The notes under the pieces were generated by a model that did not search any database, had not been told where the DNA came from, and saw nothing but the letters and a program-made list of their open reading frames with translations. From Planococcus versutus (GTDB lineage Bacteria; Bacillota; Bacilli; Bacillales_A; Planococcaceae), in contig NZ_CP016540.2 in assembly GCF_001186155.3 (NCBI RefSeq), positions 1,714,001-1,778,000 of the forward strand: a stretch of 64,000 bases of DNA. Reading direction: 5' to 3'. Below are positions 1 through 64,000 of the stretch, piece after piece. Each line of letters opens with the position of its first letter. The first letter of the stretch is position 1. Made by a program: the position numbers and the translations under genes.

Positions 1-87
1 TTTTACATGTTGGAATTCCATAACACGCCAAATTCCGCCGTCTACTTCAATGGTGACACCTGTCTTAAAATCGTTTACTGAAATCAT
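1..87 (-). CDS. efp: elongation factor P, N-terminal part (cut by window edge)
   Basis: The minus strand from 87 reads [18 protein letters not shown], then [10 protein letters not shown], which is the characteristic start of bacterial elongation factor P. EF-P enters the ribosome E site and relieves stalling at polyproline. Only about 29 codons are present because the gene runs off the left edge. A GGAGG Shine-Dalgarno sequence lies 6 bases before the ATG. It is the last gene of the peptidase-efp pair, as in Bacillus (yqhT-efp). Confidence 0.85.
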
Positions 88-104
88 AGTAGTTCCTCCG
101 TTTG

Positions 105-1163
105 TTATAAAATGCGTAGCTCTTTTGTGGAGTTAGTCAACCGTTCATTTCCTGACTCGGTTATCAGTATATCATCTTCAATGCGCACTCCGCCAATTCC
201 CGGTAGATAAATTCCCGGTTCTACTGTTACCGCCATTCCCTGCTCTAAAATCGTTTCTGATTTAAAAGACAAACCTGGACTCTCGTGCACTTCTAAACCG
301 ATGCCGTGACCTGTCGAATGACCAAATGCATCGCCGTATCCTTTAGACTTGATATAATCACGCGCAATGGCATCTGCTTCGATTCCACTCATTCCTGGTC
401 CGATCTTTTCAACGCCTAATTCTTGCGCCTTTAAGACAACATTATAAATTTCTTTCATTTTTTCTGAAGGTTCTCCAACAGCAACTGTGCGCGTGATATC
501 TGAAATGTAGCCATTGTAAAGCGCACCAAAATCAAGCGTGATCATGTCGCCTTGTTCAATCACTTTATCCGATGCCACACCATGAGGAAATGCCGAACGA
601 AGTCCTGAAGCCACAATAATATCAAAACTAGATGAAGTCGCACCTTGTTGTCTCATAAAAAACTCTAACTCGTTAGAAACTTCAAGCTCGGTAACACCAG
701 CGCGAATAAACCCGCAAATGTGTTCAAATGCATCGTCCGCAATTTTGGCTGCGGCTTTTAACACAGACACCTCTTCTGGTGTTTTAACCATTCGAAGCTT
801 TTCAATCAAATCGCTAATGGGTTCGAATTTTACATCTACTTTTTCTTTATAGGACATAACTGTTGAATACGTCATATAATCTTGTTCAAAAGCAAGTGTT
901 TCGATTCCCCTCGATTGGACTGTTTTGATTACTTCATCCATTAGGTTTTTTTTCGCTTGAACTACTTTAAATTCTTTAACTTGCTCATTTGCTTGTTCGG
1001 TATAGCGAAAATCAGTAATAAAAACAGCTTCTTTCTTAGTGACAAGTGCCAGTCCTGCTGTTCCTGTAAATTCTGTAATGTACCTCAAATTATAAGGACT
1101 CGTGACGAGCACCGCTCCTACGTTTCTTTTTTCCATTTCAGCACGTAATTTTTGAAGTTTCAC
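105..1163 (-). CDS. M24 family Xaa-Pro peptidase (YqhT/PepQ-like)
   Basis: A cytoplasmic metallopeptidase predicted to cleave X-Pro bonds. The N-terminal creatinase-like domain (about residues 1-125) is followed by a pita-bread M24 catalytic domain. The metal-site motifs are visible: an Asp in LDFGALYNG, an Asp in SDITRT, a His in [11 protein letters not shown], a Glu in [10 protein letters not shown] and a Glu in GVRIEDD. The frame is open to an ATG at 1172, but the GAGAGG ribosome site touches that ATG. It is well spaced for a GTG at 1163, giving [10 protein letters not shown], which matches the usual family start. It lies directly upstream of efp with a short gap, the usual Firmicute order. 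Exact substrate preference (dipeptidase or aminopeptidase) cannot be told from sequence. Confidence 0.9.
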
Positions 1164-1180
1164 TGTATCCATCCTCTCTG

Positions 1181-1609
1181 TTATTGTAAAAGCAATGCAT
1201 GAAGTGCTAATTTGTAAACATTTTGACCAAAGCCAACTATTTGTCCGGCGCTAACCGGTGCAATAAATGAATGATGGCGGAATGTCTCTCGTTTGTGGAC
1301 ATTTGATATATGTACTTCTATAACAGGAACGTCTATCGCAGCAATAGCATCTCGTATCGCAATGCTCGTATGTGTATAAGCACCTGCATTTAAAACAATA
1401 CCAGATAACGCATCATCCCCAGCGCCGTGAATCCAGTCAATCAATTCACCTTCATGATTAGATTGTCGGCAAATCAATTCAATACCGTGATGGTAAGAAA
1501 ATTCCACAAGATCTTGTTCTAACTCTTCTAATGTGAACGTTCCATATGCTTCTTTTTCACGCTTACCCAGACGATTCAAATTCGGACCGTTCAAAACCAG
1601 TACACGCAT
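1181..1609 (-). CDS. aroQ: type II 3-dehydroquinate dehydratase
   Basis: Converts 3-dehydroquinate to 3-dehydroshikimate in the shikimate pathway. The 142-residue length fits the small dodecameric type II enzymes. The hallmark N-terminus LVLNGPNLNRLGKRE carries the catalytic loop region, LNAGAYTHTS matches the substrate-binding block, and EVHISNVHKRE precedes the HH pair. An open frame extends upstream, but GAGGAGGG spaced 9 bases from the ATG at 1609 (MRVLVLNG) fixes the start. The gene lies 17 bases upstream of the peptidase gene on the same strand and is probably co-transcribed. aroK, another shikimate-pathway gene, sits at 10.5 kb. Confidence 0.95.
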   Translation of the reverse strand: MRVLVLNGPNLNRLGKREKEAYGTFTLEELEQDLVEFSYHHGIELICRQSNHEGELIDWIHGAGDDALSGIVLNAGAYTHTSIAIRDAIAAIDVPVIEVHISNVHKRETFRHHSFIAPVSAGQIVGFGQNVYKLALHALLLQ

Positions 1610-1686
1610 GCATCGATACCCTCCTCTCAATGCTCTCTCCATTATTTTAACATATCAGAACAATCGAGCAACTATAAAAGAAAAAT

Positions 1687-1843
1687 GACAGTAGCCGTGT
1701 AGATTCGACGGGCATAAGATGCTCTCGCGAAGCGACGTTTCTTCAGCCGCACAGCTAGAGTGGCTTATGACCCTAGAATCTGGCTGTTGGAGCCTAGACA
1801 TAAGAAAAGCGACAGCAGCCGTGTAGATTCGCCGGGCTTAAGA
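1687..1843. repeat. small intergenic repeat cluster (two direct copies, one inverted)
   Basis: Two direct copies of a roughly 33-base unit lie at 1687-1719 and 1811-1843. They share GCCGTGTAGATTCG and differ at about four positions. Between them, 1761-1790 reads as a degenerate inverted copy (CTTATG..CCC..GAATCT..GGCTG). Together they could form a long imperfect hairpin in RNA. No protein is evident. It may be a genome-wide intergenic repeat or a small RNA; only one cluster is seen here. Confidence 0.5.
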
Positions 1844-1882
1844 CGACTTACTAAAAAGCCTTTTCAAGCTAAACACATATAA

Positions 1883-1910
1883 AACGCGGTGGCTAGTTAG
1901 CCACCGCGTT
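1883..1910 (-). terminator. intrinsic terminator of nrdJ
   Basis: Perfect 13-base arms, AACGCGGTGGCTA and TAGCCACCGCGTT, with a 2-base loop, lie 8 bases past the nrdJ stop. The T tract on the minus strand is short (TTTTATATG). Confidence 0.8.
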
Positions 1911-1917
1911 CATTAGT

Positions 1918-4479
1918 TTACAATCCACATTTTAATTGAGCACTACAGTTGGTGCATGTGTTGCAACCACCCATTTCTTCGACTGTTCCTTTTCGACAAA
2001 CTGGACAAGTGTCGCCTACTTCAGAACCAATCGAAACGTTTGTTGAACGAATGTCTTGAATCGTATCAATTAATACGATCGGGCGTTTACCCGATTCTTC
2101 CGGTTGCTCTTCATCTTCAAAATTATTGTCTTCTGCTGTTAATGTTAATACTTGAGAATCCCGACTGCCATCGACATAAACTGTGCCGCCTTTAGCCCCA
2201 CCTTTATACAAACGCTCATATACGCCTTCTACTTGTTCGACCGTATAACCGCGTGGTGCGTTAACCGTTTTTGAGATAGAAGAATCAATCCAGCGTTGGA
2301 TAATGCATTGAACATCTGCATGTGCTTCTGGTGCTAGTTCCATTGATGTTACAAATGCTTTTGGTAAGTTTTCTTCATCAGCTTCTGGGTTGTTTTTTAA
2401 GTATTCACGAACAATATCCGCTTTAACTTCAATAAATTTACCAAGACGTCCACTACGGTAATAAGTAAACGAATAATAAGGTTCAAGTCCTGTTGAAACG
2501 CCTACCATTGTACCAGTAGATCCTGTAGGAGCGACTGTCAATAAATGAGAGTTGCGAATTCCTTTTTCAAGAACTGCTTCGCGAACATGCTCTGGCATGT
2601 CTTGCATAAATCCAGTGTTCGTAAATGCTTTGCGAAGTGCTGCTGTTTCTTCATCTGTTTTACCAACTAGGAATGGAAAACTGCCACGTTCTGCCGCTAT
2701 GTCCGTTGAAATTTCGTAAGCTGCAGTCGCAATCGTCTTGAAGATTTCATCCACAAGTTCATTGCCTTCTGGTGAACCATATTCTTTGTCGCAGTAAATC
2801 AGTAGATCAGCTAATCCCATAACTCCAAGACCTACACGGCGTTCGCCAAGTGCTTGTATTTGGTTTTCTTCAAGGAAATATGGTGTTGCATCAATTACGT
2901 TATCTTGCATGCGGACACCGACACGAACAGTTTCTTTTAAGCTTTCAAAATCAACTGTTTTTGTTTTTGGATCTGCAAATTGCGCCAAGTTGACTGCTGC
3001 TAAGTTACAAACCGAATAAGGCGCTAATGGTTGTTCTCCACAAGGGTTTGTTGCTACAACTTTTTGACCATATGCTGCGGCATTGGTTTTTTCATTAGCA
3101 TTATCGATAAAGAAAATACCCGGTTCTGCTGAATACGTTGCACAAATATTGATCAAGTTCCAGAGTTCACGCGCTTTCATCGTACGGTAAACACGAACGC
3201 CATGTCCCATGCTTTCCCATTCACGAACATCACCAATTTCTTGCCATTTTTTGTTATAAACAGCCATTTCTTCTTTTGAATATGACTCAACTGCCGGGAA
3301 ACGCAAGTCAAAATCCGCATCATTTTCGACTGCTGTCATAAAGTCACTCGTCAATGTAACTGAAATATTCGCTCCAGTTAGGAATTCTTCGTTATGAACA
3401 GAATACGTACCACCATCGCGCAATTTCGTGTCAGCATCTCGCATAATTTTTTCATTAAATCCACCCATGCCAGGAATTGTACGGTAGTTCAAAATTCCTT
3501 GATACATTGCATCTTCTTGAGCTGTCAGCGGTTTAAATTTCAATTTATCGTAAGCTAACTTTTTAATCGTCTCATCATTTGTTTTTTCGATTAAATAACG
3601 TAAAATTCTTGGGTTTTGCATTTTCGAAATGATAAATTCTGCGATATCTGGATGCCAGTCTGCAAGCATGATCATTTGCGCACCACGTCGTGATCCACCT
3701 TGTTCAACAAGATGTGTCAGTTTTGCAATATCATCCAACCAAGATACAGATCCTGATGATTTGCCATTGACTCCACGAGCTAACGTGTTGCGCGGACGAA
3801 GGGTTGAACCGTTTGTACCGACGCCTCCTCCGCGACTCATAATTTCCATTACTTGTTTACGGTGATCTGAAATGCCTTCACGTGAATCCGCAACAAATGG
3901 CATTACGTAACAATTAAAATAAGTTACATCTGTATCTGCTCCCGCTCCATAAAGAACACGTCCAGCTGGAATAAACTTCAAATCAACCAATTGCTGATAG
4001 AATTTCTCAAACCATTCTTGACGCTTTTCAACTGTTTTCTCAACAGAAGCAAGACCAGTTGCGTTACGTTTTGCAATTTGCTCATAGAAAACTTCCATCG
4101 GCTTTTCAATCACTTCGATCGGACGGTTAACAACGCCTGCTGCTTGTTCTTCTGGGTTATCAATTGCGCTTCTATAATCTTCTTCAATCCAAACTTTTGC
4201 TTTGTTTGCATCTTTATCGATTGAAACGATATATCCAAGGCCGCGAGCTGGAAACTTCGGATCTTCTTTAACCGTTAAAACAACAAAATCACCTGCTTTA
4301 AGTGTTTTTTTCTCTGTGTCCTTAAACGAATAACGGTCAATCATAACAAGGCGCGATACCCCTTTATGCGTTAACTTCATATCGGGTGAGATTGCATGAA
4401 CTTGTGGGAACGTTTTGATATCTTCATTTAAAGCTTGTGTGTTTAATGAATACTGGGATTGTTGTGTGGCGGAAACCAT
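1918..4479 (-). CDS. nrdJ: adenosylcobalamin-dependent (class II) ribonucleotide reductase
   Basis: Reduces ribonucleotides to deoxyribonucleotides with adenosylcobalamin as radical source. The 853 residues show the R1-like barrel with NPCGEQPLAPYSVCNLAAVN, which holds the active-site Cys and the Cys-x-Glu radical pair. Substrate and effector motifs include GGGVGTNGSTLRP and APTGSTGTMVGVS. The C-terminal zinc-ribbon tail has CPVC, then GCNTCTNC, then a terminal CGL. That tail is typical of B12-dependent RNRs and supplies re-reducing cysteines. GGAGG precedes the ATG. The gene stands alone with its own terminator. Tandem NrdR-like boxes upstream suggest repression by NrdR. No cobalamin riboswitch was recognised upstream. 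Confidence 0.96.
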   Translation of the reverse strand: MVSATQQSQYSLNTQALNEDIKTFPQVHAISPDMKLTHKGVSRLVMIDRYSFKDTEKKTLKAGDFVVLTVKEDPKFPARGLGYIVSIDKDANKAKVWIEEDYRSAIDNPEEQAAGVVNRPIEVIEKPMEVFYEQIAKRNATGLASVEKTVEKRQEWFEKFYQQLVDLKFIPAGRVLYGAGADTDVTYFNCYVMPFVADSREGISDHRKQVMEIMSRGGGVGTNGSTLRPRNTLARGVNGKSSGSVSWLDDIAKLTHLVEQGGSRRGAQMIMLADWHPDIAEFIISKMQNPRILRYLIEKTNDETIKKLAYDKLKFKPLTAQEDAMYQGILNYRTIPGMGGFNEKIMRDADTKLRDGGTYSVHNEEFLTGANISVTLTSDFMTAVENDADFDLRFPAVESYSKEEMAVYNKKWQEIGDVREWESMGHGVRVYRTMKARELWNLINICATYSAEPGIFFIDNANEKTNAAAYGQKVVATNPCGEQPLAPYSVCNLAAVNLAQFADPKTKTVDFESLKETVRVGVRMQDNVIDATPYFLEENQIQALGERRVGLGVMGLADLLIYCDKEYGSPEGNELVDEIFKTIATAAYEISTDIAAERGSFPFLVGKTDEETAALRKAFTNTGFMQDMPEHVREAVLEKGIRNSHLLTVAPTGSTGTMVGVSTGLEPYYSFTYYRSGRLGKFIEVKADIVREYLKNNPEADEENLPKAFVTSMELAPEAHADVQCIIQRWIDSSISKTVNAPRGYTVEQVEGVYERLYKGGAKGGTVYVDGSRDSQVLTLTAEDNNFEDEEQPEESGKRPIVLIDTIQDIRSTNVSIGSEVGDTCPVCRKGTVEEMGGCNTCTNCSAQLKCGL

Positions 4480-4513
4480 TTGACAATTCCTCCTTTATGT
4501 TATATGGAGCTAG

Positions 4514-4561
4514 ATACTATATATAGTATTACTTCGATTCCCATCATACTACATATTGAAA
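4514..4561 (-). promoter_or_regulatory. tandem NrdR-box-like operators upstream of nrdJ
   Basis: Box 1 at 4514-4529 is a perfect 16-base palindrome, ATACTATATATAGTAT. Box 2 at 4546-4561 is ATACTACATATTGAAA. Both fit the known NrdR box pattern (acaCwAtATaTwGtgt). Their centres are 32 bp apart, about three helical turns, as is usual for paired NrdR boxes. They lie 35-82 bp before the nrdJ start. The assignment rests on pattern and position only. Confidence 0.65.
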
Positions 4562-4583
4562 CTTGTTTTCAATAACAAGTTTC
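4558..4583. repeat. perfect inverted repeat upstream of nrdJ
   Basis: The arms GAAACTTGTT and AACAAGTTTC flank a 6-base loop and overlap the edge of NrdR-like box 2. It lies between lipM and nrdJ. There is no T run on either strand, so it is not an obvious terminator. It could be another operator half or a processing hairpin. Confidence 0.4.
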
Positions 4584-4655
4584 TGACGGAATTTCCAATT
4601 TGCTTGGAAAGCTCGATTCATCAAGGTTTCTCCAATGAAAATGAGCCGAAAGACA

Positions 4656-5492
4656 CTACACGCGAAAATTCCATTCAGAATTCGCATATTTTTTTTGTTC
4701 AATGGTCTTGACTTCTTCAAGTTGTTGAGCAGTTAGTTGGAATGGAGTAAAGTTGATCGATAAAGCCTGTTCAAATCCAGCTTTAAAAGCTCGGATGCAT
4801 TGTTCTTGTGTGACTGGCTGCTCGCTTAGTAAATTAATAGCAACGGCTTTTTCTGGGATTTTAAGACGCATCCGCTCTTTCGCCGTTTCACTTGAAAATT
4901 TAAAAACCGATAAAAGTTTTTCAGCGTCCAAGTCAAGCAAAATGGCACCGTGTTGCAAGATAACTCCTTTTTGGCGCGTTTGAGCACTTCCTGCTACTTT
5001 CTTGCCTTCAACGACCATTTCATACCAGCTTGGCGCATCAAAACAAACAGCTGATTTTGGCTTTTTCAAATCCGTTCGCTGATCTTCTGTATCAGGCACC
5101 GAAAAGGAAGCATCTAATCCTAAGTTGTGAAAACCTTTTAATAAACCTTCACTCAATGCCCGGTAGACCTCTGTGACTGTTTCAGGCATACCCGGATAAG
5201 CTTCGCTCACAATAATACTATATGTAAGTTCATGTTCATGAAGAACACCTCTGCCACCAGTTGGTCGACGAACAAATCCCAGTCCAAGCCGATCTACTGC
5301 TTCCATATCGATTTCTTTTTCTACTTTTTGAAAATAGCCGATTGAAAGAGCTGCTGGTTGCCAACTGTAAAAACGAATCACAGGTGGAATAAGTCCTTCA
5401 CTATGCCATGTTAGCAAGGCTTCGTCTAACGCCATATTAAAAGATGGACTTCCCGCACCTGAATTTATAAAATTCCATTTTGGATATTTCAC
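4656..5492 (-). CDS. lipM: octanoyl-[acyl carrier protein] transferase LipM
   Basis: Transfers octanoate from acyl carrier protein to GcvH at the start of lipoate assembly in Gram-positives. The 278-residue protein has the BPL_LplA_LipB fold. It shows [18 protein letters not shown] and then CFDAPSWYE, whose Cys is the acyl-carrying residue in B. subtilis LipM, followed by [14 protein letters not shown] and [10 protein letters not shown]. The start is a GTG at 5492, 7 bases behind AGGAGG. It sits beside the glycine cleavage genes, whose H protein needs lipoylation, in the same order as B. subtilis yqhM-yqhL-gcvPB. LplA-type ligases are related, but the Cys motif argues for LipM. Confidence 0.92.
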
Positions 5493-5533
5493 AAGATCGC
5501 CTCCTATTTCCGATAATTAGTGTAACATTGGCA

Positions 5534-5563
5534 TTGAATATCCGTCATCTCTTCTCTTATAAT
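5534..5563 (+). promoter_or_regulatory. putative sigma-A promoter of yqhL
   Basis: TTGAAT at 5534-5539 and TATAAT at 5558-5563 are separated by 18 bases, 28 bases before the yqhL start. This fits a housekeeping promoter for the gene diverging from lipM. Confidence 0.45.
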
Positions 5564-5591
5564 AAAGGAAGAGTAGAAAGGGGCAAGAACA

Positions 5592-5975
5592 TTGGAGTTT
5601 TTATACATTACGATCGCAATACTGTTAGCAATCCTCATTTATGCGGTAATTACTTATTTCCGCATGAAAAAAGCTGTCACGAACTTGACACAAGAACAAT
5701 TTATCGAAGGTTATCGCAAAGCTCAATTAATTGATGTCCGCGAGCCGAAAGATTTTGCGGCAGGTCACATTTTAGGAGCCCGCAATATTCCTCAAACACA
5801 ATTGCGTCAGCGTTATAAAGAAATCCGTCAAGACAAGCCGGTTTATTTATACGACCAAAACGGAGCACGTAGTGGCCGTGTTGCAATTTTCTTGAAGAAA
5901 AAAGGCTATAAACAATTGTTCCAACTGCAAGGCGGGTTTAAACAATGGACCGGAAAAATTAAAGCTAAAAATTAA
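5592..5975 (+). CDS. yqhL: membrane-anchored rhodanese-like protein YqhL, active-site Cys replaced
   Basis: A 127-residue protein with an N-terminal membrane segment (about residues 3-22) and a single rhodanese domain. The conserved IDVREPKDFAAGHILGARNIP block and the GGFKQW tail are present. In active rhodaneses the loop after the strand VYLY begins with the sulfur-carrying Cys (CxxGxRS). Here it reads YLYDQNGARSGR, with Asp (codon GAC) at that place. The protein is therefore probably not a sulfurtransferase and may bind a partner instead. The start is TTG behind AAAGGGG. It diverges from lipM and has its own promoter and terminator. Confidence 0.85.
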   Translation: MEFLYITIAILLAILIYAVITYFRMKKAVTNLTQEQFIEGYRKAQLIDVREPKDFAAGHILGARNIPQTQLRQRYKEIRQDKPVYLYDQNGARSGRVAIFLKKKGYKQLFQLQGGFKQWTGKIKAKN

Positions 5976-5982
5976 ACACTTA

Positions 5983-6017
5983 AAACCCTTCCACCTATGC
6001 TTGGAAGGGTTTTTTTC
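5983..6017 (+). terminator. terminator of yqhL
   Basis: AAACCCTTCC pairs with GGAAGGGTTT and is followed by a T run, just after the yqhL stop. Confidence 0.85.
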
Positions 6018-6124
6018 TATCTTCATGACTTCCTCACTGTCTAAGACCCTAACAGCCACTCAGGTGCGTTAATAGCGTTGTATCTCTCTTTTTTTAAAAG
6101 AGCCGTTACTTAAATGCTTCCATA

Positions 6125-6164
6125 CAAAAAAGGCGTGAAAGCCAAATAGCTTTCACGCCTTTTT
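6125..6164 (-). terminator. terminator of the gcv operon
   Basis: AAGGCGTGAAAGC pairs with GCTTTCACGCCTT. T/A runs on both sides make it usable in both directions. It lies just beyond the gcvPB stop. Confidence 0.85.
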
Positions 6165-6169
6165 AATTT

Positions 6170-7633
6170 CTATTCAGTTTTATAGTAACGAAGCACAGGC
6201 TTACGTGCCGCTTTTGTTTCATCTAAGCGGTTGATGACTGTCGTATGCGGTGCATTTTGAACAATTTCCGGATTATCTTCAACTTCTTTGGCAATTTGAA
6301 TCAGTGCATCGATAAACGCATCCAATGTTTCTTTAGATTCGGTTTCAGTTGGTTCAATCATCATGCCTTCTTCAACGTTTAATGGGAAGTAGATTGTTGG
6401 CGGATGATAGCCAAAGTCAAGCAAGCGTTTGGCCATGTCTAATGTACGGACGCCCAATTTTTTCTGGCGACGTCCACTTAAGACAAATTCATGCTTGCAA
6501 TGACGATCGTATGGCAAATCAAAATGAGGCTGTAATTTACGCATCATGTAGTTGGCGTTCAACACAGCATATTCTGTGACTGCCTTTAAGCCATCTGGTC
6601 CCATTGACCGAATGTACGTATAGGCGCGTACGTTAATACCGAAGTTACCATAGTATGGTTTAACACGACCAATTGACTCTGGACGGTTGTAGTCAAACGT
6701 ATAAGCATCATCTTTTTTTACTAATAGTGGTTTTGGCAAATACGGCAGTAAATCTTTTTTTACGCCTACTGGACCTGATCCCGGACCACCGCCACCATGA
6801 GGTCCTGTGAACGTTTTATGCAAGTTCAAGTGAACCACATCAAAGCCCATGTCACCAGGACGAGCCTTTGACATAACCGCGTTCAAGTTGGCACCGTCGT
6901 AATACAGTTTCCCACCAACTTCATGAACAATCGCTGCCATTTCTAAAATTTGTTCTTCAAATAAACCGAGTGTATTTGGGTTGGTCAACATTAACGCCGC
7001 TGTATCGTCTCCAATAACACGCTTCAAATCTTCTAAATCCACAAGTCCTTGATCACTCGATTTAACCGTTACCGTCTCAAATCCAGCAACAGTTGCTGAA
7101 GCAGGATTTGTGCCATGTGCCGAATCTGGAACAATAACTTTTGTTCGTTTTAAATCGCCACGTGACTCATGGTAAGCCCGAATCATCATCAAGCCTGTCC
7201 ACTCACCGTGTGCGCCTGCAGCCGGCTGCAATGTTACTTCGTCCATCCCAGTAATTTCTTTCAAATGTTCTTGTAAATCAAACATCAATTCAAGAGCTCC
7301 TTGAACTGTTTTTTCATCTTGTAACGGATGAATGTTTGCAAATCCGGGGAAACGCGCAACAGATTCATTAATTTTTGGATTGTACTTCATCGTACAAGAA
7401 CCGAGTGGATAAAAACCTGAATCTACACCGTGGTTACGGTTTGATAAGGCTGTGTAATGACGCATGATATCAAGTTCTGATACTTCTGGCAGTTCTGCTA
7501 CTTCTGTACGAATTAAATCAGCTGGTAATAACTCGCTCAAATCAACTTCAGGTACGTCAAGTGTTGGCAAGCTATAGCCGATGCGGCCTTCTTTTGTTAA
7601 TTCAAAAATTAGCGCTTGGTTGTCCTTATGCAT
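6170..7633 (-). CDS. gcvPB: glycine dehydrogenase (decarboxylating) subunit 2
   Basis: The PLP-carrying subunit of the two-subunit P protein of the glycine cleavage system. With GcvPA it decarboxylates glycine and passes aminomethyl to lipoyl-GcvH. The 487 residues include [32 protein letters not shown] and the PLP-lysine block [18 protein letters not shown]. The frame is open to a GTG at 7642, but the ATG at 7633 ([11 protein letters not shown]) fits family starts. It overlaps the end of gcvPA by 8 bases, which indicates translational coupling. It is the last gene of the gcvT-gcvPA-gcvPB operon. Confidence 0.96.
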
Positions 7634-8993
7634 GAGTAGCACCTACTTTCTGTACTTTTGCAGCAATTTCTTGCACAAATATATCGATTTCTTCTTTTGT
7701 TCGCTGTTCAGTAACTGCAATTAGCATATGGTTTTGGAATTCGTCGTAGCTCAATCCCAGATCATATCCGCCGATTATGTCTTGTTCAAACAAATGATCG
7801 TTTAATTGCTTGACCGATTCTTTGGTCTTTATAACGAATTCATTAAAGTGAGCGCCTTTAAAGACAATTTCGAATCCGGCTTTTTCCATTTGTTGTTTCA
7901 TATAATGTGTTTTAACGATATTTTGTTTTGCAATTTCTTGTGTTCCTACTTTGCCGAGAGCTGTCATCGCAACTGAAGCCGCTAATGCGTTCAACGCTTG
8001 GTTCGAACAGATATTAGACGTCGCTTTATCGCGACGAATATGCTGTTCACGAGCTTGCAACGTCAACACGAATCCGCGACGGCCTTCATCATCTGTTGTT
8101 TCTCCAACAAGACGACCTGGAACTTTGCGCATTAATTTTTTCGTTACTGCAAAATAACCACAATGCGGTCCACCGTATGCTTCTGGAATGCCGAAAGGCT
8201 GTGCATCCCCCACCGTAATATCTGCACCTAGTTGACCTGGGGCAGTTAATGCACCAAGTGCTAATGGATTTGAAGAAACTGATAACAATGCGCCTGATCC
8301 ATGTACGATTGGTTCAATTTCTTTTAAGTTTTCAACTTGACCGAAAAAATTTGGATATTGAATCATTACTGTCGCAACGTCATCGTCCATCATTTCTTTT
8401 AATGCGTTCAAGTCAGTATGCCCGTCTTTTAATGGGATTTCTATTACATCAATCGACTGGCCAAGTGCATATGTGCGCACAACGTCACGTGATTCTGGAT
8501 GAACTGCACGAGATACAAGTATTTTCTTACGTTTTGTGTGTCCCGCAGCAAGCATCCCTGCTTCAGCAAGTGCTGTACCGCCGTCATACATAGAAGAGTT
8601 AGCAATATCCATGCCTGTCAATTCACTAATCATTGTTTGGAATTCAAAAATTGCTTGCAATTCACCTTGTGAAATTTCTGGCTGGTAAGGAGTGTAGGCT
8701 GTGTAAAACTCAGAACGTGAAATTACATGATCAACAATAATTGGCTTGTAATGATCGTATACACCCGCTCCAAGGAATGAAGCATAACGATTAGTGTCGG
8801 CGTTTTTAGCAGCAAGCTGTGCCAATTCTTTGGTCAGTGAAGACTCAGATTTAGCCGGTTTGATATTGTATTCGCCTTTAAAACGGACTTTTTCTGGAAT
8901 GTCTGCAAACAATTCATCTATAGATTCGATACCGATTGTTTCCAACATTTCTTGTTTGTCTTGTACGGTCATTGGTAAATAGCGATGTTTCAT
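7626..8993 (-). CDS. gcvPA: glycine dehydrogenase (decarboxylating) subunit 1
   Basis: The non-PLP-binding partner of GcvPB in the glycine cleavage P protein. The 455 residues start [17 protein letters not shown]. They contain the typical [30 protein letters not shown] and [11 protein letters not shown] blocks. The frame is open further upstream, but AAAGGGG lies 11 bases before the ATG at 8993 and the family begins with M-K-H-R-Y. It is 27 bases downstream of gcvT on the same transcript and is controlled by the glycine riboswitch. Confidence 0.96.
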
Positions 8994-9020
8994 AGAGTGC
9001 TGTCCCCTTTTCAAGTTAGA

Positions 9021-10121
9021 TTAGTTTGATCGTTTGTAAAATGGTGTTTCTATTGTTCTCGCTTTTAATCGTTTGCCACGAATTTCAACTTCTAATTCAA
9101 GACCCAATTCAGTGTGCTCACTTGAAACTAACGCTAATCCGATATTTTTCTTAAGTGTTGGCGATTGCGTACCTGTTGTCACTTCACCAATTTTTTGGTC
9201 TCCTGCATATACTGGATAGCCAAAACGTGGAATTCCTTTATCCACCATTTCAATGCCTATTAACTTACGCGGCACACCCGCTTCTTTTTGAGTAGCTAAG
9301 GCTTTTTTGCCACTAAAATCTTGTTCTTTTTTTAGTTTTACCACAAAGTTAATACCTGCCTCTAGTGGGGTAATGTCTTTGGACAATTCCTGGCCATATA
9401 ACGCAAGACAGGCTTCAAAGCGCAATGTGTCACGAGCACCTAAACCAACAGGAACTAGCCCTTCAGCTTCACCTTCAGCTAAAATAGTTTCCCACAAACT
9501 CACTAACGATTCAGGAGCGGCATAAATTTCAAAACCATTTTCTCCTGTATAACCTGTACGAGATAAAATCACTGTTTGGTTTGCTATTTTCACATTTTCT
9601 TTAAAACGGAAAGGTTTAATGGTTGTTAACTCTTCGTCTGTTAATCGCTGAAGTATAGTTTCAGCTAATGGGCCTTGCAACGCTAACAAGCCGTAACGAT
9701 CAGAGGCATTATCTATTGTCACATCGCCCTTTTTTGTTTGTTCCATCCATTCAACGTCTTTTTCAATATTAGAAGCATTTACTACTAATAAGTAATGCTC
9801 ATCTGCTAATTTATAAATCAATAAATCATCAACGGTTCCACCGTCTTCGTAACACATTGCTGTATATTGCGCTTGACCATCTTGAATTTTGGACACATCA
9901 TTCGTGACGAGGTGTTGGAGGTACGTTAAGCTATCTGCACCTGTGACAAAAATTTCTCCCATATGTGATACATCAAAAAGACCCGCTTTTGTTCGAACTG
10001 CTTCATGCTCTTCTTTAATACTCGAAAATTGCACAGGCAATTCCCAACCGCCAAAATCAATGGTTTTACCACCATATTTTGAATACGTTTCAAACAGAGG
10101 TGTACGCTTTAACTGTGTCAA
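9021..10121 (-). CDS. gcvT: aminomethyltransferase (glycine cleavage T protein)
   Basis: Takes the aminomethyl group from lipoyl-GcvH, releases ammonia and loads methylene onto tetrahydrofolate. The 366 residues show the GcvT fold, with [38 protein letters not shown] and a C-terminal barrel. The start is a TTG (10121) placed 7 bases after AGGAGG; no better ATG is near. It is the first gene of the operon and is preceded by a tandem glycine riboswitch with a terminator, so glycine should switch it on. Confidence 0.96.
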
Positions 10122-10149
10122 TGAAATTCCTCCTCATTCTTCAACTTCG

Positions 10150-10166
10150 TTTTGGTCAGACCAAAA
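10150..10166. repeat. 17-base palindrome in the gcvT leader
   Basis: TTTTGGTC, A, GACCAAAA is a perfect inverted repeat between the riboswitch terminator and the gcvT ribosome site. Its role is unknown; it could be a short leader hairpin or an operator. Confidence 0.3.
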
Positions 10167-10180
10167 AGCATCTGAGCACA

Positions 10181-10376
10181 AAAAAAGACAGAGATTTCCC
10201 TTTAAAGGGAAATCTCTGTCCTGGAACCTGAAAGTTTACCGTAATGGTTTTCCTCGTTGGTAGCTGACATGCAGCATTCTCCAGAGATGCGTCCTATACG
10301 AGTCTTTTTGCCTGAGAGATTCACGACTTTTGTCATTTGCTCCTTCGGCGACGCATTCGCGTTCTCTCCTCGTACA
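10181..10376 (-). ncRNA. tandem glycine riboswitch with expression-platform terminator
   Basis: On the minus strand, aptamer 1 contains GGAGAG, CGCCGAAGGAGCAA and CTCTCAGGCAAAA. Aptamer 2 follows at about 10219-10300 with CTCTGGAGA, CAACGAGG and TTTCAGGTTCCAGGACAG. These are the conserved cores of the gcvT RNA motif. A 34-base perfect hairpin at 10187-10220 followed by Ts is the terminator that glycine binding should prevent from forming. The tandem arrangement directly upstream of gcvT is the classic configuration. From here to aroK (10377-10523) only the AT-rich promoter region is seen. Confidence 0.9.
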
Positions 10377-10523
10377 ATCATCCGCCCAAATCAAAAATGT
10401 TTGGTCCAAAATGCTATACAGAATAGTATAACTTTGAATATATCTTAACATTGATTATAGGAAAGCGCAATCTTTTTTACATAGTAGAACAAAAGACGAA
10501 TAATTAATTTTTTTAAGATAAAA

Positions 10524-11036
10524 TCATTCGCCTTTTAGTCTATTTACTTGAAAAGCAGCATATTGTGTAATTTGTCGCAAGGTCCGAAATTCCGTTCGTA
10601 TTGTAATATGAGCCGTTTGTTTATAATCCCGATAACGCGATTTATGCAACGCTTCTATTTCATCGCGTGTCGATTGTCGCACAATCGGTCGATTCGGATC
10701 TCGATGAATGCGACGCCAAATTTCCCGAAAAGGCGCATCTAAAAACATTACCAATCCTGTATTTCTCATGATTTTTTGGTTTTCTTTCCGCATCGTCACA
10801 CCACCTCCAGTAGAAATGATGCAAAAATCGTTTTTAAAATTTTGCAAAAACTGTGTTTCGAGATCCCTAAAATATCGTTCGCCATACTGTTCAAAAATTT
10901 CAGGGATCGTTTTCCCTGTCTGTCGAACAATTTCTTTGTCCATGTCATAGAAGGGCAGTTTTAACAGAAAGCTTAGTCTTCTGCCGACTGCGCTTTTTCC
11001 GCAGCCCATGAATCCAATCAAATATATTCTATTCAT
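10524..11036 (-). CDS. aroK: shikimate kinase
   Basis: Phosphorylates shikimate with ATP. The 170-residue protein starts MNRIYLIGFMGCGKSAVG. It shows the Walker A loop GFMGCGKS, the DMD shikimate-binding Asp, the ISTGGGV loop and the RDPNRPIV lid. The frame is open upstream, but the ATG at 11036 lies behind GGTGGG and gives the normal family N-terminus. It follows comGG by 22 bases on the same strand and could be reached by comG read-through, although aroK normally needs constitutive expression. Confidence 0.93.
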   Translation of the reverse strand: MNRIYLIGFMGCGKSAVGRRLSFLLKLPFYDMDKEIVRQTGKTIPEIFEQYGERYFRDLETQFLQNFKNDFCIISTGGGVTMRKENQKIMRNTGLVMFLDAPFREIWRRIHRDPNRPIVRQSTRDEIEALHKSRYRDYKQTAHITIRTEFRTLRQITQYAAFQVNRLKGE

Positions 11037-11058
11037 CCTACCCACCCGATACTTACCT

Positions 11059-11262
11059 CTACTCAGGTATATTATTTTGCTCAAAATCCTTCAGTAGTTG
11101 TATAGTAGCATGTCTATGCATTTTTTCCAAACCATCATATGTTTTATATTGAATGGAATACTGCATAAGTAGGTGAGATAACAGCATTAAGGCTGTTATG
11201 AAAAAAACGATTGCAATCGGATACACGGCACCTTTTTCATTACGGAGCTGACGTAAAAACAT
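11059..11262 (-). CDS. comGG: short ComGG-like competence protein
   Basis: The seventh position of the comG operon is a 67-residue protein with one hydrophobic segment (about residues 12-30) after NEKGAVYPIAIVFF. Position, the prepilin-like KG before a hydrophobic stretch and the overlap with comGF argue for ComGG, a minor pseudopilin. It is about half the usual ComGG length, so it may be reduced. GAGG lies 6 bases before the ATG. Assignment by sequence alone would be weak; synteny carries it. Confidence 0.6.
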   Translation of the reverse strand: MFLRQLRNEKGAVYPIAIVFFITALMLLSHLLMQYSIQYKTYDGLEKMHRHATIQLLKDFEQNNIPE

Positions 11263-11680
11263 ATTCAGCCTCTTCTATTGTTCCAGTTGAAAATTCTACG
11301 CGAATTTGTAAGCTATCGCCGCTTATCGAAAATTGACTTTGGTAGATTCGTGTCAACATAACTTCATGGCCTTTTCTATTTTTTTGTTTACGAACCATAT
11401 TTGTGTAAAGTTCGATATCAAATTCCTCTCCTTTTTGGACAACACGAATTCCGTTACCTCCATTTATAACTTCAATCGAGTCACTTTGATGCAAGTAGTT
11501 TTGCAAATCAATTGCAAACAATCGCCATTCTGCCTCATGCGGATCCAAGTCCTCTGTAAATCGAATCATAAAGCTAAAAAATAAGACGATGAGCGGCAAT
11601 ATAAGCATAAGTACAAACAAATCGAAAAGCGCCGTTAAAAAGGTAAATCCTTTGTCATCCAATTGTCTTACTTGATGCAT
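11240..11680 (-). CDS. comGF: ComGF-like minor pseudopilin
   Basis: 146 residues with an N-terminal DDKGFTFLTALFD prepilin-like motif and a hydrophobic helix (about 11-40), then a soluble domain. Cleavage would follow the Gly, but the Glu usually found at +5 is Thr here. The tail matches the ComGF pattern (FDIELYTNMVRKQKNRKGHEVML). It overlaps comGE by 13 bases and comGG by 23 bases, with no strong ribosome site of its own, so translation is probably coupled. It would be part of the competence pseudopilus needed for DNA uptake. Confidence 0.8.
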   Translation of the reverse strand: MHQVRQLDDKGFTFLTALFDLFVLMLILPLIVLFFSFMIRFTEDLDPHEAEWRLFAIDLQNYLHQSDSIEVINGGNGIRVVQKGEEFDIELYTNMVRKQKNRKGHEVMLTRIYQSQFSISGDSLQIRVEFSTGTIEEAEYVFTSAP

Positions 11681-11964
11681 AATTGTCGCCGTTGTTTTTT
11701 ATAGTCCATATATTCTACACAAAGTTCATCCGACATTTGCCATTGATACAAAATGCCATTCACCATTCGTTGTCCTTGCATGCGACCTGTTGCATTCTTC
11801 TCCCTGGCTGCTTCGTGCAAAGTTTCAAATGCATTTACTCGTTCTTTTTTTACATGAAGACTGTGTTGTGCACCAATCATCACAGGAAGCAAACTACCAA
11901 AAATCACAAAGACAATCGACAAACTGACCATAGTTTCTGCCCACGAAACCCCTCTATCATTCAG
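11668..11964 (-). CDS. comGE: ComGE-like minor pseudopilin with apparent CTG start
   Basis: The first ATG is at 11931, but in-frame codons upstream read NDRGVSWAET, a prepilin-type motif (Gly, then Glu at +5) that is essential to the family. Between an upstream TGA and that motif there is no ATG, GTG or TTG. The only reasonable initiator is CTG at 11964, 13 bases downstream of a strong GGGGGAGGG. The product is then 98 residues: a prepilin motif, a hydrophobic helix and a small soluble domain with two Cys near the end. It overlaps comGD by 8 bases. Confidence 0.72.
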   Translation of the reverse strand: MNDRGVSWAETMVSLSIVFVIFGSLLPVMIGAQHSLHVKKERVNAFETLHEAAREKNATGRMQGQRMVNGILYQWQMSDELCVEYMDYKKQRRQLCIK

Positions 11965-12394
11965 AAAACACCACTCTCCCTCCCCCGAGATGAACGGTCA
12001 CTGCTTTTTCTCCACTGCTTGTAGCAAATCGCAGTGTTCCAGATTGAACAACTGTACCGTTTGAATTAAAGTAAATTTCAGTGAGATTGCTAGTTTTTTT
12101 TAGTTGAATTGATTTAGGTATCTTTCTGGATAGAACAATCGTTTGAATATCTGTAAAGATTTCATAACTTTCTTTTTTTTCTCTAAAAACCACTTTGGCT
12201 GTTTGAGTTGTAGCATGAGTTTGACTTTGTGCAAAGTAGATATCTTGTTGAAAAAGCTCAAAAAAACGTTTTTCTTCTTTTCTGATCGTATAATTTTGAT
12301 AACTTGGAATAACAATCAAAACAACGGTCATTAATACCGCTAACACTAAAAGCATCTCCAGTAAGGTGAATCCTTGCTCTTTAAGGTTTGGCAG
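11957..12394 (-). CDS. comGD: ComGD-like minor pseudopilin with apparent CTG start
   Basis: The first ATG (12355) lies inside the prepilin motif. The in-frame upstream sequence is PNLKEQGFTLLEMLLVLAVL, a textbook class III signal (KEQG, FTLLE). An upstream TAA limits the frame, and no ATG, GTG or TTG lies before the motif. CTG at 12394 is the likely initiator, giving 145 residues, close to the family length. The start lies 14 bases inside the comGC 3' end, with GAAGG 11 bases upstream. The remainder is a long hydrophobic helix and a pilin-like globular part. Confidence 0.8.
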   Translation of the reverse strand: MPNLKEQGFTLLEMLLVLAVLMTVVLIVIPSYQNYTIRKEEKRFFELFQQDIYFAQSQTHATTQTAKVVFREKKESYEIFTDIQTIVLSRKIPKSIQLKKTSNLTEIYFNSNGTVVQSGTLRFATSSGEKAVTVHLGGGRVVFSE

Positions 12395-12695
12395 AAGTTA
12401 CCACGCCTTCAGCTGAAATGGTGATCAAGTCTCCATTCGGGCAATCCGTTTCTCCATTTTTTAGATATCCTTCACTTTCAAGGTTACCTATAGTTGGAAC
12501 CGCTTTAAAATCCATTCGATAAGACTCTACTTGACCTTGAACCATTTGCACAAAAGCTTTACATCCTTTTTCATCAACAGCAGACGATTGTTTCGTAACG
12601 TTCGGAATCGCAATGGCTATAAGCACAGTAATAATTAACATTACGATTAACATTTCAATTAATGTAAATCCTCTTTGATTTTTTAAGTAACGCAT
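12381..12695 (-). CDS. comGC: major competence pseudopilin
   Basis: 104 residues starting MRYLKNQRGFTLIEMLIV, with the class III prepilin cleavage site after Gly, Glu at +5 and a long hydrophobic N-terminal helix. Two Cys (in KGCKAF and TDCPNG) could form the intramolecular disulfide known for ComGC. AAGGAGG lies 6 bases before the ATG at 12695; the longer open frame is not supported. Prepilin peptidase ComC would process it, and it would form the uptake pseudopilus with ComGD, GE, GF and GG. Confidence 0.95.
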   Translation of the reverse strand: MRYLKNQRGFTLIEMLIVMLIITVLIAIAIPNVTKQSSAVDEKGCKAFVQMVQGQVESYRMDFKAVPTIGNLESEGYLKNGETDCPNGDLITISAEGVVTSAKP

Positions 12696-12706
12696 GTGTT
12701 TCCTCC

Positions 12707-13732
12707 TTATATGGTATGAACTAAGTTGTACATTGGCATCAAAATTGCTAAATAAGCACCTACTATGCAAATAGCAATTATGATAAAAAAGCTAGGTTGA
12801 ATAATTCGTAATAATTGTTGCGTTTGTTGTTCAATTCTTTCCATTAGTACTTCGCTGTAAAGAATCATTTCTTTACCCAAATATCCTGTTTGTTCACCGT
12901 GTCGAATAAAAGCTGCCATGTCTTTAGAAATAAATGAAAAACGTTCCAGCGACATTGAAAATGACTGCCCCATCAATAACTCTTCATGGGATAAATTCGC
13001 CATGTACTGAATGATTTTGTGATAATTTTGGCGTTGCAATAAATCTAGTGATTCTTGCATTGAAATTCCACTATGCAATAAAGTTCCTAACTCACGAGCC
13101 AACAAATGCGACCAGTATAATTTCATAAATCTTCGCAAAATAGGTATAGCTAGTAACCAAGTAATTTGTTTTTGAATCACTTGTCTTTTAAGCACTAGTC
13201 TAAAGACGTAAATTGAAAAAGCAAAACTTACAAAGAGCGCAATAAAAAAATCGGGCAAACTTAACAAATAAGCTGGAACTCCACTTTCTTCGCTTCCTGA
13301 TTGCAGCGATTTCATCATCTCAGTTAAATTTGGAACATAACTGGTTCGAAAAAATAAAAACAAGATAGAAGTGAATATCAATAGCGATACTGGATAAATG
13401 AGTATATTTTTCAACTTTTTTTGCACTTGTTCTGTTCGTGCAAAACTTTTCGCAATGCTGTCGATAGATTCTGGCAAACGTCCATGGTATTCTGCAATTT
13501 CTATTGGAAACAACACATGATCGTTGAACCCTAAAAATTTTAGAATTTCAGCAGCATTGCCACCACTTTTTAAAATTCCAGCGATGCCACTCAATGCTAG
13601 TTCTAGCTTTTGAGTATGCATCGGCAACAATAGGCTTAAGGCAACTGGCAACAAATATCCTTCTTTCATTAAGACAGCTAAACGCGTCAAGAACTGCTCA
13701 CGATCATGAAGACGGATCTTGTTTGACTGCAT
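12707..13732 (-). CDS. comGB: competence pseudopilus membrane platform protein
   Basis: 341 residues with two GspF-type domains and three hydrophobic segments (about 115-140, 160-190 and 310-338). The repeated family motif is seen in LLARELGTLLHSGISMQESL. ComGB is the inner-membrane platform on which pseudopilins assemble. The start is the ATG at 13732 with GAGG 6 bases upstream; a longer open frame runs into comGA. It overlaps the comGA end by 29 bases and precedes comGC by 11 bases. Confidence 0.93.
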   Translation of the reverse strand: MQSNKIRLHDREQFLTRLAVLMKEGYLLPVALSLLLPMHTQKLELALSGIAGILKSGGNAAEILKFLGFNDHVLFPIEIAEYHGRLPESIDSIAKSFARTEQVQKKLKNILIYPVSLLIFTSILFLFFRTSYVPNLTEMMKSLQSGSEESGVPAYLLSLPDFFIALFVSFAFSIYVFRLVLKRQVIQKQITWLLAIPILRRFMKLYWSHLLARELGTLLHSGISMQESLDLLQRQNYHKIIQYMANLSHEELLMGQSFSMSLERFSFISKDMAAFIRHGEQTGYLGKEMILYSEVLMERIEQQTQQLLRIIQPSFFIIIAICIVGAYLAILMPMYNLVHTI

Positions 13733-14747
13733 AGGAAGCCTCAATGGCACCAATTTTCACTCCTTCTTTTACTTGTCCATCAAATGATAAATGACTGGGC
13801 AAAGCATATGCTTTTTTATCACTAGCCGAAGATAAGGCTTGCTCTAATCTTTGTCCTTCTAAAATTTCATAAAGTGCACGGTAACAAGGCTCTGTTTGTC
13901 CGATTTCAGAAAACATTGGAATAATTTTTTGAGCCGAAACAGCGATTAAGGTTTGAGCCATCTCTTCAAATGAAATACCGAGATCATATAACCGATGCAA
14001 ACAGCCAACAGAATGTCTAGCGTGAATAGTCGAAAACACTAAATGTCCAGTTAATGCAGCACGTACTGCAATTTGAGCCGTTTCTGCATCACGAATTTCT
14101 CCAATCATAATGATGTCAGGGTCATGACGTAAAATCGCTTTTAACCCAGTTGCATAGCTGAGCCCCGCTTTTTCATTTACTTGAATTTGTAAAATCGCTT
14201 GATTTTTTCGCTCTACAGGATCTTCAAGTGTAATAATGTTTCGATTGAGTTTTTCAGCACAATGCTTTAATAAAGAATACAACGTCGTTGATTTTCCACA
14301 TCCAGTCGGACCCGTAAATAAAATTAACCCTTGAGACGCTTCAGATAACTTCTCAAGCAAATGTGCTGAATCACGAAAAGCAGCTAATTGATGAATCGAT
14401 TGTGCTGTATCGTCTGGCATAATACGAATGACGATGCTTTCTTTTGTTAAAACCGATGGCAAGGTTGAAATTCGAAAATAATGGGATAAGTCGTTGATGG
14501 CAAGCTGAAAAGAACCGGTTTGGGGTTTTCTTTTTTCACTCATGTCCAGAAGGGATAAATATTTGAAATAAGCAATCATGCGATCACCTAAATCAAAGGG
14601 GAGTTGTGTCACTTGTCGCAAGTTTTGGAACGAACGATAAGAAACAGTATAGCAGGATGGTTCGGGTTTAATGTGGATGTCTGTAGTGCCTTTTTTTGCC
14701 GCATCGTGCAAAAGATCAACACAGCGACGCTCGATAATTGATTGCAT
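13704..14747 (-). CDS. comGA: competence pseudopilus assembly ATPase
   Basis: 347 residues of the GspE/PilB secretion ATPase family. It shows the Walker A GPTGCGKSTTLYSLL, Asp box ITLEDPVE, Walker B block DPDIIMIGEIRD and His box LTGHLVFSTIHA. It powers pseudopilus assembly in competent cells. The start is the ATG at 14747, 5 bases behind AGGAGGTGG. It is the first gene of a seven-gene overlapping comG operon, in Bacillus normally activated by ComK. Confidence 0.96.
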   Translation of the reverse strand: MQSIIERRCVDLLHDAAKKGTTDIHIKPEPSCYTVSYRSFQNLRQVTQLPFDLGDRMIAYFKYLSLLDMSEKRKPQTGSFQLAINDLSHYFRISTLPSVLTKESIVIRIMPDDTAQSIHQLAAFRDSAHLLEKLSEASQGLILFTGPTGCGKSTTLYSLLKHCAEKLNRNIITLEDPVERKNQAILQIQVNEKAGLSYATGLKAILRHDPDIIMIGEIRDAETAQIAVRAALTGHLVFSTIHARHSVGCLHRLYDLGISFEEMAQTLIAVSAQKIIPMFSEIGQTEPCYRALYEILEGQRLEQALSSASDKKAYALPSHLSFDGQVKEGVKIGAIEASYAVKQDPSS

Positions 14748-15061
14748 ATCCACCTCCTGTTTCACTTTGAACAAAGGCCGCTTCTTTGCTCACCCATAGT
14801 ATAACCAGCTCTTTTTGAGAAAGAAATACTATTGGTCAAAATAATTTTTTACCTCCCGAAATCAAGCCAAATCTCATTTTTGACTAGGTTGTTTGTAAAC
14901 ACCCACTATACGCAAAACAAAATTTTTCTAGATTTAATCATCAGACTCAAACCGTACACGTGTTTGTCACAAAGAAAGATGAACTCGCTGTTTACACATT
15001 CACTCTGTTTCCTATATAATGAATGAGAGATTATTGTGTTGTGGCAAAGGAGGGATTACCC

Positions 15062-15304
15062 ATGAATAATATGTTCAAATTAATGGGATGGTGGACTGGA
15101 ATATTTGCAGTTCTCTTTTATGTTGGCGATATGGTTGAAGTATCATTGCTAATGGTAGCGAATACCGGTATTTTTGTTCTTCTTGGATTTTTAAATATTT
15201 CTGAACGCATGTATTTGTATATTTTTGGTGCTTATTTAACAATCTTTTTCGTAGGCTTTACTTATTACTCTACGTTCATCCACGTTCCTGGCGCTGGACA
15301 TTAA
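15062..15304 (+). CDS. yqgY: DUF2626 membrane protein YqgY
   Basis: 80 residues, strongly hydrophobic, with two or three membrane segments and the conserved ERMYLYIFGAYLTIFF and FTYYSTF blocks of the DUF2626 family. Function is not known. AAGGAGGG is placed 7 bases before the ATG at 15062. It is a single-gene unit that converges on yqgX across a shared terminator. The 275 bases before it (14787-15061) are AT-rich, with no convincing gene. Confidence 0.88.
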   Translation: MNNMFKLMGWWTGIFAVLFYVGDMVEVSLLMVANTGIFVLLGFLNISERMYLYIFGAYLTIFFVGFTYYSTFIHVPGAGH

Positions 15305-15320
15305 TCAATGTGAATAAAAA

Positions 15321-15357
15321 ACAAAAGGTGCATCGGAAAGTCCGATGCACCTTTTGT
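15321..15357. terminator. bidirectional terminator between yqgY and yqgX
   Basis: ACAAAAGGTGCATCGGA pairs with TCCGATGCACCTTTTGT, with A/T runs on both sides, between two converging genes. Confidence 0.9.
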
Positions 15358-15360
15358 TTT

Positions 15361-15999
15361 TTATAATCCAACCAAAAATGGATTGCTTTTCTTTTCTTGC
15401 GCTGGCGTCGTTTCTGGGCCATGTCCTGGATAAAGAATCATGTGTTCAGAGAGTGTCAATAGCGACTCTTGTATCGACTGTAAAAGCTTTTTCTCAGAGC
15501 CTTCGATCAAGTCAGTCCGACCAATACTTCCACGGAATATCGTATCTCCAACAATTGCAAATCCTTCTTTGCCAAATGAATAACTGACACTGCCCGGCGA
15601 ATGTCCCGGCGTATGAAAAAGATCCATTTCAAAAGAATCGATTTGCAAAGTCTTTTGATCTGTCAATAACACATCCGCGTCTTTTATTCGATAATCAGGT
15701 ACTTCTGCGTATTTTCCTGAACCGTTTAAATTCGGACGGCTAAGCCAGTCTTTTTCTAAGTGATGCAAATAAACAGGAACCGAATAATATTCGCGGATGT
15801 CATCTACTGCTCCAATATGATCAAAATGAGCATGCGTCAATAAAATCGCAAGTGGTGTTAAACTTTTCTTTTTCACCAATGCTTTAATTTTTGCACTTTC
15901 TTCTCCTGGATCGAAAATCAAGCAATTTTTCTGATTATCCGAAATAATGTAACAGTTTGTCTGGATAGGTCCCAGCTCTAGTTGGTCAATTTTCAACAT
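15361..15999 (-). CDS. yqgX: metallo-beta-lactamase fold hydrolase (glyoxalase II-like, YqgX)
   Basis: 212 residues with the MBL metal motif THAHFDHIGAVDD, a second His in FHTPGHSPGSVSY, Asp in IVGDTIF and the last His in LYPGHGPET. The protein belongs to the glyoxalase II/persulfide dioxygenase-like branch. In B. subtilis, YqgX has been linked to hydroxyacylglutathione-type or bacillithiol chemistry. Substrate cannot be read from sequence. The ATG is at 15999. It is cytoplasmic, with no signal peptide. Confidence 0.88.
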   Translation of the reverse strand: MLKIDQLELGPIQTNCYIISDNQKNCLIFDPGEESAKIKALVKKKSLTPLAILLTHAHFDHIGAVDDIREYYSVPVYLHHLEKDWLSRPNLNGSGKYAEVPDYRIKDADVLLTDQKTLQIDSFEMDLFHTPGHSPGSVSYSFGKEGFAIVGDTIFRGSIGRTDLIEGSEKKLLQSIQESLLTLSEHMILYPGHGPETTPAQEKKSNPFLVGL

Positions 16000-16151
16000 T
16001 TACTTTCACCTCACTTTGATTATAGCATGTGACTTTCTTTCATACTGTCAAGATACCGACACTTTTTATCCTCGACAAAACCGCAGAATATCATTACAAT
16101 ATAAAGAGAACAAAGCGGCACTGGCTGTTTAAGTTGAAGGGAGTGTCATCG

Positions 16152-16331
16152 ATGAGTTGGATGTTAGTAGTTATTTTTGGACTTATTGCAATTCTTGCAG
16201 CAATCGGCACTGTACAAACGCTCAAAAATAAAGAAGTTCTAGGTTTTCTTTTTAACTTTGGGACATTGGTAATTTTTGGCGGCTTTGCTATTGCTACACT
16301 TATCACACAAGGTTATCCACCCGCTCTTTAA
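16152..16331 (+). CDS. yqgW: DUF2759 small membrane protein YqgW
   Basis: 59 residues, almost entirely two hydrophobic helices (about 2-20 and 31-52) separated by LKNKEVLG. This matches the DUF2759/YqgW family of unknown function. The longer frame is not supported: AAGGGAG lies 8 bases before the ATG at 16152. It diverges from yqgX and converges on ltaS. Confidence 0.82.
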   Translation: MSWMLVVIFGLIAILAAIGTVQTLKNKEVLGFLFNFGTLVIFGGFAIATLITQGYPPAL

Positions 16332-16338
16332 TTGATTG

Positions 16339-16373
16339 AAAAAAACTGACTCCTTTATGGTGTCAGTTTTTTC
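16339..16373. terminator. terminator of yqgW
   Basis: AAAAAACTGAC and GTCAGTTTTTT form a hairpin with flanking A and T runs, just past the yqgW stop. Confidence 0.8.
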
Positions 16374-16408
16374 TTTGCACAAAAAAAGAGCGTTTTTTCG
16401 CTCTCTCT

Positions 16409-18313
16409 TTATTGTTCTAATTTCACATTTGGTATTGATGTAAGCTGACCATCTTTATCGTCGTAAAAGCGTAACAAATCACCGTTGATGATCGACTCAG
16501 AATACTCAAGTTCTGTAAAGGCTTGCTCGATAAATGGCGCGCACAGTTCTTGTTCTGTCGGCTCACCAGTTTCTTTGTCGTAGCAAACATTTCCTGCATA
16601 TACGACTTTATCTGTAACAAATCGACCGTCACGGAAAACTACAAATTCTTCATGTTCTTCTGAAAATAAATCCCCACCAAATTGAATATCTTTCGATGTA
16701 TCAATATTCATCAGATTCATGATTGTTGGTCGCATATCAATTTGGCCACCAACTTCATCGTCAACATAGCCTTCCCCATATCCTGGAATATGAACAAAAA
16801 ACGGAACTTTCTGTAACTCAGCAGACTTTAAATCGGTTACTTCTTCGCCTAGATATTGTGTCATGGCTTCATTATGATTTTCAGAAATACCATAATGATC
16901 TCCATACATCACAATTATTGAATTTTCATAAAGCCCTTTTTCTTTTAACTCATCAAAAAGAACTTTAACAGATTCATCTAAATAACGGGATGTTTGAAAA
17001 TAACGATTTAAAGTTCCTGAATTTGAATCGTATTCATCAATCAATTTATCTTCTTCATCCAAGGTAAAAGGATGATGGTTAGTTAATGTTAACAAACGAC
17101 TGTAAAAAGGTTGTTGCATTTCAGTCATATGATGGACGGATTGCTCCATAAACGGAATATCCTTTAAGCCCCAGTTGACTGCATTCTCTTCAGTAATATC
17201 GTAGCTTTCAATGTCATAAAACTCATCGACATTTAGCGATTCATACATAATATCTCGATTCCAGAAACTTTTTGTATTAGCGTGCTGTACATTTGTAGAA
17301 TAGCCTTTATCGCCAAGGCTTTCGGCCATCGAGTCGAATGTATTGCCGCTATGCGTAAAAAACACAGCCCCGCCACTTAGTGGGTAAAGCGAATTTTCAA
17401 GCAAAAATTCTGAATCTGAAGTTTTTCCTAACCCAGTTTGGTGATAGAAATTTTCAAAATATATGGTATCCTCATCTTCTGTTAAGGAATTCATAAATGG
17501 TGTGATTGTTTGCCCGTTCATTTCCTCGTTAATGACAAAACTTTGTAATGACTCTAGCGTAACAACAATTAAGTTACGTCCTTCAGCAATGCCTTTCATC
17601 TCTTCAGAAGGTTCTATTTGATTGGCACGCACATAGCTGTTTGCTTCTACTAATTCAGACCCATCTGCAAGCGCACGTTGCGCTTGTGATTTAGATTGAA
17701 TGTAGACATCATACAAATGGTAGTTGTACATTCCGAGATTTTTCACTAACATTTCACGATCAAAACTACGCGTTAGTAATTGTGGACGCTCTGTTTCAGC
17801 TAATCCCAAATTGAAAAACAAAACTGCTAAAGCCAAAATATAGTAAGCTTTGCGTTGAACCGAATTCGAGCCGATTTTACTTGGTTTTGTTTTAATAAAT
17901 TTAATGGCTAGTAAAATAACAAGAACATCAGCAAAGTACAAAAGATCTGTCCAAAACACGCTAGCTGCAGCACTTGAACCTAAGTCACCAAAATTATCCG
18001 TTTGAAACAAAACAGGCAAGGTAATAAAATCATTAAAAAAGCGATAAAATGCAACGTTTCCATACAAAACAATCGATGAAATCACAGCAATTGCAACTAG
18101 GTATCGATTTTTTGCCTTGTCGCTTTTCAAAAACAATGAAATTCCGTATACAAACAACAGCATACTTAGCGGATTAATAAACAAAATAAATTCTTGCAAA
18201 AAATTATCAATAGTGATTGAAAAACTTGTTTTGTAGACGATATATGTTTTTAGCCAAGTCGCGATGATAGCAAGTGCCAGAATTGTGTGTTTCGGCCATT
18301 CTTTTTTAAGCAT
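16409..18313 (-). CDS. LtaS-type lipoteichoic acid synthase/glycerophosphotransferase
   Basis: 634 residues: five N-terminal membrane helices (to about residue 175), then a large extracellular sulfatase-like domain. The nucleophile block GKTSDSEFLLENSLYP carries the Thr that LtaS enzymes use to accept glycerol phosphate. Metal-site residues appear in VVTLESLQSF and MYGDHYG. It would polymerise glycerol phosphate from phosphatidylglycerol onto lipoteichoic acid. By position it corresponds to B. subtilis YqgS, one of several LtaS paralogs. AGGAGG precedes the ATG. It is monocistronic. Confidence 0.9.
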   Translation of the reverse strand: MLKKEWPKHTILALAIIATWLKTYIVYKTSFSITIDNFLQEFILFINPLSMLLFVYGISLFLKSDKAKNRYLVAIAVISSIVLYGNVAFYRFFNDFITLPVLFQTDNFGDLGSSAAASVFWTDLLYFADVLVILLAIKFIKTKPSKIGSNSVQRKAYYILALAVLFFNLGLAETERPQLLTRSFDREMLVKNLGMYNYHLYDVYIQSKSQAQRALADGSELVEANSYVRANQIEPSEEMKGIAEGRNLIVVTLESLQSFVINEEMNGQTITPFMNSLTEDEDTIYFENFYHQTGLGKTSDSEFLLENSLYPLSGGAVFFTHSGNTFDSMAESLGDKGYSTNVQHANTKSFWNRDIMYESLNVDEFYDIESYDITEENAVNWGLKDIPFMEQSVHHMTEMQQPFYSRLLTLTNHHPFTLDEEDKLIDEYDSNSGTLNRYFQTSRYLDESVKVLFDELKEKGLYENSIIVMYGDHYGISENHNEAMTQYLGEEVTDLKSAELQKVPFFVHIPGYGEGYVDDEVGGQIDMRPTIMNLMNIDTSKDIQFGGDLFSEEHEEFVVFRDGRFVTDKVVYAGNVCYDKETGEPTEQELCAPFIEQAFTELEYSESIINGDLLRFYDDKDGQLTSIPNVKLEQ

Positions 18314-18447
18314 TCCCAGATGTCCTCCTATTCTATTAATGATTTTGAGTCTATCTTAATGATTCAGTATAAGGCATTACTGAAGTCATTTGAACTATTT
18401 GCCCTTATTTTAGACGAATGAGACATTACGAAGTTTCGTTTACCGAA

Positions 18448-18645
18448 TTATTTTTTATCGTATTCAGATCTTTTTTGACGCAAAATGAGCATTGCCGTTG
18501 CATATTCTTGTGCAGTAATAAATTGCATGCGGTATAATTCTTTAATTTCATCTTCCATCAATCCAAGATCTGCACTGTAATCTGCTGTGTAAATGATGGT
18601 TCCGTAACGCTTTAAAAGTTGCATCACATCAAATAGGTTTTTCAT
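18448..18645 (-). CDS. yqgQ: YqgQ family small protein (DUF910)
   Basis: 65 residues, soluble and mostly helical, with the conserved FDVMQLLKRYGTIIY start and the ELYRMQFI core of the YqgQ family. Function is unknown. It overlaps the preceding cyclo-ligase gene by 4 bases (ATGA), so translation is coupled. Confidence 0.88.
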   Translation of the reverse strand: MKNLFDVMQLLKRYGTIIYTADYSADLGLMEDEIKELYRMQFITAQEYATAMLILRQKRSEYDKK

Positions 18646-19217
18646 TTACTTACCGCCTTCGTATCAATCATTCGACTTTCTGTATAAATGCCACCAACAG
18701 GAACATCATGGTCTTCTATCGGAATTTTTTTTACTAGCTGAAAATCAAAAGCTAAAGAACGTGTAACGCCAGGATAACACGCTAAAAAACGATCATAATA
18801 GCCTCCACCAAAACCAATTCTAAATCCTTGTTCTGAAAAAACAACACCTGGTACAATCACCAAATCAATGTCTTCTGGTTTTATGTAAAGTGTTTCAGCA
18901 ACAATTGGCTCTTGCAACTTCATGTAGACGACTTCTAGTTGATCGATACGTTCGAATATTCGAAAATCCATTGTACGATCTTTAGCGTGACATTTGGGTG
19001 CTGCAACTTTTTTTCCTAATGCCCAGCACTTTTTCATTAGTTCGAATGTGTCAACTTCAGGAAAGGCTGAAATGGTCATACCGATAGTTGTCGCTGCTTG
19101 AAATACAGGATCTTCTATTAAACGGTTGATAATTTCTAGTGATTTCATTTTATATTGTTGTTCTGTCATTTGATTGAGTAAGTTCAGCATTTCTGTACGG
19201 TGCATTTTTTTATCCAT
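18642..19217 (-). CDS. yqgN: 5-formyltetrahydrofolate cyclo-ligase (YqgN)
   Basis: 191 residues. Converts 5-formyl-THF to methenyl-THF using ATP. The signature RIGFGGGYYDRFLA near residues 130-145 and the preceding VPGVVFSEQGF are diagnostic. Open frame continues upstream through the rpmG terminator, but the ATG at 19217 (MDKKMHRTEM) has AAAGGAGA upstream. It is followed by yqgQ with a 4-base overlap. Confidence 0.93.
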   Translation of the reverse strand: MDKKMHRTEMLNLLNQMTEQQYKMKSLEIINRLIEDPVFQAATTIGMTISAFPEVDTFELMKKCWALGKKVAAPKCHAKDRTMDFRIFERIDQLEVVYMKLQEPIVAETLYIKPEDIDLVIVPGVVFSEQGFRIGFGGGYYDRFLACYPGVTRSLAFDFQLVKKIPIEDHDVPVGGIYTESRMIDTKAVSK

Positions 19218-19248
19218 TTCAACATCTTCTCCTTTAAAAAGAAAAAAG

Positions 19249-19273
19249 CCAAAACCTAAATTAGGTTTTGGCA
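19249..19273 (-). terminator. terminator of rpmG
   Basis: GCCAAAACCTA and TAGGTTTTGGC form a hairpin with a T-rich tail on the minus strand. It lies between rpmG and the cyclo-ligase gene. Confidence 0.75.
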
Positions 19274-19282
19274 ATCAATGAA

Positions 19283-19432
19283 TTACTTCGTTTCACGGTG
19301 TACTGTCATTTTGTTATCACGTGAGCAATATTTTTTCATTTCAAGACGCTCAGGGTTGTTGCGCTTATTTTTAACAGTGCTGTAGTTACGTTCGCTACAT
19401 TCTGTACAAGCTAAAGTGATGTTAACACGCAT
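19283..19432 (-). CDS. rpmG: 50S ribosomal protein L33
   Basis: 49 residues starting [17 protein letters not shown] and ending MTVHRETK. Zinc-binding L33 proteins have two CxxC pairs. Here the first pair (CTEC) is intact, but the second is reduced to YCSRD, with one Cys. This is intermediate between the zinc-binding and zinc-free forms. The start is the ATG at 19432 behind GGAGGG. In Bacillus, L33 paralogs are exchanged under zinc limitation by Zur; a zur gene lies at 32.2 kb. Confidence 0.95.
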
Positions 19433-19572
19433 CGGTATCCCTCCTAATTCTTTCAAAGATCATTTGTAAATAAGCGTGATCTATACGACTTAATTATTAT
19501 AGCATATATTAAAGCAAAGTCTACTGTAATATTCCCATAAATGAGAAGTTTTTTACTTCTAGAAAATCTTCA

Positions 19573-20232
19573 TTATTTGTTTAAATCATAATGACGTCCA
19601 CGTACCAAGTAAAACAATTGTTCTGCAATATTCGTCGCGTGATCTGCAGATCGTTCCATATAACGACTAATAAAAGAAAGTTGTGTAATTTGGCTAAGTT
19701 TGTCTGGGTGCTCCCCACCCACTCGCATTAATTGACGAATCACATTTCCGTATAATTCGTCTACTTGATCATCAAGTTCAGCGATTTCTTTTGCTTTTAT
19801 AACATCTTCTTCTACAAAAGCTTCAATTACTTGATTGAGCATCGCAACTGCCAGTTTTTGCATTTGCTGAATTTGAGTGATTTGAGCTAGCAATGGCTGA
19901 TTGCCAATCCGAATAGTTTCTTTCGCAATGTTTACCGCATAATCTCCTACCCGTTCCATGTCTGATGCTACTTTGATTGTTACAATCAATCGTCTCAAAT
20001 CAGTTGCGACTGGCGACTGTTTGGCAATTAGTAATATCACTTGATCATTAATAGTTTCTTCTAACTGATTAATTTCTTTGTCATGCTCAATAATTTCTAA
20101 TGCAGCATCTACATCTTGTGTAACTAATGCTTCCATTGATTTATTTAACGCGTCAACTGCCATAGTACTAAGCGTGGTTAACTCTTCCTGAGCGGAATTT
20201 AATTCAAACTCAAATTTTTCACGTACTGACAA
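19573..20232 (-). CDS. phoU: phosphate signalling protein PhoU
   Basis: 219 residues with two PhoU three-helix repeats, each carrying the acidic metal-binding pattern (DxxxD/E: EIIEHDKEINQLEE and EIAELDDQVDELYG). It dampens PhoPR signalling together with the Pst transporter. The start is a TTG 8 bases after AGGAGG. It is the last gene of pstS-C-A-B-phoU, 17 bases after pstB. Confidence 0.94.
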   Translation of the reverse strand: MSVREKFEFELNSAQEELTTLSTMAVDALNKSMEALVTQDVDAALEIIEHDKEINQLEETINDQVILLIAKQSPVATDLRRLIVTIKVASDMERVGDYAVNIAKETIRIGNQPLLAQITQIQQMQKLAVAMLNQVIEAFVEEDVIKAKEIAELDDQVDELYGNVIRQLMRVGGEHPDKLSQITQLSFISRYMERSADHATNIAEQLFYLVRGRHYDLNK

Positions 20233-20249
20233 CGCTTCCGCCTCCTTTA

Positions 20250-21062
20250 TTAACCAAATCTTCCTGAAATGTAATCTTCCGTGCGTTTATCGGAGGGATT
20301 TGAAAAAATAGTATCAGTAAGATCATACTCGACAACTTCTCCGTTTAAGAAAAATGCAGTTTTGTCTGAAATACGTGCTGCTTGTTGCATATTATGGGTA
20401 ACGATAATAATGCTATAGTCTTTTTTTAACTCTTGAACCAATTCTTCAATTTTTAATGTAGAAATCGGGTCTAAAGCTGACGTTGGTTCGTCCATCAAAA
20501 TCACATCGGGCTCGATGGCTAGTGCACGCGCGATACAAACGCGTTGCTGTTGCCCGCCTGAGATGCTATAGGCATTTTCAGTTAAACGATCTTTTAGTTC
20601 TTCCCATATCGCCGCTCCACGCAAACTTTTTTCGACAATTTCATCAAGAATTTTCTTGTTTTGAATCCCATGAATTCGTGGTCCATAAGCAATATTGTCA
20701 TAAATAGATTTTGGAAATGGATTGGGTTTTTGAAACACCATGCCGACACGCGTTCGCAGCTCTTCTACACCATAGTTTTGATCGAATATGTTGCGACCTC
20801 TATAAAGAATTTCACCTGAAGTTTTGACAGATGGCACTAATTCAACCATGCGATTGAGCGTTTTCAGATAAGTTGACTTACCACATCCTGAAGGCCCGAT
20901 AATCGCCGTTACTTCATTTTCCAGAATTTCTAAATCAATATTCTTCAATGCATGATTCGTGCCGTACCAAAGATTAAGTTGATTTGTTTTGTAAACTGCT
21001 TTTTTTGTCAAATTGTTTGTTTGTTCTTCACGTCTTGGTGGATTTGCTATGATGATCGTCAT
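20250..21062 (-). CDS. pstB: phosphate ABC transporter ATP-binding protein
   Basis: 270 residues with Walker [17 protein letters not shown], the PstB-typical Q-loop [15 protein letters not shown], signature [15 protein letters not shown], Walker [14 protein letters not shown] and the H-loop THNM. It energises high-affinity phosphate import through PstCA. AAGGGG precedes the ATG. Its place between pstA and phoU is standard. Confidence 0.97.
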
Positions 21063-21091
21063 TTAACAATGCCCCTTTCACATATTTAGCG

Positions 21092-21970
21092 TTAATAGCG
21101 TTTATCAAATTTATTACGAATAATAACGGCAATGGAATTCATAATTAGCAAAACAGCCATCAATACCATAATTCCAGCAGCGGCTACTGTTTGAAATTCT
21201 TGTTGTGGACGACTTGACCAATCATAAATTTGCATCGGCAACGCTGTAAATGTATCCATCACACCAGCCGGTAAAAATTGAATGATGACAGGTACACCAA
21301 TAACGATTAATGGCGCTGTTTCACCAATAGCACGCGATAGCGCTAAAATACTTCCTGTTAAAATGCCTGGTAAGGCAGCCGGTAAAATGATTTTAATAAT
21401 AGTTTGCCATTTTGTTGCACCCATGCCGTAAGATGCATCCCGCATTTCACCTGGAACCGATCGAATTGCTTCTTGAGCGGCAACAACTATGACTGGTAGG
21501 ATCAATAAACTCATAGTAAAACCTGCTGCTAAGACACTATTTCCTAACGCCATCGCGCGAACAAATATAGTTAACCCGAGTAATCCGAATACGACAGATG
21601 GAACCCCTGCTAGATTAGAAATATTCATACGAATAAACGACGTAATGCGATTTTGTTTCGCATACTCCTCAAGGTAAATAGCCGAACCTACTCCTAAAAT
21701 AATTGATGTTGGAGCCACCACCATCATCAGCCAAAGTGAACCAATAAGTGCAGCTTTAATCCCCGCTTTTTCTGGAAAGCGAGAAGCGAAATTCATCAAA
21801 AATTCTAGTGATAAATGTCCCACTCCCTGTGATACAATCCGGTATAGCAAAATAACCAATGCCAATAAAGCTAGTAATGTGGCTAATAGAAAGATGGATT
21901 GAAAAATTTTATTGATAATCAATCTACTATTCATCCGTTTGACGACTGTTTGTTGTTCAATATAGCGCAT
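21092..21970 (-). CDS. pstA: phosphate ABC transporter permease PstA
   Basis: 292 residues with six membrane helices and the ABC permease EAA loop (QEAIRSVPGEMRDASYGMGATKW). It forms the transmembrane channel with PstC. The ATG at 21970 has GAGGAG 7 bases upstream; an open frame extends further but begins inside pstC. It is separated from pstC by one base. Confidence 0.94.
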   Translation of the reverse strand: MRYIEQQTVVKRMNSRLIINKIFQSIFLLATLLALLALVILLYRIVSQGVGHLSLEFLMNFASRFPEKAGIKAALIGSLWLMMVVAPTSIILGVGSAIYLEEYAKQNRITSFIRMNISNLAGVPSVVFGLLGLTIFVRAMALGNSVLAAGFTMSLLILPVIVVAAQEAIRSVPGEMRDASYGMGATKWQTIIKIILPAALPGILTGSILALSRAIGETAPLIVIGVPVIIQFLPAGVMDTFTALPMQIYDWSSRPQQEFQTVAAAGIMVLMAVLLIMNSIAVIIRNKFDKRY

Positions 21971-21971
21971 C

Positions 21972-22898
21972 TTAATACTCCTCCCTAAACCGTTTTGAGA
22001 CATAGCTAGCGAGAATATTCATGACCATCGTAAAGACAAACAATGTAAAACCGACAGCGTAGATAGAGTAATAAATAGTTGTGCCAAATCCCGCATCTCC
22101 TTTTGACACTTGAACAATATAGGCGGTCATGGTTTGAATTGAACCGGTAAAATCTCCATCGAGCCTCGGCGTCGAACCTGCTGCCAATGACACAATCATA
22201 GTTTCGCCAATTGCTCTTGAAACTGCTAAAACGACAGATGCAATAATTCCTGAAAGTGCAGCTGGCACAGTGATTTTCCACGCGACTTCAAATTTTGTCG
22301 ACCCCATCGCTAATGCACCTTCACGAATACTTTTAGGCACAGATGAAAGGGCATCTTCTGACAAAGAAGCAATCATGGGAATGATCATAATACCGACAAC
22401 TATTCCGGGTGAAATCGCATTAAAAATTTTGATTGCTGGAAAAATTAATTGCAACATTGGCGTTACGAATGTTAAAGCAAAAAAACCATAAACAATTGTG
22501 GGTACTCCGGCCAATACTTCAAGTATTGGCTTTAATACACGTCGTATGTTTTCACTCGCATACTCGCTCAAATAAATCGCAGCAGCTATACCAATTGGTA
22601 CAGCAACCACAATTGCAATAAATGTCACTTTCAATGTCCCGACGATTAACGGCAAAATCCCAAATTGAGCATCTTTGTTGGAAAAGGGTAACCATGTTGT
22701 CCCAAAAATAAATTCAAAAAATGGAACGCGCGTAAAAAATGTGATGGTTTCAACAATTAATGTTAAAACGATTCCAATCGAAGTTAAAACTGAAACCGAT
22801 GCAATAAGAAACAACAAAATAGGAATAAGTTTCTCTGTCATTTTCTTATTTTTTTTGCTCTGTGAGCGTGCGATCATTTCTTGTACAGATGGTCGCAT
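21972..22898 (-). CDS. pstC: phosphate ABC transporter permease PstC
   Basis: 308 residues with six membrane helices and the EAA loop (EDALSSVPKSIREGALAMGSTKFEVAWKI in part). The start is the ATG at 22898 behind GAAAGGGG; upstream frame is not supported. A 209-base gap separates it from pstS. The gap holds a GC-rich hairpin that may tune the pstS to pstC transcript ratio. Confidence 0.94.
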   Translation of the reverse strand: MRPSVQEMIARSQSKKNKKMTEKLIPILLFLIASVSVLTSIGIVLTLIVETITFFTRVPFFEFIFGTTWLPFSNKDAQFGILPLIVGTLKVTFIAIVVAVPIGIAAAIYLSEYASENIRRVLKPILEVLAGVPTIVYGFFALTFVTPMLQLIFPAIKIFNAISPGIVVGIMIIPMIASLSEDALSSVPKSIREGALAMGSTKFEVAWKITVPAALSGIIASVVLAVSRAIGETMIVSLAAGSTPRLDGDFTGSIQTMTAYIVQVSKGDAGFGTTIYYSIYAVGFTLFVFTMVMNILASYVSKRFREEY

Positions 22899-22921
22899 AA
22901 CGAATCCCCTTTCAACCGCGA

Positions 22922-22946
22922 AAGGTGAGCAGCGGCAGCTCACCTT
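22922..22946 (-). terminator. hairpin between pstS and pstC (partial terminator or mRNA stabiliser)
   Basis: AAGGTGAGC and GCTCACCTT are perfect arms around a 7-base loop. Only a short TTT follows on the minus strand. It lies 25 bases before the pstC start. In B. subtilis and others pstS mRNA is more abundant than the rest of the operon, so this hairpin may stabilise or attenuate here. Confidence 0.5.
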
Positions 22947-23107
22947 CAGACTAAACTAGCTACATTAGAGTTCTTTTAGCTTGCTGATCTTCCACAAACT
23001 AGATGGCAATATCTTTGTTTCTGTATTGCATGATGGCTTCATCTATAGGAAGTCGCGTAACTTCTTATTGAGCAATTTGCAAGACCTTCATCCTTTCGCT
23101 CAAAATG

Positions 23108-24073
23108 TTACTGATTGTTAGTTAATGCTTCTAACTTGGCTAATGCTTTATCGTATTCTTCTTGTGGCAATGCTACATATCCTACTGCTTCTGCCATCAT
23201 TCCTGCATTTTCTAGTGTGTACATCATAAAGTCGTAAGCAGCTGCGTTATCTGTGAGTGCTGTATTATTCGCATAGATGAACAACGGACGCGACAAAGGA
23301 GAGTAGCCTCCTGATTCAATGGTGTCTTTTGTAGGTTCGATGCCATCAATTGAAACTACTTTTAAGGTATCTTGATTCGCCACATAATAGGCATAGCCGA
23401 AGAATCCAACAGCGTTAACATCTGCTTGAATGCCTTGAACCAATGTGTTGTCATCTTCGGAAAGAGTTGCTGAGCTGACTAAGTCTTCATCTTCTAAAAT
23501 CACTTCGTTAAAATAATCGTAAGTTCCTGAATCTGTGCCTGGTGCATAAAAGATCACTTCTTCATCTGGCCATTCCGAGTTAATATCGGACCATTTTTTA
23601 GTCGTGCCGTCTTCTATCCAAAGTTTTTTCAAATCTTCAACGGTTAAGTTTTCCACCCAGTCGTTTTCTTGACTAACGACTACTGATAATCCGTCATATG
23701 CAAGTTGGAATTCTGTATAGTCAATGCCTGCCTCTTTTAGACTTGCAACTTCTTCTTCTTTTATCGGACGAGAAGCGTTAGAGAAATCCGTTTCACCTTG
23801 GATGAATTTTTCAAATCCCCCTCCTGTGCCTGACGTTCCAACCGTTACTTGTACATCTGGTTGAGCGCCGGCATACTCTTCGACAACACCTTCCATAATT
23901 GGTGCTACAGTTGAAGATCCATCACCTGATACCATGCCTTCAACAACTGCTTCTCCGGCTGTTTCTGAATCAGTTTCTTCTGTTTTAGTGCCAGTATCTG
24001 TACTGCTACACGCACCTAAAATTAAAGCTGAGCCAAGAATTGTTGACGCCATCGCAAATTTCCAGTTTCTCAT
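23108..24073 (-). CDS. pstS: phosphate-binding lipoprotein PstS
   Basis: 321 residues. A lipoprotein signal with the lipobox ILGAC (Cys about residue 22) anchors it outside the membrane. The PstS phosphate site is visible in [36 protein letters not shown] and [11 protein letters not shown]. It captures inorganic phosphate for PstCAB. It is the first gene of the operon and is preceded by phased PhoP-box repeats, so induction under phosphate starvation is expected. Confidence 0.96.
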
Positions 24074-24129
24074 ATTGCTAATTCCCCCTAATGATTATGT
24101 TGTTTACATTCTCTACTCTATAGAGAGAT

Positions 24130-24168
24130 TGTTGAGAGGATATAAAGCCTGTGTTAAGAGATTGTAAA
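24130..24168 (-). promoter_or_regulatory. PhoP-box array upstream of pstS
   Basis: On the minus strand four hexamers are spaced exactly 11 bases apart: TTTACA (24168-24163), TTAACA (24157-24152), TTTATA (24146-24141) and TCAACA (24135-24130). The known Bacillus PhoP box is TT(A/C/T)A(C/T)A with 5-base gaps. Three of four repeats match fully and the last has one mismatch. The array lies 57-95 bases before the pstS start. Confidence 0.8.
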
Positions 24169-24189
24169 TAGCCAAACGTCACAAAAAAA

Positions 24190-24229
24190 CCCCAAGGAAT
24201 ATTTCTCTATAAGAGAAGTTCCTTGAGGC
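24190..24229 (-). terminator. terminator of pbpA
   Basis: CCTCAAGGAA and TTCCTTGGGG (minus strand) form a long stem that includes CTTCTCTTATAGAGAA and is followed by a T run. It lies between pbpA and the pst promoter. Confidence 0.8.
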
Positions 24230-24235
24230 TTTTGT

Positions 24236-26413
24236 TTATTCACCTTCAACTTTAACAGAATCGCTGTATGGCTTTTTTATTAAATTTGATGCTTCTTGTG
24301 CTTCTGTATTTTTCAATTCAAAGTATTTGTCAGCGGCAGCTCGAGCGATTTCATTATTCGCTTTTGGAACATTTCTTGGATCTGTCGTGACATATGGAAT
24401 GACTACAGCATAAGCAATTTCGGGGTTTTCAAAAGGTGCATAGCCTACATGCGCAATATTAATTGCATATTCACCATTCATTTCATGATCCTTTTCATAA
24501 AAATAGACTTCTGCTGTACCAGTTTTTCCGGCAGCGGTATAAGGTGTATTGCTAAATTGCGCACGCGCTGATCCTGAACTTCCTGTGTAAACATTGTGCA
24601 TCCCTTTTTGAACTTGTTCAATTTCTTCTTGTGTGTTGTTGATACGGTTCAAAATTTTCGGTTTGATAATGGTTTGGATAGGTCCAAGTGTTTCACCGTC
24701 TCGAGAAGCTTCACGAATTTCTTTGACTACGTGTGGCTCCATTCGATAACCGTCGTTTGCAATCGTTGAGATATACTGTGCCAGTTGTAAAGGTGTATAG
24801 GTATCAAACTGACCAATTGCTAAATCGAGCAGTTTCGCACCTGGTGAAGTTCCACCCATATAACCTGTCGCTTCGTTTGGCAAATCGATGCCGGTTTTTA
24901 CTCCAAGACCAAATTGAGCAAACGAATTACGCATCAATGCAAAACTTTCTGGTGCTACATATAATCCTCGATTGTATTGGTACTGCGCTCCTGCAATTTT
25001 CATCGCGATTTTAAACATATATACGTTCGAAGAGCGTTCGATTGCCATTAAATCACTCATAGGAATACGGTTGAATAGTCGGGTATTAAAAATAGAGTTT
25101 TTTTGAGCAGTTCCTGCAAATTTTAAAGGCTCATCAATTTGAACTTCGCCCAATTCAACGGCATTCTGAGAATACCCAGTCAAAAGCGTTGCACCTTTGA
25201 CCGTCGATCCCATTTCATGAGATGCCGTAAATGCCCCAAATGCGTAATCATACATCGCTAGTTCGCCATTATTGTCTTCGCCTAGGCGCTTGCCGACCAT
25301 AGACAAAACCTCTCCCGTTTGGGGGTCCATCATCACTAAGTAAGCATCTTTAACCAATTTCGAATTCGGTAGAGATTTTAACTGCCATAATTTATCTTCC
25401 ACAATCTTTTCTAGTTCACTTTGCAGTTCACTATCAATAGAGAGCACTAAATCTTTACCAGCTTTTCCTTCATCTACTGGAATGGTTTCGATGACACTTC
25501 CTCGACCATCTGTGATATTTTTCACTACCGACTTTTGACCTTGCAATACTTCTTCATATTGCTGTTCAAGAAAGCTTGTGCCAATCCGGTCGTTACGTGA
25601 ATAATCGCGTGCTAAATAATAATCGAGTTTTGTAGCAGGAATACCCACTTCAGGAGTTGTCGTACTTCCCAAAATCGTCAAGTCACTTGATTTGATTCGT
25701 TTCCAATCCGTCACTGTATTAACACCTGTTAATTTCGGGTCTGTTAACCGTTCAGAAACACGCGCAAACTCTTCGTCTGTAACGCCTTCGTTTTTAATCA
25801 TTTGCGGAGTTAATGCATAACCTGAAGTCATTTCCCGGTATATCGCCAAAACTTCGAGTTCTTCGTTGCTTAAACTAGCAAGCTCTTTATCGCTGATTTT
25901 GTCTCTGACTAAAGTATCTAGTTTGCGTTGCTTTTCTTTTTCAGGAATATCTTCAGCTACAATTGCTGCCTTTTCTTCTTCTGTCACTTTACTTGTAGCA
26001 GTTTCCGTATTTAATTGTATATAAAAATCCTGTTTATCTCGGAGAGTCACTTTGTCGACATCTTTTTCGATCAATTTTGCCAGTTCTTTGGCCACGATCA
26101 TTTTTTCTTCACTTTTAGTCGTTTGCATGGCCGTGTAGGTAATGGCATTGACAGGCATATTGCTCACTTGAATCCGTCCTTCGCTATCAAAAATGCTTCC
26201 TCTTGGAACACTCGTGTTAACGGGAACTTCTTCTGTTCTCGCGATGGCACGTGCATAGTCTTCGCCTTTTACAATTTGAAGATAACCTAAACGCAAAATT
26301 AATAATGAAAATAAAAGAAAAATCGTGAAGAACAAAACATTCATCCGAAAGACTGTGTTTGACTGCAGTTTCACTCTGGCAAGAGAAACGCGTCTTTTTT
26401 GAGGCGGCTTCAT
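24236..26413 (-). CDS. pbpA: class B penicillin-binding protein (PbpA type)
   Basis: 725 residues: one N-terminal membrane helix (about 24-48), a dimerisation/linker domain and a C-terminal transpeptidase domain. The active-site motifs are GSTVKGATLL (SxxK), ERSSNVYM (SxN) and AAGKTGTAEVYF (KTG). It cross-links peptidoglycan; in B. subtilis the syntenic PbpA acts in cell elongation. AAAGGAG lies before the ATG. It sits between sodA and pst as in Bacillus. Confidence 0.92.
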   Translation of the reverse strand: MKPPQKRRVSLARVKLQSNTVFRMNVLFFTIFLLFSLLILRLGYLQIVKGEDYARAIARTEEVPVNTSVPRGSIFDSEGRIQVSNMPVNAITYTAMQTTKSEEKMIVAKELAKLIEKDVDKVTLRDKQDFYIQLNTETATSKVTEEEKAAIVAEDIPEKEKQRKLDTLVRDKISDKELASLSNEELEVLAIYREMTSGYALTPQMIKNEGVTDEEFARVSERLTDPKLTGVNTVTDWKRIKSSDLTILGSTTTPEVGIPATKLDYYLARDYSRNDRIGTSFLEQQYEEVLQGQKSVVKNITDGRGSVIETIPVDEGKAGKDLVLSIDSELQSELEKIVEDKLWQLKSLPNSKLVKDAYLVMMDPQTGEVLSMVGKRLGEDNNGELAMYDYAFGAFTASHEMGSTVKGATLLTGYSQNAVELGEVQIDEPLKFAGTAQKNSIFNTRLFNRIPMSDLMAIERSSNVYMFKIAMKIAGAQYQYNRGLYVAPESFALMRNSFAQFGLGVKTGIDLPNEATGYMGGTSPGAKLLDLAIGQFDTYTPLQLAQYISTIANDGYRMEPHVVKEIREASRDGETLGPIQTIIKPKILNRINNTQEEIEQVQKGMHNVYTGSSGSARAQFSNTPYTAAGKTGTAEVYFYEKDHEMNGEYAINIAHVGYAPFENPEIAYAVVIPYVTTDPRNVPKANNEIARAAADKYFELKNTEAQEASNLIKKPYSDSVKVEGE

Positions 26414-26472
26414 GAGCTATTTGCTCCTTTCGCAGAAATATCCATTTATCAGTATAGCATCCAAATAAAAAA

Positions 26473-26504
26473 ACACACACTTTTTCTGACGAAAAAGTGT
26501 GTGT
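26473..26504 (-). terminator. terminator of sodA
   Basis: ACACACACTTTTTC pairs with GAAAAAGTGTGTGT and is followed by a T run on the minus strand. Confidence 0.85.
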
Positions 26505-26524
26505 AAAGTTTCAATTAAGATGTA

Positions 26525-27133
26525 TTATTTTGCTGTTTCGTAACGGTTTAAAGCTTCTTCCCAGTTTACTAGGTTCCAGAATGCGTTGATGTAGTCTGGG
26601 CGCTTATTTTGGTATTTCAAGTAATAAGCATGTTCCCATACATCAAGGCCAAGTAATGGAGTCTTGCCTTCCATTAATGGAGAGTCTTGATTAGGTGTTG
26701 ACATAATTTCAAGTTCACCGTTTGAAAGAACAAGCCAAGCCCAACCAGAACCAAAACGAGTTTTACCAGCTGCAGCAAATTTTTCTTTGAATTCGTCGAA
26801 GCTTCCAAACTTACTATTGATGGCTTCGCCTAAAGCGCCTGTTGGATTGCCGCCGCCGCTTGGAGATAGTAATTTCCAAAACAAGGAGTGGTTCGCATGT
26901 CCGCCGCCATTGTTTCGAACTGCTGTACGAATAGATTCAGGAACTGCATCTAAGTCAGAAACTAATTCTTCCACAGATTTTGAAGCAAGGTCATCGTGGC
27001 CTTCTAAAGCCGCATTTACATTTGTAATATACGTGTTGTGGTGTTTTGTGTGATGAATGTTCATCGTTTCTTTATCAATGTGTGGTTCAAGTGCGTCATA
27101 CGCATAAGGTAATTCTGGTAATTCATATGCCAT
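26525..27133 (-). CDS. sodA: superoxide dismutase (Mn/Fe family)
   Basis: 202 residues. Disproportionates superoxide. The metal ligands are visible: His in [10 protein letters not shown], His in HANHSLFWK, and Asp and His in [15 protein letters not shown]. The [10 protein letters not shown] block with Gly fits the Mn-type enzymes of Bacilli. AAGGAGG lies 7 bases before the ATG. It is monocistronic. Confidence 0.96.
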
Positions 27134-27283
27134 AATTAAATTCCTCCTTGAGTCTATTTGTCTACCTTCTTAGCGTATCAAACTTTTTAAAGCGTTACAA
27201 ACATAATGCACGTCAGCACCTATTATTCAGACCTTTGACCGACTTTCACTTGCTTGTACGCTTTTTACTCACTTATTATACGG

Positions 27284-27763
27284 TTAAATCGTTATAAAAA
27301 AAATGATAATCATGACCACTTGAATAATACCTTTTGTAAACACTGAGGTAATAAATCCAACCACTGATCCTACACCGGAAAGAAATGATTTTTTCAGTGA
27401 AGATTTGTTAAATAAAATTTCTGCGATTAATGCGCCGAGAAACGGACCAATTAAAATGCCGATGATTGGAAGAATAAAAGGACCTACAATTAAGCCAATC
27501 GTACTACCCCAAAGTCCAGCTCTTGATCCTCCGAATTTTTTAACGCCAAAAGCATTTGCAATTGTATCTGCTCCAAATAATAATATGACGAATAAAATTT
27601 GAATTGCCCAGAACCACCAAGGCAAATCGCTAAAGCTAAAAAAGAGTCCATACATGACAAATCCCCCGAAAATAAACAACACTGAAGGTATGATTGGGTA
27701 AACTAAGCCAATAAATCCGATCACAAAACTAAGTAGAATAACAATCCAACCGATGATTTCCAT
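27284..27763 (-). CDS. yqgC: DUF456 membrane protein YqgC
   Basis: 159 residues with four or five hydrophobic helices and Gly-rich turns (GSTIGLIVGPFILPIIGILIGPFLGAL in part), typical of DUF456. Function is unknown. The start is the ATG at 27763 with GGGGAGGG 6 bases upstream. The longer open frame runs through the upstream terminator hairpin and is rejected. Confidence 0.85.
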   Translation of the reverse strand: MEIIGWIVILLSFVIGFIGLVYPIIPSVLFIFGGFVMYGLFFSFSDLPWWFWAIQILFVILLFGADTIANAFGVKKFGGSRAGLWGSTIGLIVGPFILPIIGILIGPFLGALIAEILFNKSSLKKSFLSGVGSVVGFITSVFTKGIIQVVMIIIFFITI

Positions 27764-27786
27764 CTGTGTCCCTCCCCATAAAAAAA

Positions 27787-27842
27787 GCTCTCTTCTATCG
27801 TGCTCTACAATTTCAAAAATGTAAAGTGTGATAAAAGAGAGC
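27787..27842 (-). terminator. terminator of the Na/Pi cotransporter gene
   Basis: GCTCTCTT and AAGAGAGC form the base of a long stem-loop followed by seven Ts on the minus strand. The T run directly precedes the yqgC ribosome site, so read-through would supply yqgC. Confidence 0.65.
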
Positions 27843-27909
27843 ATACTAGTTTTTGTGATGTGTATCTTTTGCCTGTCAGAACTGAACAAGCACTTCTACT
27901 TTTCTTTTT

Positions 27910-29541
27910 CTAGGCTCGGTTTCCTAGTATGGCTTCTGCGATGTTTACTGCATGGTCTCCGATTCGCTCTAAATTACTGACGATATCGACAAAAACGATT
28001 CCTGCTTGACCTGTACAAATGCCTTCGTTCAAGCGCAGAATGTGTTTTTTACGGAATTTGCGTTCCATTTTGTCGATTAGGTCTTCTTGTTCAGCTACTT
28101 CACGAGCTAGTTCATGACTAGTTGTATCTAATGCATTCAGCGCTTTTTGAACAGTTGCAATGGTCAATGTGAACATTTCTGTTAAATCTTCCATCGCGCT
28201 TTCTGTGATTTTCACTTTGTTGTTTTCTTGGTAATCGACTAACTCGATAATATTCTCAAAATGGTCTCCGATTCGTTCAATATCACGAACAGTTTCCATC
28301 AACATTGTGTGGCGTGTAGAATCAGCCGCTGAAATAGATTCTGCTGAAATCAACACCAAATAATCCGTGATTTTGCCATCTAAGTTATTAATGGCGTCTT
28401 CCAACTGATAACCCATTTCTGCATTTTTCTTACTTTTTGTCATTAAGTATTTATACGTCTCCTGTAAACCTTGAACTGAATACTCACCCATACGCAAAAT
28501 TTCTTCTTTTGCTTGTCCTAATGCAATGGAAGGAGATTGCTCGATAAAGTGAATATCCAAATGTTTTGGTTTAAATTCAATCAATACTTCTTCTCCTGGA
28601 ATTGCTTTTGTGACGAGATAAGCCCAGGCACCTATTAATGGAAATTGAATAATTGTGTTGGCAACGTTAAATGAACCGTGTGCAAAGGCAATTTGCATTT
28701 TTGGTTCTAATGCCAAAACACCCGAGATCCATTCTACATAAGCTGTAAATGGAATCAGCAATATTAAGAATAAGACAGAACCGACGATATTGAATAATAC
28801 GTGTACAGCTGCTGCACGCCGTGCGGCAATGGATGTTCCGAGTGCGGCAAGCACTGCTGTTATGGTCGTTCCAATATTGTCTCCGAACAGAACTGGCAAT
28901 GATGCACCTAGAGTTAAGATGTTTTCATCATAAAGTCCTTGAAGAATCGCTACTGTACCACTTGAGCTTTGAACAATTAATGTAAAGACCGTTCCGACTG
29001 CAACGCCCAAAATGGGGAAATCACTCAGACTAACCGTCAAATCAATAAATGCTGGTAATTCGCGTAAAGGCTTCATGCCTCCACTCATTAACTCCATGCC
29101 GTAGAATAGACCACCAAAACCAAAGATAACTTGTCCGATGTTCTGAACTTTGTTTTTCTTGATAAAGAAAATCAATGCGGCTCCGACTGCCATGATTGGT
29201 AACGCAAAAGCACCTACATCCAATCCAATGATAAAAGCGGTGACTGTAGTCCCGATATTGGCACCCATGATAACACCTATTGCTTGTCTCAAAGTCATAA
29301 ATCCGGCACTTACTAACCCCACAACGATTACAGTAGTACCTGAACTCGATTGAATTAAGACGGTCACGACAATTCCGACTAACACACCCATAAATGGATT
29401 AGTTGTAAAACGATCCAAGATGCCTCGTAGTCTATCGCCTGCTGCTTTTTGTAAAGCATCACCCATAAACTTAATTGAAAATAGGAAAATCCCTAATCCA
29501 CCAAAAAAGGAAAAGAGGATTTCTTGCCAGTTCATTTCCAC
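27910..29541 (-). CDS. Na+/phosphate cotransporter family protein with PhoU domain
   Basis: 543 residues. The N-terminal 310 residues hold two Na/Pi cotransporter repeats with the QSSSGTTV and QSSSGTVAI motifs and about nine helices. The C-terminal part (about 335-540) is a PhoU-like helical domain (METVRDIERIGDHFENI, SNLERIGDHAVNIAE). It is likely a low-affinity phosphate transporter or exporter linked to phosphate status. The start is GTG 29541 or ATG 29535; GGAG lies 13 bases upstream. It lies near pst but in its own unit. Confidence 0.9.
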   Translation of the reverse strand: MEMNWQEILFSFFGGLGIFLFSIKFMGDALQKAAGDRLRGILDRFTTNPFMGVLVGIVVTVLIQSSSGTTVIVVGLVSAGFMTLRQAIGVIMGANIGTTVTAFIIGLDVGAFALPIMAVGAALIFFIKKNKVQNIGQVIFGFGGLFYGMELMSGGMKPLRELPAFIDLTVSLSDFPILGVAVGTVFTLIVQSSSGTVAILQGLYDENILTLGASLPVLFGDNIGTTITAVLAALGTSIAARRAAAVHVLFNIVGSVLFLILLIPFTAYVEWISGVLALEPKMQIAFAHGSFNVANTIIQFPLIGAWAYLVTKAIPGEEVLIEFKPKHLDIHFIEQSPSIALGQAKEEILRMGEYSVQGLQETYKYLMTKSKKNAEMGYQLEDAINNLDGKITDYLVLISAESISAADSTRHTMLMETVRDIERIGDHFENIIELVDYQENNKVKITESAMEDLTEMFTLTIATVQKALNALDTTSHELAREVAEQEDLIDKMERKFRKKHILRLNEGICTGQAGIVFVDIVSNLERIGDHAVNIAEAILGNRA

Positions 29542-29709
29542 GATTCTTATTCAACTCCTAAACTTCATATTCACACCTAACCTATTATGCGTAGTTTACT
29601 AATAATTTGTAAACACCTTTATTGAAAATTTACATTCCCGTAACAAAGCAACGTTTTTTTCTATGATCTACGTGTTACGATTATTCTACACAATGAAAGG
29701 AAGATGAAT

Positions 29710-30222
29710 TTGAACATCTATCAATTAGTTAAAGCGAGTTTAATGGAACCCAAAAAACAAGCGGCCGTCCGCATTATGACGATTGGAAAAATAATGCGTT
29801 TTGTTTTTATCTTTATAACTGTTTTAACCGTAGTTTCTTTTATCGAATGGGTTATTGGTTTAAACAACACATCTAGCAGCATTGATGGCTTAGTTGAATT
29901 TGTAGAAGAAATTGAGTGGCTACTTTACCCATTTGGTTTTATTTTTTTATTTGTTTCCACCACGATTTATCATTTTCTTAAAATTAGTTTGTTCGCATTA
30001 ATTGGCTTAGTAATGTTAAATGCTCGTAACCGTCGTGGTGAATATCGACATTTATGGCGAACAGCCGCTCTTAGTGTCACATTTCCGACATTACTTGCAT
30101 TTGTGTTAAGTTATTTTAATTTGGGTTTCGGCGTTACTTTCGCTACTAGTTTACTAACGATTTTGTATTTATACTCCGCTATTGGCTATTATCCGAAAAA
30201 ACCTAGTGCACGAAAAGAATAA
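29710..30222 (+). CDS. yqgB: DUF1189 membrane protein YqgB
   Basis: 170 residues with four hydrophobic segments and the family pattern of an N-terminal IYQLVKASLMEPKK lead followed by a membrane anchor. Function is unknown. An ATG exists at 29704 but touches the AAAGGAAG ribosome site. The in-frame TTG at 29710 sits 6 bases after it and is the better start. It diverges from the Na/Pi gene. A hairpin near 30246-30272 (CGGCTTCAGCCG core) may end it. Confidence 0.78.
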   Translation: MNIYQLVKASLMEPKKQAAVRIMTIGKIMRFVFIFITVLTVVSFIEWVIGLNNTSSSIDGLVEFVEEIEWLLYPFGFIFLFVSTTIYHFLKISLFALIGLVMLNARNRRGEYRHLWRTAALSVTFPTLLAFVLSYFNLGFGVTFATSLLTILYLYSAIGYYPKKPSARKE

Positions 30223-30410
30223 GTTTTAAAAAAGTTATTGCAAAAGACCAATCGGCTTCAGCCGTCTTTCTTGTCTTTTAGAACGCTACACTGCTAAAAT
30301 GACTATAGGTAACAGAAGAGAGCTTGTGAATTTCGGCAAACCCGTTATTTACAGGACAAAGATGTGTGAGCTGTTTGACTATGCCACCACTAAAAAGGAG
30401 AGATTTTTTC

Positions 30411-31532
30411 ATGAGCGAAATGACACACCGTTCAAACACACGCCCCGTAAAAGTCGGAGATTTGACGATTGGCGGCAGCAATGAACTATTTATACAAAGC
30501 ATGGCAACAACAAAAACACACGATGTAGAAGCAACTGTAGCAGAAATTCTTCGACTTGAAGAAGCAGGATGCCAAATTGTTCGCGTTGCATGTCCAGACG
30601 AACGAGCTGCTTATGCGATCGGTGCGATTAAAAAACGCATTAATATTCCTTTAGTAGTAGATATCCATTTTGATTATAAATTGGCTTTAATCGCCATTGA
30701 ACAAGGTGCTGATAAAATCCGCATCAACCCTGGAAACATCGGTCGTCGCGAAAAAGTAGAAGCTGTTGTAAATGCGGCAAAAGCTAAAGGTATTCCAATT
30801 CGTATTGGGGTCAACGCGGGCTCACTAGAACGTAAAATTCTTGAGAAATACGGCTATCCAACAGCCGAGGGAATGGTCGAAAGTGCGCTTCATCACATTA
30901 AAATTTTAGAAGACTTGGATTTCCATGACATCATTGTTTCATTAAAAGCATCGGATGTTAGTTTAGCAGTGGAAGCTTATGAACTGGCTGCAAAAGCATT
31001 TGACTACCCATTGCACTTAGGTATCACCGAATCAGGAACACTGTTCTCAGGTACAGTAAAAAGTGCCGCTGGTCTTGGAGCATTGTTTGCAAAAGGTATT
31101 GGCAACACACTCCGAGTATCATTAAGTGCAGATCCTGTTGAAGAAGTAAAAGTAGCGCGTGAAATGCTGAAAATTTTCGGCTTGTCCTCAAACGCGGCAA
31201 CACTTATTTCATGCCCAACATGTGGACGTATTGAAATTGATTTGATTTCTATTGCCAATGAAGTTGAAGAATACATTTCTACTATTAAAGCACCTTTGAA
31301 AGTTGCCGTTTTAGGTTGTGCGGTAAATGGACCTGGTGAAGCGCGCGAAGCAGATATCGGTATTGCTGGTGCTCGTGGAGAAGGATTGTTATTCATGAAC
31401 GGTAAAACGGTCCGCAAAGTTCCTGAAGCGACAATGGTTGAAGAATTGAAAATCGAAATCGATAAATTAGCTGAAGCGTATTTTGAAAAACAAGCGGCTG
31501 AGAAAAAAGAATTAGAACAACAACAAGTATAA
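30411..31532 (+). CDS. ispG: 4-hydroxy-3-methylbut-2-en-1-yl diphosphate synthase (flavodoxin)
   Basis: 373 residues. The iron-sulfur enzyme of the MEP isoprenoid pathway that makes HMBPP. It has a TIM barrel ([11 protein letters not shown] start) and a C-terminal 4Fe-4S domain with Cys in ISCPTCGR and in [21 protein letters not shown] lies 10 bases before the ATG at 30411. ispH, the next enzyme, is at 36.7 kb, so both terminal MEP steps lie in this window. Confidence 0.95.
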
Positions 31533-31544
31533 GGTTGTGAATAA

Positions 31545-32135
31545 ATGAGATATCGTTTTGGTATAGACATTGATGGGACTGTGACTTCTCCTACATCACT
31601 GATTCCTCATATAAATGAACAATTCAACAGCAAACTAACATTGGATGACATTAAAGAATACGATTTGACTGCTGCTCTTCCCCATTTGACGCAAAGCGAA
31701 TTCTATTCTTGGTTCAGAGATTCAGAGCCGCGTATTTATGCAGCTTCTCCTGTTTCTGAAAATGCAAAACGCATTTTAAACAACTGGAAAGAGCAATACG
31801 AATTGTATTATATTTCAGCAAGAGGCGACAATGTTCGAGATGTCACTTTTAATTGGTTTGAAGAACATGCAATTGCATACGATCACATCGAATTGATTGG
31901 GTCGCACAAAAAAATCGAAACAGCAAAACGCCATAACGTCCATTTGTTTTTTGAAGACAAACACGACAATGCCGTAGAAATTGCTGAAGAACTCGATATT
32001 CCTGTTATTCTTTTTGATACACCTTATAATCGCGAAGCTATTCCAACAAATGTCATTCGTGTTTATGACTGGCTTGAAGCAGAAGAATGGGTAAAAAATG
32101 AATTTAGCCTTCAACAAGCCGGTATCGGTAACTAA
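31545..32135 (+). CDS. yqfW: HAD superfamily 5'-nucleotidase-like protein YqfW
   Basis: 196 residues of the NT5C/HAD family. The nucleophile motif FGIDIDGTVTSP lies at the N-terminus, the Ser motif in YYISARGD and the acidic motif in LFFEDKHDNAV. It probably dephosphorylates a nucleotide or other small phosphate ester. It starts 13 bases after ispG and is co-transcribed with it. The terminator is shared with zur. Confidence 0.85.
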   Translation: MRYRFGIDIDGTVTSPTSLIPHINEQFNSKLTLDDIKEYDLTAALPHLTQSEFYSWFRDSEPRIYAASPVSENAKRILNNWKEQYELYYISARGDNVRDVTFNWFEEHAIAYDHIELIGSHKKIETAKRHNVHLFFEDKHDNAVEIAEELDIPVILFDTPYNREAIPTNVIRVYDWLEAEEWVKNEFSLQQAGIGN

Positions 32136-32140
32136 AATAT

Positions 32141-32173
32141 AAAAGCGAGAGTGGACAGTCCACTCTCGCTTTT
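32141..32173. terminator. bidirectional terminator between yqfW and zur
   Basis: AAAAGCGAGAGTGGAC pairs with GTCCACTCTCGCTTTT, with A and T runs on both sides, between converging genes. Confidence 0.9.
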
Positions 32174-32582
32174 ATTTGCATTCAGGGCATTTCCCGTAGA
32201 TTTCAAACTTGTGATTGGCAATCTCATATGCCGGTAAAGCCGAGCCTACTAAATCCATTGGGCAAACAGGAATTTCTTTTATTTTTCCACAATCCATACA
32301 GATAAAGTGATGATGATGATGATCACTTTCACATTGCATCCGGAAATGACGTTCTCCTGAAAGCTCCGTTTCTTCTAATATATCAAGTGATACAAATGTT
32401 GCTAAATTCCGGTATACCGTATCAAAACTCATGCTTGGATAGTCTTGTTGCATAACATCCAACAAATCTCTGGCAGTCAAATAACGTTCATCGTTCGCAA
32501 ACAACTCTAATATTTGGTTGCGTTTTGATGTTTCTTTAAAACCATTGTCTTTTAGAATTTTCCATGCATTGGTTAAATTCAT
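32172..32582 (-). CDS. zur: Fur family zinc uptake regulator Zur
   Basis: 136 residues: an N-terminal winged helix (DTVYRNLATF), a His-rich metal site (ESDHHHHHFICMDCGK) and CxxC pairs (CMDCGK, CPECK) for structural zinc. The genomic link to znuCB and a Zur box upstream favour zinc over iron or peroxide sensing. It overlaps the znuB stop by 4 bases and ends the operon znuC-znuB-zur, so it is likely autoregulated. Confidence 0.9.
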   Translation of the reverse strand: MNLTNAWKILKDNGFKETSKRNQILELFANDERYLTARDLLDVMQQDYPSMSFDTVYRNLATFVSLDILEETELSGERHFRMQCESDHHHHHFICMDCGKIKEIPVCPMDLVGSALPAYEIANHKFEIYGKCPECK

Positions 32583-33433
32583 GCAATCGCTCCTTTTTTA
32601 CGTGACACCATGATTTTTTTATAAACAATAACTAGCAATAACAAGAAAATAGAAGTAACGACGATTGTACCACCCGGTGCTAAGTCAAAATAAAACGCAC
32701 TGACAAGACCAGTAATGACTGAAACTTCCCCAAAAACGATTGATAAGATAATCGTTTGCTTGAAGCTTTTGGTCACACGCATTGCAGTTGCAACTGGAAT
32801 GGTCATCAGCGAAGATACCAGCAAAATACCAACAATTCGCATGGATCCGGCAATAACAAGAGCTGTGACAATCATAAACATAAAATGAATCCATTTAGCT
32901 GGTAATCCCGAAGCTCTTGCATACTCATCGTCAAATGACAAAACAAATAACTCTTTGAAAAAAGTAGCAATAAACACAAGAACCACCACTGCGACTCCGG
33001 CCACAATCAAAAGATCTTCTCTACTCACTGCTGAAACTGAACCAAACAAATAACCAAACAGGTCATTCGAAAATCCTTCAGCTAATGATATAAAAATCGC
33101 ACCAAAACCAATTCCTGCAGATAATATAATGGGAATTGCTAATTCTTCATAATGCTTGTATAAACTTCTCAAACGCTCGATTAACACTGATCCTGTAACT
33201 GAAGCTACAATGCCGAGAAATAATGGATTTAATAATGCTAATGAAGCAACGCTTTGACTCAGATACAAACTACCAGCAATGCCAGCAAGTGTTACATGAC
33301 TCAGCGCATCAGCGATTAACGACAGTCTTCGTACAACAATAAAAACACCAAGAAGAGGCGCAATTACCCCAATAATAATCCCTGCCGCAAAGGCATTTTG
33401 TAGAAATTCATACGTGAAAATAGCTTCAATCAT
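32579..33433 (-). CDS. znuB: zinc ABC transporter permease
   Basis: 284 residues, ABC-3 family, with eight or so hydrophobic helices and the family motifs SLIADALSHVTLAGIAG and SSLMTIPVATAMRV. It imports Zn(II) with ZnuC and an unlinked binding protein. It overlaps znuC and zur by 4 bases on each side. Confidence 0.9.
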   Translation of the reverse strand: MIEAIFTYEFLQNAFAAGIIIGVIAPLLGVFIVVRRLSLIADALSHVTLAGIAGSLYLSQSVASLALLNPLFLGIVASVTGSVLIERLRSLYKHYEELAIPIILSAGIGFGAIFISLAEGFSNDLFGYLFGSVSAVSREDLLIVAGVAVVVLVFIATFFKELFVLSFDDEYARASGLPAKWIHFMFMIVTALVIAGSMRIVGILLVSSLMTIPVATAMRVTKSFKQTIILSIVFGEVSVITGLVSAFYFDLAPGGTIVVTSIFLLLLVIVYKKIMVSRKKGAIA

Positions 33434-34197
33434 ATATGGTTGCCTCCGATGTGGTGAATTTTACGGACCGAATGGCCATACCATGCTTCGCGCTTTTCAT
33501 CACTCATTGTGTGAAGTTGCTCTTTATAGCCATGGAAATGAATCGTTTGGTTTAAACAAGCAACATGCGTAATACGATCTGTTACTGTATCTACATCATG
33601 AGTAACGAGTACTAAGGTGATGTTCTTTTCTCGATTAAGTTTAGCCAACATGTCGTAAAACGATTGAACATTTTCATGATCAATGCCAACTGTTGGTTCA
33701 TCAAGTATTAACATTTTAGGTTTTGCGATTAATGCACGAGCAATAAAAACACGCTGTTGTTGACCACCTGATAGTTCACTAATGCCTCTATTGATAAAAT
33801 TTTTCATACCGACTGCCTTTAGTGCTTCTACAACTTGCTCATTTGTCGATTTTGGTAACCGATGAAACAAGCCTGTTTTCTTCGTTAGTCCTCCTGCTAC
33901 GACTTCTTTGACCGTTGCTGGAAATCCCGAATTAAAAGAGTTGGATTTTTGTGACACGTAACCAATCCACTCACGCTGTTTAAAATTTTTTGAATCCACT
34001 CCAAAAAGTTCAATTTTTCCTTTGCTTGGCTTAATTAACCCAAGCATGATTTTTAATAAAGTCGATTTACCTGAGCCATTTGGTCCTAAAATCGCGAGAA
34101 AGTCACCTTCTTCTACTTTCATAGAAATATGATCTAATGCTTTTGTTTGCTCATATTCAAAACTAATATCTTGAATATCGATTAATGGCGCAACCAT
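33430..34197 (-). CDS. znuC: zinc ABC transporter ATP-binding protein
   Basis: 255 residues with Walker A GPNGSGKSTLLKIML, signature [15 protein letters not shown], Walker B MLILDEPTVGIDHE and the H-loop THDVD. It is the first gene of znuC-znuB-zur. The substrate-binding lipoprotein is not in the window. A Zur box lies upstream. Confidence 0.9.
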   Translation of the reverse strand: MVAPLIDIQDISFEYEQTKALDHISMKVEEGDFLAILGPNGSGKSTLLKIMLGLIKPSKGKIELFGVDSKNFKQREWIGYVSQKSNSFNSGFPATVKEVVAGGLTKKTGLFHRLPKSTNEQVVEALKAVGMKNFINRGISELSGGQQQRVFIARALIAKPKMLILDEPTVGIDHENVQSFYDMLAKLNREKNITLVLVTHDVDTVTDRITHVACLNQTIHFHGYKEQLHTMSDEKREAWYGHSVRKIHHIGGNHI

Positions 34198-34217
34198 TGT
34201 TTCGCCTCTTTTCTAAT

Positions 34218-34232
34218 TAATAATGATTACGA
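34218..34232 (-). promoter_or_regulatory. Zur box upstream of znuC
   Basis: The minus strand reads AAATCGTAATCATTATTAAT. The core TCGTAATCATTATTA follows the B. subtilis Zur operator (TCGTAATnATTACGA), with mismatches only in the right half. It lies 21-35 bases before the znuC start, in the promoter region. Confidence 0.7.
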
Positions 34233-34326
34233 TTTACATTAGAAAAGTATAGTAGACTTTAGCTTGAATGTAAATAGATTGTGCTTATGTTAAGTGTAAA
34301 TGCTTGTTAAGCTATGTAAAAAAATA

Positions 34327-34356
34327 AAGACACCGCCGGTAAAACAGCAGTGTCTT
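34327..34356 (-). terminator. terminator of nfo
   Basis: AAGACACTGC and GCGGTGTCTT (minus strand) pair with minor mismatch and are followed by a T-rich tail. Confidence 0.75.
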
Positions 34357-34362
34357 CAACGC

Positions 34363-35262
34363 TTATTTTTGCAATGAAGATTTTAACTCTTCAAGTACAG
34401 TTGGAGTAAAGACGCCCGATTTAAGCATTTCAATTTCAAATGAATAAGGTGGCTTTTTGTTTTTAGCGTCTGTTCCCACATATGGTGTTTCGAGAATTTT
34501 TGGCACGTGCATCAAATCCGGATGATGAACAATCCCGTGTAATGCTTCAAAGCCAATTTCACCGAAACCAATGTTTTCATGACGATCTTTGCTCGCACCA
34601 CGAACGTTTTTACTGTCATTGATATGCAAGACTTGAAGACGATCGATTCCCACAATTCGGTCGAACTCTTCTAATACGCCATTAAAATCTTCTTTGATAT
34701 TGTAACCTGCATCGTGTGTATGACACGTATCAAAACATACAGACAAGCGTTCATTATGCGTGACGCCGTTAATGATTGCAGCAATTTCTTCAAAACTGCG
34801 ACCACATTCTGTACCTTTTCCAGCCATTGTCTCAAGTGCGATATTGACCGGATAATCCTGTGTCAATACCTCATTTAAGCCTTCGATAATCTTAGCAATA
34901 CCAGCCTCTGCTCCAGCTCCGACGTGAGCACCTGGATGCAATACAATTTGTTTTGCACCTAGTGCGGCCGTTCGTTCAATTTCTTTTTGAAGAAATTCAA
35001 CACCGTGTTGAAAAGTTTCTGGTTTTTGTGTATTGCCTAAATTAATAATATACGGTGCATGGACCACGATATTGGATAAGTGATGAGCAGCCATATGAGC
35101 GAGTCCTGCATCGATATTCAAGTCTTCAATCGGCTTACGGCGCGTGTTTTGAGGTGCACCCGTATAAATCATGAAAGTCGATGCCCCGTATGAAGCAGCT
35201 TCTTCACTAGCTGCAAGCAGCATTTTTTTGCCACTCATTGATACGTGAGATCCTAATAACAT
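34363..35262 (-). CDS. nfo: endonuclease IV (AP endonuclease)
   Basis: 299 residues of the Nfo TIM-barrel family. It cleaves at abasic sites in base excision repair. The zinc ligands appear in [70 protein letters not shown] and the terminal Glu in LETP. AAGGAG precedes the ATG. It lies 12 bases downstream of cshB and is probably co-transcribed, as yqfS-yqfR in Bacillus. Confidence 0.95.
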
Positions 35263-35274
35263 AGACTTATCTCC

Positions 35275-36570
35275 TTATTTTTTGCGATTTTTGCGTCGTT
35301 CCATTTTTTTGATTTCGTCCATTTTCCACTTCATCTTCTTCTTGTACATTGGTCTTACTTTTTTGGGTTTATGAACCATTGTCTTAGCTTTTTCAGCTGC
35401 TTCGTCTACTTTTCGTACACGTGTTGTCCGGCTATGGCGTTCTTTTAAATCCACGAATTCGCCTTTAACAATATCTTTTTGTTGGAAAGGAATGCCCATT
35501 TTTTCAATACGAACAATCGCGTCATCTTCTTCAGGTTTGAACAAAGTAATTGCTAAACCTTTCATTCCAGCACGAGCTGTACGACCTACCCGGTGAATAA
35601 AAAATTCAAGGTCTTCCGGCAATTCGTAGTTGATGACGTGACTGACGCCTTGAATGTCAATTCCGCGCGCAGCAAGATCCGTTGCAACGATATACTGATA
35701 TTCAAGATCACGAATTTGACGCATCATTTTCACACGTTCGCGTGGTGCTAAATCGCCGTGTACACGACCTACACGAATACCTTCTTTCGCTAATTGCTCA
35801 GCTACATAGTCAGCATTGGTGCGTGTGTTCACAAATATAATAGCCAAATAAGGATTAATGACTTTCATCACTTCTTGCAAACGTTCCATTTTCTTTTTAC
35901 TACGAACAGGCACGAGGTAAAAATCTAAGCCATCTGCTGTTGGGCGTTTGTCTCCAACTTTTACATGAATCGGTGACTCCATATATTTTTTCAAAAACGG
36001 TTTTAATTTTTCTGGAATTGTCGCAGAAAAAACATACATTTCGAGATCGTCTTTCATTTTTCCAGCCACTTGATCAATTTCTTCGATAAAACCGAGATCA
36101 AAAGCCAAATCAGCTTCATCTATAACGAGGATTTTACCTGTGTGTACCAACAGTGCGTTTTCTTTCACTAAGTCTCTTAAACGACCAGGCGTTCCAACGA
36201 CGATATGTGGCTGCGTTTTTAATTTATTGATTGATCGTTGCTTGTCAGTTCCACCGATAAACGATTTTACTTCAATGCCAGATCCAACAACTAGTTTCTG
36301 CAATTCGTTAAAGATCTGCACGCCTAGTTCACGCGTCGGTGCTGAAATGACTGCCTGCACTTCTTGTTTGCTGACGTCAATACGTTCAACGATAGGAATA
36401 ATGAAACTGTGTGTTTTCCCAGTCCCAGTATGAGATTGGCCAATTGCGCTGTTGCCTTTTAATATATGGGGCATCATTTCCTTTTGAATCTGAGTTGGTT
36501 CTGCAAACCCGAGTTTTTCTACCGCTTCTAATAGGAACGGCTTGAATGGATATTCGTTAAATTTTGTCAT
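35275..36570 (-). CDS. cshB: DEAD-box RNA helicase CshB
   Basis: 431 residues with the Q motif (AEPTQIQKEMMP), motif I AQSHTGTGKTHSF (region of GTGKT), Ia APTRELG, the motif II variant VIDEADLAFD, III FSATIP, and VI HRVGRTARAG. The lysine-rich tail (last 60 residues) fits cold-shock helicases acting on rRNA. DEAD is intact (DEAD). GGAGGG precedes the ATG. Confidence 0.92.
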   Translation of the reverse strand: MTKFNEYPFKPFLLEAVEKLGFAEPTQIQKEMMPHILKGNSAIGQSHTGTGKTHSFIIPIVERIDVSKQEVQAVISAPTRELGVQIFNELQKLVVGSGIEVKSFIGGTDKQRSINKLKTQPHIVVGTPGRLRDLVKENALLVHTGKILVIDEADLAFDLGFIEEIDQVAGKMKDDLEMYVFSATIPEKLKPFLKKYMESPIHVKVGDKRPTADGLDFYLVPVRSKKKMERLQEVMKVINPYLAIIFVNTRTNADYVAEQLAKEGIRVGRVHGDLAPRERVKMMRQIRDLEYQYIVATDLAARGIDIQGVSHVINYELPEDLEFFIHRVGRTARAGMKGLAITLFKPEEDDAIVRIEKMGIPFQQKDIVKGEFVDLKERHSRTTRVRKVDEAAEKAKTMVHKPKKVRPMYKKKMKWKMDEIKKMERRKNRKK

Positions 36571-36638
36571 GGGATTAAATTCCCTCCTTACGCTCTAGAT
36601 ATTATAGCATGAAAAGACGTCTTTACGCGATGCATCTT

Positions 36639-36667
36639 TTGTAAAGCTACGTTGTCTCAGTTATAAT
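36639..36667 (+). promoter_or_regulatory. putative sigma-A promoter of ispH
   Basis: TTGTAA at 36639-36644 and TATAAT at 36662-36667 are 17 bases apart, 40 bases before the ispH start. Confidence 0.5.
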
Positions 36668-36706
36668 GAATACAGGATTTTGAATTTGAAAGGAGCGCGG
36701 TACTGG

Positions 36707-37687
36707 ATGAAAGTTATGAAAATATCGCCAAGAGGATATTGTTACGGAGTGGTTGATGCTATGGTGATCGCAAAAAACGCTGCGATGGACGAAAGTTTAC
36801 CACGTCCCATTTATATACTAGGAATGATTGTCCACAATAAACATGTGACGGACGCTTTCGAACAAGATGGCATTATCACATTGGATGGACCCAACCGTCT
36901 TGAAATTCTAGAAAAAGTAGAAAGTGGTACGGTTATTTTTACAGCACATGGCGTTTCTCCACAAGTTCGCGAGTTAGCAAGACGTAAAGGTTTGGTATCT
37001 ATTGATGCGACATGCCCTGATGTTACTGTGACGCACGACTTGATTCGTGAGAAAACAGCAGACGGCTATCAAATTGTTTACATTGGAAAAAGTGGACACC
37101 CTGAACCTGAAGGCGCAATCGGTGTCGCTCCTGATATGGTTCATTTAGTCGAATGTGTCGACGATGTTAACCGTTTGGAACTTGTTTCTGAAAAAATTAT
37201 CGTTACCAATCAAACAACCATGAGCCAGTGGGATGTCGTAGATATGATGAAACGATTGAAAGAAAAATTTCCGCATTCTGAAGTTCATAAAGAAATTTGT
37301 TTGGCCACTCAAGTTCGACAAGAAGCGGTTGCACAACAAGCGGGCGACACCGATTTATTAATCGTTATTGGTGATCCAATGAGCAATAACTCAAATCGTT
37401 TGGCGCAAGTCTCTCAAGACATCGCAGGGACACCTGCCTACCGCATTTCCGATATTTCCGAACTAAAATTAGAGTGGTTAGAAGGTGTTGAAACTGTTGG
37501 TATTACAGCAGGTGCTTCTACGCCTACACCTATTGTTAAAGAAGTGATGAAATTCTTGGATCTTTACGACCCGGCAGACCCAAGCACACACGCATTGACT
37601 CGTTCTGTACCACTCAACAAAATTTTACCGAAAATCAAACATCCGAAACCTTCTGATCGCATCGAACCATATCCAGTAGGTGAATAA
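36707..37687 (+). CDS. ispH: 4-hydroxy-3-methylbut-2-enyl diphosphate reductase
   Basis: 326 residues. The last enzyme of the MEP pathway, converting HMBPP to IPP and DMAPP with a 4Fe-4S cluster. Conserved Cys lie in [23 protein letters not shown] and [11 protein letters not shown]. The HNKHV and TAHG blocks bind substrate. The start is the ATG at 36707 with AAAGGAG 11 bases upstream. It is the last core gene before the accessory region. Confidence 0.95.
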
Positions 37688-37689
37688 GT

Positions 37690-37736
37690 AAAAGCTGTCG
37701 CAAAAGTTAAAACCTAACTTTTGCGACAGCTTTTTT
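37690..37736 (+). terminator. terminator of ispH
   Basis: AAAAGCTGTCGCAAAAGTTA pairs with TAACTTTTGCGACAGCTTTT and is followed by Ts. It marks the edge of the conserved core. Confidence 0.92.
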
Positions 37737-37877
37737 AATGTATTGCATTAATCTGAAGTCATGCAATTGATACTCTGATATTTTTGATTGATCCAATTCA
37801 ACTTTTCAAGTTAAGGACTAGATAACTGCAACATCCACTTCGCTACCTGTACATGCAGATGTGTAGGTTCATATACT

Positions 37878-38018
37878 TTGAATAAAGAGATTCAACATGA
37901 GTTTTTTAGAAAGTTACGTGACAGAAATCTAAAAGAGTTAGGATTTCCCAAGAAATGGACAGACAATCAATTAGAATATACAATCGCTACAGTATCATTC
38001 GACGCAAAAATCATTTAG
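37878..38018 (+). pseudogene. small unknown ORF, probably a gene fragment
   Basis: A 46-codon frame from a TTG (NKEIQHEFFRKLRDRNLK...) to TAG. There is no good ribosome site and no recognised family. It ends in another frame over the start of the Xre-like relic that follows, so it may be the decayed 5' part of the same locus. Read this as a relic rather than a working gene. Confidence 0.3.
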
Positions 38019-38190
38019 ACCTTACGCAAAGCGAAGTTGTTTCACACATGCACACCAAGCAAAACTGATATCTCGCATTAAAAATGGCAGTCAGAATGTG
38101 ACTTTGAAAAGCTTGAACACGTTTGCTGCAGCTCTCCGGAAGGATATTCCTTCTTTTATACAACGATATGATAAAAAGCAAGATGAGTAA
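37960..38190 (+). pseudogene. Xre-family helix-turn-helix antitoxin-like relic, frameshifted
   Basis: One frame reads LDLTQSEVVSHMHTKQ and the next reads KLISRIKNGSQNVTLKSL, then NTFAAALRKDI. Joined, these make a typical Xre DNA-binding domain of the HigA type. The frame is broken near 38060 and there is no intact start. This supports a dead regulator or antitoxin at the core/accessory boundary. Confidence 0.6.
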
Positions 38191-38280
38191 AAGAACAGCT
38201 CCAATCTAGTAAAAAACTAACAATAACGACTATAATAACTCTCGCTCAGCTACTCAGTTAATTAAGGGTTATCTTTATTT

Positions 38281-38314
38281 TGTATGCAACTTAATTGCTA
38301 TTAAGTTGCATACA
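38281..38314. repeat. palindromic repeat P1
   Basis: The perfect 15-base arms TGTATGCAACTTAAT and ATTAAGTTGCATACA flank the loop TGCT. It is the leftmost of eight related palindromes. The stop codon of the minus-strand gene at 38301-38513 lies inside its right arm. Confidence 0.85.
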
Positions 38315-38513
38315 CATTAAGTAAAAAATTATTATAAAACTTATTTTTTATGCGCTTAGGCAAGAACAAAGAGCTACTGCCCATCAATAATCCTCCTAGT
38401 CCTGCAAGTAATACATCAACTACAATTCATGTTGTAGTTAAAAAAGTGGAGATATAAATTCCTATAGTTAAGATTATCAGTCCCATAAACATATATGTTA
38501 GTACTTTCCCCAT
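38301..38513 (-). pseudogene. small membrane protein gene with an in-frame TGA
   Basis: From an ATG at 38513 behind GGAGGAG, the frame reads MGKVLTYMFMGLIILTIGIY, then ISTFLTTT, a TGA at 38429-38427, then IVVDVLLAGLGGLLMGSS. It ends in a TAA supplied by palindrome P1. Without the TGA (one base from TGG, Trp) it is a 70-residue protein with two membrane helices. Family not recognised. Either it is a recent pseudogene or the second part is unused. Confidence 0.55.
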
Positions 38514-38666
38514 TTTCTCCTCCGATAGATATTCTTTATTTTTGGTATACTAAAGACAGTTAGTGTCTTTTTAAAGATAATTGTCCTAAGCTAATTCAAC
38601 TTACGGATTCAGAACTAGTAATTTTTGAGATAACTACTATTTGCATGACAAAAGGGGAGCGCTGAT

Positions 38667-38873
38667 ATGGAGAGATTAAATAATTCTCGTTGGAAAATGA
38701 GTATGGCTGGCTTTACTGCGTTTGTGTTAGCTTCTATTTTCTTCTTAATCACTGGTCCTAATTTAGCTGGAATACTTGGGTTTTCAATATCTGCAATTGT
38801 ATTGTTCATTCTAAATGTTAGTTATGTTTTTTACACAAACACGAAATCAGGGAACAAAAAAAATCAGAAATAG
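38667..38873 (+). CDS. small two-helix membrane protein, unknown
   Basis: 68 residues with two hydrophobic segments (about 13-31 and 35-55) and a basic tail (KSGNKKNQK). GGGGAG lies 7 bases before the ATG. Family not recognised. It resembles in size and layout other tiny membrane proteins in this accessory region (50308, 50699, 62420), but no sequence relation is evident by eye. Confidence 0.6.
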   Translation: MERLNNSRWKMSMAGFTAFVLASIFFLITGPNLAGILGFSISAIVLFILNVSYVFYTNTKSGNKKNQK

Positions 38874-38968
38874 ACTGCCCACTACGCGTTTTCCTTTCTC
38901 TTAAATGTAATATAATGTAATTGAATTTTTGTCACATTCAAAACTATTAGAAGATCTCTTGAAATTTA

Positions 38969-39262
38969 TTAATTTAAGAAAAACGAAACCTTATTTTTAT
39001 CAATCCAATAAGCCCCGACATACCCGATAACTTTTCTCTCTGCTCTTATCAAAAGGGATGCTGGCACTCCTGCTGCAATCTCATCTTCATTCAACCAGTA
39101 TTTACGATGTTCTTCCTTCGTCATCTGCTGTTCGGGAATGTATGGTCCATTCCATTTTTTCGCTTCTTGTTCCTTTTCTTCAAATCTCCAATAATACAAT
39201 TTATCCAAGTTTTCTTCCTTATTTTCTATTAATGCAATTTTTCTTCCGATTACCTCTACCAT
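38969..39262 (-). pseudogene. GNAT acetyltransferase fragment (N-terminal half)
   Basis: 97 residues that begin like a GNAT of the RimJ type (MVEVIGRKIALIENKEENL, LYYWRFEE) and continue to LLIRAERKVIGYVGAYWID, where a full GNAT would go on to the acetyl-CoA loop. Here the similarity ends at KNKVSFFLN and a stop. The CoA-binding half is missing, so this is likely a truncated, inactive copy. The ribosome site is distant (AGAGAGG, 14 bases). Confidence 0.6.
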
Positions 39263-39383
39263 ATTAATTGATCAACCTCTCTAAATTAGCTCGCGGTTTA
39301 AATAAACAAGTGATTTTCGTTTAGTCACATTCTTTCATTCTTGAAAATTACGCCATTTTATGTTTTTTAAATTTTGATTGTTT

Positions 39384-39411
39384 GCTACCGATAACTCAGG
39401 ATATGCAAACC
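39384..39411 (+). other. dif-like XerC/XerD site 1
   Basis: XerC-type half GCTACCGATAA, spacer CTCAGG, XerD-type half ATATGCAAACC. It has four mismatches to the array consensus (ACTTCCGATAA, six bases, ATATGTAAACT). It lies 40 bases past the 3' end of the diguanylate cyclase gene and bounds that module on the left. Confidence 0.65.
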
Positions 39412-39451
39412 AATTGCGATTCATTCTGCCTCTGCTTTTAGTTAGTTTCGT

Positions 39452-41041
39452 TTAATTTGAAGAAATCGTGATTTGGTTTCTTCCTTCAACTTTTGATGTA
39501 TACAAGGCGGAATCCGCGAACCCGAAAAGTTCGGTTACCGAATCGGTTTGTTTTAGGTATTCTGAAATTCCAATCGACACTGTTAGGATTTCATTAGGTA
39601 TATAGCTGGTTTTTTCAACTTTTCTCCGAATCTTTTCTGCCACATTATAAGCACTTAAAGAATCCGTATCTGGGAGTAGAATAACAAATTCCTCCCCCCC
39701 ATATCGAAAGCATAAATCATTTTTACGACTAACTGTGCAAAGGGTTTCAGCAATCATCTTTAATGTTTGATCTCCTACTTGATGTCCATACGTATCGTTG
39801 ACGGACTTGAAGTAATCGATGTCCAGCACTAGTAAAGAGAACAACCGACCTTCCTCTGACCAAACGCTTAAAACTTCGTCCAGATTTCTCCGGTTCAGTA
39901 GTCCTGTCAACGAATCCGTCTGTGCAGATTGGGTGAGTTGCTGATTGTTTCTTTCGATTGTTTCAAAAGCCATACCCACACTTTTGGTTAACAGGTCGGC
40001 TTCCCGATTCCAATGAGCTTCTTTAAGAACCTCTTTTTCAGATTGTAAAATTGGTTTTCCTTCGGCTAATTGATTCACAAGAGTACCCAGTCGATTAAAA
40101 GGCGCTGCTAACTTTCGAGCGATAAAGATCGACAACAAAAGTAGAAGTAAAAATGGCACCAAAGCTCTCATTAATAATTGTTGGAGTTCTACTAGCAGTA
40201 AATTCTCAACAAAGGAATATGGAGTCTGCTGCACAATTCCCCATCCTGCTTCTGGCACATAACTATAAGCTGATAGCATAGAAACGCCTATGACGTTCGT
40301 AGCAATCTCCTTTCCGCTTTGTCCCTCTTCTATTTTGCGCACCAGTGAATGTTCATCAAAATTTTCACCAATCCGCTGGCTCTGCGGATGAAATAATAAT
40401 ATACCGTTGGGGCCAACGACATAATAGTGGGAACCACTGTTATCACTCGCCTCATTATCAAGAATCTGATTCAAGGCATTTTCCTTTTGAAGATAAATGG
40501 TTCCGCCGATTATCCCCCTATAAGTTCCATCTTTCGAAAAGATGGGGTGACTCATTAAGATCAGTAGCTGATTCGAGGGTCCAACATAAGGTGTAGTCAA
40601 CATGGGCATTCGTGCGTCAAGTACATCTTTTGTATTGCCAGAGATTATCTTTGTTCCCTCCAATCCAATGCCTCCTGGACTGTTAACACGAATTATTCCC
40701 ATTTCATCAACCCATGAAAGGGAGTTGAAATATCCACTGCTACTCCTTAAAAGCTCTAATTGCTCATGGATTTCTTGATCAGTCATTTCTTCGCGTCTTT
40801 CTAAGAAATCTGCTGTAGATTCTAGATGAGTTCTCATCGAAATAAATAATGAGTCGACCGAATGACTCATCTTTTCAACCTTGGAATAATTAAGTGCTAA
40901 ATAAGTCGATGTTAAGGACTCTTTAGTCAAATGATAAGTCGAAATCGCAAGAATCAAAAGAGTCGAAATTACGGAAACGGAGACAAGTATAGATAACAAC
41001 GTTGCCAAGCTCACTTTGTGAGTGGTAAGAATTTTTTTCAT
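39452..41041 (-). CDS. membrane diguanylate cyclase with extracellular dCache sensor
   Basis: 529 residues: membrane helix (about 13-35), an extracellular dCache-like sensor (about 40-285) with FNSLSWVDEMG and YRGIIGGTIYL, a second helix (290-312), a HAMP-like linker and a GGDEF domain (370-529). The catalytic motif is GGEEF (FRYGGEEFVILLPD) with DTDSLTGLLNRR and DIDYFKSVNDTYGH upstream. It should make cyclic di-GMP in response to an external ligand. AAGGAG precedes the ATG. It is the only gene between dif-like sites 1 and 2. Confidence 0.9.
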   Translation of the reverse strand: MKKILTTHKVSLATLLSILVSVSVISTLLILAISTYHLTKESLTSTYLALNYSKVEKMSHSVDSLFISMRTHLESTADFLERREEMTDQEIHEQLELLRSSSGYFNSLSWVDEMGIIRVNSPGGIGLEGTKIISGNTKDVLDARMPMLTTPYVGPSNQLLILMSHPIFSKDGTYRGIIGGTIYLQKENALNQILDNEASDNSGSHYYVVGPNGILLFHPQSQRIGENFDEHSLVRKIEEGQSGKEIATNVIGVSMLSAYSYVPEAGWGIVQQTPYSFVENLLLVELQQLLMRALVPFLLLLLLSIFIARKLAAPFNRLGTLVNQLAEGKPILQSEKEVLKEAHWNREADLLTKSVGMAFETIERNNQQLTQSAQTDSLTGLLNRRNLDEVLSVWSEEGRLFSLLVLDIDYFKSVNDTYGHQVGDQTLKMIAETLCTVSRKNDLCFRYGGEEFVILLPDTDSLSAYNVAEKIRRKVEKTSYIPNEILTVSIGISEYLKQTDSVTELFGFADSALYTSKVEGRNQITISSN

Positions 41042-41331
41042 TTAGTGGACTCCTTATTAAATTAAAAATAGTCATTTATATAAAAACGTTCTGATTTATT
41101 GAAAGCGCAAAATAGCAATTATAAAATGAGCAATAAGAAAGATCTCTTTTCTTTATTTTCACATCACAGTTTTTAGTCCATAAACGATAATTTTTTTCCT
41201 TATACTTCAAAACAACTATACCATTGTACATTTAAAATCTTTTTTATTGCTTCTGATATATTAAAAAGAAGATTTAGTAGAAAAATAGAGAGAAGATGTG
41301 CTTAGAACAGCCTGTTCTCTCTATTTGCTTA
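41042..41331. other. gene-free stretch with a terminator-like hairpin
   Basis: No gene is seen. The left part is the promoter side of the cyclase gene. At 41283-41326 the arms AAATAGAGAGAA and TTCTCTCTATTT enclose a 20-base loop that itself contains AGAACAG/CTGTTCT. On the minus strand a T run follows. It ends 6 bases before dif-like site 2. Confidence 0.5.
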
Positions 41332-41359
41332 GCTTCAGATAAGTGACGATATGAAAGCT
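41332..41359 (+). other. dif-like XerC/XerD site 2
   Basis: XerC-type half GCTTCAGATAA, spacer GTGACG, XerD-type half ATATGAAAGCT. Four mismatches to the array consensus. It separates the cyclase module from the chrA module. The 195 bases to the chrA stop hold only a weak hairpin (41455-41490). Confidence 0.65.
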
Positions 41360-41554
41360 CAAAAACTATTTATTAAATTCATACATGGTGTCTTGTAAAT
41401 TCAATGCGTAAATGTTAAATCAAACTTCTTTTGAGAGCTGTATTTTGATATGTAAGTAAGCGACTTCCCTTTTGAGGTGGCTCACTTTTCAGTTACTGTA
41501 AACATTAAAGAATATCTTTTTAATCGATTATTTACCCATTCTCTAGGTATTCGC

Positions 41555-42751
41555 TTAGAATAAAGCAAGTAAAGAACCGCCTATTGCTCCTGTGACAACT
41601 ACCAGCCATGGTGGCAATTTCCAATAAGCCAACATACTGAATAAGACAGCTGCCAAAGCGAAATCCTTTGCTTCTATGATGGAACTTGTCCAAATCGGCG
41701 TGTAGAACGCAGAAATTAAAATCCCCAAAACTGCCGCATTGACCCCCATGATTGCACCCTTTACTTTCCGATTTGCGCGCAGTGCATCCCAAAAAGGCAA
41801 GACTCCCACAATCAACAAGAACGCCGGTAAAAAGATAGCGAAAGTAGCGAATAGGCCACCAATCCAGCCATTCATGATCGTTCCTAAATAAGCTGCAAAG
41901 GTAAACAAGGGTCCCGGTACTGCTTGAGTCGCCCCGTATCCAGTCAGAAAAGCTTCTTCACTCAACCAGCCTGTCGAGACAAATTCCTGCTGCAAAAGCG
42001 GCAAGACCACATGTCCCCCACCAAAAACCAATGAGCCTGCACGATAAAAACTATCGAACATCGCTACCCAGTATGAGCCGGTAACTTCTCGGAGAATTGG
42101 CAGAAAAAAAAGGAATCCAAAAAATAACAGCAAGCAAGCAGTTCCTACCTTTTTCGTAATTGGAAATTGCATCTGTCCCTCTGTTGTTTCGGCAGTGTTT
42201 TTATACAGAATATAACCAATTAAAGCTGCAATCAAGATGACTCCCACTTGCGTAAAAGCAGTCTGCCAGAAAAGCGTCCCAATCAAGGCAAACAAGACAA
42301 TTGCTTTCCTCTTCAAGTCAGGTGCGAGATTTTTTGCCATACCTAAAACGGCATGAGCCACTACTGCGACGGCAACAATTTTCAATCCTTTTAGCCATCC
42401 AGCATCCGATACATCAAAACTTTGTAATAGCAACGCAAATAAAATTAACGCGATAACCGATGGAAGGGTAAAACCAATGAAGCTCACGATTCCCCCTAAT
42501 ACGCCTGCACGCATCGCTCCAATTCCGATCCCTACCTGGCTGCTAGCAGGTCCAGGAAGAAATTGAGATAACGCAACTAGATCTGCATAACTTTTCTCAT
42601 CCATCCATTTTTTCCTTCGTACGTACTCTTCATGAAAATAGCCTAGGTGCGCAATTGGCCCTCCAAATGAAGTAAGTCCTAACCGAATGGAAACAATAAA
42701 GATTTCCAGTAATGATTTGAAACTGACAGTCGGTTTTTTTTGATTCATCAT
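41555..42751 (-). CDS. chrA: chromate transporter ChrA (two-domain)
   Basis: 398 residues, ten or more hydrophobic helices in two homologous halves. Each half carries the ChrA family motif: FGGPIAHLGYFHEEYVRR and LSQFLPGPASSQVGIG in the first, FGGGHVVLPLLQQEFV and TGYGATQAVPGPLFTFAAYLG in the second. It exports chromate in proton-coupled fashion. AAGGAGAG precedes the ATG. It is co-transcribed behind the PadR-type regulator gene 20 bases upstream. Confidence 0.92.
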   Translation of the reverse strand: MMNQKKPTVSFKSLLEIFIVSIRLGLTSFGGPIAHLGYFHEEYVRRKKWMDEKSYADLVALSQFLPGPASSQVGIGIGAMRAGVLGGIVSFIGFTLPSVIALILFALLLQSFDVSDAGWLKGLKIVAVAVVAHAVLGMAKNLAPDLKRKAIVLFALIGTLFWQTAFTQVGVILIAALIGYILYKNTAETTEGQMQFPITKKVGTACLLLFFGFLFFLPILREVTGSYWVAMFDSFYRAGSLVFGGGHVVLPLLQQEFVSTGWLSEEAFLTGYGATQAVPGPLFTFAAYLGTIMNGWIGGLFATFAIFLPAFLLIVGVLPFWDALRANRKVKGAIMGVNAAVLGILISAFYTPIWTSSIIEAKDFALAAVLFSMLAYWKLPPWLVVVTGAIGGSLLALF

Positions 42752-42771
42752 TCTCTCTTCTCTCCTTTGAT

Positions 42772-43080
42772 TCAGTCTTTTATCTCCTTAAACAGTTCGT
42801 AAGCTTTTTTTTGAGCTTCAACTAAAACGTGTTTCCCTTTTTCCGTAATACTGTAGTACTTCCGGATTTTACCTTCTACGTTCCGGTCTTCTCTCGTCAG
42901 CAAACCATCGGATTCCATGGAATGAAGAATCGGATAAAGCGTTCCCGGTCCGATACTATAGCCATGTTCCTGAAGTTCCTCCAGCATCCAAACACCATAA
43001 ATCGGCATTACTTTAGCATGGTGCAAGATATGGATATGAATAAATCCTAAAAAAAGTTTGCGAAGCACTTTGTCTTCCAT
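42772..43080 (-). CDS. PadR family transcriptional regulator
   Basis: 102 residues with the PadR winged helix (IGPGTLYPILHSMESDGLLTRED, RKYYSITEKGKHVL). It probably represses the chrA operon. The start is the ATG at 43080 behind AGGAG; ten more upstream codons are open but lack a site. An inverted repeat (CAATAT to ATATTG at about 43108-43129) lies just upstream and may be its operator. Confidence 0.88.
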   Translation of the reverse strand: MEDKVLRKLFLGFIHIHILHHAKVMPIYGVWMLEELQEHGYSIGPGTLYPILHSMESDGLLTREDRNVEGKIRKYYSITEKGKHVLVEAQKKAYELFKEIKD

Positions 43081-43107
43081 TTGACTTCTCCTTTTAATAA
43101 CGGTTTC

Positions 43108-43129
43108 CAATATTGAATTCCGATATTGA
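43108..43129. promoter_or_regulatory. inverted repeat before padR-chrA, candidate operator
   Basis: CAATATTGAATTCCGATATTG has symmetric ends (CAATAT, ATATTG) around GAATTC, followed by a further GATATT. PadR proteins often bind such short inverted repeats overlapping their own promoter. Position is the main support. Confidence 0.4.
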
Positions 43130-43341
43130 TATTTGTTATTAAGATAACATAAAACCTTTATAATATCAGCGCAATTTCATAAAATTCACATTCATTTAAC
43201 ATTAAAGAAATAGTAGAACTACTGTTTCGATGAACTGTTCGCAAAAGTACACTGTCACAAATAAATAAAAATCTCCATTTGATTACTACGATATAATCGT
43301 ATATAACGGGGATACAAAGCCATATAACTGGCGCGATCCGA

Positions 43342-43542
43342 GTGGGAAAACAAAAGTACAATGAAAACGTCGAATTATTGTTTGTTTATACAAAAATTTT
43401 TAGTGAAATCTGGAAATACTATAGATTGTCAGAAAAAGATAAAAAGAGATTCGAAAAACTAGTTCGAGAATATGAAGAAACACTTGCTGACAAAGAAAAA
43501 AATATTAAGAATAGAGCAAAAGATTTGAAGAAAAATCAGTAA
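43342..43542 (+). pseudogene. RelE/HigB-type toxin remnant (C-terminal half)
   Basis: 66 codons from a GTG without a clear ribosome site. NVELLFVYTK and LSEKDKKRFEKLVREYEE resemble the last strand and helix of HigB/RelE-type toxins. The N-terminal half is missing; nearby text in another frame (GDTKPYNWRDPSGK at about 43307) may be its decayed part. It precedes an HTH antitoxin-like gene in the usual toxin-antitoxin order. The family call is tentative. Confidence 0.45.
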
Positions 43543-43558
43543 AAAGGTGATGCGTCGA

Positions 43559-43828
43559 ATGAAATCAAACAAATTGGATTTTGAAAACTTACTTGAAGAG
43601 AGTGTCAATCAGTTTGCCAAGGGCAATTCAGAACATATCGAGGTTATTACTTATAAATTGCGTGATTTACCTGAAATCGATCTCACTTCAGTTAAAGAAT
43701 TGAGAAAAGCTTTAGGCGCTACGCAAAAAAAATTTGGCGATGTGCTTGACGTATCTACACGAAAAGTAGAGGCATGGGAGATTGGGCGTTCTTCCCTTAA
43801 TGGCTCCGCAGCTAGATTAATGCGTTAG
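43559..43828 (+). CDS. HigA/NadS-type helix-turn-helix antitoxin-like protein
   Basis: 89 residues with a C-terminal HTH (VKELRKALGATQKKFGDVL, VSTRKVEAWEIGRSSLNGSA) typical of antitoxins paired with RelE/HigB toxins. The start is the ATG at 43559; AAAAAGG is upstream. It ends at RLMR, somewhat shorter than family members. Since the toxin upstream looks broken, this may be an orphan antitoxin able to neutralise related toxins, or a decaying gene. Confidence 0.7.
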   Translation: MKSNKLDFENLLEESVNQFAKGNSEHIEVITYKLRDLPEIDLTSVKELRKALGATQKKFGDVLDVSTRKVEAWEIGRSSLNGSAARLMR

Positions 43829-43973
43829 ATAACCCTTCCATTAAGCAATCCTTTAAACAAACGATAAAAAATGAAAAATTAGTAAAAAGAGAAATCATTT
43901 AGCCGAGCAGCGCTAACTGCCTTCCTGCCCAGTCAGGAATGAATGCAAGTTTTGGTATACACAATGAATTGAA

Positions 43974-44015
43974 CCCCAGTGACGGATGAGTTTAACTATC
44001 CTGCACTGGGGCTTT
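43974..44015 (+). terminator. terminator-like hairpin before dif-like site 3
   Basis: CCCCAGTG and CACTGGGG pair around a 22-base loop and are followed by CTTTTCTG. It lies 146 bases after the antitoxin gene. No gene is seen in 43829-44077. Confidence 0.6.
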
Positions 44016-44077
44016 TCTGTTTTTAATAGCAATTGAATCTGCATGAAGAGGATTTCCTTCTGAATTTAGTTTTTTAT

Positions 44078-44105
44078 ACTTCTGACAATCCTGAATATGA
44101 AAACT
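44078..44105 (+). other. dif-like XerC/XerD site 3
   Basis: XerC-type half ACTTCTGACAA, spacer TCCTGA, XerD-type half ATATGAAAACT. Three mismatches to the array consensus. It separates the chrA/toxin-antitoxin module from the acetyltransferase/PNAG module. Confidence 0.72.
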
Positions 44106-44793
44106 CCCGTTCATTCCTTACATGACTTATTTCAAAGCAAATAAAACATAGCTATTGGCTCAGCATTTGTATCGATTCTCGCTCGTCCACAAGCTCTAGT
44201 TTAGAAGAGATTGCTATAATTACTCGTTTTTTTCCATAATCCCCCACAAATAAACTCATTTTTAATTCTAATATTAACTCGAAAAACTGTCAGTAAATAT
44301 TTTCAGTGTAAAAAGATGGATTAATTTTAAAAAATACAAATAAAACTCAAATTAATGGGTATATAAGTTCTATGTCTTGTTTATTCACATGAATAATAAG
44401 ACTCAATTTTAGCGAAATGACGAAAAATAGAAGTGATCGAGCTCGAAACACCTCAACTGCTGATTCTTTATTTCGCTATTATTCAGGAGGTTTTCTATTG
44501 AAATATAAGCATTTTAAAAATGTAATTGAGAATCAACATCAGACATTTTAAAAAAGATCTTCTATGAAATTTATGTCGCAGAAGAATTGAATGCCGTGAA
44601 GGCTCAAAAAATCGGGCATAGCCAAAGAAGTATTTGCTTATTGGACGCATTACTATCGTTTTGAAGAAAGACAACGATAGTTTGACCGAACAATAAAAAT
44701 AAGCCGACTTTTCAGATGATAAAACAAAAGAGTTTACCGAATGCTGTAATTCAATAACTAAACAATCATGAAGATTGAAAGGAATTAAAACCA
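44106..44793. other. gene-free stretch with decayed coding sequence
   Basis: No intact gene. Short plus-strand stretches near 44540-44670 read as protein (IFYEIYVAEELNAVKAQKIG; AKEVFAYWTHYYRFEERQR) in different frames with stops, suggesting an old gene that has decayed. Family not identifiable. Confidence 0.4.
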
Positions 44794-45513
44794 ATGACGA
44801 TCGCGCTAGAAAAGAAGTAGATTCCACTAGCAAACTATTTTTCCATGGCAACAAAAGCAACCCTTACGTTGCACCTTACTGAAATTGAAAAAATCATGGG
44901 ACAGAACCTGCCTAATAGTGCCTACTTAAATCAAAGTTGGTAAAAAAAGACCAAAGCACCATCAAAGTATTTCCATGCTTGGCTAGATAACGGCTACATA
45001 GTTAAGGAGTTCAAGTCAAATCGTTATGTCAGTTTTGAAAGACTGGATCTTTTGACTAAAAACGATGAAAATAAGGATCATGCCAATGAGGATATTTTGC
45101 TCGTTCGTCCAGCTGGACATAGTGATGCTCGTTTTCTCGCAGAATTGCAGAAAAATATAGAAGGAGAATCAGATTTTCTATTGTATGGAAAAGAGGAACG
45201 AGCACTGTCTACACAAAAAGTGAGAAAGCAGATTATTGAGTGGAATCAACGCGGCCATTCAATTATCTTTCTTGCTATTTTAAATGGAAAACACGTCGGT
45301 TATTTGATGGTTATAGGGAATGAGGTTAAGCGAGCCAATCCCCGTGCTGCCTTACTCCTTGTTATTCAAGCTGATGCACAAGGCAAAGGAATCGCTTTCT
45401 CTCTTCTTCAAAAAGCAGAGGAATGGACTATTTCAAAAGCTATAAGTCGTCTTGAGCTGACTGTTTCAGAAGAAAACATTCCAGTTCGGAAGGCATTCGC
45501 AAAAATTCACTAA
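44794..45513 (+). pseudogene. fused small domain plus GNAT acetyltransferase, broken by stops
   Basis: From an ATG at 44794 behind AAAGGAA one continuous frame reads MTIALEKK, TAG (44818), IPLANYFSMATKATLTLHLT, EIEKIMGQNLPNSAYLNQSW, TAA (44941), KKTKAPSKYFHAWLDNGYIV, then through 45052 into a GNAT domain (AALLLVIQADAQGKGIAFSLL). The first part resembles a small domain with the pattern LT..EIE.I.G..LP.SA. The GNAT ends early at KAFAKIH. Two in-frame stops and a truncated end make it a pseudogene. A TTG-started piece at 45052-45513 remains open. Confidence 0.65.
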
Positions 45514-45879
45514 TTATCAACAATAAACTACACAATGAAATTTATATGGCCAAGTTTTTAGACTACTAAACTTTGAACTCATATTACCCTTAATGGGAAG
45601 TCTTTCGTTCTATATTTTAAGGATGAGCCCATTCAATTATTGCAGTGTAAACTGTCTGCAGTTGCTGTTCTTCTTATAGTCAATGACGAGATAATTTAGG
45701 CAGCTGCCATCGTGTAAATTTAGTGTGAATCAAGTTGCTTCTACAAATGCCATTCAACTTTGGCAGCATCCTAGTGTGTAAGGGACAATCCGTTGATATT
45801 CCAAAATGCGTTGTTTTATTCTCAGAAGTTCTTTTCTACTTATCGTTGAGTCTTTGATTTAATGTGCCTCAATGCATGA
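45514..45879 (+). pseudogene. relic of a second GNAT acetyltransferase
   Basis: No open frame. Around 45725-45800 the plus strand reads SVNQVASTNAIQLWQHPSV, a stop, then GTIR, which matches the Asn-x-x-A-x-x-LW segment at the end of GNAT domains. Several stops are present. Rest of the stretch shows nothing. Confidence 0.45.
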
Positions 45880-46917
45880 TTAGTTTTGGCTTATGCTTAA
45901 ATAGTTTTTTATTAAAGGCAAAACTTGAGCTAATAATTGCTCATCTGTTAGTTCGGTTCCACGCTCAGTCCAAAATGTGTATGCGGTACCTTTAAGGACA
46001 TCTTGCGTGTCAACTTCGCCGTAGGGATTATCTTTGTAACAAAATACAGTTGATTTATGAAATGCCTTTACGTAGTCAATTTGTTCTGCGATAGCTTCTG
46101 TATTTATACTGTCATTACTTGGACTGTACACTAATGTATAAAAATTCGAATTGTGAAGCGGTCTATTGTGTGAAATAAAAACCTCTGGAGTCAACATGTT
46201 TTCTTGCCAATAGACAATCTCTACATTTGAATTTAGTGCATATAATCCGACTTCATTTAAAGAATCGTTCCACATTCTCGGTTTGTAGCCGCATTGCTCG
46301 ACATAACCAGAAATTGTATTGATAAACCTTATATACTCTTCCTGGAAGTTATTTGTTCCCGGCACTTCGTCACCGCCTATTGAGAATATTTGGTGTCCTT
46401 TATATTTGTCTTGCTTAAATAAAAAGGCTATTTCCTCGATCAAATGTTTAACGAGCGTTGTTGCTTGAGGGTTATCAAAATAGTCAACTAAACCCTCATC
46501 AAAGTCTGACACGATCGATTTGTAAAAGTTTTCGTCGAATTTTTCTTTGACCAGGTTCAACCACCCCTTTGAGTGGCTTGGAACATCAAAATCTGGAATG
46601 ATCATCACGTCTCTATCATTTGCATAAGCGATGAGTTCTAGAATTTCGCTTTTAACGAGGTATTGATCATTCGTTTTTGTCAAAGTTTGACCTAGGATTT
46701 CAGAGGATAACCGGTATCCCTCTGCATCCGAAAAATGTAATTGAAGATAGTTTCCACCACCTGTTTGAATCTCATCGATAACGCGCATTAAGAACGCTAC
46801 TGGCACATGACGTCTCGAAGTATCTAATATAATACCGCTGACCAATCGAGACCGAGTGGCTTCTCCGCGTAGGTGTTTCGATAAATTGAAGAGCTCTTTT
46901 TTAATACGGTTCTGCAA
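45880..46917 (-). CDS. GH20 beta-N-acetylhexosaminidase, dispersin B-like
   Basis: 345 residues forming one GH20 barrel. SGIILDTSRRHVP, YLQLHFSDAEGYR and IPDFDVPSHSKGWL precede the catalytic Asp-Glu pair in FSIGGDEVPGTNN; PRMWNDSL and VYWQEN follow. Single-domain GH20 enzymes of this size resemble dispersin B, which cuts poly-beta-1,6-GlcNAc (PNAG). It diverges from PNAG synthesis genes, which supports that substrate. No signal peptide is visible at the TTG start (GGAGG 8 bases upstream), so it may act inside the cell or leave by another route. Confidence 0.85.
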   Translation of the reverse strand: MQNRIKKELFNLSKHLRGEATRSRLVSGIILDTSRRHVPVAFLMRVIDEIQTGGGNYLQLHFSDAEGYRLSSEILGQTLTKTNDQYLVKSEILELIAYANDRDVMIIPDFDVPSHSKGWLNLVKEKFDENFYKSIVSDFDEGLVDYFDNPQATTLVKHLIEEIAFLFKQDKYKGHQIFSIGGDEVPGTNNFQEEYIRFINTISGYVEQCGYKPRMWNDSLNEVGLYALNSNVEIVYWQENMLTPEVFISHNRPLHNSNFYTLVYSPSNDSINTEAIAEQIDYVKAFHKSTVFCYKDNPYGEVDTQDVLKGTAYTFWTERGTELTDEQLLAQVLPLIKNYLSISQN

Positions 46918-47076
46918 AATAAAAACCTCCTATATCTAAGGATATGGTTAAAGTAGTTTTGTTGCTTTGTAAGTATATCGACCTTTTTAAAAAAGAAGTA
47001 AATAAAATTAATATACTTATTTTTTTGAAAAAACTTCACTATATAAATATAGAAACACGAAAGTAGGAATATTGAA

Positions 47077-48321
47077 ATGGACTTCTTTTCAGGACCCTAT
47101 GGTTTGGTCACAAGTTTTGTTTTTTGGTATCCATTTCTAATGGCACTTTTTTGGATGGCAGGATCTATTTTTTTTCTGAGAACAAAAGAAAATAACCAAA
47201 GTGACATCGATATAGATGGATTTGATTGGCCAATGATCAGTATCCTCGTTCCTTGTTACAACGAAGAAGATACGATAAAGGAGACCATAGAAAATCTATC
47301 TGGATTGTCCTATCCCAAAAAGGAAATTATTCTAATAAATGACGGATCAACCGATCTAACCGCTTCTCTTTTAGAGGAATTATCAACAAAACATACAGAA
47401 GTAAGAGTAATTCAATTAGAACAGAACCGAGGAAAAGCAAATGCTTTACAAGTTGGCTTATTTGCTGCTAAAGCTGAGTATTTAGTCTGCGTTGATGCAG
47501 ATGCCCTTTTAGCAGATACAGCCCCTTACTATATGATTCATCAGTTTTTTGTAAGTGGAGAACGAGTGGGCGCTGTTACAGGAAGTCCATCTATTCGGAA
47601 TCGAAACACGCTTTTGAGCCGCATGCAATTGGTTGAATATGCTTCAATTATTGGCGCGATCAAGCGAACACAAAGACTGTTAGGCAAAGTAATGACGGTA
47701 TCTGGAGTCGTTGTGACATTTCGTAAAAAAGCATTAGTAGATGTTGGGTTATGGGACCGCGATATGATTACAGAAGACATTGCGGTTAGTTGGAAATTGC
47801 AAAAACGATTTTGGGATGTTCGCTATGAACCTCGTGCAATTTGTTGGATGCTTGTCCCGGAAACACTGTCGGGTATTTGGCAACAGCGAATTCGTTGGGC
47901 GCAAGGAGGACAGGAAGTCGTTTTGCGTCATTGGCGCATCTTATTCAGCTGGAAACAAAGACGGCTGTGGCTTATTTTTTTGGAGCAATGTGTTAGTACA
48001 ATCTGGGCTTTAAGTTGGCTATTTATTACACTGGTTCTTATTTTTTCAGCTAATGCTTTTCAAGATTTATTACTTTGGTTGACATTAACTTCTTTTTTCC
48101 TTGTATTTATTAGCATGATTCAACTGTTTATCTCTCTTGTAATTGATTCTAGACAGAACGGTGTGATGAAGTATTATTTTTGGGCCGCGTGGTATCCGGC
48201 TATTTACTGGATGGTAAACACACTCGTGGTTGTGGTTGCTTTACCAAGAGCCATTAAATCTCGTTACAAAGGAGGTTACGCTGTATGGTCAAGTCCAGAT
48301 CGAGGTCTAAAGAAATCATGA
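47077..48321 (+). CDS. PNAG synthase, PgaC/IcaA-type family 2 glycosyltransferase
   Basis: 414 residues: an N-terminal membrane helix, a cytoplasmic GT2 domain and three or four C-terminal helices. The processive GT signature is complete: DGSTD, VDADALL, ITEDIAVSWKL and QQRIRWAQGG (QxxRW). Like PgaC/IcaA it would polymerise UDP-GlcNAc into poly-beta-1,6-GlcNAc across the membrane. Neighbours (PgaD-like and IcaB-like genes downstream, GH20 divergent) support PNAG rather than hyaluronan or cellulose. GTAGGA precedes the ATG. Confidence 0.88.
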   Translation: MDFFSGPYGLVTSFVFWYPFLMALFWMAGSIFFLRTKENNQSDIDIDGFDWPMISILVPCYNEEDTIKETIENLSGLSYPKKEIILINDGSTDLTASLLEELSTKHTEVRVIQLEQNRGKANALQVGLFAAKAEYLVCVDADALLADTAPYYMIHQFFVSGERVGAVTGSPSIRNRNTLLSRMQLVEYASIIGAIKRTQRLLGKVMTVSGVVVTFRKKALVDVGLWDRDMITEDIAVSWKLQKRFWDVRYEPRAICWMLVPETLSGIWQQRIRWAQGGQEVVLRHWRILFSWKQRRLWLIFLEQCVSTIWALSWLFITLVLIFSANAFQDLLLWLTLTSFFLVFISMIQLFISLVIDSRQNGVMKYYFWAAWYPAIYWMVNTLVVVVALPRAIKSRYKGGYAVWSSPDRGLKKS

Positions 48322-48752
48322 TCATTAGTGGAAATCGTTCAAATTTTAGATTTGTTACCGATCTGCTTATTACTTTATTTTTTTGGGTGTATACAGTGAT
48401 TGTAATCATTTTCATTTTATCAGCTACTACTGGATTTAGTAATGTTGTGACAAGAACGCTAAACACTACATTCAAAACAACAAATAGTGAAGTTCAAGCA
48501 GTGATTTTATTTGGATTTATCGTATTCATTGTTATTTATTTACTATTATTTATTAATCGTCTTTATAATAAAAAACGGTTTGGCAAACTAACCCGGCGAA
48601 CTTATCCAGAAGTGGTTACTCAGCGTGAACTAATCGCATTGCAATTAATGAGTGTCAAAAACATTAAAAAACTTGAAAGCAACTATGTGATTTTTGAAAA
48701 AAATCCAATTATCTCATTAGAAGAGGAAAAAAAGCATGAAGAAAGCGATTAA
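48285..48752 (+). CDS. PgaD/IcaD-like PNAG synthase auxiliary membrane protein
   Basis: 155 residues with two membrane helices (about 29-53 and 71-92) and a cytoplasmic C-terminal helix rich in charge. Size, topology and place just after the GT2 gene match PgaD, which forms the active synthase with PgaC. AAAGGAGG sits 9 bases before the ATG, inside the end of the GT2 gene (37-base overlap). Sequence similarity of PgaD proteins is low, so context carries weight. Confidence 0.72.
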   Translation: MVKSRSRSKEIMIISGNRSNFRFVTDLLITLFFWVYTVIVIIFILSATTGFSNVVTRTLNTTFKTTNSEVQAVILFGFIVFIVIYLLLFINRLYNKKRFGKLTRRTYPEVVTQRELIALQLMSVKNIKKLESNYVIFEKNPIISLEEEKKHEESD

Positions 48753-49605
48753 ATTAATCATTATTTTAGCTTTGGTATACACGATATTTTTGTTCAGAGA
48801 TGACATTAAAGAAAAAGTGTTTACGGTAAATGAGTCAGCGATGTCTTTTCCAGAAGAGCTGAACAAAGAGAGCTGCATAGGTTTAAACTATCATCGTGTG
48901 TTAGAGGATAATTCGCTTGTTCGAATAAGCAGATGGCTGTTAAACTCGGATGAATTGGTTAAGTATAGCGTAGTAACTACAGAATTCGAAGAACAATTAA
49001 AGTCATTAGCCGATGCAGGGGCTGTGTTTTTGTCAGAAGACGAATTACTTCAAGCAAAAAAATCAGGAAACTTCCCGGCAAAATGCGTATGGGTTTCTTT
49101 TGACGACATTGATTACTCAGTTTATAAAAATGCCTTTCCAATCTTGAAAAAAGCAAACGTTCCATTTACCATGTTTGTCATTGCAGGACGCGTTGGAGAT
49201 GAAGATTTTAACAACTTAAAAATGGCAACATGGGACCAAATAAGAGAAATGGAAAAGAGTGGACTTGCCAGCGTTGGATCTCATACGTATAAAATGCATC
49301 GATTTGAAAACGAAACTCCCATATTCCTTGTTCCAGAAAATAGAGTGGCATTTAAAAGCGATTTGAAAAAAAGTATTGAAGTTATTGAAAAAGAGCTTGA
49401 AATAACTGTACGTAGCTTCGCTTACCCATACGGGGATACTGATGAGTTTACGGCTCAGGCACTACGGGATCAAGGACTAGAAGCAGGATATATATTAGCA
49501 CCTCAAACAATAGTGCCGACAGATGATAATTTTTACATCAATCGCGTACTTGTTAACGATGCAACACATCGCAATGTCATTCTTCCTTTCATTAAAAGTC
49601 AGTAA
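48736..49605 (+). CDS. PNAG N-deacetylase, IcaB/PgaB-type
   Basis: 289 residues with an N-terminal membrane anchor (about 4-20) and an extracellular polysaccharide deacetylase (CE4) domain. Metal and catalytic motifs: CIGLNYHRVL, VWVSFDDID (Asp pair), GSHTYKMH (His pair) and AYPYGDTDEF. It would remove some acetyl groups from PNAG, giving the polymer positive charge for surface retention. It overlaps the PgaD-like gene by 17 bases and ends the operon. No IcaC-type membrane acyltransferase gene follows. Confidence 0.85.
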   Translation: MKKAIKLIIILALVYTIFLFRDDIKEKVFTVNESAMSFPEELNKESCIGLNYHRVLEDNSLVRISRWLLNSDELVKYSVVTTEFEEQLKSLADAGAVFLSEDELLQAKKSGNFPAKCVWVSFDDIDYSVYKNAFPILKKANVPFTMFVIAGRVGDEDFNNLKMATWDQIREMEKSGLASVGSHTYKMHRFENETPIFLVPENRVAFKSDLKKSIEVIEKELEITVRSFAYPYGDTDEFTAQALRDQGLEAGYILAPQTIVPTDDNFYINRVLVNDATHRNVILPFIKSQ

Positions 49606-50122
49606 GGTTCAAATAAAGAACATCAGAGAGTAGTGTTTTCTAAAAGTTACGTTTGAACGCTAACTTTTAGGAGGCATTACTAATCTTGAAGTTCTTTTTC
49701 TTTTTGATCTTTATACGAATAGTTAATAGCTTCTTTTATATCTGATCCTTAATTTTCGTACCATTCATTTTATCGCAGCCATAAGCTATTCATGCATTGA
49801 ACTATACATATAAATTTTATAATTCTGTTGAAAATCAAACGTATCCGAAAAAACTGCAATAGAAAAATATATTTTATTTTTAACACTAGCATATAAGCAA
49901 GGTCCATACGACATCAATAAAAATCGCCACGACCACATTTGGCACTCCTATCCAAAAGAAACAGCTCTGGCCATATGAACCAGAAAGAGATTCTAGACTT
50001 TCTTCTGACGTTTAATTAGGTCACCCCCAAAGTACTCAATTGCAACATGTCCTTTGAATTATTCTTGAATTTCAGACCTTGTTTGACTTAAATTGATAAT
50101 TTACGATATCAGATTCATAGTA
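49606..50122. other. gene-free stretch
   Basis: No gene seen. A hairpin at 49640-49672 (CTAAAAGTTA ... TAACTTTTAG) lies just after the PNAG operon and may terminate it. The rest is AT-rich and stop-filled in all frames. Confidence 0.5.
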
Positions 50123-50150
50123 GCTACCGATAATGCTTGCTATATAAACT
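50123..50150 (+). other. dif-like XerC/XerD site 4
   Basis: XerC-type half GCTACCGATAA (same as site 1), spacer TGCTTG, XerD-type half CTATATAAACT. Four mismatches to the consensus. It separates the PNAG module from the immunity-gene/mazEF module. Confidence 0.62.
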
Positions 50151-50307
50151 ATGTCCTTCACCATGACTGCTGTAAATCCCGATAGACTAGTCTTTTGAAT
50201 GTAGTTTACTTAGAGGTATAGTACATTCAGAACCACAAGTAGTTTATTCCGGCGCTATTACTACGTATAGCTGGTGATTTACTACATGAATAGGTTGGTT
50301 CGCTTTT

Positions 50308-50532
50308 TTACTTCATCATCTCGTTATAAATATAGAAGTGGTAAAAGGCTGGGATTAACAAAGCGCCTGCAATACAAATAAGTGCAGCTATTTTGCTCCT
50401 CTCTCTTAATCGATGCTCACCGCTCTTCAAGTGCTCAAAAAAAGTGAATGTAAAATAAATGCTGAAAATCAGCAGTGTTGTCGACAAAATCCCGAGCCAA
50501 TTTCCTGTTCCAAACATGCCTAAATTAGACAT
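50308..50532 (-). CDS. small two-helix membrane protein, unknown
   Basis: 74 residues with two hydrophobic segments (about 11-32 and 47-68) and a charged loop (EHLKSGEHRLRERSK). An AAGGAAG site is upstream of the ATG. Family not recognised. Confidence 0.65.
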   Translation of the reverse strand: MSNLGMFGTGNWLGILSTTLLIFSIYFTFTFFEHLKSGEHRLRERSKIAALICIAGALLIPAFYHFYIYNEMMK

Positions 50533-50593
50533 CCAATTATCTTCCTTTCCTTTATCCTTTTTTTAAAGCTAAGGAATATCATTTCTAAAAAAA

Positions 50594-50648
50594 CACGACT
50601 GTAGCTTGACTGTACTTGAATTACGGAAGGATTCAATAAAAAGTCGTG
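50594..50648 (-). terminator. terminator of the 49-residue protein gene
   Basis: CACGACT and AGTCGTG pair across a long loop, with a seven-T run on the minus strand. It lies just past the gene at 50699. Confidence 0.55.
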
Positions 50649-50698
50649 CTCTTTTTTTGAATGTGATCATTCATTTAGCCCTTCTATTTTAGTTAAGC

Positions 50699-50848
50699 TT
50701 ATCTTCTGTCTTCCTTTTTTTTTATAAAATGATCCATTCTTAGTGCAATATAAATCAAGACCATTGCCGCAATGGCTTCCCAAATCCCTCCGAAAAAGAA
50801 CCCTATGACTGCACCAAAAACAATATAAATGGCAAGCGTTTTCTCCAT
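50699..50848 (-). CDS. 49-residue membrane protein, unknown
   Basis: MEKTLAIYIVFGAVIGFFFG, then GIWEAIAAMVLIYIALRM and a lysine-rich tail. There are two hydrophobic segments joined by a short turn. GAGGAGG lies 7 bases before the ATG, a strong site, and a terminator follows. A longer overlapping frame (50667-50957) has an unlikely Cys/His/Trp-rich composition and no site, so this short one is preferred. Family not recognised. Confidence 0.7.
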   Translation of the reverse strand: MEKTLAIYIVFGAVIGFFFGGIWEAIAAMVLIYIALRMDHFIKKKEDRR

Positions 50849-50962
50849 TCCAATAACCTCCTCTATTCCTAAATATTAGTATAACTGAAAAAGAGTATGA
50901 GGTTGTTTTAATTTTGATAGTCCTATGAATTGGAAATTTCTTAAGTAGTTCATCCAATAAAT

Positions 50963-51406
50963 CTATAATTTATGAATCACTTCAAACCGTTCACATACTA
51001 GAAGCATGGTTTCTGAGTACGGTAAATTATGTACTTTTAGTTCACTTTTAAAAAATTGTTCATGAGCATTCCACCAATAGGTATAATCGCCTTCGCCTTC
51101 TGCTAAAGCAAATTCAATTGGAACTTCATTCATCGGCCAAATCGAGACATCTGTCACTTTAATTATTGCAACGGGCAATTCCTTTGAATTTAATACAATG
51201 TTATATTGGCCTACCTGCGGTAATGGTTCATTTTCAAATTCATACCATACGTGAGCTGAGCATGTCGCTTTTTTTTTCCCCTCGACTACTAAACTAGCTA
51301 ACCAATCTGCATCAGCACCGAATTGAAATGCTTCTACTTCGTTTGTCTGGATTTGGCCTTGACTTGTCCAGTAATCGTTCCAAAACTTTAATGTTTTTTC
51401 ATTCAT
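50963..51406 (-). CDS. ASCH domain protein
   Basis: 147 residues with the ASCH fold pattern: FQFGADADWLASLVVEGKKKATCSAHV, then YNIVLNSKELPVAIIKVTDV and EFALAEGEGDYTYWWNAHEQFF. ASCH proteins are related to PUA domains and may bind RNA or act as nucleases or amidohydrolases. Similar to YhfF-type proteins. AGGAG precedes the ATG. Monocistronic. The precise role is unknown. Confidence 0.85.
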   Translation of the reverse strand: MNEKTLKFWNDYWTSQGQIQTNEVEAFQFGADADWLASLVVEGKKKATCSAHVWYEFENEPLPQVGQYNIVLNSKELPVAIIKVTDVSIWPMNEVPIEFALAEGEGDYTYWWNAHEQFFKSELKVHNLPYSETMLLVCERFEVIHKL

Positions 51407-51473
51407 AAAATCTCCTCGATTCCTAAGTAGTTTTGTGATTTGCTATTAGCAAATCTACTAATGAAAAAGTGCC

Positions 51474-51725
51474 CTATGTTTTTTTAGTAGCCTCCCATAT
51501 TTTTAAAGCTACCAGGTAGCACTTTTCGATTGATAAAAATATTTCAAACCATTTTATGAAAACTTGTCTGATTTTTAATGCAAGTTCATCAACCGATTTC
51601 ACATCGGGCAAGAGCGCTGCAATATCTTTGATTTCAGGAGTGTATTCATCCTCTGGGCAAAAGTCCAATAAATTAATCGGATCCCATTCGTCAATGATAC
51701 TTTTTACCAATATATACTCATTCAT
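51474..51725 (-). CDS. DUF1871-like small protein
   Basis: 83 residues, helical and acidic. IIDEWDPINLLDFCPEDEYTPEIKDIAAL, then the ALKIRQVF segment, matches DUF1871 (YugE-like). Members often lie in clusters of toxin-immunity genes; function is unproven. GGTGG favours the second ATG (51725). Palindrome P2 lies 55 bases upstream. Confidence 0.7.
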   Translation of the reverse strand: MNEYILVKSIIDEWDPINLLDFCPEDEYTPEIKDIAALLPDVKSVDELALKIRQVFIKWFEIFLSIEKCYLVALKIWEATKKT

Positions 51726-51780
51726 AGTCATCCACCGAATCTATGCTTTATTTTTTCTAGTAGCGCCTCGGCTCTTTATC

Positions 51781-51814
51781 TGAATGTAACTTAATTACTA
51801 TTATGTTACATTTA
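51781..51814. repeat. palindromic repeat P2
   Basis: TGAATGTAACTTAAT, loop TACT, ATTATGTTACATTTA. Two mismatches between arms. It lies 12 bases past the 3' end of the gene at 51827. Confidence 0.8.
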
Positions 51815-51826
51815 CAATCTATCACT

Positions 51827-52249
51827 TTAATTCATTTTAGGTCTCTTTAAGATATATCTTGGAGGCGACCCAAAACCTTGTTCAGCTTCAAAATAGGCTA
51901 ATTCTCCAGGAATGCACGAAATGATTGAAGGAAAACCAAAACCAACTGCATGTTCCAATGCTTCTTGCAACGGCAGTTCTTTTCCGTCTATCTTTTCATT
52001 GTAAGACAGTGAGTAGCACATCTTTGCAGCACCGTTACTTTTTAGCAGCTCGTAAATGTATTTGGGACTTGAGTTCGGTGGGGGAATCTCAAACATGTAT
52101 TTTTCCTTTAACATCTTTGTATATTGGTGACAGAGCCGATTCAATGAATGATTCCTTTTCTTAGGTGTAAATAATTCATAAAGAACTCTTTCCTGCATCT
52201 GTTTTTCAAAAAAAGATTTCACAATTAATTCTTCCATTTCCTTCTTCAT
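51827..52249 (-). CDS. unknown protein, possible immunity factor
   Basis: 140 residues, soluble, starting MKKEMEELIVKSFFEKQ. It ends with AYFEAEQGFGSPPRYILKRPK. Family not recognised; the size and setting among SMI1/KNR4, DUF1871 and DUF4279 genes suggest an immunity-type protein. GGAAGGAG lies 9 bases before the ATG at 52249. A longer open frame (MNVTYCELSYIQ) arises only because palindrome P3 is open in that frame. It is flanked by P2 and P3 as a one-gene unit. Confidence 0.75.
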   Translation of the reverse strand: MKKEMEELIVKSFFEKQMQERVLYELFTPKKRNHSLNRLCHQYTKMLKEKYMFEIPPPNSSPKYIYELLKSNGAAKMCYSLSYNEKIDGKELPLQEALEHAVGFGFPSIISCIPGELAYFEAEQGFGSPPRYILKRPKMN

Positions 52250-52302
52250 TTTGCTTTGCTCCTTCCCACTCTGCTTATTAAGCAATTCACAATTTACGGT
52301 CT

Positions 52303-52340
52303 TTTGAATATAACTTAATTCACAATAAGTTACATTCAAA
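52303..52340. repeat. palindromic repeat P3
   Basis: Arms TTTGAATATAACTTA and TAAGTTACATTCAAA (one mismatch) around ATTCACAA. It lies 11 bases past the 3' end of the gene at 52352. Confidence 0.85.
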
Positions 52341-52351
52341 TTCCTAGTGAA

Positions 52352-52714
52352 TTAAAGCATTTTCTCTCTATCAGGTTCTTTCAAAAACACATCTTCACCT
52401 TCATCAAATCCTTCGGGTCTCCAGTGATCTTCTGGCAGTCCACTTTCCTCAAACAACTTTCGAAGCTTTTTAATGGCTTCATTCCAAGATGAAAATACTT
52501 CAAAAGCATAAGGTGGTTCTGCCTCGTCATCATTCCATACAGCCCATTTTTTATTGGGAAGCTGTGTCGCAGAGTACCAAGTATCTCCTTCCATTTCATA
52601 TATACCAAAAGTATTTTCAAAAGTGATATCCCAATTCGGATAACCTAATTCCTCTGCAAATTGATGGTATTTTTCAAAGATCCACTTGTGCAAAATCTTT
52701 TTTAAACGCCACAT
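52352..52714 (-). CDS. unknown protein, possible immunity factor
   Basis: 120 residues rich in Trp and acidic residues (MWRLKKILHKWIFEKYHQFA; WAVWNDDEAEPPYAF; GLPEDHWRPEGFDEGED). Family not recognised. The true start is the ATG at 52714 behind GGGAGTGA. The 19 extra codons upstream belong to palindrome P4 being open in frame. It forms a one-gene unit between P3 and P4. Confidence 0.75.
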   Translation of the reverse strand: MWRLKKILHKWIFEKYHQFAEELGYPNWDITFENTFGIYEMEGDTWYSATQLPNKKWAVWNDDEAEPPYAFEVFSSWNEAIKKLRKLFEESGLPEDHWRPEGFDEGEDVFLKEPDREKML

Positions 52715-52733
52715 ATCTTCACTCCCATTTGCT

Positions 52734-52773
52734 AATTGAATGTAACTTATCTGCACATAAGTTACATTCAATT
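52734..52773. repeat. palindromic repeat P4
   Basis: The perfect 17-base arms AATTGAATGTAACTTAT and ATAAGTTACATTCAATT flank the loop CTGCAC. It begins 1 base beyond the stop of the short ORF at 52775. Confidence 0.9.
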
Positions 52774-52774
52774 C

Positions 52775-52885
52775 CTACTCTTTATGCCAAAACTTCCAAT
52801 TGGATATTCCTAAGAATCTTTCTCTATTTTCATCAGTTATTTTTGTCTTTCTTTTCAAAGTATATTCAAATTCAAAATTAATCAT
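52775..52885 (-). CDS. 36-residue ORF abutting palindrome P4
   Basis: MINFEFEYTLKRKTKITDEN, then RERFLGISNWKFWHKE and a stop 1 base from P4. GAGGAA lies 4 bases before the ATG, so it can be translated. It may be a very small gene or the start of a longer gene cut off where P4 was joined. Family not recognised. Confidence 0.45.
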   Translation of the reverse strand: MINFEFEYTLKRKTKITDENRERFLGISNWKFWHKE

Positions 52886-52943
52886 GTTGTTCCTCGAGAA
52901 GCGGAAGCTAAGAACTGCAATATAAAAGAAGAGGACAGTTAGA

Positions 52944-53945
52944 TTACACTTTCTTTACCTGGCTCCAGATTTCTTTTAGCAGTTTACCGTTAATGGTGGC
53001 GTTCTCCAATAGATCCCCTACTGTAGGATAGGATTGAAAATCCGTTTGGTAATCGGACAAATGCCAAAGGTTCGAATGTTCGTTCACATGATAAATTTCA
53101 CCTTGATAAGAAAAGCTTTCCATTCCTGTTAGTTCCACGTCTTCTCTTAATTTTTCAAAAGGATAATTCATTTTTTCCTTGATCAAGTCAGCAAACAGTT
53201 GAACATCACTTTCTAAATCTTTTTCAAAATGTGCCAACAATCTATTGAGCGTGGGATCTTCCAACTGGTGAGTCATGCCCCAGATAATTCGGGCCACTTC
53301 AATTCTCACGACTTCACTCGGATGTACGCTTAATTCCTGTAATCGTTTACCAAACCATTTCACATCGACATCGGTATACGACAAGTGCACCAAAGCCATC
53401 ACCAATTCATCACATTTGTTTTGTTGGATAAACCTTTCAAGGTCTTGTTCACTGTATTCCTCTACTGCATCTCCATCTTCTTCACAAGCATCAGATTGCT
53501 CAATAGATAACTTGGTTAAAAATTCATCAAAACTTCCTGCAACTTGTGTGATCTGCTCTGCCTCATTGTCCACGTAAACAATCGGAGGGTTTGAAACGAT
53601 ATTGCGATAATCCATAGCAAGCCAGGTATGTCCATCCCCGCTAAATAGAATGAGTCCTTCTGGCATGTCCCACTCATTCAAAAAATAAGCATTATCAAGA
53701 ATGCCGTTCTGAAGGCCAATTCCTTTAATATGATCAACCGGAATAAATGCGTCATACTGGACCGGAGCCATAGAATGGGGAAAAGCATTATAAAGAATAC
53801 GTCCTCCATTTTGTTCTTTAAGAATTGCTAGGTAAGCGTCAAGAAATGTTATACCGAACATTTCTTCTGCACTTGTTACCATGTCATCTGTCAGAGATTG
53901 TAGCTTAAATTCATGACTCTCTTCTTCCCAAATACTTGTCGCCAA
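52944..53945 (-). CDS. SMI1/KNR4 family protein (immunity type)
   Basis: 333 residues. The N-terminal part (about 15-155) follows the SMI1/KNR4 pattern: MFGITFLDAYLAILKEQNGGRI, then EGLILFSGDGHTWLAMDYR and PPIVYVDNEAEQITQVAGSFDEFL. The C-terminal part is helical and repeat-like with a final YPTVGDLLENATING block. SMI1 proteins commonly neutralise polymorphic or contact-dependent toxins. No toxin gene is visible nearby, so it would be an orphan immunity gene. GAGGT is 7 bases before TTG 53945; a GTG at 53954 is too close to it. Confidence 0.85.
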   Translation of the reverse strand: MATSIWEEESHEFKLQSLTDDMVTSAEEMFGITFLDAYLAILKEQNGGRILYNAFPHSMAPVQYDAFIPVDHIKGIGLQNGILDNAYFLNEWDMPEGLILFSGDGHTWLAMDYRNIVSNPPIVYVDNEAEQITQVAGSFDEFLTKLSIEQSDACEEDGDAVEEYSEQDLERFIQQNKCDELVMALVHLSYTDVDVKWFGKRLQELSVHPSEVVRIEVARIIWGMTHQLEDPTLNRLLAHFEKDLESDVQLFADLIKEKMNYPFEKLREDVELTGMESFSYQGEIYHVNEHSNLWHLSDYQTDFQSYPTVGDLLENATINGKLLKEIWSQVKKV

Positions 53946-54099
53946 AATATTCACCTCTATTTTATTATCTTTAAGAATTGATTTGGACCACTTAGCTTAA
54001 ATATACTTAGAACTCTCATGAATAGCTAGATAATTTTGGAAATAAAAGCATGCATAAAAGTACAAGTTTACGGACAAAAAATGAGTTCCAGTACTCAAA

Positions 54100-54124
54100 A
54101 AGACCAATCATAATGATTGGTCTT
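54100..54124 (-). terminator. terminator of mazEF
   Basis: AAGACCAATCA and TGATTGGTCTT form a perfect stem followed by TTTTT-rich sequence on the minus strand, just past mazF. Confidence 0.8.
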
Positions 54125-54131
54125 CCTTTCT

Positions 54132-54500
54132 TTACCCTATAAAAGTAATGGCATCGATGATAGCCTTGCATTCTTCAATCAACTCTTGATCGGCCTCGTC
54201 TGTTAATCGTGCAGCTCTAGCCAATGGATCAATTGCCTTTATCTTTTCACACAATACATACCCAATTGTCTGATTATTTACTACGCTGTTCTTGTTATTC
54301 TTGGTTCTTCCATTTACCGGTACATGAGTCGGGTAACCTTTATTCGTATTGGTAATTGGCAAGACCCAAATTAAGTCGGTCTCTTTATGTACATTTTCTT
54401 CTGAAACAACGATGGCTGGACGATAACCTTGCTGTTCGTGCCCTTTTGCCGGCGACATATCGACCTTTATAATATCTCCAACTTTAAAAAATCTTGTCAT
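54132..54500 (-). CDS. MazF/PemK family mRNA interferase toxin
   Basis: 122 residues with the MazF barrel: FKVGDIIKVDMSPAKGHEQQGYRPAIVVS, then LPITNTNKGYPTHVPVNG and EKIKAIDPLARAARL. It cleaves mRNA when its antitoxin is lost. GGAGGA is 6 bases before the second ATG (54500), preferred over the ATG at 54503. It follows the MazE gene at 54584, with a strong hairpin in the gap. It makes the module self-retaining. Confidence 0.92.
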   Translation of the reverse strand: MTRFFKVGDIIKVDMSPAKGHEQQGYRPAIVVSEENVHKETDLIWVLPITNTNKGYPTHVPVNGRTKNNKNSVVNNQTIGYVLCEKIKAIDPLARAARLTDEADQELIEECKAIIDAITFIG

Positions 54501-54523
54501 CATTGCTCCTCCAATTAAATAGT

Positions 54524-54557
54524 GCCTGTACTTTTCCATTGAGGATTAAGTACAGGC
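54524..54557 (-). promoter_or_regulatory. hairpin between mazE and mazF
   Basis: GCCTGTACTT and AAGTACAGGC pair perfectly around a 14-base loop, with no T run after it. It sits between the antitoxin stop and the toxin ribosome site. It could lower toxin yield relative to antitoxin. Confidence 0.55.
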
Positions 54558-54583
54558 AAACGATTTTTGAGCCTATTAATTGC

Positions 54584-54865
54584 TTACCAATCTTCTTTTC
54601 CGACTGGTTCTACTTCATCCCAAAGTGCTTCAGGCTCAGGTTTTTCACCATTATAACCAATAAATAACTTTTGAAACGGAGTTAACTGGCTTTTTCGAAC
54701 TAATGAAATTCGATTTGGTTCAATCTCAACATCAAATACAACATCATCAGTTGCATTGAATCCTGCCTCCTCAAGGATATCTTTTGTAAGCCGAACTCCT
54801 TTACTGTTACCCCAATTCTGAAGTTTAGCCTCTCGGCGACTAACTTTCTGCTTGATTTGCGGCAT
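54584..54865 (-). CDS. MazE/AbrB-type antitoxin
   Basis: 93 residues. The N-terminal swapped-hairpin DNA-binding domain reads KLQNWGNSKGVRLTKDILEEAGFN, then DDVVFDVEIEPNRISLVRK. The acidic C-terminal tail (EKPEPEALWDEVEPVGKEDW) would wrap around MazF. GAGGAG is 9 bases before the ATG at 54865. It is the first gene of mazEF. Confidence 0.9.
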   Translation of the reverse strand: MPQIKQKVSRREAKLQNWGNSKGVRLTKDILEEAGFNATDDVVFDVEIEPNRISLVRKSQLTPFQKLFIGYNGEKPEPEALWDEVEPVGKEDW

Positions 54866-54874
54866 GTGAATCAA

Positions 54875-55275
54875 CTCCTCAGAGTGCTATTTATATACCG
54901 AGTATATACAATGTATCTACATTCGGCAAGCAATAGCTCTTTTAAGATTCTTCTATAATGGAACTCGATAAAAAGTAGTCACCATTCGCAATAAACTCTT
55001 TTGATCCATCTAGCTGTTTATTTTACTTCCGATAATCCGGAATATGTAAACTTTTTAGCCCATGCTTTTAAAAATACCTCTTAGCGGTTTATCCATTAGC
55101 CTCTATATAACATCGATTAGCTGCATTGTAAATCAGCCATTCCCACACCGGTTGACAGTTTACAAATGTGCGTTGGGAAAGCTCAGAGGATAGATTTGCT
55201 ATAAAAGATGAAGTACGTAAAAACAAAAGAGCCAAAGAAAATAAAAACTTCTGCACTTCTAGTTTTAGGTAATAT
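54875..55275. other. gene-free stretch containing dif-like site 5
   Basis: It holds the mazEF promoter side and dif-like site 5. A frame at 55089-55298 has no ribosome site and overlaps the end of the next gene; it is not accepted. Nothing else seen. Confidence 0.5.
55025..55052 (+). other. dif-like XerC/XerD site 5 (matches the array consensus)
   Basis: XerC-type half ACTTCCGATAA, spacer TCCGGA, XerD-type half ATATGTAAACT. The known B. subtilis dif has the halves ACTTCCTAGAA and TTATGTAAACT with a 6-base spacer, so the match in length, spacing and half-site sequence is close. Confidence 0.85.
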
Positions 55276-56132
55276 CTAATTCGTAAGTCTGCTGTCAATT
55301 TTCACTTTCATTTCCTTTATTACTTCTAAATCAAGAAGATCTATCAGCTCAAACACCATTTCTAACTTTCTATTTTCATCAGTAGTAAGTAAATCTAATA
55401 TGTCCATTAGGGTCTCATCTTCCTCTTCTTTTTCTATATCATCAAAACCTTTCTGATGATAGTTATTTATATCTTCATAATGTTTATGACCAAATTTTTC
55501 TCTAATACTCTTAGATAAGTTTCCAAGTAATTCTCTATATAGTTCATCACCAGGATTAGTCAATAGAGCAATAATGATTTCATGAAAGTTGTCAAAAGAT
55601 ACTAATGAAGGGTCTTTTATTGCAAAGTCATAGATATATTTTAGAATCTCCTCAAAATTATCATCACTAATAGTCAAACCCTTGAAGATTGTTTTGGAGG
55701 ACAGGGGTTCGCCTAATTCTGGACTAGCGTGAAGGGAGAGAAATTCGCCTAATCCTGCACTTGTGTTAAACCAACCAACTTCTTTACATTTTTCTAATTG
55801 CAAATTAATTTCTTCTGCTAATTTCCTAAGCCCATATAGAAATGATTTTTCTGGATTGTTTTCTATCTGATATATACGTGCTACTATTCCACTATTTTTT
55901 GATTCATAATAATCAATTATTGTAGTAGGTGAATCTAAATCCCAATGTTTCATAAAATAATATTCGTCAAACTTACTCTCGTAATAAAAGGGATACCTAA
56001 AAATATCCCTTTTATTCTTATGTATCCAAAGCACATTCTTATACTTTTCTAGCACCTGGATAGTCTACACTTAGTTGGACAGAAAAAATAAGGGGGCGTA
56101 GAATAGTCCACTATACGTGAGGAGAATCTACC

Positions 56133-56414
56133 ATGCCACAAAAAAGACGAACATTTTCCCCGGAATTCAAAAAACAGGTCGTGGCGCTGCACGCAGGCGG
56201 AAAAAGCCGACCGGATATTGTCCGGGAATACGACCTGACGGCTTCCGCCCTCGATCGGTGGATTGCCCAATCCAATCAAACTGGCTCGTTCGAGGAAAAA
56301 GATAACCGAAGCCCTTTGGAAACGGAATTGCTTGCCTACAAAAAACGAAATAAGCAGTTGGAGATGGAAGTGGATATTTTAAAGCAAGCGGCACTGATCA
56401 TGGGACGAAAATAG
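56133..56414 (+). CDS. IS3-family transposase OrfA
   Basis: 93 residues: HTH_Tnp domain (RRTFSPEFKKQVVALHAGGK, YDLTASALDRWI) and a leucine-zipper-like C-terminus (ELLAYKKRNKQLEMEVDILK). An AAAA run at 56408-56411 directly before the TAG stop is a candidate slip site for -1 frameshifting into orfB. Confidence 0.92.
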   Translation: MPQKRRTFSPEFKKQVVALHAGGKSRPDIVREYDLTASALDRWIAQSNQTGSFEEKDNRSPLETELLAYKKRNKQLEMEVDILKQAALIMGRK

Positions 56415-56455
56415 AGATTATCCAACAGAATCAACACCTCTATTCAGTATCAGCA

Positions 56456-57277
56456 ATGTGCACTGTCCTCCAAATTGCCCGCAGCACCTTTTACTATGAG
56501 ACTTCCGTTTCGGTAGAAAAAGCACACCAAAAAGCCCAAGCAGAACAGGAGTTGAAAGACGAAATCTGGGCGATCTTCCACGAGAATCGCCGCGTCTATG
56601 GCACACGCAAGCTGAAAAAAGAGTTGGCGAACAGAAAGAAATGGGTGATCTCGAGACGCCGTATTGGACGCCTCATGGCGTCACTTGGCATCCAATCGAA
56701 ATACGCGCTGCCATCCTACAAACCGATGGTCACGCCTCCCAATGAAGCGACATACCGGAATGTGCTGAACCGCCAATTCAATCCGGCAGCGAAAAACGCC
56801 GTGTTGGTCAGCGACCTGACGTATGTAAAGGTTGGCGGCCGCTGGAACTATATTTGTTTCCTTCTCGATTTATACAACCGTGAAATTGTGGGGTACAGTC
56901 TGGGCGAGCGTAAAGACGCTGCCCTGGTTCAACGTGCCTTCGCATCGGTCAAAGGCGACTTGGGAGCCGTGAAGCTGTTCCATACAGACCGCGGATCTGA
57001 ATTCAAGAACACCGGCATCGATGCGCTATTAAAGACGCACCAAATCGAACGGTCGCTGAGCCAAAAAGGAACCCCTTACGATAATACGGTGGCGGAAGCC
57101 ACGTTCAAGATTTTGAAGACGGAACTCATCAACGGAATGTGCTTTGACACGCTTAACCAGCTAGCGCTTGAACTGTTTGATTACGTGAATTGGTACAACC
57201 ATGTCCGTCTACACAGCAGTCTGGGCTATACCAGCCCTGTCACTTATCGAAACGCAGCCCTTAAAAAAGTTGTTTGA
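56456..57277 (+). CDS. IS3-family transposase OrfB (DDE integrase domain)
   Basis: 273 residues from an ATG at 56456, though the frame is open back to the orfA stop (KIEIIQQNQHLYSVSAM), so the working product is probably the OrfAB fusion. The DDE catalytic residues lie in VLVSDLTYVK, LFHTDRGSEFK and NTVAEATFKILKTEL. The protein appears full length, so the element may be active. Confidence 0.94.
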   Translation: MCTVLQIARSTFYYETSVSVEKAHQKAQAEQELKDEIWAIFHENRRVYGTRKLKKELANRKKWVISRRRIGRLMASLGIQSKYALPSYKPMVTPPNEATYRNVLNRQFNPAAKNAVLVSDLTYVKVGGRWNYICFLLDLYNREIVGYSLGERKDAALVQRAFASVKGDLGAVKLFHTDRGSEFKNTGIDALLKTHQIERSLSQKGTPYDNTVAEATFKILKTELINGMCFDTLNQLALELFDYVNWYNHVRLHSSLGYTSPVTYRNAALKKVV

Positions 57278-57907
57278 TTTAGTGTTGACGTACCAACCTC
57301 TAAACCGAGTTCGGTAAGAACAAAACATCTCTTATCTGTATTATTACGAATATCTTCATCACTCGCATGAGTCTCTATCCTATTAATTACTACATCTCTC
57401 GTTCCTTTAACTGGTTTAGATATTGCCTTTAGGATACTTTTCATTTCCACAACTGTTAAATGCTTTAGTATTTCTCTAGGTAGGTTCTCTCTTATCAATT
57501 TATTTTCTTGTAATTTTGAAACCACTTGAACAAAATCAAGAAATATATCTCTCGCTTTAAACGAGTCTATCGAGTGTGTATGACCAGAAAAGGTTTCTAA
57601 AGGATCATTTACATAAGTTGGTCTTTTATTTAACTCATGTAATACTAGAATATCTTCAACTTTATATATACTATTATTGTTGTGTATTGCAGGTGGGCTA
57701 AATTTCGTCATGACAATGCTCCTTAATATTTTTTATCGAGGGCTTTCGTAATGGATAACGAGCTGATTGCCTATTATAAATCATACCATTTTCGTAGATT
57801 CCGTATCTATGCTCTGTACTGTTCCAGTTTACATATCACAGGTTATGAAAATTTCTATAAAGTAAAGGGAATGCTAATAGCCAGCATCTCCCTTTGCTTT
57901 AAGTATA

Positions 57908-57935
57908 ACTTCCGATAATGTGTCATATGTAAACC
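57908..57935 (+). other. dif-like XerC/XerD site 6
   Basis: XerC-type half ACTTCCGATAA (exact), spacer TGTGTC, XerD-type half ATATGTAAACC (one mismatch). It separates the SAP-gene module from the sigma factor module. Confidence 0.82.
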
Positions 57936-57992
57936 TATTCTTCTTGTATACTTTTCTTATACAAGAGAAAAATTAAAATAAATTTCAAAAAA

Positions 57993-58022
57993 AAACGACT
58001 TTTGTTTTTTCATTACGTCTAA
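57993..58022 (+). promoter_or_regulatory. possible ECF-type promoter of the sigma factor operon
   Basis: AAAACGAC at 57993-58000 and CGTCTA at 58017-58022 are 16 bases apart, 35 bases before the start codon. CGTC is the usual -10 core for ECF sigma factors of Bacilli; the -35 only partly fits. It would mean self-activation. Apart from this and dif-like site 6, nothing is seen in 57712-58056. Confidence 0.4.
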
Positions 58023-58056
58023 CAAGTAGAAATCATAAATGAGGGGGCGAGATTCT

Positions 58057-58581
58057 TTGACTAGAGAGAGGAAAAACGAAGTCACTGATTGGTACCAGCA
58101 GCACAGTGATTCGATATTCAGGTACATATTGTTCATGGTCCGTGATTATCAACAGGCGGAGGATTTAACACAAGAAACGTTTATTAAAGGATTTCGATAT
58201 TATGATACCTTTGAACGCAAGGCAAATGCGAAAACTTGGCTTTTTCGCATTGCCCATAATCTCACCATCGATTTTTTACGAAAACAAAAGCCCTTGGAAT
58301 TGTTAAAAGACCTTGTATTTCTCGGAAAAAACACGAGTACTTTGCCTGAAGAACTGGTGGAGATAAAAGAAAGCTCAACAGAAATTTACCATGCGTTAGG
58401 TCTGTTAAAACCTGCTTACCGCGAAGTCATTATCCTGAGAAAAATTAAGGAATTCACTATAGAAGAAACCGGAGAAATTTTGAATTGGTCAGAAAGTAAA
58501 GTAAAAAATACGCTTTCTCGCGCACTTTCTGCACTGGAAAAGCAATTAAACAAGGAGGGAATTATCCATGAAAAAAACTGA
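58057..58581 (+). CDS. ECF-type RNA polymerase sigma factor
   Basis: 174 residues with sigma region 2 (DSIFRYILFMVRDYQQAEDLTQETF, KTWLFRIAHNLTIDFLRK) and region 4 (LKPAYREVIILRKIKEFTIEETGEIL, WSESKVKNTLSRALSAL). The ATG at 58039 lies inside the GAGGGGGC ribosome site; the TTG at 58057 is 7 bases after it and is preferred. The downstream gene encodes its likely anti-sigma, overlapping by 14 bases. The target stress is unknown; it resembles the SigM/SigX/SigW group. Confidence 0.88.
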   Translation: MTRERKNEVTDWYQQHSDSIFRYILFMVRDYQQAEDLTQETFIKGFRYYDTFERKANAKTWLFRIAHNLTIDFLRKQKPLELLKDLVFLGKNTSTLPEELVEIKESSTEIYHALGLLKPAYREVIILRKIKEFTIEETGEILNWSESKVKNTLSRALSALEKQLNKEGIIHEKN

Positions 58582-59362
58582 TGGTATGCATACTTCATTA
58601 GACAATCAGTTGAAACAATTGGAACAGGATACTAGTTGGAACCAAAAGCACAAAGCAAAATTGCATACTCAACTATTATTGAATTTGGACAAGCAAGAGT
58701 CCCGAAACCGATTTTTCACTGGCTTTAAATTTACCTCTAGTTTAGTCCTTTGCTCGATCCTTTTAGTCGCCGGGGTTCTGTTTCTTTCACAAAACATTCT
58801 TCAAAATGATAGTGGTTTGACAACAGGAACTAACACGGGTGAAGAAATTACTTTGGTAGCAAGTGAAGAGATAGATGTCGAAAAAACCAAAGAAACCATT
58901 CAAGCAGTTATAGAAGAAGAGTTCAACGGACCAGACAAGAAGTATAAAGAATTATCAGAAGCTGCCATGGAAGCCCAAAACAATATAGAAACTCAAGAAG
59001 AGTTTGATGCTTTGCAGGAAACACCCATATGGCAAGACTATACGGACTATATGGTCGATACGTACGCTTCTTATTTCACCGAGAATGGCTATGACCTTTT
59101 TTTAACCACAACACCTGCTTTTATGTACAGTGATTTTGATGGCGACTACAACCTGACAGCTTCGGATATTAACATCAGCCAGAATAAAAACAATTTGAAC
59201 ATGTTTCAATTCACTTTTCAAGTGGACTATGAAAACGCAAACGGAGAAGTTCAGTCCTACTCTTTCGAAGGTGAAGCCATTGCTTCTGAAGAAGGAAAAA
59301 TTGAGAAGCTGCAATTTCTAGATAAGGATGACTTACTTGCAGAAATGAATGAAGATATTTAG
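58568..59362 (+). CDS. putative anti-sigma factor, single-pass membrane protein
   Basis: 264 residues: a cytoplasmic N-terminus of about 52 residues, one membrane helix (about 54-77), then an extracellular acidic domain (EEFNGPDKKYKELSEAAM; DYTDYMVDTYASYFTENGYD). Topology and overlap with the sigma gene support an anti-sigma role. The N-terminal domain is not a recognisable zinc anti-sigma domain. AAGGAGGG precedes the ATG inside the sigma gene. A hairpin at 59367-59392 (GCTGCC/GGTAGC, then Ts) ends the operon. Confidence 0.72.
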   Translation: MKKTDGMHTSLDNQLKQLEQDTSWNQKHKAKLHTQLLLNLDKQESRNRFFTGFKFTSSLVLCSILLVAGVLFLSQNILQNDSGLTTGTNTGEEITLVASEEIDVEKTKETIQAVIEEEFNGPDKKYKELSEAAMEAQNNIETQEEFDALQETPIWQDYTDYMVDTYASYFTENGYDLFLTTTPAFMYSDFDGDYNLTASDINISQNKNNLNMFQFTFQVDYENANGEVQSYSFEGEAIASEEGKIEKLQFLDKDDLLAEMNEDI

Positions 59363-59366
59363 TGAC

Positions 59367-59392
59367 GCTGCCTTTTGGTAGCGCTTTTTTTA
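59367..59392 (+). terminator. terminator of the sigma/anti-sigma operon
   Basis: GCTGCC TTTT GGTAGC is followed by a run of seven Ts, 4 bases after the stop. Confidence 0.75.
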
Positions 59393-59485
59393 TATTTTAG
59401 TTAACTGTTCTTCGCTCTTTACCTTCCGTTCACAAAAGTATGCTTACGCAAACCTCCAAAAGAGAACCGCTATCTTAGCTTCTTC

Positions 59486-59513
59486 ACTTCCGATAACTCT
59501 TGATATGTCAACT
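59486..59513 (+). other. dif-like XerC/XerD site 7
   Basis: XerC-type half ACTTCCGATAA (exact), spacer CTCTTG, XerD-type half ATATGTCAACT (one mismatch). It separates the sigma module from the next two genes. Confidence 0.82.
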
Positions 59514-59593
59514 TGTTTTTAATCCTTTCCATTCAAATTACTTTTAACAAAAAAATTTCAACGAGCTTTATTCCCAGCGGGAGTAATGTTGTT

Positions 59594-59956
59594 TTAGTCA
59601 AAATACTTTTTGATAAGCTCCATCTGCTCATCTGGGTTCACAGTGTGCTCATCATATTCATCAATAAACACCTTTGCCTGAAGTTCCTCCATATAATAAC
59701 CGGTAGTTAACCCGATATCATCCGCAACATAGCCTATTATTTTTCTCATTGCCTGATTATACCTTTCTCGATCCTCTTCTGAAGTGCTGTCTCCTCCATC
59801 CTTTCTAGAAGTGTAGTCCATTGTACCAATCAGCGCTTTTATGCCTGCTAAGACCATGGCCAGTTCTTCTGTTTCATCGCTCTTGATTTCTACCTGTACA
59901 GCATAGTCCCCTTTATTAGTTAAACCGGTTTGGATCATGTAATCATTTTTCTTCAT
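59594..59956 (-). CDS. unknown 120-residue protein
   Basis: MKKNDYMIQTGLTNKGDYAV, then a helical acidic protein (LAMVLAGIKALIGTMDYTSR; ERYNQAMRKIIGYVADDIGL). Family not recognised. It may be a structural or immunity protein. The ATG at 59956 lies behind GAAGGCG; the longer frame is not supported. Confidence 0.65.
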   Translation of the reverse strand: MKKNDYMIQTGLTNKGDYAVQVEIKSDETEELAMVLAGIKALIGTMDYTSRKDGGDSTSEEDRERYNQAMRKIIGYVADDIGLTTGYYMEELQAKVFIDEYDEHTVNPDEQMELIKKYFD

Positions 59957-60180
59957 CTTTTTGCGCCTTCTTTTGGTTATGACTTGTGTAGCAGCAGTCT
60001 TCTGACACTCCATTCTACCACCTATCAGAAAGGTGGAAAATGGCATTCAGCTGCCTATCCATTGCTTGGGAAAGTTATCAGCCACCTATAGATGGGATTT
60101 TCATAAAAGAGTTTCCCAATTAAGACGATGCTCTATAATGAATGCAGAAGAAAAAAACAGACCTTGAAAGCAGGTGTCAG

Positions 60181-60678
60181 ATGTTTGTTGTCGATGATTA
60201 CATCGCTTCAGTCGCAAGTAATTTAGTGGAGAAGGATGATCTTTTGCTCGCGTACTTTCGCAAGGTTCGTGAACTGGAAAGTTCGCTGGATGCAAGGAAT
60301 CTCCTGTTTACACTCTACATCGAACCTTCCAGGTTCGAACTCACTTTTGTTCTCTTTGCGTATGATAACCACGCAAATGAGGTAATGGGGCTCTTGGAAG
60401 GTGAAAATTTCGTCAGCAACGTATCTTCACAAGAGATCCCGTACTTTTCCTTGTCCAACTCTGAATTCGAAAAGTACGAGAAGTTTTATGAAGAACATGA
60501 ATGGGAAATTGACACTAAACAACAGGAAGTCTTTTTTAGCTGGTTTCTTTCCAACTGGAAAGTTGGAAGACGAGCCCAACATCCGATGCCGATATACTTG
60601 CAAATCCACGATGAGGAACGGACGCTGGACCTAAACCAGGAAAAGTGGATTTCTTCCGAAGAAATATGGAAAGGATAA
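60181..60678 (+). CDS. unknown 165-residue protein
   Basis: MFVVDDYIASVASNLVEKDD, soluble and acidic, with a strand-rich middle (LLFTLYIEPSRFELTFVLFA) and an aromatic-rich C-terminal half (VFFSWFLSNWKVGRR). Family not recognised. AGGTG is 4 bases before the ATG at 60181. It diverges from the gene at 59594, sharing their module. Confidence 0.65.
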   Translation: MFVVDDYIASVASNLVEKDDLLLAYFRKVRELESSLDARNLLFTLYIEPSRFELTFVLFAYDNHANEVMGLLEGENFVSNVSSQEIPYFSLSNSEFEKYEKFYEEHEWEIDTKQQEVFFSWFLSNWKVGRRAQHPMPIYLQIHDEERTLDLNQEKWISSEEIWKG

Positions 60679-61012
60679 TTCCCTTAAAAAAGAACCTTTC
60701 GTAAAGTCCACTTTCCTATTCACAAGAAAAAGAAGAAACTCGTGGTTATGCTTCTTCGCTTCCGATAAGCTACGATATGTAAACTAGACAATTCTTTTTA
60801 TAAAATTTGTGCTTTCCAATAAACTATTCTTACCGCAAAATATTTTTACCTGACACGTTTCGATAAATAAAAACACTGAAATAAAATAAGATACTCTCAA
60901 CAACAGCATGAATCTTGTTGAAGAGAATATCCTTTTAGTTATTTTAATTTACTGCTTTACCTGTCTTACATTAATCATCTAAGACAAGCTACACATATTC
61001 TGAAAGTGAATT
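60679..61012. other. gene-free stretch containing dif-like site 8
   Basis: Apart from the dif-like site at 60758-60785 nothing is seen except a short inverted repeat near 60898-60920 (CAACAG... TGTTG) that may end the DoxX gene. Confidence 0.5.
60758..60785 (+). other. dif-like XerC/XerD site 8
   Basis: XerC-type half GCTTCCGATAA (one mismatch), spacer GCTACG, XerD-type half ATATGTAAACT (exact). It separates the two-unknown-gene module from the doxX-hxlR module. Confidence 0.83.
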
Positions 61013-61363
61013 TTAAAAACGTACGATTGCGACAAGTAATGCCAAGCCAATAATAATCACATTAGTAACGATCGCTTTGTATTCTCCCCGCTTCGCGTGA
61101 AATATTGTCGCAAACACCATAATCAGTAATAAACCTAGAGCCGCTAAGGGAGTTAAAATTGGCACTATGCCTAAAGCAAGTGGCAGTATTAATCCAATCC
61201 CTCCTAAAACCTCGACCATACCAATAAATGCAATAAAGCCCTTCGAATGATTGCTGACCCACGGCAGTGATTTTTTTGCCTTTTCATATTGTAACTTGGT
61301 CGTACCCGCACTAATAAAAAGTAATGCCAATAATCCTTGGATAATCCATAAAGCTATGTTCAT
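61013..61363 (-). CDS. DoxX family membrane protein
   Basis: 116 residues with four membrane helices and the DoxX pattern (ALLFISAGTTKLQYEKAKKSL, GMVEVLGGIGLILPLALG). DoxX-like proteins are linked to redox or thiol stress and to catabolism; the exact role is unknown. AAGGAGG is 7 bases before the ATG. It diverges from an HxlR regulator that probably controls it. Confidence 0.85.
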   Translation of the reverse strand: MNIALWIIQGLLALLFISAGTTKLQYEKAKKSLPWVSNHSKGFIAFIGMVEVLGGIGLILPLALGIVPILTPLAALGLLLIMVFATIFHAKRGEYKAIVTNVIIIGLALLVAIVRF

Positions 61364-61434
61364 TTAATTTCCTCCTTGTTTCGAATCAACTACTAAGGCT
61401 ATAATAAACCCTAGTAAACTTATTGAGAAGTAGG

Positions 61435-61446
61435 CACTTTAAAGTG
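61435..61446. promoter_or_regulatory. palindrome between doxX and hxlR, candidate operator
   Basis: CACTTTAAAGTG is a perfect 12-base palindrome in the divergent promoter region, 40 bases before hxlR. HxlR regulators bind inverted repeats in such regions. Confidence 0.45.
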
Positions 61447-61486
61447 TCATAGTATACAAAAGGATACCTATAGAGGAGGAATTTTA

Positions 61487-61855
61487 ATGGCTACTGAATG
61501 TAATGGCGGAATCGAAACAGCTCTTGATTTACTCGTTGGCAAATGGAAACCCGTAATTCTTTTCCACCTAATGAATAATGGCATTTTGCGTTTTAGTGAA
61601 CTGCAACGCTCGATTCCCGGGATAACCAAAAAAATGCTGACTACCCAATTAAGAGAATTAGAATACCACAATATTGTTAACCGCAAAGTCTATGCGCAAG
61701 TCCCACCAAAGGTTGAATACTCAATTACCGAATATGGAAAAGGCCTAGCTCCTACTTTATTGTCTATGCATGAATGGGGTTTTAAACACTTGGAGCACTT
61801 AAATAAACTTTATGGCACACACTATGAAGATCAGATTCAAATAAAAAAGAGCTGA
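61487..61855 (+). CDS. HxlR family transcriptional regulator
   Basis: 122 residues with the HxlR winged helix: LLVGKWKPVILFHLMNNGILRFSELQRSI, then GITKKMLTTQLRELEYHNIV and VEYSITEYGKGLAPTL. A Cys at residue 5 (MATECNGGIETAL) could be a redox or electrophile sensor, as in many HxlR proteins. GAGGAGG precedes the ATG. It diverges from doxX. Confidence 0.9.
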   Translation: MATECNGGIETALDLLVGKWKPVILFHLMNNGILRFSELQRSIPGITKKMLTTQLRELEYHNIVNRKVYAQVPPKVEYSITEYGKGLAPTLLSMHEWGFKHLEHLNKLYGTHYEDQIQIKKS

Positions 61856-62020
61856 TACTCACTCTTTTTATCACGATCCAGTTCTTGAAAAAATTTATTG
61901 TAATAAACTTTCCTATTAGCCTAGCTATGAATGAAAAAAGATATTAGGTAAGTTTATTGAAGCTGAATTGATTAACAAAACTAGAAACACCATATGAAAT
62001 TGCACTTAAAAAGAAAACTT

Positions 62021-62052
62021 AAACGCCTAACCAGGAAACTGGTTAGGCGTTT
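62021..62052 (+). terminator. strong terminator-like hairpin after hxlR
   Basis: AAACGCCTAACCAG, GAAA, CTGGTTAGGCGTTT: perfect 14-base arms with a GAAA tetraloop and flanking A/T runs, so it may act in both directions. Confidence 0.8.
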
Positions 62053-62122
62053 TCTCGTACAAGACGATTTACAAGTAGGCATTAGGAAAACAAAGGTGAC
62101 AAGCTTATACTTGAACCTCTTG

Positions 62123-62150
62123 CCTTTTGATAAGCTGCGTTATGTAAATT
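62123..62150 (+). other. dif-like XerC/XerD site 9
   Basis: XerC-type half CCTTTTGATAA (three mismatches), spacer GCTGCG, XerD-type half TTATGTAAATT (two mismatches to the array, one to canonical dif). The weakest accepted site; spacing and direction agree with the others. Confidence 0.55.
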
Positions 62151-62262
62151 TTTATTCACTCAAGATACGTTCTTGAAGCCTTATAATATGGACATTTGAA
62201 TGTATCATTTTTCTGAAAACTTCAGTTTTGCCCACTTTTTCGGAAATGCAATTGAATCTGTG

Positions 62263-62302
62263 TTTTGAATGTAACTTACTTACACTTAAGTTACATTCAA
62301 AA
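62263..62302. repeat. palindromic repeat P5
   Basis: The perfect 16-base arms TTTTGAATGTAACTTA and TAAGTTACATTCAAAA flank CTTACACT. Unlike the others it precedes a plus-strand gene (62420). Confidence 0.88.
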
Positions 62303-62419
62303 TGAGTAGAAAAATCTCTTTGAATTACTTTTTTTTAGAAAAACGAAACCTTTATGGAGAAAAATGGTATATATAATACTGAGTGAAATATTAAAATTTT
62401 CTAGCGAAAGGAACATAAT

Positions 62420-62644
62420 ATGTTTAAATCAAATTTTACTAACCAAGTACTTCGAATTGCAGGATTATGGGCCGTGTACTTTATTATCTTGTTTACTAGT
62501 GATTTCTTTTCCTATTCTCAAAATAAAACCTTTTTTGTTATTGTTACAGCACTTTATATTTTGCTAACGATCTTCTTCCTTTGGAGAATAAAAAAACCAA
62601 GTAAAAAAGCGCGCTATCAAGAGAATGGGCAAAGCACGACTTAA
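62420..62644 (+). CDS. small two-helix membrane protein, unknown
   Basis: 74 residues with two hydrophobic segments (about 11-28 and 36-57) and a basic tail (RIKKPSKKARYQENG). AAAGGAA lies 6 bases before the ATG. Family not recognised. A strong terminator follows. Between P5 and P6 it is the sole gene. Confidence 0.68.
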   Translation: MFKSNFTNQVLRIAGLWAVYFIILFTSDFFSYSQNKTFFVIVTALYILLTIFFLWRIKKPSKKARYQENGQSTT

Positions 62645-62661
62645 GTGCCGATATGTAAATA
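62634..62661 (+). other. possible degenerate dif-like site (XerD half only)
   Basis: The XerD-type half ATATGTAAATA is good (two mismatches). The position of the XerC half (ending CTTAA) does not match beyond a few bases and overlaps the stop codon of the gene at 62420. It could be an eroded site or chance. Confidence 0.25.
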
Positions 62662-62670
62662 ATTAAGGTG

Positions 62671-62708
62671 GCCAGACAAGGGATTTAAACCCCTTGTCTG
62701 GCTTTTTT
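62671..62708 (+). terminator. terminator of the gene at 62420
   Basis: GCCAGACAAGGG and CCCTTGTCTGGC pair perfectly and are followed by six Ts. Palindrome P6 follows directly. Confidence 0.92.
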
Positions 62709-62740
62709 GAATGTAACTTACTTGCTATTAAGTTACATTC
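62709..62740. repeat. palindromic repeat P6
   Basis: GAATGTAACTTA and TAAGTTACATTC around CTTGCTAT. It lies 11 bases past the 3' end of the gene at 62752. Confidence 0.87.
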
Positions 62741-62751
62741 GTTCTCAACTT

Positions 62752-63120
62752 CTAACATATCTCAATTGATTTACAGGTAATCTGACAATCCATCATAGGA
62801 ATAACCATTTTAACTTGATAAAGATGGACGTCTTCTACTAAAATTTCTCTAATTGAGATGTCATGAAAATAGAAAGCTAAGTCATTGGGGGATTGTGGAA
62901 TATCTCCTTTTGCCCCTTCCAGCCAATTATTGAAGATGGTTGAAAAACATTCTTTAAACAGAACGGTATACTCTCTTTCTTCGCCCTCAACATCGCTTAA
63001 ACCCATATATTTCATTGTCACTAAATGCTTGGTATGATCATAGTTTAAACCCTTTAATTCTGAATCAATATAGTGAGTAGCCATTAATTTCTCTTCGAGT
63101 TCTTGACAACTTAGTTTCAA
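62752..63120 (-). CDS. unknown 122-residue protein, possible immunity factor
   Basis: Begins with a TTG start (GGAGG 9 bases upstream): MKLSCQELEEKLMATHYIDS. Soluble, with FKECFSTIFNNWLEGAKGDI, then FYFHDISIREILVEDVHLYQ. Family not recognised; size and setting fit immunity-type genes. One-gene unit between P6 and P7. Confidence 0.72.
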   Translation of the reverse strand: MKLSCQELEEKLMATHYIDSELKGLNYDHTKHLVTMKYMGLSDVEGEEREYTVLFKECFSTIFNNWLEGAKGDIPQSPNDLAFYFHDISIREILVEDVHLYQVKMVIPMMDCQITCKSIEIC

Positions 63121-63171
63121 TTTTTATAACCTCCACTACTAAACTTCAAATCAAAATGCTGTAAAGTTTCG

Positions 63172-63213
63172 GTTTTGAATGCAACTTAATTCACATTAAG
63201 TTGCATTCAAAAC
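63172..63213. repeat. palindromic repeat P7
   Basis: The perfect 19-base arms GTTTTGAATGCAACTTAAT and ATTAAGTTGCATTCAAAAC flank TCAC. The longest and most exact copy. It lies 10 bases past the 3' end of the gene at 63224. Confidence 0.92.
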
Positions 63214-63223
63214 ACATAAACCT

Positions 63224-63649
63224 TTAACTGTATATGTAAAGATCAAATTGTATCTCAGCATCTATGGTACTAGCAAAATTGATAATGTCTTTTTTAAAAT
63301 ACATAGCAGGTTTTTCATTATTTTCTATTTCGATGACAATCATAAAAATATACGTTAGTTCATATTCTTCTTTCAGCCGAATTAAGTTTTTCTCTTTTCC
63401 TTCAAGCGAACGCAAAAGTGGTTTTAGTTGATCATTGATGTCGGATGATTCTTGATATCCTGTACTCAATGTCCAGTCGGTTTCTACCCTTCTTCTGGTT
63501 CCAGATGAAGTAGTAGTACTGGTTTTCTTGATAATATCTCCTTTGACATGCGTTTCAGTTGGTTGAATGGCGAGTTCTTCAGTTATTTTCTCAGGTTGGA
63601 AGTAGTTACCAACTATGCTGAAGTAAGCCATAACTTTTGTAACATCCAT
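63224..63649 (-). CDS. DUF4279-like protein
   Basis: 141 residues. AYFSIVGNYFQPEKITEELA, then IQPTETHVKGD and DWTLSTGYQESSDINDQLKP, with LLRSLEGKEKNLIRLKEEY, follow the DUF4279 pattern. DUF4279 proteins occur in toxin-immunity neighbourhoods; activity unproven. GGGGGAG is 5 bases before the ATG at 63649; the longer frame runs into P8. One-gene unit between P7 and P8. Confidence 0.8.
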   Translation of the reverse strand: MDVTKVMAYFSIVGNYFQPEKITEELAIQPTETHVKGDIIKKTSTTTSSGTRRRVETDWTLSTGYQESSDINDQLKPLLRSLEGKEKNLIRLKEEYELTYIFMIVIEIENNEKPAMYFKKDIINFASTIDAEIQFDLYIYS

Positions 63650-63701
63650 ACAATCTCCCCCTTTGTACAAGCAGCAAAACAAACCCACTCTTTCAATCTG
63701 C

Positions 63702-63733
63702 GAATATAACTTAACTGCACATAAGTTACATTC
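63702..63733. repeat. palindromic repeat P8
   Basis: GAATATAACTTA and TAAGTTACATTC (one mismatch) around ACTGCACA. It lies 21 bases past the 3' end of the gene at 63755. Confidence 0.85.
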
Positions 63734-63754
63734 AAATCTCAGCAAACTGCAGTC

Positions 63755-64000
63755 TCAAATATATTGATATTCATCCCCATTCATTACTTGATAAAGTACA
63801 ATCTCCTGATTGAGTGAAATGGAGATAAAGTGGCTAGTTTCTGATGGATCTAGCCCTCTTAGGGCTCCTTGGACAGTTCCCAAAAGCACTGGTTTCTGTG
63901 TGCCAATTTTCAACTGATACATTTTCTGATTCGAATTGTAGGGATCAAAAAAGTAAGCGTACTTTCCTCTGATGCATAGTGCGTGGGCGCCATGCAGCAA
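63755..64000 (-). CDS. unknown protein, C-terminal part (cut by window edge)
   Basis: The frame is open to the right edge (LLHGAHALCIRGKYAYFFDP) and ends QVMNGDEYQYI. Short strand-like repeats are seen; family not recognised. The real start lies beyond 64000. It continues the gene-palindrome array to the right. Confidence 0.55.
   Translation of the reverse strand: MLHGAHALCIRGKYAYFFDPYNSNQKMYQLKIGTQKPVLLGTVQGALRGLDPSETSHFISISLNQEIVLYQVMNGDEYQYI

Follow-up and report, generated by a model that had tools for sequence, protein, structure and literature searches.

Dif-like sites as candidate borders of exchangeable gene cassettes in Planococcus versutus and its genus

The accessory region of the P. 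versutus window (the whole 64,000-nucleotide stretch of DNA that was analysed) is divided into gene modules by 28-bp sites with XerC/XerD-like arms and a 6-bp spacer, which raises the question of whether these sites are borders at which modules are exchanged. The initial annotation had described nine of them in one orientation, one matching the consensus fully, three missing it by one base and the others by three to five. All nine were found at the same coordinates, on the plus strand and intergenic, and the mismatches, counted over the 22 arm bases, are 4, 4, 3, 4, 0, 1, 1, 1 and 5 by position. The estimate that such sites exceed chance held as well, since a first-order Markov null (100 sequences of 64 kb, both strands) gave 0.01 sites with 4 mismatches, 0.11 with 5 and none with fewer per 64 kb. 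The first 37 kb, said to contain none, contain one 5-mismatch match at 23679 (16.7 bits), which lies inside a 321-aa open reading frame and is taken as chance. The inventory of nine sites stands, but a degenerate site at 57826-57853 and two other repeated-site families had been overlooked.

Features of the window (strand in brackets, a dot where no single strand is given):
39384..39411 (+), Xer site 1, spacer CTCAGG, 4 mismatches, 29.7 bits
39452..41041 (-), module gene for a dCache-GGDEF diguanylate cyclase
41332..41359 (+), Xer site 2, spacer GTGACG, 4 mismatches
41555..43080 (-), module genes for a chromate transporter (41555-42751) and a PadR regulator (42772-43080)
44078..44105 (+), Xer site 3, spacer TCCTGA, 3 mismatches
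45052..49605 (.), PNAG-like module gene set: GNAT acetyltransferase, GH20, GT2, PgaD-like protein (match under Pfam's cut-off), polysaccharide deacetylase
50123..50150 (+), Xer site 4, spacer TGCTTG, 4 mismatches
51781..51814 (+), 34-bp site, alpha, spacer ATTACTAT
52305..52338 (+), 34-bp site, gamma, spacer ATTCACAA
52737..52770 (+), 34-bp site, delta, spacer TCTGCACA
52944..54503 (-), cassette genes for a SUKH-domain protein and a PemK/MazF-like toxin, with a weak 26-bp palindrome copy (6 mismatches) between them at 54050
55025..55052 (+), Xer site 5, spacer TCCGGA, class 1, full match (0 mismatches)
57826..57853 (-), Xer-like but degenerate site, oriented opposite to the others, spacer CCTGTG, 19.7 bits
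57908..57935 (+), Xer site 6, spacer TGTGTC, class 2, 1 mismatch, recurring module's entry border
58135..59362 (+), genes for an ECF sigma factor and for a partner without Pfam match, inside the recurring module (57908-59513)
59486..59513 (+), Xer site 7, spacer CTCTTG, class 3, 1 mismatch, recurring module's exit border
60758..60785 (+), Xer site 8, spacer GCTACG, class 4, 1 mismatch
61013..61855 (.), module genes for a DoxX-like protein (-) and an HxlR regulator (+)
62123..62150 (+), Xer site 9, spacer GCTGCG, class 4, 5 mismatches
62266..62299 (+), 34-bp site, alpha, spacer CTTACACT
62708..62741 (+), 34-bp site, beta, spacer CTTGCTAT
63176..63209 (+), 34-bp site, gamma, spacer ATTCACAT
63701..63734 (+), 34-bp site, delta, spacer ACTGCACA

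Distribution and orientation of the sites

A genome-wide search of P. versutus found 40 28-bp sites at up to 3 mismatches, 34 of them chromosomal, and none with the reversed pattern used as control. One of the 40 is the likely dif (C1:1568393), and most of the others lie in islands, both chromosomal and on two smaller contigs; the sites are thus clustered rather than evenly spread. Canonical xerC and xerD genes are also present. The likely dif has a left arm identical to that of the site consensus, while the array sites are additional to it, far from it, and do not have the single position at the terminus that characterizes a chromosomal dif. In a collection with one genome per species, all 46 genus genomes (45 besides P. 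versutus) carry 28-bp sites at up to 2 mismatches, with dif counted where it matches. Islands were analysed in seven genomes chosen for many sites and good assembly. None of 169 sites falls within a gene called by a simple purpose-made gene finder, and the median spacing of neighbouring Xer sites is 2.2 kb, so that a cassette is one to a few genes; the cargo of the islands includes defence, metal-resistance, regulatory and toxin-like genes. Four small plasmids contain no Xer site in their whole sequence, six plasmid records compared with the islands gave only two matches, both one-ended, and the plasmid collection held no copy of the window modules spanning most of the query.

Adjacent Xer sites have the same orientation in 128 of 138 pairs, and this orientation is mirrored about dif for 119 of 124 sites in nine genomes. 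G206 and G168 are excluded from that count because the dnaA start is not established for either; with both included, the mirror holds for 147 of 155 sites, or 50 of 54 clusters. The terminus of P. versutus itself is inverted, with both ends near islands, as shown by three mappings: window positions 30366-36570 are reversed in eight of the nine genomes searched and lie in the dif-left half in the seven that start with dnaA; C1:1496001-1507000 is reversed and in the right half in five of the seven dnaA-start genomes (partial only in G203 and G236); and the dif block of P. versutus and G206, unlike that of seven others, is in reverse with respect to G226. The L034:3490-8066 flank was discarded as a poor marker for this inversion. 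The inversion could equally be the work of IS elements, of which both islands contain near-identical copies.

Homology breaks at module borders

Homologous modules of different species are 82-97% identical, lie in unrelated neighbourhoods and have both ends at sites. The module at 57908-59513 recurs in this way in two other strains, both ends at sites, while its flanks have no match there, left or right. Interspecies homology endpoints fall within 15 bp of Xer sites in 80 of 856 cases against 12.3 expected (maximum 25 in 200 shifts), so the breakpoints, which might have been unrelated to the sites, are concentrated at them, and complete modules recur. Compared with intergenic controls, and with homology counts that are not independent of descent, the 103 homologies breaking at Xer sites are within the control range (mean 77.5, maximum 113), the 66 sites with a break exceed the control maximum of 56, and the 8 sites crossed by homology are below the control minimum of 18. 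Variant bases of the left arm follow the homology of the left module and those of the right arm that of the right module, which places the exchange inside the site. Genome comparison therefore gives us high confidence that the Xer sites are the predicted borders of exchanged cassettes. Clustering, homology breaks and module recurrence likewise support the annotated view of the array as a probable Gram-positive chromosomal counterpart of Xer-exchangeable modules. Its description as a stock of cassettes is supported but incomplete: the islands hold two more families of border sites, and the site types are ordered.

Two explanations assign the sites no active role. If homologous recombination or transposition moved the genes, the sites would be passive end markers, or IS elements and other repeats would set the breakpoints; the islands are indeed rich in repeats and IS elements (one 1.24 kb copy, 99.5-99.9% identical, occurs in three places), and many homology endpoints also fall in other intergenic gaps. 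However, the segregation of each arm with its own-side module requires a crossover within 28 bp, and the flanks of the recurring module share nothing between strains, which makes this account improbable. That the sites are intergenic terminators or protein-binding elements without a role in recombination seems more remote still. A stable hairpin (-12 kcal/mol or lower) lies left of 81 of 169 sites and right of 12 of 169, but 28% of 325 other intergenic windows also reach -12, so hairpins are not special to the sites; moreover, the left arm is the same as that of the likely dif, and neither the homology borders nor the arm segregation would be expected of such elements.

Cyclic order of spacers and site types

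The islands contain a 34-bp site (13-8-13) and a 26-bp palindrome as further cassette borders, and homology breaks at all three site families, with 265 of 935 endpoints at 34-bp sites (21.4 expected) and 82 of 923 at 26-bp palindromes (6.8 expected). The 34-bp repeats were rejected as transposon ends, because full copies are themselves 13-8-13 palindromes. With spacer classes defined post hoc from data already inspected, the site types of seven genomes follow one cyclic order, which runs through Xer classes 1, 2, 3 and 4, the 34-bp classes alpha, beta, gamma and delta, and lastly the 26-bp site; of 271 steps, 151 are forward and 14 backward, against a permutation mean of 43.9 forward steps (maximum 65). 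In a previously unused genome the 34-bp order gave 20 forward, 0 backward and 1 other step among the matches listed, a count which omits five class-less sites and the second copy of a repeated C4 array and in which one array was probably counted twice. The Xer spacer order is weak in 18 further genomes, where the 2-to-3 step is found 14 versus 6 times (P 0.058) and the 3-to-4 step is absent (0 versus 1).

Identical spacers occur in none of 128 adjacent Xer pairs (4.4 expected, P 0.009), although for spacers at most one base apart the depletion is unclear (9 versus 12.2 expected, P 0.20). Such identical neighbours do occur in other sets, in 2 of 66 pairs of the 18 further genomes and in 1 of 23 pairs of a set that overlaps those genomes; from the latter, as from the module-recurrence set, with the same overlap, ten P. 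halocryophilus HM12 loci were omitted as likely G069 duplicates. At the ends of homologous cassettes the site family is the same in 133 of 134 cases and the class in 73 (38.6 expected), with retention of 0.61 and 0.54 at the two sides of homologous modules against 0.24 by chance.

The recurring order looks like an addressing system for accessory genes held in swappable cassette arrays, and we lean slightly towards address-matched exchange as its cause. Alternatively, cassettes might enter Xer sites one by one as excised circles, in the manner of integron cassettes and with no matching of addresses, and the spacer order would go back to one ancestral array of which several loci received copies. 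Insertion at a single site would yield the direct orientation of neighbours, the class mismatch at 61 of 134 homologous ends fits loose targeting, and some direct neighbours do have identical spacers. A one-site circle, however, leaves two equal spacers, which the main set lacks entirely; class retention is above chance on both module sides; and the equal-spacer modules of P. versutus are mostly unrelated, which speaks against a copied array and led us to reject segmental duplication of one array as the source of recurring spacers. Circle insertion is thus unlikely.

Proposed mechanism and related systems

We consider the window array, at a probability of roughly 0.7, to be part of an exchangeable-cassette system of Planococcus whose borders are recombination sites. 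Host XerC and XerD, normally acting on the single dif, are the probable enzymes, as the arms match those of dif, and the genome comparison shows that exchange has taken place within the site, between its arms. Since neighbouring spacers nearly always differ, a cassette would not easily be lost by deletion, whereas a site could recombine with one of matching spacer in another island or on a plasmid, and two such crossovers would swap the cassette between them. Judging from gene position, the 34-bp borders are probably cut by a 187-aa tyrosine recombinase encoded on small plasmids, and the 26-bp palindromes are probably the target of a 205-aa serine resolvase. Such swaps would leave the borders intact, so that the order of site types persists and the genes between them change. 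The fuller picture, of a gene depot with borders for three recombinases and a cyclic spacer order, in which a cassette arriving from a plasmid or another island mainly replaces the one in the equivalent slot, is offered tentatively, at slightly less than even odds; if true, it would be a natural recombinase-mediated cassette exchange with several heterospecific sites. The ordered spacers provide a rule that can be put to the test, both for the targeting of cassettes and for the possible swapping of unrelated genes with the array intact, the mirror orientation about dif links module traffic to chromosome polarity, and the sites may double as ready-made orthogonal tools.

Module shuffling at dif-like sites is described for Acinetobacter and close relatives, and Planococcus would be a Gram-positive genus with such shuffling on the chromosome. 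A home on Rep_3/OrfX plasmids counts among the traits of Acinetobacter-type dif modules; of the 40 sites in P. versutus, 34 are chromosomal. According to the portions of the sources cited here, the Acinetobacter modules are bordered by 28-bp XerC-spacer-XerD (pdif) sites on plasmids and chromosomes, the extra chromosomal sites differ centrally from the main dif and the modules lie in islands, and spacers determine which sites recombine (PMC13141974, PMC12907356, PMC6449649); border sites are inversely oriented, and alternating C and D modules are gained or lost in pairs (PMC13141974). Planococcus shares the 28-bp flanking sites and the recurrence of a module in differing surroundings, to which it is joined at the sites, but its neighbours are mostly direct rather than inverse and alternating, single modules recur rather than pairs, the host is Gram-positive, the sites are mirrored about dif and the islands hold two more recombinase-site families. 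The comparison supports reading these arrays as a putative direct-repeat, Gram-positive relative of the Acinetobacter dif modules.

Integrons line up cassettes of one to a few genes with varied functions and have a site between each two of them, a layout that Planococcus shares, whereas its sites are dif-like rather than attC and neighbouring spacers differ; of seven tyrosine-recombinase places in the genome, the five tested against NCBIfam gave no integron integrase above cut-off. Integrative mobile elements such as the CTX phage (IMEX) use host XerCD and insert at dif. The use of XerCD would be common to both, but the Planococcus sites lie in arrays far from dif. Plasmid multimer resolution systems pair a tyrosine or serine recombinase with a site, and likewise the 34-bp site lies 202-204 bp upstream of the 187-aa recombinase gene in 7 of 15 plasmid cases and the 26-bp palindrome 141-142 bp upstream of serine resolvase genes in four, near-constant distances in each family; unlike in those systems, the copies are numerous, have recurring spacers and act as borders of cassettes, on chromosomes too. 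That location makes the palindrome likelier a resolvase site than an Xer accessory site, as it was first taken to be, although palindromes with up to 6 mismatches are found within 150 bp of 59 of 169 Xer sites, and many Xer sites have one 26-58 bp to their left.

Dif-like sites in the window, the genome and the genus

The initial annotation claimed nine direct dif-like XerC/XerD sites dividing an accessory region (39384 to 62150) into Xer-exchangeable modules, and all nine 28-bp Xer sites (two 11-bp arms around a 6-bp spacer) were indeed found at their positions on one strand. They carry 0 to 5 mismatches per 22 arm bases, where a null model expects, per 64 kb, 0.01 sites with 4 mismatches and 0.11 with 5, and a weight matrix added one degenerate, reversed Xer-like site at 57826. 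The 3.33-Mb genome comprises three contigs, C1 (3.25 Mb), C2 (70.7 kb) and C3 (9.8 kb), the two smaller ones probably being plasmids; the window spans C1:1714001-1778000. Allowing up to 3 mismatches, we found 40 Xer sites genome-wide (34 on C1, 5 on C2, 1 on C3) and none with the reversed-pattern control. Besides the following dif candidate, the chromosomal sites lie near 1.18 to 1.20, 1.47 to 1.48, 1.75 to 1.79 and 3.06 to 3.08 Mb.

C1:1568393, likely the true dif; spacer TTTATA, T at base 18; near the chromosome middle

The chromosome carrying it starts with dnaA, and the XerD and XerC of the genome both score above the NCBIfam cut-offs. Opposed Xer-like pairs about 85 bp apart occur at window 57826/57908 and at L083:551/636, the latter on a P. 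wigleyi contig of 7.6 kb; one site of each pair has the spacer CCTGTG, which recurs on small contigs.

Among 250 family genomes searched with up to 2 mismatches, Xer sites were present in all 46 of the genus, P. versutus included, with 2 to 35 per genome in the 45 other members and 0 to 6 in the 204 genomes of other genera (dif counted where matching). The exact Xer core matched 66 stretches in a scan of named sequences, mostly from Planococcus and Planomicrobium; the few others came from Exiguobacterium, Paenisporosarcina, Tetzosporium, Chryseomicrobium, Thalassobacillus and Cytobacillus. According to excerpts of three reports, Acinetobacter dif modules, found on plasmids as well as chromosomes, have sites of this kind; unlike those of Planococcus, they alternate in orientation and move pairwise (PMC13141974, PMC12907356, PMC6449649). 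In an excerpt of a dif survey, each of 17 Bacillus strains has one unique dif (PMC3025954). A literature search with most subscription journals outside its scope did not find Planococcus, XerC, plasmid and dif together; judged by title, the sole match for Planococcus with Xer was on Sphingomonas, and the one occurring core string of four sought was in works on other subjects.

Site islands and module borders

Across 169 Xer sites in 28 islands of seven genomes, no site lies inside a called gene, with 65% of the island DNA coding. Neighboring sites have a median spacing of 2.2 kb, and 128 adjacent pairs point in the same direction vs 10 in opposite directions, while genes run against the sites more often than with them (288 vs 114). 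In nine genomes whose chromosome starts at dnaA (G206 and G168 excluded), 119 of 124 sites are oriented away from dif on both chromosome arms, with the XerD half facing the origin. Hairpins of -12 kcal/mol or below stand left of 81 sites and right of 12, and 28% of 325 other intergenic windows reach that value. The window cargo is mixed, including a diguanylate cyclase, a chromate transporter, a PNAG-like set, a MazF-like toxin, an ECF sigma factor and DoxX with HxlR, and two modules elsewhere in the genome hold the following.

L037:11655-15240 (island D), Gabija pair GajA and GajB, the sole module content, between sites with spacers CTCATG and TCCTGA
L039:11087-12373 (contig C2), histidyl-tRNA-synthetase-like gene, alone between two Xer sites

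C2 also carries a gene for a XerS-type tyrosine recombinase (L039:14669-15793), likewise annotated on the P. maritimus plasmid NZ_CP101821.1; this type is known from streptococci and lactococci.

Taking homologous stretches of at least 300 bp, we found 80 of 856 distinct endpoints within 15 bp of an Xer site, vs a mean of 12.3 and a maximum of 25 over 200 shifts of position. Homology breaks occurred at 66 of the 169 sites (pseudo-sites in other intergenic gaps, mean 40.7, maximum 56) and only 8 sites were crossed by homology (pseudo-sites, mean 29.5, minimum 18); the raw count of homologies breaking at Xer sites, 103, was within the intergenic control range (mean 77.5, maximum 113). Whole modules recur, for example between P. 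versutus and the compared genome G168 (1,682 bp, 96.7% identity) and between Planococcus sp. SK3692 and G069 (3,607 bp, 96.1%). The window module 57908-59513 is present on a plasmid-labelled contig of SK3692 (82.2%) and in CP5-4_YE (81.7%), each copy having a site at either end, and in neither do the 1.5-kb flanks match those of the window on the left or the right. A 1.9-kb stretch with one end at an Xer site is 99.0% identical between Cytobacillus gottheilii and Exiguobacterium sp. s146. Separately, a probable insertion sequence of 1.24 kb occurs in 99.5 to 99.9% identical copies at window 56057-57296 (island C) and at C1:1463026-1464269 and 1473143-1474386 (island B).

Two further site families

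Xer sites were classed by their last two spacer bases (GA or AA, class 1; TC, 2; TG, 3; CG, 4). Directly after 14 sites (one off by one base), 11 of them from the 33 class-4 sites, lies an element of about 150 bp containing the 34-bp palindrome TGAATGTAACTTA-N8-TAAGTTACATTCA. With up to 3 mismatches this motif has 58 copies in the P. versutus genome (reversed control, 0), and among the matches listed every one lies in or borders an island, or is on C2 or C3. It occurs in 45 of the 46 genomes of the genus. With up to 6 mismatches the islands hold 188 copies (shuffle, 1), all outside called genes. Of nine core flanks, only the one at the edge of island A contains copies, 4 in all. A 26-bp palindrome (up to 6 mismatches) stands left of 59 of the 169 Xer sites and right of none, with 0 in shuffles. 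For homology of at least 250 bp, 34-bp sites account for 265 of 935 endpoints vs 21.4 expected, and the 26-bp palindrome for 82 of 923 vs 6.8 expected.

In 15 plasmids (13 from Planococcus, C3 included, one from Lysinibacillus and one from Rummeliibacillus), the nearest 34-bp site is 202 to 204 bp upstream of a 187-aa tyrosine recombinase gene in seven, 97 to 120 bp upstream in two and 390 to 967 bp upstream in five; the remaining one has no site within the 644 available bases. The recombinase family matches 821 plasmid records (Planococcus 14, Enterococcus 554), with the 34-bp site sought near close relatives only. In four cases the 26-bp palindrome is 141 to 142 bp upstream of a gene for a serine recombinase of about 205 aa, and both of the two tested have a resolvase domain. 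From these positions we infer that the tyrosine recombinase may act at the 34-bp site and the serine recombinase at the 26-bp palindrome.

A 3.2-kb part of island A (C1:1194752-1197978) is 97% identical to C3:430-3651, both starting at a 34-bp site. The site positions on two plasmid contigs of compared genomes, G216:C2 (31,009 bp) and G172:C4, recur at constant offsets of about 15.5 kb and 15.4 kb, as if these were head-to-tail dimers.

Probable exchange point and order of site classes

Xer sites were grouped by left-side or right-side homology, giving 23 groups for either side. Where the homology lies on the left, the left arms within a group resemble one another (0.78 mismatches vs 1.39 shuffled; 0 of 2000 as low) and the right arms do not (0.98 vs 1.03, P 0.24). 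Where it lies on the right, the right arms do so (0.49 vs 0.92; 0 of 2000) and the left arms only slightly (1.50 vs 1.65, P 0.09). Spacer sharing is above chance on both sides, with the same class in 0.61 and 0.54 of comparisons vs 0.24 by chance, and exact identity is above chance on the left side only. Recombination at the spacer would produce such a pattern in the sequences.

The 34-bp spacers were sorted into alpha, beta, gamma and delta. Following the direction of the sites through seven genomes, we counted 271 steps, of which 151 advance by one class in the cycle 1-2-3-4-alpha-beta-gamma-delta, 14 go back by one and the remainder lead elsewhere; class permutation gave a mean of 43.9 forward steps and a maximum of 65 (2000 permutations). 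From 55025 the window reads 1, 2, 3, 4, 4, alpha, beta, gamma, delta, omitting the reversed site. In a new genome, G172, the 34-bp steps were 20 forward, 0 back and 1 other. The Xer order was weaker in 18 further genomes, where the 2-to-3 step led by 14 to 6 and the 3-to-4 step did not recur; in named loci, partly overlapping these genomes, 2-to-3 led by 12 to 2.

Among 67 pairs of homologous complete cassettes (33 families), site family was kept at 133 of 134 ends and spacer class at 73 (38.6 expected). Adjacent Xer sites never had identical spacers in the seven genomes (0 of 128 vs 4.4 expected), with 2 of 66 in the 18 further genomes and 1 of 23 in named loci. Exchange at the sites is well supported as past history, with host XerC and XerD as the putative enzymes at the Xer sites. 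Because neighbors differ and classes are kept, a pair of crossovers between sites of matching address seems likelier than movement as free circles; since 61 of the 134 cassette ends are discordant, the addresses are not strict.

The chromosome terminus is inverted in P. versutus relative to other members of the genus (window 18404-37722; C1:1463000-1496000). Both ends lie near islands B and C, and the inversion may have arisen through either Xer sites or IS copies.
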